Positions 1-28,727 of a stretch of 28,727 nucleotides of DNA are shown here, piece after piece (position 1 is the first letter of the stretch; the number at the start of each line of letters is the position of its first letter). Both the position numbers and the translations under genes were made by a program. Source of the DNA: a virus; IMG/VR virus record IMGVR_UViG_3300013102_000058, positions 1 through 28,727 of that record, one strand, 5' to 3'. The notes below the pieces were generated by a model. That model was not told where the DNA came from and ran no database searches. It saw nothing but the letters and a program-made list of their open reading frames with translations.

Positions 1-989
1 ACCGTGCAGTAATGACGTCTCAGCCTACCCGTAACGCGGGTATGTTCTATGAGACTCATCACAAATTAAGTCATCGAGCTGGTGGCGTTTGGATTGCTCT
101 CACATTTAACGGGGAAGAGTCACCACTTGTTAGTAAGCAATCTTTAGAAGAACAACGGCAAAAGTACGGTAGTAGGGACGATGCTCAGTACAAGATCCGT
201 GTACTTGGTGAATTCCCAGATTTATCGGATGAGTTCTTAATTACTAAGCGTCAGACAGAAGAAATGTATGTAGGCGCGAGTATTTTTGAAGAACACCAAT
301 TCGGATATGTCATTACTGTTGACGTTGGTGGTGGTGTTGGACGAGATGACTCAGTTATTGCCGTTAGTAAAGTATGGGGTGAGGCACAATGGGGTGAAAG
401 GGCCCGCCGTGTTGAAGTTATAGATATACCTCTATGTAAAAATAGAGACGATATTCTTGAGCTGTTCGCAAAAATTAATGAGCTACTTTTACAATATCCA
501 AATGCAAACTTAGTTGTTGATGATAATGGCGCTGGTAAAGGTCTTGGTCAGTACCTTAAAAAGCAAGGTATTTTCTATGTTCCTGTTTATTGGGGATCTC
601 AATGCTTTAGTAATGATAACCGTAAAGAATTTACTAATAAGCGTTCTTTGGCATATGTTGGATTTGCCCGAGCAGTCGTAAGTGGCCGTTTCAAGGTGAA
701 AACTAAAAAGCATCATGTAAAAATTAAAGATCAGTTGATTCACATTCCTTATAGATTTGATGACTTTGCTCGTTACAAAATTTTGAGTAAAGATGAAATG
801 AAGAGAATGGGAATTAAGTCGCCCGATTTGGGTGATGCATTTGCTTTCTTATTCCTTGAGAACGTTCACTACACAGAGGCTTATGAAACAGCAAATGTTA
901 CAGATGATACGCCAGAAGGCCGTGAACAGGCAGAACGTAAGTCAAGATTCAGTGCTTTAAGAGAAGCGGCTGAAAATGAAAATGATTAA
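1..989 (+). CDS. terL: Phage terminase large subunit, C-terminal part (5'-truncated by window edge)
   Basis: This protein is the ATP-driven motor nuclease that packages DNA into the prohead and cuts the concatemer. The frame is open to the left edge, so the first ATG (12) is internal; the codons before it (R-A-V) read straight into the segment TSQPTR..GMFY, typical of the end of the terminase ATPase domain. The rest fits an RNase H-like nuclease. Numbering from the ATG at 12, the acidic residues are D104 in VDVGGG, D170/D171 in VVDDNGAGKG, and D272/D275 in SPDLGDAF. All expected metal-binding acids are present, so the nuclease looks intact. The N-terminal Walker A/B part lies outside the window. 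The stop is followed after 5 nt by a regulatory motif and the tail fibre gene, with no terminator seen. I am confident of the family. Confidence 0.9.
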   Translation, partial: RAVMTSQPTRNAGMFYETHHKLSHRAGGVWIALTFNGEESPLVSKQSLEEQRQKYGSRDDAQYKIRVLGEFPDLSDEFLITKRQTEEMYVGASIFEEHQFGYVITVDVGGGVGRDDSVIAVSKVWGEAQWGERARRVEVIDIPLCKNRDDILELFAKINELLLQYPNANLVVDDNGAGKGLGQYLKKQGIFYVPVYWGSQCFSNDNRKEFTNKRSLAYVGFARAVVSGRFKVKTKKHHVKIKDQLIHIPYRFDDFARYKILSKDEMKRMGIKSPDLGDAFAFLFLENVHYTEAYETANVTDDTPEGREQAERKSRFSALREAAENEND

Positions 990-993
990 TTTA

Positions 994-1000
994 GTGGAAC
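994..1000 (+). promoter_or_regulatory. TTGGAAC-type motif (GTGGAAC), putative phage promoter/activator element
   Basis: This is the one-mismatch member of a heptamer family found before seven genes. It lies 5 nt after the terL stop and 61 nt before the tail fibre ATG. It shares the following pyrimidine and the C five bases after the heptamer seen in most copies (GTGGAAC then TGACC). No consistent sigma-70 -10 box follows at a fixed distance. Function is inferred from position and recurrence only. Confidence 0.5.
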
Positions 1001-1021
1001 TGACCCCTAAGTTACTTATTT

Positions 1022-1066
1022 GCCATAACTACCATAGATCAATAAATCATATGGGTGAGTTATGGC
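1022..1066 (+). promoter_or_regulatory. Leader hairpin covering the ribosome-binding site and start codon of the tail fibre gene
   Basis: A perfect 9-bp inverted repeat, GCCATAACT (1022-1030) and AGTTATGGC (1058-1066), encloses a second 5-bp stem, CCATA (1032-1036) and TATGG (1050-1054), with a 13-nt loop. The right arm contains the ATG (1062-1064) and part of the Shine-Dalgarno GGGTGAG. In a full-length transcript this would hide the start site, which suggests translational control. If transcription began inside the left arm the hairpin could not form, as in phage genes whose early read-through transcripts are silenced. Confidence 0.6.
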
Positions 1067-2600
1067 TATTAACTTCTTTTTAACTGACGCAGGTCGGAAT
1101 GCATTAAATAAAGTAGGTGATGTCGCTAGTTTTGGTGGGGAGTTGACCCATCTTGCTGTTGGTACCAGCAAATTTGATGCATCAGTAGAAGCAAAAAACC
1201 TAACTTCTCTGAAAAATGAATTAGCCAGATTTTCTCTTAACGGTGGTGGTGTAGATACAGAGACTGGTACTTTGCGTTTTGTGATGAGTATTGAGCCAAC
1301 TTTAACAATGGAAGTGTTTGAGCTGGGCATTTACCTATCAGATGGCACTTTACTAGCAGTGGCCTCAACTACAGCAGCTCAATCAATCATGTCTTTACAT
1401 GCGAACGTAGTAGCCATAGTTACGTTTGGATTTGTTTTAACTGACGTTAATTTAAAAAACGTAAATATCAAGATTGATCCAAATACACCAATTGCTGTGA
1501 TGTTGATGAACCAGCATAGTGCTGATGAAGACCCACACCCGCAATACGGGGCTCTAATTCGTAAGCTCATGACTGAACATAACCAGCATGAGGATCCACA
1601 CCCACAATATGCATTTGAGAAGGATGTAAAAGCCAAAGACGATGATTTACAACATCAGATTGATGGTCTAGATCTTAGTTCAAAGAACTTTATACAGCAG
1701 TTAATTGATTTCAAGAAAACCTTAGATGCTCAATATCCAAAATTAATCGGAGCAGGTGTAAATATTGGTAGCACTGCATTGATTGAATTAGGTGGCAAAG
1801 TTACAGATTTACGTGATTCAAAGTATGCAATCCATCTTACACCCGAAAGTTCACATGAAGCATGGAAGCTTACACGTGCGGAAAAAGGGTTCTCATATGA
1901 AGTGTGGGAGCGCTCAGGTCAAAACCGAATTGGATATTCAGGCACAGTGAATTGGTCTGTTATTCAAGTTGCTGCAGAAACACTAAACGATGGTAACGGC
2001 GATTACACAGTACCAGGTGTTTATATCATACCAATTCAACCAAAAGAGCTTAAAGAATTTATTCTAGTCGGTGCTGGTGGGGCTGGTGGTGGCAGTGTGT
2101 GGGAGTTAGGAGCATTGGCTCATGGAACCAATGGTACAGATACACGCTTACGTTTAAATGAGCTCGATTTGGCGGTCGTTGGCGGTGGTAAGGGCGGTAC
2201 CAGTGGTCAGTGGTCAAATGGTAGCGCTTTCTCAAATGGTGCTGGCGGTTTAGCTGGAACAATCACTATCACATCCAGTATTACTGAACTTTCAAGAAAA
2301 TCAGGTATTGCTGGTACAGCTGCAAACCAAACTAACCACAAAGGCGGCGCATCAGTAAGTCCAGTATCAAACTGGGGTGCTGGTGGTGATGGTGCCAATG
2401 GTGTTGGAGATGATGGCTGGGCACTTGGTGGTGGTGGTGCAAGTGGTTGTTTACTCATTTGCCGATATGTGAATTCAACCGAAAAAACTCAGTATATGAC
2501 TTTAGTTGTTGGTGAAGCTGGTCACACTACTGAAAGTAACGGCAACAGCGGTAAAGCAGGGATCGGTGGCTTTGCGCGTGTAAGTACTGTGAAAGCTTAA
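1062..2600 (+). CDS. Tail fibre / receptor-binding protein with glycine-rich C-terminus
   Basis: This is probably a distal or side tail fibre that contacts the host surface. The first ~150 residues resemble the baseplate-attachment region of P2 gpH-type fibres: MAINFFLTDAGRNAL, then LTHLAVGTSKF, then a segment ending in FELGIYLSDGTLLAVAS. Residues ~150-185 carry two copies of a DPHPQY motif (HSADEDPHPQY and NQHEDPHPQY), common at trimeric fibre joints. A helical stretch follows, then a beta domain around residues 240-300. From about residue 330 it is very glycine-rich (AGGAGGGS, GGGGASG), like the glycine-rich receptor-binding tips of some phage adhesins. The start has a GGGTGAG ribosome-binding site buried in a hairpin. 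Tail fibre is secure; the receptor is unknown. Confidence 0.82.
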   Translation: MAINFFLTDAGRNALNKVGDVASFGGELTHLAVGTSKFDASVEAKNLTSLKNELARFSLNGGGVDTETGTLRFVMSIEPTLTMEVFELGIYLSDGTLLAVASTTAAQSIMSLHANVVAIVTFGFVLTDVNLKNVNIKIDPNTPIAVMLMNQHSADEDPHPQYGALIRKLMTEHNQHEDPHPQYAFEKDVKAKDDDLQHQIDGLDLSSKNFIQQLIDFKKTLDAQYPKLIGAGVNIGSTALIELGGKVTDLRDSKYAIHLTPESSHEAWKLTRAEKGFSYEVWERSGQNRIGYSGTVNWSVIQVAAETLNDGNGDYTVPGVYIIPIQPKELKEFILVGAGGAGGGSVWELGALAHGTNGTDTRLRLNELDLAVVGGGKGGTSGQWSNGSAFSNGAGGLAGTITITSSITELSRKSGIAGTAANQTNHKGGASVSPVSNWGAGGDGANGVGDDGWALGGGGASGCLLICRYVNSTEKTQYMTLVVGEAGHTTESNGNSGKAGIGGFARVSTVKA

Positions 2601-2614
2601 ATAGGTGAAACAGT

Positions 2615-2893
2615 ATGAGAAATGACTATCGAAATGCTATTAGAGACTTAATTCACCGAAATCTTCAACAGAATAATATTCAGAATCTAATCGTTTGGGA
2701 AATTAAGGAGGATGAAGCTCAAGATCCTTCACTCTTAAGCTTCAAGCTTTATGGTTCTAGAAATCAAATTGATGCTGTGCTGGTGGCATGTGGTGCTAAT
2801 GGAATATGGGAAAAGTTGCCACTTCAAAAGGTAGCCTTCCCTAAGCTGGTCGATCTTTTGAGACTTCAAAAAGAATATTTGCAGGATAATTAA
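2615..2893 (+). CDS. Small LysM/tail protein X-like protein, possible baseplate component
   Basis: A 92-residue protein, 14 nt after the fibre stop, with AGGTG as ribosome-binding site. Residues ~40-85 (LSFKLYGSRNQID, then ACGANGIWEKLPL, then a closing FPKLVDLLRL) follow the pattern of small LysM-like phage baseplate proteins such as P2 gpX or T4 gp53: a YG turn, a helix ending in NGI, then a proline that begins the last strand. Such proteins sit in the baseplate and may bind peptidoglycan or pack against the hub. The similarity is a pattern seen by eye and short, so the assignment is tentative. Its position between a fibre and virion-type genes fits a structural role. Confidence 0.45.
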   Translation: MRNDYRNAIRDLIHRNLQQNNIQNLIVWEIKEDEAQDPSLLSFKLYGSRNQIDAVLVACGANGIWEKLPLQKVAFPKLVDLLRLQKEYLQDN

Positions 2894-2894
2894 T

Positions 2895-4025
2895 ATGTCA
2901 GCATTTAAGCCAGATGAATTACGCCGTGCTCAGCTGCAAATAAATCAATCATTGCAGAGTGGTGGCGTACGCAGAGATCAACAGAGTCGCCAACGTGCAG
3001 ATCGAGAACAACGGGCATTTGCCGAAAAAGAAATTGAATATGATGATTGGGGACGAAAGATCCCTAAACCTATGTTCTTGCGGCCACATGATATTGCCCA
3101 AGGTGAAAAGTATGATGTTGAACGAGTACTTTTTACTACGTTAGGTCAGCAAAACGGAGAGGTGCCACGGCGTATCACACGTGACGATATATTGGCATTT
3201 CAAGAAAACATTCAACTTTTAAAAGATCAGTATAGTAAAGGTATTACCCCTCAAAACATTATTAATTTAAGCAGGCAAGATGATATTGATCGGGCAAATG
3301 AGCAAATCTATTTGGCGGTACCAGTCAGTAGAAAAGCTGGTTTAGTGCACTTACTCACTAATGCTGGTCCTAAAAGTAAAGTTTTAAATCATCATGTCGA
3401 AATAGAGTTCTCAAACTTTAAATCAGTCGTTTTTGATATCGATAAACAAGCATTTACCACTATTAAAAATCGCTTGGCAAAAGGCAAAATCAAATTTCAG
3501 TGTGATTGCGAACGTCATACCTTCTGGTACCGCTATATGGCAACAATTGGTGGTTATAACCTAGGTCGAGATGAAGGTGGGTTCCCGAAAATACGAAACC
3601 CACACTTGTCTGGTGTAGCTTGTAAGCATGTCTTGCGTGTTGTGAAGTGGATAAGTTCTCCATCAGGCATTGCATATCTTAAAAAGGAAGTTGAGAAAGA
3701 TCGTCAGAAACAAGTTGGTGCTCGCTATAAGCAAACCGATAAGCAGATACAGAATTCTATTAACGAACAAGTAAAAGATGTGATGAGTGGTTCTACGAAA
3801 CCGATTAAAGCAAATATTCAAAAAGCCGAAAAAGAAATGATGCGTAGAGCAGATAAAGTTGCGAAAAAGCTCTTAGAACGCGAATTGAAAACCCTCAAAC
3901 GTTTTGAATCAGAAACTGTTAGAGCCAGTCAAATTGAAAGAATTCAGGCATTGCATAAGTCGGGTGCTATTGATCAGAGCATGTTAAATGTCTTTATGAA
4001 AGGTTTAGGTAAAAATGCTAAATAG
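2895..4025 (+). CDS. Virion-associated protein with SWIM-type zinc motif
   Basis: A 376-residue basic protein of unknown exact role. Its middle has C203-D-C205 and then C243-K-H245, the CxC...CxH signature of SWIM-type zinc binding, with an aromatic segment (FWYRY) after the first pair and KIRNPHLSG before the second. I recall proteins with this C-C/C-K-H plus RNP arrangement in structural modules of other large phages, function unsettled. The N-terminal ~100 residues are charged and Gln/Arg-rich. Residues ~255-370 are lysine-rich, helical and probably coiled coil. The start has an AGGAT ribosome-binding site. It overlaps the next gene by 11 nt, so the two are likely co-translated. Nucleic-acid or protein binding through the zinc site is inference. 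Confidence 0.5.
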   Translation: MSAFKPDELRRAQLQINQSLQSGGVRRDQQSRQRADREQRAFAEKEIEYDDWGRKIPKPMFLRPHDIAQGEKYDVERVLFTTLGQQNGEVPRRITRDDILAFQENIQLLKDQYSKGITPQNIINLSRQDDIDRANEQIYLAVPVSRKAGLVHLLTNAGPKSKVLNHHVEIEFSNFKSVVFDIDKQAFTTIKNRLAKGKIKFQCDCERHTFWYRYMATIGGYNLGRDEGGFPKIRNPHLSGVACKHVLRVVKWISSPSGIAYLKKEVEKDRQKQVGARYKQTDKQIQNSINEQVKDVMSGSTKPIKANIQKAEKEMMRRADKVAKKLLERELKTLKRFESETVRASQIERIQALHKSGAIDQSMLNVFMKGLGKNAK

Positions 4026-4560
4026 ATCAGTAAATCAAGTTGCCAATGGACGCCGTTTAGCAGCGAGACGTGTTGTTATGAATGCACTTGCTAGTATTCC
4101 AGCTCAAGTTTGGCGTAAAGAAGTGATTTTCAATAATCCAGCTGAAGATTCAAAACCTGTAGATCCACTTTCTTTTGAAGCAAACACTCTATCAATTCAA
4201 GACGAGCCTAACTACAAGTACGAATATAAAGGTGCTGCCTATGTTCATTTGGATAAGTTTAACGGTGGTTATATTCAAAAGAACTTCTCTATGAATAACC
4301 CGTCAGATTTAGTCCTTACTGCTCATGTGGAACCTTTTAATGAAGAGTTGGACGATATCTTGGAAAGAATAATCAAAATTCCTGACCTGATTCTTAAAGA
4401 GGGGGATCTATTAGGTTTAATGATTTATGAAAATCTTATGTTGTGGTTTGAGATTGTGAATATTACTGGTTTTAGCCTTATGGCGGATTTTGGCAGTAAG
4501 TACATTTTAAACCGTAGAGATGATTTGTTTATTTCACCTATGGGTGATGGAGAGAGTTAA
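4015..4560 (+). CDS. Putative neck or tail-completion protein
   Basis: A 181-residue protein that I do not firmly recognise. The N-terminus is basic and helical (NGRRLAARRVVMNALAS). A beta-rich middle follows, then a hydrophobic segment around residues 135-160 (KEGDLLGLMIYENLMLWFEI) that looks like the core of a small barrel rather than a membrane helix. Size, overlap with the previous gene, and position just before the capsid cluster suggest a head-closure, neck or tail-terminator subunit. It has no signal peptide and no catalytic motif. The stop overlaps the next start by 1 nt (TAATG). Confidence 0.35.
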   Translation: MLNRSVNQVANGRRLAARRVVMNALASIPAQVWRKEVIFNNPAEDSKPVDPLSFEANTLSIQDEPNYKYEYKGAAYVHLDKFNGGYIQKNFSMNNPSDLVLTAHVEPFNEELDDILERIIKIPDLILKEGDLLGLMIYENLMLWFEIVNITGFSLMADFGSKYILNRRDDLFISPMGDGES

Positions 4561-4862
4561 TGAGTTATTTAGTTTTTAATGAAAAAGGGAAAAAGACAGG
4601 GGATATTGAAATAGCTGAACAATGTACTTCTGCAATATTCAATTACCAGGTAATCGGGAACGGGGCAGAAGTAGAATTTTTCGGAAGTAATGTTCCAAGT
4701 GCAGATCCACAAAACGATTCTCACTGGGTTCCTATACTCACATTAAATGCAGCTGCACCAGATACCGAACCATTTCGACAACATTGTTGGGATAAGCTCC
4801 GCTATAAAGTGAAAGCCGGTGATAGTGTGGAAATTTATGTTTCCAGTGGTGTAAGCGGATAG
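4560..4862 (+). CDS. Small beta-sandwich structural protein, unknown role
   Basis: A 100-residue protein starting in a TAATG overlap, with GGAGAGAG as ribosome-binding site. The pattern FNYQVIGNGAEVEFFGSN, then HWVPILTL, then WDKLRYKVKAGDSVEIYVSSG alternates strands and turns. It resembles the small beta-sandwich proteins often found beside phage capsid or tail genes, built on a G-x-A-x-V-x-F-x-G-S segment and an xWxxLRY strand. It could be a head decoration or stabilising protein, since the major capsid gene is next, but it could equally belong to the tail. It is the last gene before a strong terminator, so it probably ends the transcription unit that starts upstream of the fibre gene. Confidence 0.4.
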   Translation: MSYLVFNEKGKKTGDIEIAEQCTSAIFNYQVIGNGAEVEFFGSNVPSADPQNDSHWVPILTLNAAAPDTEPFRQHCWDKLRYKVKAGDSVEIYVSSGVSG

Positions 4863-4908
4863 CTATATAAATAAAGGGCTGAGATGGTCCTTTAGCTACA
4901 TTTTCTTT

Positions 4909-4932
4909 GTCCTCATTGTTGGGGACTTTTTT
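4909..4932 (+). terminator. Rho-independent terminator
   Basis: Stem GTCCTC (4909-4914) pairs with GGGGAC (4921-4926) with one G-U pair and a 6-nt loop, followed by six T residues. It ends the fibre-to-4862 unit, and a TTGGAAC motif begins 4 nt later. Confidence 0.75.
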
Positions 4933-4936
4933 ATAT

Positions 4937-4943
4937 TTGGAAC
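4937..4943 (+). promoter_or_regulatory. TTGGAAC motif upstream of the major capsid gene
   Basis: An exact TTGGAAC directly after the terminator. The 20 bases from here match the minus-strand copy at 25854 closely (both run TTGGAACCG, then AGA, then TTAATAAA). Distance to the preferred capsid ATG at 5017 is 73 nt, within the 61-75 nt range of the other copies. It is probably the promoter or activator site for the capsid gene (inference). Confidence 0.6.
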
Positions 4944-5016
4944 CGACCAGAATTAATAAAAATGGCCCATGTCAGACTTTCTTCAACTTACAACGCAAGC
5001 CAAAGGCTGGTTTAAA

Positions 5017-6795
5017 ATGACTGTTTTATCAGACGAAATTCGTAAAAAATTTGACTCTCAACAAACTACTACAGCTCAGTGCCAAAATTACTATTTCAAA
5101 AGTAATGAAGAGTTTGAGAATGGTTTTGATAGTGCACAAACAGCAGTAGAAGAATACCCTGAAGTTTTAAAAGCAATTTTTGATTCAATTGGTGCAGAAT
5201 ATGCCCCTGAAATTGATAAAGCTGTAATGTTTGGTGTTGCGCAATATCAAGCTCGTCATGGTGGTGAATTACCTCATCCTTCAGTTATTGCTGCGGCTTT
5301 AACTTCAGGCTTAAATGGTGCAAAACAAGCTTCTTCTTTGTCTCCTGATACTATTAGCCATTATGACAGTATTAATGAATCTGGTTTTGATGATGTAAAT
5401 CACCAGCATCATGAATCTGTCAGTATTGTTCCAGCAATTACAGTGGCAACTATTGCAAACGTAATTGCTTATGCAACTCCTATTGTTGCAATGATTCCTA
5501 ACTCTAATGGTTCAAATGAAGTTCCTCTTGTATCTATCCGATTTGTCACCAATCGAGATTTTGGTGCAATGAAGAAATCTGAATACTTAGATGGTGCGAA
5601 TGCATCTAAACCTTATGTAGAGGGCCGATTCCGCTTTGCATTGTCTAATGGTGGTGCAGGGGCGACTTACTCAGTAATTGCTCGGACCGGCTATCAAGAT
5701 TTTAAAGCTAAAACACCAGATGCAAATGCGAAGTTGTTGCCATTCATCGCTGGTAATGTATCAATCAAAATCAACGGTAAAGAAGTAGCACATACTCGAA
5801 ACCGTACTAAATCAAAAGTCACAGGTAAAATTTCAGCTATCGCTGAAAAAGACGTAGTCATTAACGGCGTTGAATATCGTGTTTCTGGTAGTGAAATTGA
5901 CATTTCTGCTAGCAAAATTAGCGTTACGTTAAACCAAGCATTACCAGCTGGTGCAAAAGTAGAAGTCTATTTAGTTGCTGACTTTGATGCTCGTGATGGC
6001 AACGGTAATTACTTGATGACACCAGTAGGTGTTGATTTTGAACCTGAATATGAAAACTTGGTGGCATCACCAATCATGGCGCAGGTTACAGCGGCAACTT
6101 TATTACAAACTCAATTGAATAATGAATTAAAACTTGGTTTCTTAGGCCAAGCTCTGGCAATTATTCAAGGTAAAGTTTTCTTGGAACAAACTGTCCGTCT
6201 ATTAGGCGAAGCAAAAGATTTAGCTGAATACTCAGGCCATGAAGTTACTTTTGATGCTTCTCGTGGTGTCACAGGTAAATTAGCTGCTGCGTTTAATACC
6301 ACTGGCGATCTGTTTGGCGAAGTAATGAAGTTTATTTCTGCTGCAAAAATGGATATTAATCAGCGCACTGGTGGCTCTACCGTCGCTTATGATCTATATG
6401 TTGGTGATAGTGGCGCAGTATTCTTTAACCAACTATCTAGCGATAAGATGCCAACAAAAACTGGCTATTCTGCTGGATATGGTCAGATTGTCCGCATCGG
6501 CACACTTGCAGATGGTACCAACGTTTATCATGCACCGTCAGCACAAGAGCTTGTAGCTGAAGCAGATACTGCATTTGATATGCTTTTAGTGGGCCGTGGT
6601 AATGAGCCAATTCGAGCGCCGTTTGTTGGGTTTATTCAATCTCCTCTCTCAGTTATCGAAACACGACCAGATGCACGTGAATCAGTACTTACTTTAATTG
6701 GTTCTCAAGCAGCTGAAATGAACCCATTGGATCGATACGCAGACCAAAGCTATGTCATCCACTGTATCAATATGCCTTCCCTCAAAAAATCTTAA
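5017..6795 (+). CDS. Major capsid protein (probable)
   Basis: A protein of about 592 residues that probably forms the head shell. Evidence is size, context (own regulatory unit, between terminator and small capsid-neighbour genes) and sequence style: a helical N-terminus, an N-arm-like region, a large beta-rich insertion at roughly residues 240-340, and a C-terminal third with PFVGFIQSPLSVIETRPD, then AAEMNPLDRYADQSYVI, like the closing segments of HK97-fold capsid proteins. An ATG at 4969 would add 16 residues but has no ribosome-binding site; the ATG at 5017 has AAAGG upstream and gives the leader length shared by other motif-driven genes, so I prefer it. No prohead protease or scaffold gene is recognised in the window. 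Protein-level start and any maturation cleavage are unknown. Confidence 0.72.
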   Translation: MTVLSDEIRKKFDSQQTTTAQCQNYYFKSNEEFENGFDSAQTAVEEYPEVLKAIFDSIGAEYAPEIDKAVMFGVAQYQARHGGELPHPSVIAAALTSGLNGAKQASSLSPDTISHYDSINESGFDDVNHQHHESVSIVPAITVATIANVIAYATPIVAMIPNSNGSNEVPLVSIRFVTNRDFGAMKKSEYLDGANASKPYVEGRFRFALSNGGAGATYSVIARTGYQDFKAKTPDANAKLLPFIAGNVSIKINGKEVAHTRNRTKSKVTGKISAIAEKDVVINGVEYRVSGSEIDISASKISVTLNQALPAGAKVEVYLVADFDARDGNGNYLMTPVGVDFEPEYENLVASPIMAQVTAATLLQTQLNNELKLGFLGQALAIIQGKVFLEQTVRLLGEAKDLAEYSGHEVTFDASRGVTGKLAAAFNTTGDLFGEVMKFISAAKMDINQRTGGSTVAYDLYVGDSGAVFFNQLSSDKMPTKTGYSAGYGQIVRIGTLADGTNVYHAPSAQELVAEADTAFDMLLVGRGNEPIRAPFVGFIQSPLSVIETRPDARESVLTLIGSQAAEMNPLDRYADQSYVIHCINMPSLKKS

Positions 6796-6807
6796 GTAAT
6801 ACAAAGT

Positions 6808-6833
6808 AAGGCGCATTTCGATGCGCCTTTTCC
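6808..6833 (+). terminator. Rho-independent terminator after the major capsid gene
   Basis: A perfect 9-bp stem AAGGCGCAT (6808-6816) and ATGCGCCTT (6821-6829) with a TTCG tetraloop and a short T tract. It lies 12 nt after the capsid stop. The next gene has its own AAAGGA ribosome-binding site but no TTGGAAC motif, so partial read-through may supply lower expression of the downstream genes. Confidence 0.85.
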
Positions 6834-6857
6834 CTTATTTCTTGAAAGGATAATCAC

Positions 6858-7481
6858 ATGGCTACAACAACTCAAAACACTGATGAAACTTTAGCTTCAA
6901 CTGACGATCAAACTACTAACAAACAAAAATCAACCCGTAGTAAAACCAATAAAACTACTGAAACACAAAATACCCAAACTGGTGATGATAAAACTTCAGA
7001 TCAAGGTGATTTGTTAAATAGCCAAGGTCCTGAAAACGGCGTATCTCAAGATGAAGATTCTAAACCTACTGATTTGAAAAATAGTGATTCAGATAATGAA
7101 GCGTCCAAAAATAAAGATGATGGAAACTCAACTGAATCATCTAATGATGCTGTAAAACCTTCAACTGATCTTGATTCTAAAATTAGTTGGAATGTTGATG
7201 AGTTAGGATTTGTAGCAAATAACCCTCAACAAACTGATATTCCCAAAGACGAACAACAAAGTGGGGAAAATCTAACTGGTTCTAGCATTAGTAGCGTGGA
7301 TACTCTGGTTATTAATGTTACTAATAACGGATTTTCAACTGTTTTAGAACCGTTATCACGTGTTGCTATTGAGGCGGGTCAAACAACAAGTATTACGTGT
7401 CATAACCAAACATTTAAACATCAAGTGCTGGAAAACTTACGTCAGTTGAAGGGGCTTGGTAAAAATCTAACTGTTGAGTAA
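6858..7481 (+). CDS. Disordered-tail protein with Mu gp36-like C-terminal domain
   Basis: A 207-residue protein. Residues 1-145 are low-complexity, rich in Ser, Thr, Asn, Asp, Gln and Lys, and predicted by eye to be disordered. Residues ~148-207 form a compact domain: LVINVTNNGFSTVLEPLSRVAIEAG, then a TFKHQVLENLRQLKGLGKNL helix region. This order (strand-NNG, Pro-rich turn, AG-Q/E-T, helix of Leu repeats) resembles the small proteins encoded just after the capsid gene in Mu-like phages (gp36 type). The same domain is repeated in the next gene. It is likely head-associated, perhaps a decoration or accessory protein with a flexible arm, but the role is not established. The start is well supported by AAAGGA. 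Confidence 0.5.
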   Translation: MATTTQNTDETLASTDDQTTNKQKSTRSKTNKTTETQNTQTGDDKTSDQGDLLNSQGPENGVSQDEDSKPTDLKNSDSDNEASKNKDDGNSTESSNDAVKPSTDLDSKISWNVDELGFVANNPQQTDIPKDEQQSGENLTGSSISSVDTLVINVTNNGFSTVLEPLSRVAIEAGQTTSITCHNQTFKHQVLENLRQLKGLGKNLTVE

Positions 7482-7485
7482 TGAA

Positions 7486-7773
7486 ATGACGAATTTAATT
7501 ATTGATGGAACAAATCCCATTATGGATGCTGTAGGTGATTTACCAACAGAACGAACTATTACACTGCAAAATAATGGCTTGAGCGACATTACAGAACCAT
7601 TTACACAAGTTTTGGTACAAGCCGGTCAAAAGATCACATTCACTTTGATCGGTGATGAAGCTCATAAACAATTGTTAGATAATCTAGACCAAATTAACGG
7701 TTTGAAAGGGGATGTAATTCAGATTGTACCGTCTGAACCGCATGAACCCTCTGAACAAGATGGTACGGTATAA
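7486..7773 (+). CDS. Mu gp36-like small protein, paralogue of the preceding gene's C-terminal domain
   Basis: About 95 residues from the ATG at 7486, 4 nt past the previous stop. A TTG at 7474 would add four residues. Residues ~20-80 (RTITLQNNGLSDITEPFTQVLVQAGQ, then HKQLLDNLDQINGLKGDV) align along their length with the C-terminal domain of the upstream protein, including NNG, the EP turn, the AGQ strand end and the LDNL/LENL helix. The pair therefore looks like a tandem duplication, with one copy carrying a long disordered extension. The C-terminus is acidic with two EPS/EPH repeats. Probably head-associated; function unknown. Confidence 0.5.
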   Translation: MTNLIIDGTNPIMDAVGDLPTERTITLQNNGLSDITEPFTQVLVQAGQKITFTLIGDEAHKQLLDNLDQINGLKGDVIQIVPSEPHEPSEQDGTV

Positions 7774-7788
7774 AAATTTGATTTTTTT

Positions 7789-7814
7789 AAAAACCACTTT
7801 CGAGTGGTTTTTTT
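7789..7814 (+). terminator. Rho-independent terminator
   Basis: A perfect stem AAAAACCACT (7789-7798) and AGTGGTTTTT (7803-7812) with a TTCG tetraloop and T tract. It ends the capsid-accessory unit; a TTGGAAC motif follows after 3 nt. The A/T symmetry means it could also act on the other strand. Confidence 0.88.
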
Positions 7815-7817
7815 ACA

Positions 7818-7824
7818 TTGGAAC
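7818..7824 (+). promoter_or_regulatory. TTGGAAC motif upstream of the sheath-like gene
   Basis: An exact TTGGAAC right after a terminator, 68 nt before the ATG at 7893. The downstream bases TAGCCAGAAAATCAATAA resemble the capsid-gene copy. Putative start of a new transcription unit. Confidence 0.6.
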
Positions 7825-7841
7825 TAGCCAGAAAATCAATA

Positions 7842-7884
7842 ACGCCCGCAGCTCAAAATACGTAAAACAAATAGCCTTGGGCGT
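7842..7884 (+). promoter_or_regulatory. Leader inverted repeat before the sheath-like gene
   Basis: ACGCCC (7842-7847) and GGGCGT (7879-7884) are perfect complements with a 31-nt loop, and the right arm ends 8 nt before the ATG. No standard Shine-Dalgarno is present, and the G-rich right arm occupies its place. The arms are short and the loop long, so stability is uncertain. The start region also reads ATGTAATG, a two-codon ATG-TAA overlapping the true ATG. Confidence 0.4.
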
Positions 7885-7892
7885 GTAATGTA

Positions 7893-9185
7893 ATGAATAT
7901 TGCTCTAACAAGTACAGGTGAGCTAACCCTTGTAGCAGGGGCCAGCCCATCACTGAAATTGGAATTTGATACTCACAGTTATCTTGCAAATGCAGAAATC
8001 AATGTGGCCTTTTTTGCTAAAGTAACTAGTCCACGCGGACCTGCAGATATTTCTATGCGCTTGGAAATACGTGATGCGGTAACTGGTGATCAAATTGTTA
8101 CTGTACAAGGATTAGTGGATGGTGACATTGAAAATTCAGCTTCAATTGTGGCAGTAGCAGATGCGAAAGAATATTTCGAGAAGTTTGATCTAACACTGGG
8201 CATTGATGCGCTACAAGCAATTCTCAAATCAACTGCATATAACGAATCTAATAGTTTAGGACGTGCCTCAAAAACATTGGCATTAGAGGATGAAGAATTA
8301 CCTTCATTTAATGCGGATAAACTCTTTAAGATTTTAACAAGTCAGTTAACTACACCCGCATATCTGACCTTGCCTAATCCACATGATTTACCAATTTATG
8401 TTGCGGCACAACGTGCAGCTACAAAATTACGTATTCCTTTGGATGCTGAAATTAACCCAACCTTTACAGCTGAACAAGCAGCCCAATTTGCAACAAGCGT
8501 AGATGCTCAATCACAGTTTGTTCAATTCATTTGGAGTCCAAACCTTTGCCGTCCTTCAGATGCAGTCACGCTTAGAGGACGTAAGGTACCAGCTTACTAT
8601 TTGGGCCATTACATCGGCGATAAATTATTACGTAATGCAAAATTGAATAAACAAGGTTTTGCGCCGTTAAAAAATGCAGTGGCGTGGAAAGATTATCCAT
8701 TTACAGCAAAAAACTTAAGCCAGATTCCAGGTAATGATCTAGAAGATGAGCAAATTCAGGAAATGTTGGCTAAGGCTAAAGTAAATGTCGTTCGCCCGGT
8801 TAAGTTCGAAACTACATTATTTGTATTAAGTGATGTGTTAACCCAATACCAAAGTAAAAATAGTGCTTTGCGCTTAGTACCTGCAGCCGAAATCGCGGCA
8901 CGGGTTACAAATAAATGTATCGAAATTCTTAGAACTTATATGTTCAAAGCAACACCTGACTACATCAAAAAAGCTGGTGATGATATCCAAGAATTTTTAG
9001 AAGGGGCATCGAGCGAAACAACTGGTTGGTTACAGCCAGCTGAAGAATTGGGGAATAAACCATTTGAGTTCAGTTTAGTACCTGACAATGATTTTCCTTA
9101 TGAGCGAGTACGCCTCTATTTAGCCCATGGTGTTGTTGGTACAACTCGTGCCGCAATTTTTGATGAAGACGTTTTAGTTAAATAA
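7893..9185 (+). CDS. Tail sheath-like protein (body/C-terminal part)
   Basis: A 430-residue protein, probably the contractile sheath or a sheath-derived subunit. From about residue 165 it follows the sheath body pattern: a strand, then AAQRAATKLRIPLDAE, an A-rich helix (TAEQAAQFATSVDAQSQ), a strand ending in WSPN, then YYLGHYIGDKLLRN in place of the usual AG-hAR-D segment, and WKDYPF. The last ~150 residues hold the LSDVLTQYQ, VTNKCIEILRTYMF and LYLAHGVVGTTRAAIF segments, like the inner-domain helices and the final strand that sheath subunits exchange. The first ~110 residues are beta-rich and do not look like a sheath N-terminal domain, which instead appears in a separate gene at 10031. It has no clear ribosome-binding site but its own motif and leader, consistent with a highly expressed structural protein. 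Confidence 0.55.
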   Translation: MNIALTSTGELTLVAGASPSLKLEFDTHSYLANAEINVAFFAKVTSPRGPADISMRLEIRDAVTGDQIVTVQGLVDGDIENSASIVAVADAKEYFEKFDLTLGIDALQAILKSTAYNESNSLGRASKTLALEDEELPSFNADKLFKILTSQLTTPAYLTLPNPHDLPIYVAAQRAATKLRIPLDAEINPTFTAEQAAQFATSVDAQSQFVQFIWSPNLCRPSDAVTLRGRKVPAYYLGHYIGDKLLRNAKLNKQGFAPLKNAVAWKDYPFTAKNLSQIPGNDLEDEQIQEMLAKAKVNVVRPVKFETTLFVLSDVLTQYQSKNSALRLVPAAEIAARVTNKCIEILRTYMFKATPDYIKKAGDDIQEFLEGASSETTGWLQPAEELGNKPFEFSLVPDNDFPYERVRLYLAHGVVGTTRAAIFDEDVLVK

Positions 9186-9203
9186 TTTTAAGGATCTTTC
9201 AAG

Positions 9204-9971
9204 ATGAATCCATTTGGCCCAACCACTAAAAAAGCATTAACGTTACGCGCTTTCGATTCAGCAGCTGAAAACATTTCTGCAGTTGTAAGCAAAGTTTCAA
9301 GTACTGACCGTGAGCAGCAGTCAGTTATTGAGCAAATTCGACAAATTGCTCTAGATATTCTTTCGGATACTGTAGATACAATCAGCGAAGGTAATTTAGG
9401 GGAAGGAGAGCTCGCCGTTGATTATTTGGATGCCTTAATTGTTGATGCGTTAGATGCTGCAGATAATGATGAAGGCACATATGAAAACGCTTTAATGTCG
9501 TCATTATCTGATGCTTTCCTTACATTTGGTGTTGATACAACTGATATTGAAGAAATTTTCAGTGAAGATACGGAAGTTGCAGATGCTGCATTAGAAGCTG
9601 CTGCAAATACGGTACTTGCAAATACACCAGACGAAGGACCAGAACTTGAAGAGCTGGTACGTGAGTTTATTTTCGGTGAAGCCGATGAAACTGAAGAAGG
9701 TTTCGACTCAATGGTTAAGAAAATTAAAGCTCGTAATGGGGCGTTTAGCCAACGTAAAGTTAATGGTCGAAAAGTTCATTACCGTGGAGTACTTGCGATT
9801 CGACAAGGTATTAAAACGGTTGTGAATAAACGATTACCAGGTCAAAAGGTACGTTTAACGTCAGCTCAAAAAGCTGGTATGAAAAAAGCTCGCCTTCATG
9901 CTTTCAGCGCGAACGCAATTCGCAAGCGCTTACGTTCATTTAATAAAGGTAAACGCTTAGGTATTTACTAA
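9204..9971 (+). CDS. Acidic-to-basic bipartite virion protein, unknown function
   Basis: A 255-residue protein that I do not recognise by name. Residues 1-165 are acidic and helical (many Asp/Glu: LGEGELAVDYLDALIVDALDA, then ELEELVREFIFGEADETEE, each shown in part). Residues ~170-255 are strongly basic, with the closing segment KKARLHAFSANAIRKRLRSFNKGKRLG. Basic tails with spaced Arg/Ser/Lys like this occur in head-associated phage proteins and could contact DNA or the capsid interior. The gene follows the sheath-like gene by 18 nt with an AAGGAT ribosome-binding site, and precedes the small sheath-domain gene. It separates the two sheath-like pieces. Packaging, scaffold-like or internal roles are all guesses. 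Confidence 0.4.
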   Translation: MNPFGPTTKKALTLRAFDSAAENISAVVSKVSSTDREQQSVIEQIRQIALDILSDTVDTISEGNLGEGELAVDYLDALIVDALDAADNDEGTYENALMSSLSDAFLTFGVDTTDIEEIFSEDTEVADAALEAAANTVLANTPDEGPELEELVREFIFGEADETEEGFDSMVKKIKARNGAFSQRKVNGRKVHYRGVLAIRQGIKTVVNKRLPGQKVRLTSAQKAGMKKARLHAFSANAIRKRLRSFNKGKRLGIY

Positions 9972-9976
9972 TAGCT

Positions 9977-10008
9977 TATAGGTAAAGTCTTTTTTGGCTT
10001 TACCTATA
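9977..10008 (+). other. Strong intergenic hairpin without downstream T tract
   Basis: A perfect 11-bp inverted repeat, TATAGGTAAAG (9977-9987) and CTTTACCTATA (9998-10008). With a T-G and a C-G pair it extends inward to 13 bp around a TTTTTT loop. The T run is in the loop and not after the stem, so this is not a standard terminator. It lies between the 255-residue gene and the sheath-domain gene, and could be an mRNA stability or processing element. Confidence 0.6.
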
Positions 10009-10030
10009 CCAATTAATTAAGGAAATAAGC

Positions 10031-10309
10031 ATGAATACAACTCAAATCCTAGGTGAAGCACCAGGTATCCAATATCAGAAAAAAACTGATAAAACCGAAA
10101 CAAAAACCAATCAATCATTAACTGACACGATTATTATTGGACGCTTTATGCGTGGCCGTTTTGATGCTCCTATGACGATCCATAAGGGAAATATTCGTGG
10201 CGAACTAGGTTATGAACCAAATAACCCTGATTATCGTTGTGTCCAAGATGCTCTTGACCGCGAAGTACCTTCAGTACAGGTACTGCGAGTGCCGCCAAAT
10301 ATTGGTTAA
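10031..10309 (+). CDS. Stand-alone tail sheath N-terminal-domain-like protein
   Basis: A 92-residue protein with a clear AAGGAA ribosome-binding site. Residues ~30-88 read like the N-terminal domain of contractile-tail sheath proteins: TDTIIIGRFMRGRFDAPMTI, then a GNIRGELGYEPNNPDYR segment, then a CVQDALDREVPSVQVLRV helix-strand. In ordinary sheaths this domain is followed in the same chain by several hundred residues; here a stop comes right after VLRVPPNIG and a terminator follows 12 nt later. The body-like part is encoded 2.1 kb upstream at 7893. It may be a split sheath subunit, a sheath initiator or a baseplate protein with a sheath-like docking domain. The fold assignment is fairly good, the role open. 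Confidence 0.6.
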   Translation: MNTTQILGEAPGIQYQKKTDKTETKTNQSLTDTIIIGRFMRGRFDAPMTIHKGNIRGELGYEPNNPDYRCVQDALDREVPSVQVLRVPPNIG

Positions 10310-10320
10310 AACAGATAAAT

Positions 10321-10348
10321 AAAAAGCTACCATCAAGGTGGCTTTTTT
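10321..10348 (+). terminator. Rho-independent terminator
   Basis: AAAAAGCTACC (10321-10331) pairs with GGTGGCTTTTT (10337-10347) with one G-U pair and a 5-nt ATCAA loop, ending in a T tract. It closes the sheath unit; TTGGAAC starts at 10350. Confidence 0.85.
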
Positions 10349-10349
10349 A

Positions 10350-10356
10350 TTGGAAC
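10350..10356 (+). promoter_or_regulatory. TTGGAAC motif upstream of the tube-like gene
   Basis: An exact TTGGAAC immediately after the terminator T tract, 68 nt before the ATG at 10425. A GATATAA lies about 19 nt downstream, but an equivalent box is not found in the other copies, so a host sigma-70 reading is not supported across the family. Confidence 0.6.
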
Positions 10357-10389
10357 CAATCAACTTTGAAAGGGATATAACCTTTTACT

Positions 10390-10421
10390 CTTGGTGCATA
10401 TAAAAGCTATTGAGCATCAAG
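10390..10421 (+). promoter_or_regulatory. Leader hairpin abutting the tube-like gene start
   Basis: CTTGGTGC (10390-10397) and GCATCAAG (10414-10421) form 8 bp with one G-U pair and a 16-nt loop. The stem ends 3 nt before the ATG at 10425, so the place where a Shine-Dalgarno would lie is in the right arm. The TTG at 10410 lies in the loop region. This geometry repeats in other TTGGAAC leaders. Confidence 0.5.
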
Positions 10422-10424
10422 ATT

Positions 10425-11072
10425 ATGCAACAATCTAACCCAATTTTACTAAACCAGCTTAAACAGGATTATATTGCCTTACAACAACTTGGCTCACCTC
10501 TCTTATCTTGCCAAGGTATGTTTGTGCCTCGTGGGATGGAAGACTTTAGATTTTTATTTAAAAGTTGCCCACGACCAATTGTAAGTAACGAGGATCCAGC
10601 TGAAGTTCAATATCCAGGTGGCTTTACAGGAATTGTTGCTGGTCCACCAAAAACTAAATACACAGGTAATTTACAAATTATCGTTACAGAAGCAGGTCAT
10701 GACCAAATTCTTGCTGAATACGTTGTTGCAAGTGGTGGGATCATCCATGGCGATTATTACGATGGCCGATTAGGTAGTTTTACCCGCTCTTATGCACTAG
10801 AAAACTGTGCTATTCGTTTTGAATCAGCTGAATATGATTCTGATAGCCGATCACAAGTTATGACAGTTTCTTGCCCAATTGATTATAACTACTTTGGTAG
10901 CTTCGCCAATATTGGTACCAATGGAAGTATCCAACCAGGTAAAAAAGAAATTGATGGTACAGCTGATCTGGTAAATCGAGTTCAGCAAGTAATCAATACT
11001 GCTCAACAAGCTACCAACCTAGGAAACGCTATTTCAGGCGTTGGTCGTCAACTGGGCAATCTATTCGGGTAA
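10425..11072 (+). CDS. Putative tail tube or baseplate tube-initiator protein
   Basis: About 215 residues from the ATG at 10425. A TTG at 10410 would add five residues, but the ATG gives the shared ~68-nt motif-to-start distance. The middle is beta-rich with GGFTGIVAGPPKTKYTGNLQI, then GGIIHGDYYDGR, then AIRFESAEYDSDSRSQVMTV and YNYFGS. Repeated strands with a long hydrophobic-polar pattern fit the tube fold shared by tail tube, tube initiator and hub proteins of contractile tails. The C-terminal ~40 residues are Gln/Asn/Gly-rich and helical (VNRVQQVINTAQQATNLG). It starts the unit that continues through the connector-like, hub and spike genes by 1-nt overlaps. Tail tube is the best guess; tube initiator is the main alternative. 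Confidence 0.45.
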   Translation: MQQSNPILLNQLKQDYIALQQLGSPLLSCQGMFVPRGMEDFRFLFKSCPRPIVSNEDPAEVQYPGGFTGIVAGPPKTKYTGNLQIIVTEAGHDQILAEYVVASGGIIHGDYYDGRLGSFTRSYALENCAIRFESAEYDSDSRSQVMTVSCPIDYNYFGSFANIGTNGSIQPGKKEIDGTADLVNRVQQVINTAQQATNLGNAISGVGRQLGNLFG

Positions 11073-11515
11073 TGACTATGAAGTTATTACCTGAGTCAGA
11101 AGGGTATGCTGTAGTTGCTGGGACTATCCAGCAACTTTCAGAAGAACTCTACAAAGAATATCAATTGTCAGGCTATTCAATTTTGCTTGAGGATATCGTT
11201 AAAGCTTTTTTAGAGGAGGCAAAATTTTATGCTGGATGGGCTACATTAGATTGTCAAACTAAAGCAATTTCAAGTATTGAACTGGACGAAAGTATTGAGC
11301 TTAACGGTGATGAGTATGTAATTATTCTGCCCTTAGTGAAAGCTCACTGTGACCTTTTGCAAGCTCGTTTGGTTGAAGCAACTCGTGGGCTCGGAGTCGA
11401 AAGTTATGGACTTTCAGTCTCAGAAGCGCAGCAAATCTATAACGAGAAGAAAGAAGCTTTACCAAAACTTGCCTTTTTAATGGCCCCGATGAGTTTTAAC
11501 ATGGGGAGCCGCTAA
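11072..11515 (+). CDS. Helical connector-like phage protein
   Basis: A 147-residue, mostly helical protein overlapping its neighbours by 1 nt at both ends. Its sequence has a pattern I recall in head-tail module proteins of several phages: an A-x-F/W-Y-A-G-W-A-T-L-D-C segment, then ELDESIELNGDEYVIILPL, then a LEATRGLG-like turn (here LVEATRGLGVESYGLSVSEA) and a helix ending ALPKLAFLMAP. Such proteins are often annotated as hypothetical or as head completion proteins. Here it lies between tube-like and hub genes, so a tail-assembly or baseplate role is equally possible. No signal peptide or membrane segment is present. The function is not established. Confidence 0.4.
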   Translation: MTMKLLPESEGYAVVAGTIQQLSEELYKEYQLSGYSILLEDIVKAFLEEAKFYAGWATLDCQTKAISSIELDESIELNGDEYVIILPLVKAHCDLLQARLVEATRGLGVESYGLSVSEAQQIYNEKKEALPKLAFLMAPMSFNMGSR

Positions 11516-12408
11516 TGCAAATCACCATTGTATCTGCGGGTAAGATAATTCCAGCATCTGAGCTTATCAGTGCAACTTTACGTACAGATCTCGTACCTAT
11601 ACCAGCATCAATAGAGTTCACAGTCCAATCAACAGCAGAATTAGACTCCCTTTTGAAAGAAGGGGAGCAATTAACTGTAAATGATATTTCTCATCCATTT
11701 GAATTAATCAAAGTCACACCCCTCAAGACTCAAACAATCAAACAAGATCGGCGTGTGGGTGGCATCTCATGTATCGGTATATTGGCTGGCTGTAAAAGAC
11801 TTATCGAATATTCAAAGCAAGCTGTTATCAGTAATGAAACCTCTTTTAATTCTGTAATACGGGCGTGTGGTGCAACCATAAGTTTAGGCAGTGATTTACC
11901 ACTACCAAAATTTGTTTGTCTCAAAGGAAGAATGCCAACCCAACGTTTGGCTCATTATCTGCAACAAGAAGCAGCAGTTATTTGTTTTCAAAAAAATAAA
12001 GTATCAGCACAAAAAATTGATTCTTTATTCAAGCAGGAGGCTATCACAAAGCTCGATCCAAGTAGTGTTGTTTGGATTTCCAGTAAACCTTTGGAACTGA
12101 TGCAAAAGTCATCATTCGTGACAGTTGAAAATAATGGTTCAACGGTTGTTGGTGATGACTCAATAACCCCTGGACATACTGTTACTCAAAGAGCAGGTTT
12201 AGATGCCCGTCAAGTCAAAAACTTGGAAAAAGTTTTGATTATGAGAGGGACAGTAATTAGACCTTTAAATTTGAACTGGAATGCAGGCGATATATTTGAA
12301 ATTGATAGTAAAAAGTATGTCGTTCTAACAGCAGCCCATCATATAGATACAGGTGCAATCGGGGGATCAATGGGGACTTCATCAAAGTTCTGGATTGCAA
12401 ATTTGTAG
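11515..12408 (+). CDS. Baseplate hub protein candidate (gpD/gp27-like)
   Basis: A 297-residue protein just upstream of the spike gene, with a GGGGAG ribosome-binding site and a TAATG overlap. The layout fits a baseplate hub of the T4 gp27 / P2 gpD class: an N-terminal beta domain with LVPIPASIEFTVQS and EGEQLTVNDISHPFELIKV, a central helical part (SFNSVIRACGATISLG, then RMPTQRLAHYLQQEAAVICF), and a C-terminal barrel including GTVIRPLNLNWNAGDIFEI and KYVVLTAAHHID. Hub followed by a gpV-type spike is the usual order in contractile tails, and the hub trimer forms the seat for the spike. Sequence similarity is weak by eye; synteny carries most of the weight. Confidence 0.55.
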   Translation: MQITIVSAGKIIPASELISATLRTDLVPIPASIEFTVQSTAELDSLLKEGEQLTVNDISHPFELIKVTPLKTQTIKQDRRVGGISCIGILAGCKRLIEYSKQAVISNETSFNSVIRACGATISLGSDLPLPKFVCLKGRMPTQRLAHYLQQEAAVICFQKNKVSAQKIDSLFKQEAITKLDPSSVVWISSKPLELMQKSSFVTVENNGSTVVGDDSITPGHTVTQRAGLDARQVKNLEKVLIMRGTVIRPLNLNWNAGDIFEIDSKKYVVLTAAHHIDTGAIGGSMGTSSKFWIANL

Positions 12409-12417
12409 GTTAAATAT

Positions 12418-15400
12418 ATGAATGGTTTCACACGTGCAAAGATTTTAAGTTACAACGCAAAAGTTCGTACTGCACAAGTACACATTCATGGTTTAACCGA
12501 TGGAGCAAGCGAAGGTATTACTGCAACTTTCGCTTATCCGGTAGGTGATAGTGACTTAGACACAGAAATTCAAATTATTGACGGAGAAGATGTGTATGTC
12601 TTCTTTGAAAATGGCAATGAAGAGCGACCAGTTATTCATAGCTATGTCAGTCACGGTGACGGCGCGATTGTTGGGGTGCGCCGTATTCGACAAGATAATA
12701 TTGAGTTTATCTCTAAAGAAAATTTAAAAGTAGATTCTGGCACAACTGTATCGATCAAAACACCATTGATGAATGTACAAGCCAATATACAACAAACTGG
12801 TAATAGCACCTTAACGGGAAATAGTACTGTTGTAGGGGATACTTCAGTAGCTGGAAATAGTGCTGTTGCGGGTAGTATGGCCGTTGGTACAACTCTTACG
12901 GTTGCTGGAATTCCTATTGATCCCAAAGCATTTCAAGGTGCGCTTCAAGATGCAATTGATAAATTGGAGGAACTAAAAGAAGAATTAAAAGAGCAAGGTG
13001 AAAAAATTGATGAAAATAAAGATCAAGTAAGCCAAGAAATTGATGAAAAAATAAAAGAAGTAGAAGAGTTAATAGATAATATTAAAGACTCTGATGCTTA
13101 TAAATTGCTTGAAGAAGGCATTAATCACATCGATGAGGAAGTGCAAAAAATTCATGACCAAGTAAAAGAAGTAGGTCAGATTGCACAGAATAAAGTAGAT
13201 GAAGTTCGTGCTTATATTGATCAAGAAATTATTGATACCAAACTGATTGTTGAACAGCATGCTAATGATGCAAATATTCGTTTAGATGAAGCAAATCAAC
13301 GTATTGATCAATCAATTCAGGTAAATGAGGAATTGGTGGCAGATGCTCAGCAACGCGCTATACGTGCTGAGAAAGATCTTGATGACAAAATTGGATTAAT
13401 CAAGAGAGAAACAGATTCTATTATTGCTGACGTGAGAAGTGATTCTGATGAAATTCGCTTAGCCGCTGAGAATGCAAAAAAAGTAGCAGATCAAGAAGTT
13501 ATTGACCGTAAAAAACAGGTAGCCGATGCACTTATTGTTATAGACCAAACCAAGGCAGCACTAAAGCAAGATATTGATCAAAACTTAGTTAAAGCTGGTC
13601 AAATGATTGATGATGCTAAAGTAGCTTTGGGGGACCAAACTAATACACTCATTAATCAAAAAATTGAGCCGATTGTAAGCCAAACTGAAGCTGCTGTTAA
13701 AAAAGTAGATCAAGTAGCAGCACAGTATGTTGATCTTGATGAAAAGGTTGATGCTGGCCTTCTAGCAGAATCTGAAGCACGGGCAAATGATAAAGAGGCA
13801 CTAACTCAAAGTTTTGAGCTCAAGTTTGCTGAAATGCAAAATGAAATAGGTAAATCAAATGCCTTAATCTCTGAAGAAACTAAAACTCGTGTAGCTCAAG
13901 ATAAAGCTATTACTGAACAAATTAGTACAGCTCAATCTCAAATTGGGGATAACAAAGCTGCTATTAATAGTGTTGAAAGAACTGTTGTTGATCTAAATAA
14001 ATCTGTTGTTGAAAAAACTGGTCAATTGCAAGCAAGTCTTGATACAGCAAATTCAAATATTTTAAATGCTAATGATTTAGCTCGAATGCAGTCACTAGGT
14101 AAACCGCTCCGTGATGACCCTACATTCAAAGAAACCAATAATTTAACTGCATATGTTAATCAAACTGGTTCTACATATACACGCCAAGCGAAGTCGGCTG
14201 ACAATCCAACTACCTCTACACATGAAATCCTAATTCGATCTACCGGTTTATTAGGTTCGGGCTGGTTCCCGAATACACCTTTGCTATCTGCTGCGGCCAA
14301 TAAAGTTTTTTTAGTAAAGCAAATCCTTAAAATACCAGTAGGCTTAAAACTTCAACCCTATGGCAATGCTTTGGGAACTGGTGGATTACTGAAAGTTCTT
14401 GGTAGTGCAGAAGGAACGGGAAAATTTGAAATTTACTATTCTGTAATCAAGTGTGGTCCTGATATTGGCTCAACGATTCAAGGTCATTTCAGACCTATCA
14501 ATAGTATAAATCCACCAGTCGCTTCAGTAGAAAAACCAGTTGATGTAATTGTTGCTTCATATGAAGTTTGGGATGTCACCACTGTTAATGACACAATTCC
14601 GAAAACTTGGCGTGATCAAGTTACAGGTAATGCTTCATATATTGAAAAAGTAGAAGCCTCAGTAAAACTTGTCGATGATAAAGTAGTTTCAGAGGCCCAA
14701 AAGCTTGAGGAACTTAAAACTGACTACAGTTCAAATAAGACAAAAACAGAATCAAATTTAGTAACAATCACAAAATCCGTATCTGACGGTGATAAGGCTT
14801 TATCTTTACGCATTGATCAAACAAAAGCAGATTTTGAAGAAGCAGACAGACAATCAAATGCAAATATTCAAGAAGTAACTGAATCTTTGGCAGAATTTGA
14901 AGAGGCAACAACTACAAAATTTTCTAGTTTAGATACTAGTATCTCTAAAGAAAATCTAAAAGTTCAAGGTCAAATCATAGATGTCCAAAAGAGCGTATCA
15001 ACGTTAGAAGATAATACAAATATTAAAATATCTGGCCTTACGTCTTCAATTAAGTCCACTGATGATGTGGCAAAGCTAGCTTTTAATAATGCAGCAGAAG
15101 CTCAGCAAACTGGCACAACAGCGGTAAAGGCTACTGAAGCACTGGCTCAAAATTTATTAAGTTTAAAGTCACAAACTCAAGTAACTACGGGTGTACGTGC
15201 AGTCGTAACTTCAAAAGGGATTGATGATTGGACTACTTGGCGCGCGACTGGTGAAGCTAAAGTAATTCAAGATACAAATGCATTGGGTGGATATATTCTT
15301 GAGCTTGGGAATAATGCTGGCAATGATGAAGCTTGGGTTCATTGGAAAGAATTCGTAAAAATTAATCCAGATACTCTTTATAGAGTTCGCGCACGATTCC

Positions 15401-18400
15401 GCCGTCTTTCTGGCGAAACAGGTAGTATTTATCTAGGTGTTGCTTGTAAAACCGCAGATCAAACAAAGTATGTGACAACTACAAATAATCTAGCTGCAGA
15501 CATGGGTTCATCAAACTACTTGTTGTCCGCAGTTAAGCCTATTTTAGGTGAGTGGCAAGAAGTTGTACTTTATCTGAAAGGAAAGTCTACAGGTGCTGCT
15601 ACGGGGCTTGGAACAATAGATAATCCTCGTACATTTCCCGCTCAAGCCGAATTTTATGCGCCAATGTTTATTGGTAACTATTCAGCTCAACCAGGTATAA
15701 GTCAGCTTAACTTCATTATCATTGAAGATAACAATTCTTTAGCTTCTGCAAATGATTCAACTGCAACTGCAAATGAATTGTTCAAAACTGCAACTACTCG
15801 CACAGATGCTGAAGCAGAACGGACTAGTAAAATTGAAGCTAGGGTAGAGAATACAGAAACTGGTGTTAAAAATAACGCTGAAGCGTTATTGAAAACAGCA
15901 ACTAAGAGTGATCTTGATAGTGCAATGAGCCGTGTTTCAACGGACATAACAGCAGCTGTACAAAATATTAAGGTTGGTGGTGTCAATGTCGTTGCTAATT
16001 CTGAAGGTCCAAGAACCTCAACAGCAGCGACTAGTCGTGAATACTTAATGTACGAACGAAGTAAAGAGCTCAAAGCTTTTTATGATGAAAATTTAGATAA
16101 GCCGGTTACTATTTCTTTTGAAATGAGTGTACCAGTTGCAGGTGCAGTACTCGTGTATTCCTCAAATGGGTCAGCGCATAATTTCTCTACGCCTGTCACT
16201 GCAACGAAAGCTAATGAATTTCAAAAATATGAAGTGACTGTTTTTCCTAAATTACATACTGGCAGTACAACTGAATCCACAATTGAGTTTTATGGAACTT
16301 ATACAACTGGACGAATCCCTACAATTCAAAGACTACAGATTGAAGCCGGAAATAAGGCTACAGCATGGAGCCCTAGCCCACGTGATGTTCAAAGCTCATT
16401 AAGCGCAAATGCTGAGGCAATTAAAGTTACTCAAGCAGATGTTAAGAAGCAAGGTGATTCCTTGTCTTCTCAAAGTATTGACATATCGAAACTAAGAAAT
16501 GACCTCACTTTAACCAATTCCGAAGTAAGTAAAAAAGCCTCTTCTGAAGCATTAGAAACGACAAAATCACAAGTAACAGAACAAGCTGGACAAATTAAAG
16601 CAGTTGTTGAACAGTCCAATACTTTATCAGCTAATCTTAATAAGTCGGCCCCAGCTGGCACGAATCTGTTGATCAACTCTAATGTGGTCGGTTCTTACAA
16701 TGGCGTTTCCTATCCTCATTTACGATATAAACTAGGTGAAGACTGGGAAGTAGGGGCAAAATACACTCTTCTATGGTGCGCTGAGCATTCACGTGGTACG
16801 GGTGATACAAACTCAAATTTAGCTGTATATGCGGGTGGAGGAAGTCAGTTTTTACAGCAGATTATTAATACTGCAGGTAAAGTAATTAGCAAAATTACAT
16901 TTACTAAGAATACAGCAGGTACAGCTAAAGAAATTCAATTCTATATGCTAAACAAGCCTACTGCAGACAAGCAAAGTGTCGGTACTATCTTCTGGGCTGT
17001 TTTAGTTAAAGGGGAATTTATAACTACTGACAGCTGGATTGCGAGTCCATATGACTTTAATGCAGCTTTTGATCAAGTATCTGCTAATCTCACTGAGTTT
17101 AAGCAAACATATGTTACTGAAAGGGATGCATTAGCACAGCGCACATCTAAGCTTGAAGTTGGTATGACAGATGTAGAGAAGAATATCTTTAACACTGCTC
17201 AAGCTCTAAATAACTACGCTACAAATGCAAAATTAGATGAAGTTACAGCTTCACAAACAAAGACGTTTAATACTTCACTGACTAAATTAGATGAAGCACT
17301 TAAATCGGCAAATGACAGTGATTCATTGGCTGGCGATTATAACTGTAAGAATCCTGACATGTGGTATAGCCATTACGGTTATGACATGTCTCAGTATTTT
17401 AAGACAACGACAACTGGGAAAATTGGAAACACTGTTTTTCGTAAAGATACTTCCAACCCAGTAACTTGCTTTAACTACAACAAACAAGCATTACCAAACA
17501 CACGAGCTTATTTAGTTAGCTTCTTGGTTCGTCGTAGTGCTGATTCAAATGGTCTTTGTTATATTCCAATTGGCCGTGCAAAAAATGACGGCGTCTTTGC
17601 TATAGGAAATTACACAAGTGTAAGTGTACCTATATCTGAAATTCCTGCTAATGAGAATTGGATTTTAATTTCCAAAGTCATAAACATGACCTCAGTTGCT
17701 GATACTTTTCCTCAAATTCAATTGGGGATTGGTCTTGGACATACTGGGAATGCTGGCTGGTGGGAAGCTCAAGCATATAGAATTGCCCCAGTTTTTAATG
17801 AATCAGATGTAGATAGCACAATCGTTAAATCATCTATTCTCATTGATTATTCGAGCAAGTCAGATACAACTAAAGCTATTTCAGCGGTAACTGAATCACT
17901 TGAAGCTAAATTCCGACAAAAGTTTGGTGACTTATGGACCAATAGTTCAGCGACTCTAGATAGCACCCGTTATACAAAAACAGAGACTAATCAAGCGATT
18001 GCAGAAGAAAGTAAAATCATCAAAGCCGCTATTTCATCTAGTGGTGGCGATAATATCATTAAAAATGGTGATTTCTCTAAGCCACTTGAAATATCAAATT
18101 GGCGTCAAAATGCAGTAGTAGCAGGTAGCTTATTTGAACTTTATAAGGATTCAAATGGAACTACTTGGGGGCATTTTAAATCAACCAATACAACTACATA
18201 TTTCAAAGGCTTTATTGAGACTATTACTTTAGCTGAAGGTTTAGAAGCGAACCAGAAGTACACCTTGTCTTTCAAAGCTAAATCATTAACGGCTGCACAA
18301 ACACAAATTTTCCTAATCATTCATCGACGTGATGCTGCAGGTAGCAACAACCAAATTGGCACCACATGGAATAATATTTCGACAGATAAAGAAATATTAT

Positions 18401-21400
18401 GTACTTATACATTTGATACTAATCTTGTTGATTTACAACATATTAATGTGATTCTGTATGCTCAAGTTGGATTTGCTCCTGATTTTTTAATTCGTGAAGT
18501 TCAAATTGAAAAAGGTGAGTTAGCAACTGGTTTTAGAAAAAATCCTCGTGAACTTGAAAAAGGGTTAGTGGCTAATGCAACTGCAATTGAAGGTACCAAG
18601 GCAGATGTAAAAAAGAATGGTGAACAAATTGCATCCATTTCTGAAAATTATGTAACTTTAAAATCTGCGGTCGATAATAATAAATTATCTGCTGATGGTA
18701 AGTTTCAAGAAATTAACTCAACCATTAGTGATAACCAGCAAAACACGACACAATCAATCACAAATTTAGAATCAGGTTACAAGCAATTAAACCAAGATTT
18801 AGGACAGGTTTTTAACTATCGTGTTTATTCATGTGGTTGGAATGGCTTTTTCACAGGTATCAAAAATCTAAAAGGTGAAATTAAATCTGTTGCTTCAGCT
18901 CGTGGTTTTTCAGTTCATGTTCTTGCTGCAGACGGGTCAATTGCTACTTCCACTCGATACGATACATATGCAGCTATCGCAAATGCTACGGCGATGAGTA
19001 ATGCTATCGCGGCAATTCCAAATGATACCTTTGTTATTGTCACAAACTACGACAGTATCGGAGTAAATATTGCTACCGTAAAAAATGCATTAATTTCACT
19101 TGGTGCAAACCCATTTACAATTGATCAAATCACTGGGCGTGATGCTTACATTCTGGTAGGTCAAAAAGGAATTGGGTCAGGTCGAGGTATCGAATTACAT
19201 TCAACACCAGATACGGGCCCGAATGGAGCCAAACAAATCATGCTTGCAGTGCAGGTCGTAAGTGGTATTCCGATTGGTTTGGCAAACAACAGTGGTAACC
19301 TTCAAAAGGTCTTAGAAAACCACGCTCAAATTCTTCAAGAAAAGATTACTCGTTCAGATGCGAAAGAAGTATTTGCAGAAGAAATTAAGGTCTTTAAAGC
19401 ACAACTAGATATTTTACGATATTCAGAAGAGAACTGGATTTTACTTGGTGACGATACAAAAAATTTAAGTATCGCAACAGGAACTAACAGAACAGTTGCT
19501 GTTTGGGAACTTCAATATAAACATAAAGAAATTCCTATTGATAAAGGTGATCCAATAGTAGCCCGTATCAAATATACAGCTGCTGCCGGATTAGTTGGCG
19601 CGACTTGTAGCATTCAATTTCATGGAGCAACTTATAGCATTGGATTGCCAACATTTATAGTTGCTGCAAGCGGTGAAATAGAATTGACAGGTATTTTCCC
19701 ATCTGATGTAAAAGCAACTGCATTTGAAGCAATTCCATTAGGATTACGCTTTGATAATGCACCGTCTGGTGGAACTTTTACGATTACTAATATGTTTATC
19801 AGCCGAGGTAATTCTGCACCTAATTTTAAAGGAGGTTTTAGATCTTCTCTTAAGCAAAATGCACAGTTTGTAGAAGATACCTTTATCAAAGCAGATGCAA
19901 ATAAAGGCGTTATTGCTCAGCAGATTCAACAATATGATGCTGGTGTACCTGGTGGATTATCTACAGTAGTGAAAACTACAAAAGCTACAGCTGACCAAAC
20001 TTCACAAGATCTCGCAACTCTTCGAAATACTGATATTTCACAGTTACAAACAAGTACTAACAATCTTGGTTCGGCATTAGAGAACACAACAATGCTGGCA
20101 ATGATGATTACGAATGGGAAATTGTTGCAAGGAGATGTGAATTTTAAGAAAGGCGTTAATGGTGTAGGACTGTATAACAATGCTGGAAATGGTAATGTTT
20201 CAGTCACACGTGTTACCAAGAGTGCTGACAATCCAACTACTTCTACTCATGAGATAGAAATTAAAACTATTGGAGCTGCAAATCCTACTTTTGGTGGTTT
20301 CTTTCAACTTGTGTATGGTCGTGCAAATGCTGTATTTGTCATTAAGTATTTAATCAAATTACCAATCGGCTATAAGTTAGTAATAGCTGGCAACTCTATG
20401 GGTACAGGTGCTATTGAACGATTTGTAGGTAGTGCAGAAGGGACAGGTAAATTTGAAACTTACATTCGACTGATCAAATGCGGCGCTGCAGGTTCTTTCT
20501 CAAACTCAGGACATGTTTATGTAGCGGGTGGACCAACTCCAACTGCTTCGGCACCTTTAATTTGGACATTAGCTCAAATTGAGCAATACGATGTAACTGA
20601 TTACGCTTCAGCCGACCCAACATTACAAGATTTTGTTTCTACGGCCACGGATTCAATTTCGACCCTTACAAACTTTAAAGAATCATGGGCAGCCAAGTTA
20701 GTTGAGATGTCTTCAAAGTTAGATAGTAAAAACAGCGCTTATATTTTGAATGCTGATATTACTAATACAACTATTGATAGAGCAATTGCAGCGTCATCTC
20801 AGAAATTAACATCTGAATATACAACTGCTATGAGCGTTCAACCTCTTAGTTCAGGTGCTGGAAAGATATTCGATAAACCTTTAACTTGGCGGCAGCCGGT
20901 TACAACCTCAGGCACATTAGTCATTAAAACGCCAATCACTATTAACGCGTACATGACGAAGATTAAAATCTCTGGTTATAACTATAATAATAAAGAAGAT
21001 AATACTTTTGATATGGATCTAGCATTTTATGCTTATACGTCCACCACACCTTTTTATCAGAACATGACAGCTCGTTCATTTGGGATAACAATGGATGAAA
21101 CTAATGCGATCACGAAAGGTTTGGCTTTAGCTTTAGATAGCAACAATAAAGTATGTATTTTGATAACCAAAAAAGATGCTTGGTCTTATCCAGCAATTAC
21201 TGTTGAATCAGCAACAATTACTCATACTAATCCACCAGATTACTTCAAAGATGGCTGGTCAGCGGCAATTGAAACGGATTTATCTGTGTATAAATCAGTA
21301 ACTCCATTTACAGTCACTTCCGCGATGGAAACGACTGCAGGTTCACAAGCCAAAGTTGATGTTCCAATGGCTCAGTTAAGTGATATTGCTGCAGACAATA

Positions 21401-24090
21401 AACTTACGCCAGTTGAGAAAAAACAGGCGAGGTTGGTTTGGGATACGCTTTATCAAACTGATACGAGCTTAAGAGCTGAAGCAGTTACTTATGGGATATC
21501 TTCAAGCGCTTATGCTACAGCTTTTAGTACGTTAAATACCTATTTGGCCGCTTTATTTGCCAACATGAATGTGACCAGTACTATTGATCGTAACCAATTT
21601 ATTACTAATTTTGCGAATGTTCATAATGCACGGCAAGAGCTGGTTCGATTAATCTCTGAAAAAGCTAAAAGTCTTGCAGATAGTGCTCAAAATAGTGCAA
21701 ACAGTAAATCAAAAACATTTACAACACAGCCTACGATTCCTTACGCGCAAGGTGATATCTGGAAAAATGGTACCACTGTTTCAGTTGCAACTATTGGAAG
21801 AACTTCAGGTTCATTTATAGCAGCGGACTGGACAAAAGTGGGCGATATTACATCTGAAAATACAGCAAATGATGTAATCAATGTAAATGGCGTAGCTGCA
21901 GCAACAGTTTCTGCTAATGCTCAATTAGGTAAAACACTCTCAGATAATATTATGTCTGATCTTGTTATTACGCCTGTAGAAAAATCTAGTTTGAATAATG
22001 AATGGAATAGGATAAAAGCTGAATATTCGAACTTACTTGCTCAAGCGACAGCTTTAAATGTTACGAGTTCTGCTTTTACAGCAGCTTATAACACAATTAA
22101 TGGTAGTGTTCCCCGTATTGAGTTAGATGTGCTAGTTAGTATGACGACTAACTATACGATGACCGCTGCAAATAGAGATGCATTTAAGGCGAAACTTAAG
22201 GCTTATTATGACCAAGCTGAAGCAATAGCAAAGTCGATAACTGATACTGTAAATAGCTCAGCAACAAACGCTCAAAACATTGCAAATAGTAAGTCAAAAA
22301 CATTTACTGCTCAGCCTACAATTCCTTATTCTCAAGGTGATATCTGGAAAAATGGTACAGCTGTTTCAGTTGCAACAGTAGGGCGAACTTCTGGTTCATT
22401 TATAGCAGCGGATTGGATTAAAGTAGGCGATGTAACTTCTGAAAATACGGCTGCTGATACCACAAAAGTAAATGGTGTACTTTCAGCAACAGTAACTGCC
22501 AATGCCGCAGCTGGTAAGCAAATTGCCGAAGATGTGATGTCGGATTTAGTTATTACGCCAACAGAGAAGTCAGCTTTGTACAATAGCTACAAAGATATGG
22601 AGTCCAATTTTAACCGGTTGCAGAACTTAGCTAATCCGTGGGGTATCTCTGTTACTGCAGCTAAGACATCTTGGGATAATTTGAATAATGTTTCCCCTAA
22701 ATTTTTCATAGATATTATTTCTACGACAACATCAAAAACTACTTTAACAGCTGCTCAACGGGACTCTTTAAAAGGAAGGATTAATACTTTCTATACTGAA
22801 GTCGCTAATTTAGATAAGGCAGTTACAGAGTACTTGAATAAAGCTGCAACTGATGCAAAGGATCTTGCTGCAACGACTAAAGCAACCTTAGAACGTGATT
22901 ACCTGACTTCATCAAAAACTAATGAAGCTATAGCCTCATCAACTGAACGGATGACAGCGTTATATTCAGCGAACAGTCAAAAAATCATGGCCTCTGTACT
23001 AGATACTTGGTTTAAAGATTGGCTCATTAAAACTCCAACTGGAAATAAACCAGAGATGACCATTGTTGCTGATGCAACATGTCGAGGGGGATATGCGCTC
23101 CGTATTGGTAACAACAGTGGAAATGACGAAGCTTGGATAAATTGGTTTGCCTCTTTACCTATTGATGACAACAAATACTATCGAGTGAAGTATAGATTCC
23201 GCCGTGTAAGTGGTACAGGTGTTGTTTATGTAGGTGCAACATGCCAGAACGCCACGAAAACAAAATATGTAGCTCAAGATAATACGGAAATTAATGATGT
23301 AGGTTCGAGTCATTACCTGGTTGCTGGTACCGCACCTGCGTTGGGTACTTGGATTACTGGTACCGCTTATTTCAAAGGAAGATCGGCGGGTGCAAGCGCT
23401 GGTGCTGGAACTCTTCTTAGTCCAAAAACATTTGCAAACAAAGCAGCATTTTTTACGCCAGTGTTTATTGGCAACTATTCAGGTAAGGCAGGTGAAGTAG
23501 ATCTTGATTTCATTGATATTGAAGATGCAGACAATATTGCAGATTTTGAAAACTTCAAAACCACATATACAACTGATGTGGGTGCTTATGCTGGTGCATT
23601 ACAAACATTAGTTTCTGTTTACGGCCAAAATGCCATAAAGCTTAAGTCACAAGCAGACTTGATCGATGGTGTGAAGGGTAAGTATGTAATGGGTATGGAC
23701 AATAACGGAGTGTTCTCTGGAATGTCTATGGTCAGTGAGCAAACGAATGGAACTGTAGTCAGCTCTATAGGTTTTCAAGCGGATAGAATCTTTTTCACAA
23801 CTGGTTCTTCTTCTACAAAGTACATGCCTTTCATTATTCAAGACAATCAAGTGATTATGAATAGTGATGTATTTATTAAGAATTTGACCGCTGCAAACTT
23901 CAAAGTAAAGTCATTGACTGCTGATTTATTTAATGTAGATAAATTGAGTGCAATTGCTGGTGAGTTAGGGACCTTAACAACTTATAAAGATCCTGCAAAG
24001 CCAACAGGTGCACGAATGGTTTTAAGCGGCAGCTTAATTACAGTATACGACGATAATAACGTTGTCAGGGTGAAATTAGGGCTGTGGTAG
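12418..24090 (+). CDS. Giant tail-tip protein: gpV-like spike N-terminus fused to a J-like fibre
   Basis: A 3,890-residue protein. Residues 1-85 look like the OB-fold of baseplate assembly protein V / gp5-type spikes (ARILSYNAKV-like start as FTRAKILSYNAKVRTAQVHI, then VYVFFENGNEERPVI). Residues 100-165 are short strand repeats (TGNSTLTGNSTVVG), and ~165-550 is coiled coil. Then come beta modules, several with repeats: ~555-728 and ~2559-2731 (pair), ~924-1106 and ~3524-3708 (pair), jelly-roll-like modules near 1187-1323, 1412-1547, 1877-2045 and 2340-2475, another near 1636-1801, and an ILEI/FAM3-like domain at ~2132-2281. Residues ~2988-3500 hold tandem ~195-residue repeats. The last ~140 residues (KYVMGMDNNGVFSG to VVRVKLGLW) match the end of J-type tail-tip proteins. 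It probably makes a long trimeric central fibre for host binding. The ribosome-binding site is weak (TAGG). Confidence 0.75.
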   Translation: MNGFTRAKILSYNAKVRTAQVHIHGLTDGASEGITATFAYPVGDSDLDTEIQIIDGEDVYVFFENGNEERPVIHSYVSHGDGAIVGVRRIRQDNIEFISKENLKVDSGTTVSIKTPLMNVQANIQQTGNSTLTGNSTVVGDTSVAGNSAVAGSMAVGTTLTVAGIPIDPKAFQGALQDAIDKLEELKEELKEQGEKIDENKDQVSQEIDEKIKEVEELIDNIKDSDAYKLLEEGINHIDEEVQKIHDQVKEVGQIAQNKVDEVRAYIDQEIIDTKLIVEQHANDANIRLDEANQRIDQSIQVNEELVADAQQRAIRAEKDLDDKIGLIKRETDSIIADVRSDSDEIRLAAENAKKVADQEVIDRKKQVADALIVIDQTKAALKQDIDQNLVKAGQMIDDAKVALGDQTNTLINQKIEPIVSQTEAAVKKVDQVAAQYVDLDEKVDAGLLAESEARANDKEALTQSFELKFAEMQNEIGKSNALISEETKTRVAQDKAITEQISTAQSQIGDNKAAINSVERTVVDLNKSVVEKTGQLQASLDTANSNILNANDLARMQSLGKPLRDDPTFKETNNLTAYVNQTGSTYTRQAKSADNPTTSTHEILIRSTGLLGSGWFPNTPLLSAAANKVFLVKQILKIPVGLKLQPYGNALGTGGLLKVLGSAEGTGKFEIYYSVIKCGPDIGSTIQGHFRPINSINPPVASVEKPVDVIVASYEVWDVTTVNDTIPKTWRDQVTGNASYIEKVEASVKLVDDKVVSEAQKLEELKTDYSSNKTKTESNLVTITKSVSDGDKALSLRIDQTKADFEEADRQSNANIQEVTESLAEFEEATTTKFSSLDTSISKENLKVQGQIIDVQKSVSTLEDNTNIKISGLTSSIKSTDDVAKLAFNNAAEAQQTGTTAVKATEALAQNLLSLKSQTQVTTGVRAVVTSKGIDDWTTWRATGEAKVIQDTNALGGYILELGNNAGNDEAWVHWKEFVKINPDTLYRVRARFRRLSGETGSIYLGVACKTADQTKYVTTTNNLAADMGSSNYLLSAVKPILGEWQEVVLYLKGKSTGAATGLGTIDNPRTFPAQAEFYAPMFIGNYSAQPGISQLNFIIIEDNNSLASANDSTATANELFKTATTRTDAEAERTSKIEARVENTETGVKNNAEALLKTATKSDLDSAMSRVSTDITAAVQNIKVGGVNVVANSEGPRTSTAATSREYLMYERSKELKAFYDENLDKPVTISFEMSVPVAGAVLVYSSNGSAHNFSTPVTATKANEFQKYEVTVFPKLHTGSTTESTIEFYGTYTTGRIPTIQRLQIEAGNKATAWSPSPRDVQSSLSANAEAIKVTQADVKKQGDSLSSQSIDISKLRNDLTLTNSEVSKKASSEALETTKSQVTEQAGQIKAVVEQSNTLSANLNKSAPAGTNLLINSNVVGSYNGVSYPHLRYKLGEDWEVGAKYTLLWCAEHSRGTGDTNSNLAVYAGGGSQFLQQIINTAGKVISKITFTKNTAGTAKEIQFYMLNKPTADKQSVGTIFWAVLVKGEFITTDSWIASPYDFNAAFDQVSANLTEFKQTYVTERDALAQRTSKLEVGMTDVEKNIFNTAQALNNYATNAKLDEVTASQTKTFNTSLTKLDEALKSANDSDSLAGDYNCKNPDMWYSHYGYDMSQYFKTTTTGKIGNTVFRKDTSNPVTCFNYNKQALPNTRAYLVSFLVRRSADSNGLCYIPIGRAKNDGVFAIGNYTSVSVPISEIPANENWILISKVINMTSVADTFPQIQLGIGLGHTGNAGWWEAQAYRIAPVFNESDVDSTIVKSSILIDYSSKSDTTKAISAVTESLEAKFRQKFGDLWTNSSATLDSTRYTKTETNQAIAEESKIIKAAISSSGGDNIIKNGDFSKPLEISNWRQNAVVAGSLFELYKDSNGTTWGHFKSTNTTTYFKGFIETITLAEGLEANQKYTLSFKAKSLTAAQTQIFLIIHRRDAAGSNNQIGTTWNNISTDKEILCTYTFDTNLVDLQHINVILYAQVGFAPDFLIREVQIEKGELATGFRKNPRELEKGLVANATAIEGTKADVKKNGEQIASISENYVTLKSAVDNNKLSADGKFQEINSTISDNQQNTTQSITNLESGYKQLNQDLGQVFNYRVYSCGWNGFFTGIKNLKGEIKSVASARGFSVHVLAADGSIATSTRYDTYAAIANATAMSNAIAAIPNDTFVIVTNYDSIGVNIATVKNALISLGANPFTIDQITGRDAYILVGQKGIGSGRGIELHSTPDTGPNGAKQIMLAVQVVSGIPIGLANNSGNLQKVLENHAQILQEKITRSDAKEVFAEEIKVFKAQLDILRYSEENWILLGDDTKNLSIATGTNRTVAVWELQYKHKEIPIDKGDPIVARIKYTAAAGLVGATCSIQFHGATYSIGLPTFIVAASGEIELTGIFPSDVKATAFEAIPLGLRFDNAPSGGTFTITNMFISRGNSAPNFKGGFRSSLKQNAQFVEDTFIKADANKGVIAQQIQQYDAGVPGGLSTVVKTTKATADQTSQDLATLRNTDISQLQTSTNNLGSALENTTMLAMMITNGKLLQGDVNFKKGVNGVGLYNNAGNGNVSVTRVTKSADNPTTSTHEIEIKTIGAANPTFGGFFQLVYGRANAVFVIKYLIKLPIGYKLVIAGNSMGTGAIERFVGSAEGTGKFETYIRLIKCGAAGSFSNSGHVYVAGGPTPTASAPLIWTLAQIEQYDVTDYASADPTLQDFVSTATDSISTLTNFKESWAAKLVEMSSKLDSKNSAYILNADITNTTIDRAIAASSQKLTSEYTTAMSVQPLSSGAGKIFDKPLTWRQPVTTSGTLVIKTPITINAYMTKIKISGYNYNNKEDNTFDMDLAFYAYTSTTPFYQNMTARSFGITMDETNAITKGLALALDSNNKVCILITKKDAWSYPAITVESATITHTNPPDYFKDGWSAAIETDLSVYKSVTPFTVTSAMETTAGSQAKVDVPMAQLSDIAADNKLTPVEKKQARLVWDTLYQTDTSLRAEAVTYGISSSAYATAFSTLNTYLAALFANMNVTSTIDRNQFITNFANVHNARQELVRLISEKAKSLADSAQNSANSKSKTFTTQPTIPYAQGDIWKNGTTVSVATIGRTSGSFIAADWTKVGDITSENTANDVINVNGVAAATVSANAQLGKTLSDNIMSDLVITPVEKSSLNNEWNRIKAEYSNLLAQATALNVTSSAFTAAYNTINGSVPRIELDVLVSMTTNYTMTAANRDAFKAKLKAYYDQAEAIAKSITDTVNSSATNAQNIANSKSKTFTAQPTIPYSQGDIWKNGTAVSVATVGRTSGSFIAADWIKVGDVTSENTAADTTKVNGVLSATVTANAAAGKQIAEDVMSDLVITPTEKSALYNSYKDMESNFNRLQNLANPWGISVTAAKTSWDNLNNVSPKFFIDIISTTTSKTTLTAAQRDSLKGRINTFYTEVANLDKAVTEYLNKAATDAKDLAATTKATLERDYLTSSKTNEAIASSTERMTALYSANSQKIMASVLDTWFKDWLIKTPTGNKPEMTIVADATCRGGYALRIGNNSGNDEAWINWFASLPIDDNKYYRVKYRFRRVSGTGVVYVGATCQNATKTKYVAQDNTEINDVGSSHYLVAGTAPALGTWITGTAYFKGRSAGASAGAGTLLSPKTFANKAAFFTPVFIGNYSGKAGEVDLDFIDIEDADNIADFENFKTTYTTDVGAYAGALQTLVSVYGQNAIKLKSQADLIDGVKGKYVMGMDNNGVFSGMSMVSEQTNGTVVSSIGFQADRIFFTTGSSSTKYMPFIIQDNQVIMNSDVFIKNLTAANFKVKSLTADLFNVDKLSAIAGELGTLTTYKDPAKPTGARMVLSGSLITVYDDNNVVRVKLGLW
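14079..14600 (+). repeat. Internal module A, copy 1 (pair with 20092-20610)
   Basis: Encodes residues ~555-728 of the giant tail-tip protein. It shares with copy 2 the segments KSADNPTTSTHEI, a K-I/L-P-x-G-x-K-L strand, and GSAEGTGKFE followed by IKCG. At DNA level the stretch encoding SADNPTTSTHE is nearly identical. Suggests duplication of a beta module. Confidence 0.75.
15188..15735 (+). repeat. Internal module B, copy 1 (pair with 22988-23540)
   Basis: Encodes residues ~924-1106 of the giant protein. Shared landmarks with copy 2 are LGNNAGNDEAWVHW versus IGNNSGNDEAWINW, YRVRARFRRLSG versus YRVKYRFRRVSG, and F-x-x-P-x-FIGNYS near the end. It looks like a carbohydrate-binding-type beta sandwich; binding is inferred from style only. 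Confidence 0.75.
20092..20610 (+). repeat. Internal module A, copy 2
   Basis: Encodes residues ~2559-2731. Matches 14079-14600 in KSADNPTTSTHEI, GSAEGTGKFE and IKCG landmarks, and ends before a similar Q-Y-D-V/W-D-V segment. The copies lie about 2,000 residues apart in one chain. Confidence 0.75.
21379..22900 (+). repeat. Tandem ~195-residue repeats in the giant protein
   Basis: Units begin at about 21379, 21955 and 22540; the last two starts are exactly 585 nt apart. Each begins S-D-x(5-9)-TP-x-EK and continues with helices. Units 1 and 2 also carry the SKSKTF(T)xQPTIPYxQGDIWKNG segment and RTSGSFIAADW, where the DNA of the two copies is almost identical (around 21700-21850 and 22285-22435). 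The third unit lacks the IWKNG part. This fits recent unequal duplication. Confidence 0.85.
22988..23540 (+). repeat. Internal module B, copy 2
   Basis: Encodes residues ~3524-3708, just before the J-like C-terminal region. Matches copy 1 in GNNSGNDEAW, RFRRVSG, the GSSHYLVA strand and FIGNYSG. The two copies have diverged at DNA level, so the duplication is older than that of the tandem repeats. Confidence 0.75.
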
Positions 24091-24097
24091 TGATGAG

Positions 24098-24124
24098 GGG
24101 CTAGTTATCTAGCCCTTTATTTTT
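24098..24124 (+). terminator. Rho-independent terminator after the giant tail-tip gene
   Basis: GGGCTAG (24098-24104), TTAT loop, CTAGCCC (24109-24115), then TTTATTTTT. It begins 8 nt after the giant gene's stop. The next gene's GGAGG ribosome-binding site starts directly after the T tract, so read-through must supply it unless a promoter is hidden in the giant gene. Confidence 0.85.
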
Positions 24125-24134
24125 GGAGGACAAT

Positions 24135-24461
24135 ATGCCTTTTGGTTTAGTAATTAATGACGAAAATGGTGTAACAGTTTTTAATGCTGATACACATAGA
24201 GCTTTAAAATTTGTAGCTGAATTATACCCTACAGGATATCAATTCTATGGGTCATTCTGTAATGCCTTTTACACAGTACCTGAACAATACAGGACATCGA
24301 AACATCTTATTCATCTAGTCAATGGTAATCATATTATTCGAGGTGATTCTCTAGTAAATGTAGAGGGTAAAACACAAGATGGTATCTCGTATAGTACTGC
24401 AGAGTATACTCAGGAGAAACTAAAAGCAGCCCTTAAACCAGCAATTGTGGTGAGCTTATAA
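24135..24461 (+). CDS. Small tail-tip accessory protein candidate
   Basis: A 108-residue protein from the ATG at 24135, with a strong GGAGGA ribosome-binding site; a TTG at 24123 is unlikely. It begins PFGLVINDENGVTVFNADTHRA, a strand-turn-strand pattern I associate with small proteins encoded after J-type tail genes (the DUF6453-like group). The following gene starts with a related pattern (SLFVANPAGEVILDDVTR). It ends in a 1-nt overlap with that gene. It probably binds the tip of the giant fibre or helps it fold, by analogy with genes downstream of tail-tip proteins; this is inference from position. No catalytic motif seen. Confidence 0.4.
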   Translation: MPFGLVINDENGVTVFNADTHRALKFVAELYPTGYQFYGSFCNAFYTVPEQYRTSKHLIHLVNGNHIIRGDSLVNVEGKTQDGISYSTAEYTQEKLKAALKPAIVVSL

Positions 24462-25219
24462 TGACTTCTCTTTTTGTAGCTAACCCTGCTGGTGAAGTAA
24501 TTCTTGATGATGTTACTAGGGTTTATTCAGGAGGCAAACAGAAAAAGATTGATGTCTCTACTTTACCTACTCAGTATTCATGGAATGGGTTACTGCATAG
24601 TGCTTATGATGGTTCTATGTTATCTGATATGCCATTCCTACATAATGTGGACCCTGATGGTAAAACAGTGTTTCCTTATACTATGAAAGGTAACATTTAC
24701 CTTTGGCAACCTAAGGACGGTCATACTATTGGTGTGTGTCCTGGTGGACATGTTACTGCTATAAATGGTGAAGAAGGCTGTTTGGCAATTCCAAATAATA
24801 ATAGTACTGCTTATATGTATCCAATTAAGTTGATGAGTAACAACCAAAATGGTAGTGGGTACTTAGACGTGATGGATGAAAAGGGGCAGTTATTATGGAG
24901 TGCAACTAGCTTAATTAACTCACCCACAATTATTCATACTGTTGAGATTGATAAAGAAAACACAGAACCATTTACATCATGGAATAAATATTTTGAAGTA
25001 CCTAATGGATACAACCCTGATAATGTGTATGTCTTGAGTATGTCTGCAAGTGTATGGAATGCAGGTGAAGAAAGTTGGAGCTGTGCATGGGTAAATATTA
25101 CTCGAAAAGGTAATAGGTACTACTATCGTGGTACATCAAATGATAGTTATGGGGTTAACATTAAAACAGCCTTTAGCTCCAACTTTTTAATCTATTTTTT
25201 TTACGTTCCAAACTCTTAA
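24461..25219 (+). CDS. Tail-tip accessory or receptor-binding protein candidate
   Basis: A 252-residue, beta-rich protein with no signal peptide. The N-terminal ~25 residues resemble the start of the preceding small protein. The rest is rich in Gly, Asn, Ser, Tyr and Trp, with aromatic strands such as SWNGLLHSAYDGS, EESWSCAWVNIT and NRYYYRGTSNDSYG, typical of exposed phage adhesin-like domains. It is the last gene of the tail-tip unit. Its stop codon overlaps the stop of the convergent minus-strand lipoprotein gene by two bases within TTAA, and no terminator is seen between them. A chaperone for the giant fibre is an alternative. Confidence 0.38.
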   Translation: MTSLFVANPAGEVILDDVTRVYSGGKQKKIDVSTLPTQYSWNGLLHSAYDGSMLSDMPFLHNVDPDGKTVFPYTMKGNIYLWQPKDGHTIGVCPGGHVTAINGEEGCLAIPNNNSTAYMYPIKLMSNNQNGSGYLDVMDEKGQLLWSATSLINSPTIIHTVEIDKENTEPFTSWNKYFEVPNGYNPDNVYVLSMSASVWNAGEESWSCAWVNITRKGNRYYYRGTSNDSYGVNIKTAFSSNFLIYFFYVPNS

Positions 25220-25488
25220 CAATACTCAGAAGAATCTCTACCCTGATGCCAATTTCCTTCATAGCAATGTCTAATTTCATGTGCTAAGCATTGAGGATAC
25301 TTTCGTAAGTAGATGATACAGGTCTCACCAGTAATGTCAGCATATGCAAGTGTTTTGGGGTTACCTCCATTTAGTTTTCTAATTTCAATATGTGAAATTG
25401 TACGTTCTGGAAACTGAACAACTTTATTATGCTCAATAAATGTTGAGCAGCCACTTAAAAAAACAAATAATATTATCAAGTATTTCAT
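25216..25488 (-). CDS. Small lipoprotein with HExxH motif (moron candidate)
   Basis: A 90-residue lipoprotein on the opposite strand to the tail genes. MKYLIILFVFLSGC is a clear type II signal peptide with the lipobox Cys at 14; Ser at +2 suggests outer-membrane sorting. The mature part has four more Cys (57, 67, 75, 90), so disulfides in the periplasm are likely. Residues 70-81 read HEIRHCYEGNWH: an HExxH zinc-protease core with a glycine and a third histidine, one residue longer than the metzincin spacing. A tiny metalloprotease-like or zinc-binding lipoprotein is therefore possible, though 76 mature residues is very small for an enzyme. Roles such as superinfection exclusion or envelope modification are guesses; it lacks the proline-rich look of an Rz1 spanin. 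Confidence 0.6.
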   Translation of the reverse strand: MKYLIILFVFLSGCSTFIEHNKVVQFPERTISHIEIRKLNGGNPKTLAYADITGETCIIYLRKYPQCLAHEIRHCYEGNWHQGRDSSEYC

Positions 25489-25542
25489 GTGAATAATTTT
25501 ACCAACTGAATAATGGAAAAGGCAATATTCATTTTAAAGTTC

Positions 25543-25573
25543 AAAAAAAGCGCTCCGTAAAGAGCGCTTTTTT
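25543..25573 (-). terminator. Terminator, symmetrical, ending the 64-residue minus-strand gene
   Basis: AAAAAAAGCGCTC (25543-25555) and GAGCGCTTTTTT (25562-25573) form a GC-rich core stem with a 6-nt loop and A/T tracts on both sides. It is placed 4 nt after the stop of the minus-strand gene at 25578-25772 and also lies between it and the lipoprotein gene, so the latter probably needs its own promoter. Confidence 0.88.
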
Positions 25574-25577
25574 AGGT

Positions 25578-25772
25578 TTAAGCTGGTTGGTCTGGTACTG
25601 GTTCTGCTTCTACAAAAGTGTAATTAACTGCAATGGAGCCAGTTTCAAGATCCCAGCCTAGGTTTAATGTTTTGAAAGCAGGGCGGTTGTTAAAACGTTG
25701 GGCATTTACGATGTCTTTGGTTTTTTGAGCTAATTCGATATCTAAATCGTTAAATACTTTAACTTCAGCCAT
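25578..25772 (-). CDS. Small 64-residue protein of unknown function
   Basis: A 64-residue protein from the ATG at 25772, preceded by a strong GAGGAAAA ribosome-binding site. The frame is open further upstream to about 25871, but those residues lack a good start and cross the regulatory motif, so I use the internal ATG. It begins MAEVKVFNDLDIELAQKTKD and ends with an acidic, proline-rich tail (EAEPVPDQPA). It has a short helix, a GWDLETGSIAVNYTF beta segment, and no signal peptide. It has its own TTGGAAC motif 75 nt upstream and its own terminator, so it looks like an independent, well-expressed late gene. A small virion decoration protein is one possibility; nothing in the sequence proves it. 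Confidence 0.6.
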   Translation of the reverse strand: MAEVKVFNDLDIELAQKTKDIVNAQRFNNRPAFKTLNLGWDLETGSIAVNYTFVEAEPVPDQPA

Positions 25773-25847
25773 GAGCTTTTCCTCTAAAAACAAATAAAAA
25801 ATATGTGCAAATAGAATTGCATGCTGTGAATTTATTAAATCTGTACG

Positions 25848-25854
25848 GTTCCAA
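25848..25854 (-). promoter_or_regulatory. TTGGAAC motif on the minus strand
   Basis: Plus-strand GTTCCAA, read as TTGGAAC on the minus strand, 75 nt before the minus-strand ATG at 25772. Its extension TTGGAACCG, AGA, TTTAATAAA is almost the same as the capsid-gene copy at 4937. It faces away from the plus-strand copy 6 nt to its right, giving a divergent pair. Confidence 0.6.
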
Positions 25855-25860
25855 TTTGCT

Positions 25861-25867
25861 TTGGAAC
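25861..25867 (+). promoter_or_regulatory. TTGGAAC motif upstream of the portal gene
   Basis: An exact TTGGAAC, 65 nt before the portal ATG at 25933. It forms a divergent pair with the minus-strand copy at 25848-25854, which shows that the element is directional. Confidence 0.6.
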
Positions 25868-25890
25868 TCATCTAATAGTTAAAAAATGGT

Positions 25891-25927
25891 AGCCATCAAA
25901 ATACTTAATTATTTAGGTATTTTGGCT
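25891..25927 (+). promoter_or_regulatory. Leader hairpin abutting the portal gene start
   Basis: AGCC (25891-25894) plus AAAATAC (25898-25904) pair with GTATTTTGGCT (25917-25927): 11 bp with a 3-nt bulge (ATC) and a 12-nt loop. The stem ends 5 nt before the ATG at 25933, and no Shine-Dalgarno is visible. The following TTTGTT is too short and interrupted for a confident terminator, though attenuation is possible. Confidence 0.55.
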
Positions 25928-25932
25928 TTGTT

Positions 25933-27468
25933 ATGTCTTCTCGGTTCTTATCGTTGTTACTCGGTGAAAATGTAAATTCATATGATCAGCAATTCGATAC
26001 GGCTAATCAGGATTCTACGGCGCAGCTATATGAAACCATGGCACCGTTTTCACTTGGGACAAATCAAACCAAAGCCAATAAGAAACGTACTCGAAAAGAA
26101 ATTCTCACAAAATGGGAGAGAATGTTACGCTTTGCGCCAATTGCAGAAGGTATGGGGATACATGTTTCAGCAGCTTTAGGGGGAGATTCCTATAGTGGCC
26201 AACAGGTCTTTATTACACCAGCACAGCGGTTGAAAAAGGCAGATGGCCCAGCAGCTGAAAAAATTAAAAAAAAGCTTGATGAACGCCGTGATGTCATGGA
26301 AAAGCTGATCAATAAATATTTAAGTAAACTTGCTCGTGATGCGATTTCATTTGGTGATTCCTTTGCTCGTATTTATGGGAAAAAAGAGCAAGGGGTAATT
26401 GACCTAGTATGTAACGAGTATACATATCCGCCATTAATACAGCCTTTTGAGCAAGGCAGTAAAACTGTAGCCTTTTATTGCTTAGATCCTCGCAATTGGC
26501 AGAAAACAATTACCAAACTTAATACTATTCAAATGGTACGTTTCAAAATGCCTCGTATGAGCAACATTGCTCAGTATGAACTGGTAGAAACTGGCCTTGT
26601 AACTAAAATGTTAGAAGGAGATGACCCAGATGAATTACCTATTTTACCAGCTCATTTAGGTGGCTCATTCCTTTACGAAATTGAAGATGTTTATGACGAT
26701 GTAATTCTTGCTTTGGCATCTATGAACAGCCAGCAGATTGCAGATACTGTAAATCAGATGTTCTTGACGATAAATATGTCTGGAATGCCACCAGCACAAC
26801 GCCAAGCTTATGTTCGTGCTTTAGAAGGTTTACTTAAAAATCACGAGTCGTATGTCCGTGATGCTTTATCAGGTGGTGAAGCAGTCTGGAATACTGCTTT
26901 TCACATGCTTCCAGTTTTTGACGATAAGCAAGTTCTAAATCCAGTTGGTGATATCAAGAATCAGAGAAGCTCACCTATTAATATTGAACAGTTCATGATT
27001 AATGTTCGATTGCTTATGGGTGGTATAGGTCTAGACCCGAGTATGGTCGGTTGGGCTGATATGTTGACTGGGGGTATCGGTGAAGGAGGAGCATTCCATA
27101 CTTCAGCGCAAATCATGCGTAGATCACAAGACATTCGCACGGCAGTATCTGAAGGGATTAATCAAATTCTTCACTTGGATTGGGGATTTGCATTTAATGA
27201 GCAATTTGAGCCTAAAGATTATCCTTGGCAGGTTGAGTATTATACAAACCAAACTGCAGCAGCTACAGAAGAAATCAACAATGCTCAATCTAGAATGAAT
27301 ACAACTCTTCTCAAAGCCCAAGTAATCTCAGCTTTGAAGGAATCAAATTTAGATGTAGATATTATGGCTTCCATTCTTGAGCGCGATGCAGGTATGAAAT
27401 ATGAAGAAGCTTTAACATTAGCTGAAAGTATTGCTAAAAGCCGTAAATTTCCAGAGGAAGACGAATAA
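25933..27468 (+). CDS. Portal protein
   Basis: A 511-residue protein forming the dodecameric DNA gate at one head vertex. The sequence follows the portal pattern: an N-terminal segment with ILTKWERMLRFAPIAEGMGIH, a helix then LARDAISFGDSFARIYG (residues ~130-150), a strand-rich wing with YCLDPRNW and MVRFKMPRMS (~180-215), a long stem helix region with DDVILALASMNSQQIADTVN (~255-280), and a late SPINIEQFMINVRLLMGGIGLDPSMVGWAD segment (~345-375) typical of portals of several myovirus groups. It ends acidic (KFPEEDE). It starts its own TTGGAAC unit with a hairpin leader and no clear ribosome-binding site, and overlaps the next gene by 1 nt. Its distance of about 25 kb from the terminase is unusual. 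Family call is good. Confidence 0.82.
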   Translation: MSSRFLSLLLGENVNSYDQQFDTANQDSTAQLYETMAPFSLGTNQTKANKKRTRKEILTKWERMLRFAPIAEGMGIHVSAALGGDSYSGQQVFITPAQRLKKADGPAAEKIKKKLDERRDVMEKLINKYLSKLARDAISFGDSFARIYGKKEQGVIDLVCNEYTYPPLIQPFEQGSKTVAFYCLDPRNWQKTITKLNTIQMVRFKMPRMSNIAQYELVETGLVTKMLEGDDPDELPILPAHLGGSFLYEIEDVYDDVILALASMNSQQIADTVNQMFLTINMSGMPPAQRQAYVRALEGLLKNHESYVRDALSGGEAVWNTAFHMLPVFDDKQVLNPVGDIKNQRSSPINIEQFMINVRLLMGGIGLDPSMVGWADMLTGGIGEGGAFHTSAQIMRRSQDIRTAVSEGINQILHLDWGFAFNEQFEPKDYPWQVEYYTNQTAAATEEINNAQSRMNTTLLKAQVISALKESNLDVDIMASILERDAGMKYEEALTLAESIAKSRKFPEEDE

Positions 27469-28121
27469 TGGCTTTTTTTGAATATGAAACACAGAATAAA
27501 ACGTCTAATAACAGTTTTGGTAATGTTTTAAATCCCTTCAAAGAACGTTTTGCAAGAAATCCTGTTTTGTGGTCTGGTTTAACAGTTGATAAAGCTGTTT
27601 CTCATTATCAAGAACTTTATGCATTAGGAACTCTCTCAGCTGCACACTTTGGAATAGAAATTCGACCTTATCGTGCAACTAGTAAGATTGCCCAAGCAAA
27701 TATTCCAATTTTTGATCCTTCAAATAAAATTGCCTGGTTAGCTAATAATGTAGATGTATCACTTCTTGATGCACAAACCGATGCAGTTCATGTGGGGCAC
27801 TTTCAACTCAACCATGTAACTGGCAATGCTTCAAATGAGTTGAGCATTTCATTTATTGAGACTAAAGAAGCAGCTATTGCGAATAGCGCTAAAGCTATAA
27901 AAGAAATAATGTTTAATAAAGACGGTACTCAATCGCCACCAATTGAATACTTAATGAGATTAAAAATATATGCTTTTGATAAAGCTGCAAGAAATCAGAA
28001 CCAATTTGAAATTGAGCATTTAGTTTCACTACAAGCAGGCAATTTGCCACTTGATGCCTCTAATAAAGCACATGCCATTGTTACTTTAAATTTCACCAAA
28101 ATGTTTCCCAACTTTAAATAG
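27468..28121 (+). CDS. Putative tail-tube-fold or neck protein downstream of the portal
   Basis: A 217-residue protein co-translated with the portal through a TAATG overlap, with a GAGGAAG ribosome-binding site. The second half resembles tube-fold tail proteins: HVGHFQLNHVTGNASNELSI, then SFIETKEAAIANSAKAIKEI, then IEYLMRLKIYAF, and a terminal AIVTLNFTKMFPNF strand. In T4 the tube gene gp19 lies next to the portal gene gp20, which supports a tube or tube-like role here. The N-terminal ~60 residues are polar and helical. Since another tube-like protein is encoded at 10425, one may be the tube and the other a tube initiator or terminator; the sequence does not decide which. Confidence 0.42.
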   Translation: MAFFEYETQNKTSNNSFGNVLNPFKERFARNPVLWSGLTVDKAVSHYQELYALGTLSAAHFGIEIRPYRATSKIAQANIPIFDPSNKIAWLANNVDVSLLDAQTDAVHVGHFQLNHVTGNASNELSISFIETKEAAIANSAKAIKEIMFNKDGTQSPPIEYLMRLKIYAFDKAARNQNQFEIEHLVSLQAGNLPLDASNKAHAIVTLNFTKMFPNFK

Positions 28122-28131
28122 AGTTGGGAAA
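28104..28131 (+). other. Inverted repeat across the end of the 27468-28121 gene
   Basis: A perfect 10-bp repeat, TTTCCCAACT (28104-28113) and AGTTGGGAAA (28122-28131), with an 8-nt loop holding the stop codon TAG. It is followed by AAAAAC and not a T tract, so it is a poor terminator on the plus strand. It lies between convergent genes and might slow both polymerases or protect mRNA 3' ends. Confidence 0.5.
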
Positions 28132-28141
28132 AAACAAACAA

Positions 28142-28519
28142 TTATAAATATATTACATGAATTATTTTATCTGCAGGGATATCAGAATGAATTTTAAGAT
28201 CTGTATCTTTTAACTGATATTTTTCTTTATATTCTTCATTGTTAAAAATGAAATCTAGATTTACAGCAATTAAAACAGGTGAAGTTTCGGATTTAGATAT
28301 TGCATATTTTTGGCTTATTCTTATTGACTTATTAAAATAACATGCTTGGAATTGTGAATGCTCTTTTTTAAAACCGGATTTAAGTATTTTTTTATAATTT
28401 TCTAAGCTAGTTCCATGAAAGAAAATATTACTGTTTTGATAAAGAGGATGGTTTAATTCACTATTGTCAATATTTTGAAGATGTTCGAAATAAGCTTGAA
28501 TATCATTTTGTGTATACAT
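28142..28519 (-). CDS. Small ADP-ribosyltransferase-like protein (PARP/Tpt1-type pattern)
   Basis: A 125-residue protein from the ATG at 28519 (TTAGG 7 nt upstream). Its core matches the NAD-binding pattern of PARP/Tpt1-like transferases: NIFFHGTSLENYKKILKSGF (HGT, then N, then IL..GF), a YFNKS strand, RISQKYA (S..KYA), and a VLIAVNLDF strand, with ADKIIHVIYL at the end. The HGT and tyrosine positions are right; the third catalytic position is not clear. Known phage relatives in function, such as T4 Alt and Mod, modify host RNA polymerase, but those are different in sequence. Upstream the frame stays open and reads KRDRIVSLLILLGC, like a lipoprotein signal, but has only a TTG at 28540 or non-standard start codons. 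It is the third minus-strand cargo-type gene here. The target is unknown. Confidence 0.55.
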   Translation of the reverse strand: MYTQNDIQAYFEHLQNIDNSELNHPLYQNSNIFFHGTSLENYKKILKSGFKKEHSQFQACYFNKSIRISQKYAISKSETSPVLIAVNLDFIFNNEEYKEKYQLKDTDLKIHSDIPADKIIHVIYL

Positions 28520-28584
28520 ACTACAACCTAATAAAATCAATAAACTAACTATTCTATCTCTTTTTAATAAATTATGTTTATTTC

Positions 28585-28591
28585 TTGGAAC
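28585..28591 (+). promoter_or_regulatory. TTGGAAC motif upstream of the last gene
   Basis: An exact TTGGAAC, 63 nt before the GTG at 28655. It lies in the gap between the minus-strand ADP-ribosyltransferase-like gene and the plus-strand gene at the window end. No minus-strand copy is seen for the former. Confidence 0.6.
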
Positions 28592-28625
28592 CTACAAGTA
28601 ATAGTAGCTTTCTACGCTGAGAAAA

Positions 28626-28649
28626 TATCCTCAAACTAAAATGAGGATA
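28626..28649 (+). promoter_or_regulatory. Leader hairpin sequestering the ribosome-binding site of the last gene
   Basis: A perfect 8-bp repeat, TATCCTCA (28626-28633) and TGAGGATA (28642-28649), with an 8-nt A-rich loop. The right arm contains the GAGGAT Shine-Dalgarno, 5 nt before the GTG start. This should reduce ribosome access unless the hairpin is opened or the left arm is absent from the transcript. Confidence 0.6.
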
Positions 28650-28654
28650 ACTCC

Positions 28655-28727
28655 GTGAGTGTTAAATCAATTTTCATTCAAACACACGCACCACATCAAA
28701 GCCGATTAGTACATGGTTTTGACTCCA
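28655..28727 (+). CDS. Start of an unidentified gene, cut by window edge
   Basis: A frame opening with GTG at 28655 (GAGG 8 nt upstream) and running open to the window end, 24 codons. It reads MSVKSIFIQTHAPHQS and onward. It is too short to identify. Support comes from the ribosome-binding site, the hairpin and the TTGGAAC motif upstream, which together match the layout of the other late-type genes here. The start codon is GTG; no in-frame ATG is available nearby. Confidence 0.55.
   Translation, partial: MSVKSIFIQTHAPHQSRLVHGFDS

Follow-up and report, generated by a model that had tools for sequence, protein, structure and literature searches.

The described control systems closest to the one reported here belong to phages P1, P2/186, and T4. 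The late box of P2, recognised by a C4 zinc finger, is TGT-N12-ACA (PMC3931495). In T4, the MotA box of the middle promoters is TGCTTtA, centred at -30 and 12 nt from the -10 (PMC2988021). Another T4 arrangement is found at genes e, soc, 49, and I-TevI, where a late promoter lies inside a hairpin at the ribosome site. In genes of the e type, read-through RNA hides the ribosome site, and RNA begun at the internal late promoter is without the 5' arm (PMC3014915). As for the phages considered here, the open-licence literature searched holds nothing relevant on the motif described below or on late activators of Acinetobacter phages, and the word "promoter" is absent from the paper on ABMM1, a complete relative.

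The window, meaning the whole 28,727-nt stretch of viral DNA that was analysed, corresponds to the virion cluster of a P1-like temperate phage of Acinetobacter. It contains 12 exact copies of the heptamer TTGGAAC, against 3.96 +/- 1.94 in shuffled sequence (0/100 shuffles reach 12). Half of the copies fall in the 1,134 noncoding bases that make up 3.9% of the window (P=2.8e-6), and the remaining six are inside coding DNA. An earlier note on this DNA had put the intergenic sequence at about 1 kb, which is accurate, and the exact coding copies at about five, one too few. It had also listed seven sites, one of them GTGGAAC, lying 61 to 75 nt before seven genes; on recomputation, every position, strand, direction, and distance agreed. 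A pyrimidine directly follows the heptamer at all seven and a C is the fifth base after it at six, again as claimed, but over the wider regulon this C is merely a weak preference. The predicted promoters and the elements around them are as follows, with distances counted from the end of the heptamer to the start codon.

994..1000, plus strand: box GTGGAAC of the tail-fibre gene promoter; -10 TACCAT at 1030..1035; start ATG at 1062 (61 nt); the ABMM1 counterpart of the box is ATGGAAC at 2678.
4909..4932, plus strand: terminator-like intrinsic hairpin and T6 just upstream of the head-protein box; the same arrangement was scored in ABMM1.
4937..4943, plus strand: exact box of the head-protein gene promoter; -10 CAGACT at 4973..4978; start ATG at 5017 (73 nt).
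7789..7814, plus strand: terminator-like intrinsic hairpin and T-run upstream of the sheath box; an ABMM1 equivalent exists.
7818..7824, plus strand: exact box of the tail-sheath gene promoter (sheath by PHROG); -10 CAAAAT at 7854..7859; start ATG at 7893 (68 nt).
10350..10356, plus strand: exact box of the tail-tube operon promoter (tube by PHROG); -10 TACTCT at 10386..10391; start ATG at 10425 (68 nt).
10389..10422, plus strand: inverted repeat TCTTGGTGC/GCATCAAGA overlapping the tube -10 and leader; -11.3 kcal/mol, or -2.1 if the RNA starts at the predicted +1.
12091..12097, plus strand: box of a possible internal promoter in a coding region, 320 nt before the giant spike gene, with GAAAAT at the right spacing (12127-12132); the identical pair of box and -10 occurs in A. 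nosocomialis and A. pittii prophages.
25848..25854, minus strand: exact box of a divergent small gene promoter; -10 AATTCT at 25813..25818; start ATG at 25772 (75 nt); with the portal box it forms a palindrome.
25861..25867, plus strand: exact box of the portal operon promoter; -10 CAAAAT at 25897..25902; start ATG at 25933 (65 nt).
25896..25925, plus strand: inverted repeat CAAAATACTT/AGGTATTTTG covering the portal -10, predicted start site, and leader; -11.5 kcal/mol, or -0.6 if the RNA starts at +1; the ABMM1 equivalent has z of about -5 to -6.
28585..28591, plus strand: exact box of the promoter of a gene off the window end; -10 GAAAAT at 28621..28626; start GTG at 28655 (63 nt); the ABMM1 counterpart of the box is at 30706.
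28626..28649, plus strand: inverted repeat TATCCTCA/TGAGGATA covering the Shine-Dalgarno sequence of that gene; -10.3 kcal/mol, or -2.1 if the RNA starts at +1.

What kind of element is the heptamer? Very probably TTGGAAC forms the upstream part of a bipartite late promoter that depends on an activator and serves a family of P1-like temperate phages. The earlier note saw no shared -10 box, and here it was mistaken: the 31st base after the heptamer is an A and the 35th a T at 7/7 window sites, and 0/5,000 shuffles reach 7/7 at any offset. These correspond to the A at -11 and the T at -7 of a sigma-70-type -10, kept at fixed spacing in the window (7/7) and in ABMM1 (11/12), with the same two bases in A. 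oleivorans (9/9) and Rb1 (8/8). The promoter unit is GGAA[C/T], a gap of 29 to 30 nt, and then a -10 box of the form nAnAAT. Since the -10 box keeps a fixed 30-nt gap, the whole is best described as a bipartite sigma-70-like promoter. The -10 is weak, its first T being mostly absent, and no -35 hexamer is recognisable at the box promoters. The transcription start is predicted from the -10 call; relative to it the box lies at about -48 to -42. Bound to the box, a phage-encoded activator would bring in host RNA polymerase, so that the virion and lysis operons are turned on together.

Other classifications of the box fared poorly. The earlier rejection of a sigma-54 promoter (TGGCACG-N4-TTGCW, GC at -12) is upheld, as the GC is missing at the right spacing downstream of the window boxes, where the fixed element is A31/T35. 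A reading of the box as a normal -35, followed by a -10 after 17 nt, fails as well; the A...T pair is depleted at those offsets, and the sheath promoters have no -10 candidate there. Nor does the box behave as an RNA motif, the spacer between it and the -10 giving no folding signal (mean z +0.14).

The arrangement recurs well beyond the window. The earlier note had proposed a motif search over a complete genome set against start codons, and in ABMM1 this search places 10/19 exact copies in intergenic DNA, which is 8.5% of the total, eight of them 63 to 73 nt before annotated starts. Bipartite matches number 17 against 0.75 expected, most of them before virion or lysis genes, and an unbiased scan of upstream 7-mers ranks TGGAACT (P=1.7e-7) and TTGGAAC (P=2.9e-7) first and second. 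Among the late genes that follow boxes in ABMM1 are those for fibre, head, sheath, tube, portal, baseplate, and holin, which matches the P1-type pattern: promoters of this sort govern the operons for morphogenesis, packaging, and lysis in a P1-like phage. Unbiased scans also recover diverged boxes, each with a -10 at about 30 nt: GGAACAA in A. oleivorans, TAGGAATA in A. defluvii (P=5.8e-12), and GGAAAAA in the GC-rich Xanthomonas phage Rb1 (P=6e-8). At the portal promoters, GGAA[CT]-N29/30-A[AG]AAT is kept in 16/16 records compared, whose portal identities run from 35 to 100%. The GGAA box was not found in the Pseudomonas P1-like relatives searched. The conserved core is GGAA[C/T], and its flanks vary among related phages. 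The earlier proposal of a phage-specific promoter or late-activator site is well supported insofar as the motif is intergenic, directional, conserved, placed before virion and lysis genes, and nearly missing from host chromosomes; it falls where it denied a -10 and where it took TTGGAAC, the form of a single lineage, as the general motif.

Could a host transcription factor read the box, the phage having taken over a host promoter type? Host RNA polymerase is presumably used, because the -10 is sigma-70-like, and the proteins examined included no recognisable phage sigma factor or polymerase. A search of two whole host genomes, however, puts 14/16 bipartite matches in prophage (7/8 in each) and leaves the other two at the control level, and on this ground a host regulon was rejected for these genomes. 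The box sequence also differs from one related phage to the next and turns up again in a Xanthomonas phage, a pattern that fits a phage-encoded reader. A host reader is accordingly very improbable.

The best candidate for a phage-encoded reader is phrog_7396, a conserved XRE-type helix-turn-helix (HTH) protein encoded before a small-terminase-like gene. It is present in every complete Moraxellaceae relative and absent from P1. Judged by co-occurrence, position, and fold family, it has roughly an even chance of being the late activator. Co-variation of box and HTH follows the phylogeny only, the AlphaFold model is of low confidence (mean pLDDT 45.7), and a Pseudomonas plasmid relative has an HTH homologue in a genome where the GGAA box was not found. 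In three A. baumannii-group phages the phrog_7396 operon itself bears a box, which would fit positive feedback and autorepression alike. It is possible, somewhat less so than for phrog_7396, that the box is read by another phage protein, such as the adjacent and equally conserved phrog_7533, whose N-terminal region is possibly DNA-binding. Yet phrog_7533 is similar to the protein annotated as small terminase in Rb1 (E=4e-7), which points to a packaging role, and it is phrog_7396 that contains an HTH and precedes phrog_7533 as lpa precedes pacA in P1. XRE-type HTH proteins are mostly repressors. Might the motif, then, be an operator through which phrog_7396 represses late genes in the lysogen? 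The fold suits a repressor as well as an activator, and the box is near the promoter. Against this, the box sits upstream of the -35 position at fixed spacing, as is typical of activators; the promoters, lacking a -35 hexamer, should need activation; and these phages encode a separate CI-like repressor. We regard an operator as improbable and an activator site as the better account.

Many box promoters also overlap an inverted repeat, with the 5' arm over the -10 and start site and the 3' arm over the ribosome site, the arrangement of the T4 gene e type; on folding statistics and with the predicted start site, this overlap replicated (P about 1e-6). Leaders fold with a mean z of -1.94 versus -0.17, and in nine other lineages with -2.34 versus -0.21. 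Some promoters, such as that of the sheath gene, have no leader hairpin. In four genomes the hairpins appeared to replace upstream terminators (P=0.005), but this failed in nine further lineages (P=0.69), and mutual exclusivity of the two is not asserted. What would the hairpins do? In transcripts that enter from upstream, both arms would be present and the ribosome site would be masked, and some of these transcripts would also terminate at a U-run, while RNA begun at the late promoter would be missing most of the 5' arm and be translatable. That leader hairpins insulate late genes in this way against read-through translation is about evenly balanced. A slightly less probable view holds that the repeats are simply terminators of upstream operons, placed for compactness and having no effect on translation. 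Many hairpin-bearing promoters do adjoin the preceding gene, and at ABMM1 38492, 62785, 69059, 72997, and 73769 a hairpin and then a T-run come just before the ATG. However, a T-run is missing from many hairpins that nevertheless cover the ribosome site (for example, window 25861 and 28585), and truncation raises ribosome-site accessibility from 0.31 to 0.62, a shift exceeding that of controls (0.52 to 0.66; P=1.5e-5).

The bipartite motif, its conservation, its restriction to phage DNA, and the hairpins are evident in the sequence itself, whereas the start site, the identity of the activator, and insulation are inferences. Taken together, insulation and the candidate activator suggest a regulon-wide, self-insulating late switch, in which phrog_7396, as an activator not described before, would read the GGAA boxes and hairpins would enclose most late promoters. 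Only RNA from late promoters would be translated or escape termination, and the late genes of a prophage would be sealed against read-through. We hold this combined reading tentatively, at a little under an even chance. With the consensus, late operons and start sites, and probably the late activator too, become predictable in prophages of many A. baumannii-group genomes. It applies equally to relatives, Xanthomonas phage Rb1 among them, whose late control is apparently undescribed in the open-licence literature searched.

How does the system compare with those described? P1 and its Lpa (gp10) are nearest: the phage is of the same kind, about a dozen dispersed late promoters precede morphogenesis and lysis operons, a conserved box and a -10 occur without a -35, and the position of lpa immediately ahead of pacA is matched by that of phrog_7396 ahead of the small-terminase-like gene. 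The P1 box, however, is a 9-bp inverted repeat, AAGTGACTT, at -22 and 4 nt from the -10, whereas here GGAA[C/T] is 29 to 30 nt away; with the repeats taken from the P1 record, no P1-type -22 box was found in this promoter set. An Lpa homologue (PF25716) is found in P1 only and in none of nine relatives (best tblastn E, 0.69). Regulon-wide leader hairpins are missing in P1, where only dar, sit, and 23 score, and the hairpin as a general trait of the P1 group is unsupported in P1 as a whole. P1-like phages have probably exchanged one late-control system for another, Lpa with a -22 box versus the candidate HTH activator with a -45 box, while keeping its genomic position. P2/186 (Ogr/B) are likewise temperate, with activator-dependent late promoters and an upstream box, but TGT-N12-ACA and the C4 zinc finger are unlike the box and the candidate protein here, the comparison being direct for the box and by way of the candidate for the activator. 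In the T4 middle promoters, too, a phage box and a host -10 substitute for a -35, at 12 nt rather than 29 to 30. The T4 gene e type differs in being known from a few single genes, whereas here most promoters of a regulon are predicted to have the hairpin, in some cases merged with a terminator, and in a temperate phage. If the hairpin reading is true, a device known from single T4 genes operates across an entire regulon.

The 28.7-kb IMG/VR virus record encodes terminase, tail fibre, baseplate, sheath, tube, giant spike and portal proteins. Its closest named phage is the Acinetobacter phage vB_AbaM_ABMM1 (ABMM1), with 87% DNA identity across the first 8 kb, and its portal is about 24% identical to that of coliphage P1. 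Because of these proteins, the nearest named phage and the portal similarity, we take the window to be the virion-gene section of a P1-like temperate phage. It has about 100 near relatives in IMG/VR; more diverged ones occur as Acinetobacter plasmids and as prophages in Acinetobacter and Alkanindiges. In two phage-plasmids, of A. soli (pGFJ2, 39973-41967) and P. atacamensis (27468-29744), the gene that occupies the large-terminase position or lies close to it has been annotated as a Hint-domain homing endonuclease, which suggests that their terminase contains an intein. The P1-like pGFJ2 also carries a lasso peptide gene cluster (19644-23874).

The earlier note placed seven copies of a heptamer box, TTGGAAC (GTGGAAC in one), 61-75 nt before genes, and its sites and distances were exact on re-check. 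The window holds 12 exact copies against about 4 expected, half of them in the non-coding 3.9% (P=2.8e-6). When the motif was searched for in the complete ABMM1 genome and tabulated against starts, as the note had proposed, copies were again enriched in intergenic DNA upstream of starts: intergenic DNA makes up only 8.5% of that genome but holds 10 of its 19 exact copies, and eight sit 63-73 nt ahead of annotated starts. When all 7-mers in the interval 30-100 nt upstream of ABMM1 starts were ranked, with no motif given in advance, TGGAACT and TTGGAAC came out on top.

Is the box followed by a -10 element? The claim that no shared -10 box exists does not hold. Counting after the heptamer, A at 31 and T at 35 occur in 7/7 window sites, a result matched at any offset by 0 of 5000 shuffles. 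The pair is present in 11/12 promoter copies of ABMM1 versus 6/19 coding copies, and in 9/9 in A. oleivorans, one base closer to the box; with four genomes pooled, no rival offset approaches this signal. The downstream consensus, CAAAATA, is a -10 in which both key bases, A(-11) and T(-7), are present; the stretch separating it from the box showed no -35 hexamer. A predicted start at the usual distance of 6-8 nt after the -10 would give leaders of 20-33 nt and put the box at roughly -48 to -42, the binding position of class II activators. At 12091-12132, within the coding region preceding the giant spike gene, a box and -10 at exact spacing form a possible internal late promoter, with counterparts in the prophages of A. 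nosocomialis and A. pittii. Divergent boxes at 25848-25867 form a palindrome, GTTCCAA-tttgct-TTGGAAC, serving genes in opposite directions, and ABMM1 has a pair so arranged at 28429/28442.

Unbiased 7-mer scans of diverged phage-plasmids returned related boxes: GGAACAA in A. oleivorans, TAGGAATA in A. defluvii, where 10 of 13 copies precede genes, and, with a weaker signal, GGTGGAA in A. soli. At the portal promoter, GGAA[CT]-N29/30-A[AG]AAT is kept in 16/16 records, Alkanindiges included, although several are close relatives and perhaps a dozen lineages are independent. The top 7-mer of Xanthomonas phage Rb1 (66% GC) is GGAAAAA, upstream of genes in 6/7 cases (P=6e-8), and its GGAAAA sites near genes have the A...T at 31-32 in 8/8. 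Searching the A. nosocomialis and A. pittii genomes for the bipartite pattern gave 16 hits, 14 of them in the prophage; a reversed-pattern control gave three in total. Where the flanks of the head-gene promoter are unrelated in a 95%-identical sibling (window 4937, sibling 29104), box and -10 persist. ABMM1 boxes precede fibre, head, sheath, tube, portal, baseplate, holin-lysin and other late operons, and the sole intergenic exact copy in its replication/repressor region precedes the RusA-HTH operon. On these comparisons the bipartite promoter is a conserved, phage-specific class. The earlier proposal of a phage-specific promoter or late-activator site was right in kind, if incomplete for want of the -10 at fixed spacing. 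As sequence, a phage late promoter of a new variant is well supported; an activator and a hairpin function are predicted. Between its sheath-like and tube genes ABMM1 has a cassette (12082-14486) that carries genes for an antirepressor and a RelE-type toxin. The cassette's box, at 13455, is similar to the baseplate promoter at 38490, a hint that cassettes bearing a box may undergo duplication.

Many box promoters have an inverted repeat of 7-11 bp in the stretch running from the -10 to the start codon, constant in position and variable in sequence, with its 5' arm over the -10 and predicted start point and its 3' arm over the Shine-Dalgarno region. Leaders of 38 promoters from four genomes have a mean folding z-score of -1.94. 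The corresponding values are +0.14 for the spacers of these promoters and -0.17 for 273 box-less genes (P=1.1e-7); comparison with intergenic controls gave P=8e-7. Nine further lineages replicated this (27 promoters, mean z -2.34 versus -0.21 for controls, P=1.4e-6), in a set including portal promoters, some already seen before the test. In RNA begun at the predicted +1 the structure is lost (e.g., from -18.0 to -1.7 kcal/mol), and the ribosome site goes from a 0.31 to a 0.62 probability of being unpaired, a larger shift than the controls show (0.52 to 0.66; P=1.5e-5). Several repeats also look like terminators because a T-run follows directly. Window hairpins are clear at the portal promoter (25861) and 28585, with a third example at 10350; at 4937 and 7818 a terminator-like hairpin immediately precedes the box, and the leader has no strong hairpin. 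P1 (NC_005856) has strong leader inverted repeats over the ribosome site at 3 of 11 late promoters:

LPsit, z -4.4
LPdar, z -3.3
LP23, z -2.5

How might such hairpins work? Read-through RNA from upstream would contain both arms and would either fail to be translated or end early, while RNA started at the late promoter would escape this shut-off. Such insulation would depend on the predicted start: with a true start some 12 nt farther 5', every late RNA would carry the hairpin and another explanation would be needed, but several promoters have no usable -10 for that start. Insulation by leader hairpins would have a precedent in T4 genes e, soc, 49 and I-TevI, which have the same arrangement (PMC3014915); those are single genes, whereas here it would cover most of a regulon.

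What could recognize the box? The non-structural genes common to all four complete Acinetobacter relatives compared are a CI-like repressor and two genes adjoining each other, phrog_7396 (an XRE-type HTH protein) and phrog_7533 (small-terminase-like); a small Cro-like gene is common to three. The phrog_7396/phrog_7533 pair is in every diverged relative whose contig is not truncated on that side, and absent in P1. In the A. defluvii phage-plasmid (32314-33618) the HTH protein is a two-copy tandem fusion of 434 aa, as in A. sp. CFCC 10889. A box and -10 precede the phrog_7396 operon in ABMM1, A. nosocomialis and A. pittii, and a box lies just upstream of the Rb1 HTH gene, suggesting possible positive feedback; phrog_7396 may instead be a repressor. 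The promoter ahead of the ABMM1 RusA-HTH operon (59515-59565) has a second box, CTGGAAC, directly 3' of its -10, possibly an autoregulatory site. For phrog_7396 as activator, P1 offers a comparison. Its late-promoter activator is Lpa, of a family found in P1 only and not in the relatives, and its boxes, AAGTGACTT, lie 4 nt from the -10. In P1 lpa directly precedes pacA, and likewise in Rb1 a phrog_7396 homologue (E=3.6e-11) lies close upstream of a terminase small subunit resembling phrog_7533 (E=4e-7). Because of this shared gene order, we infer that phrog_7396 is a positional analogue of Lpa.
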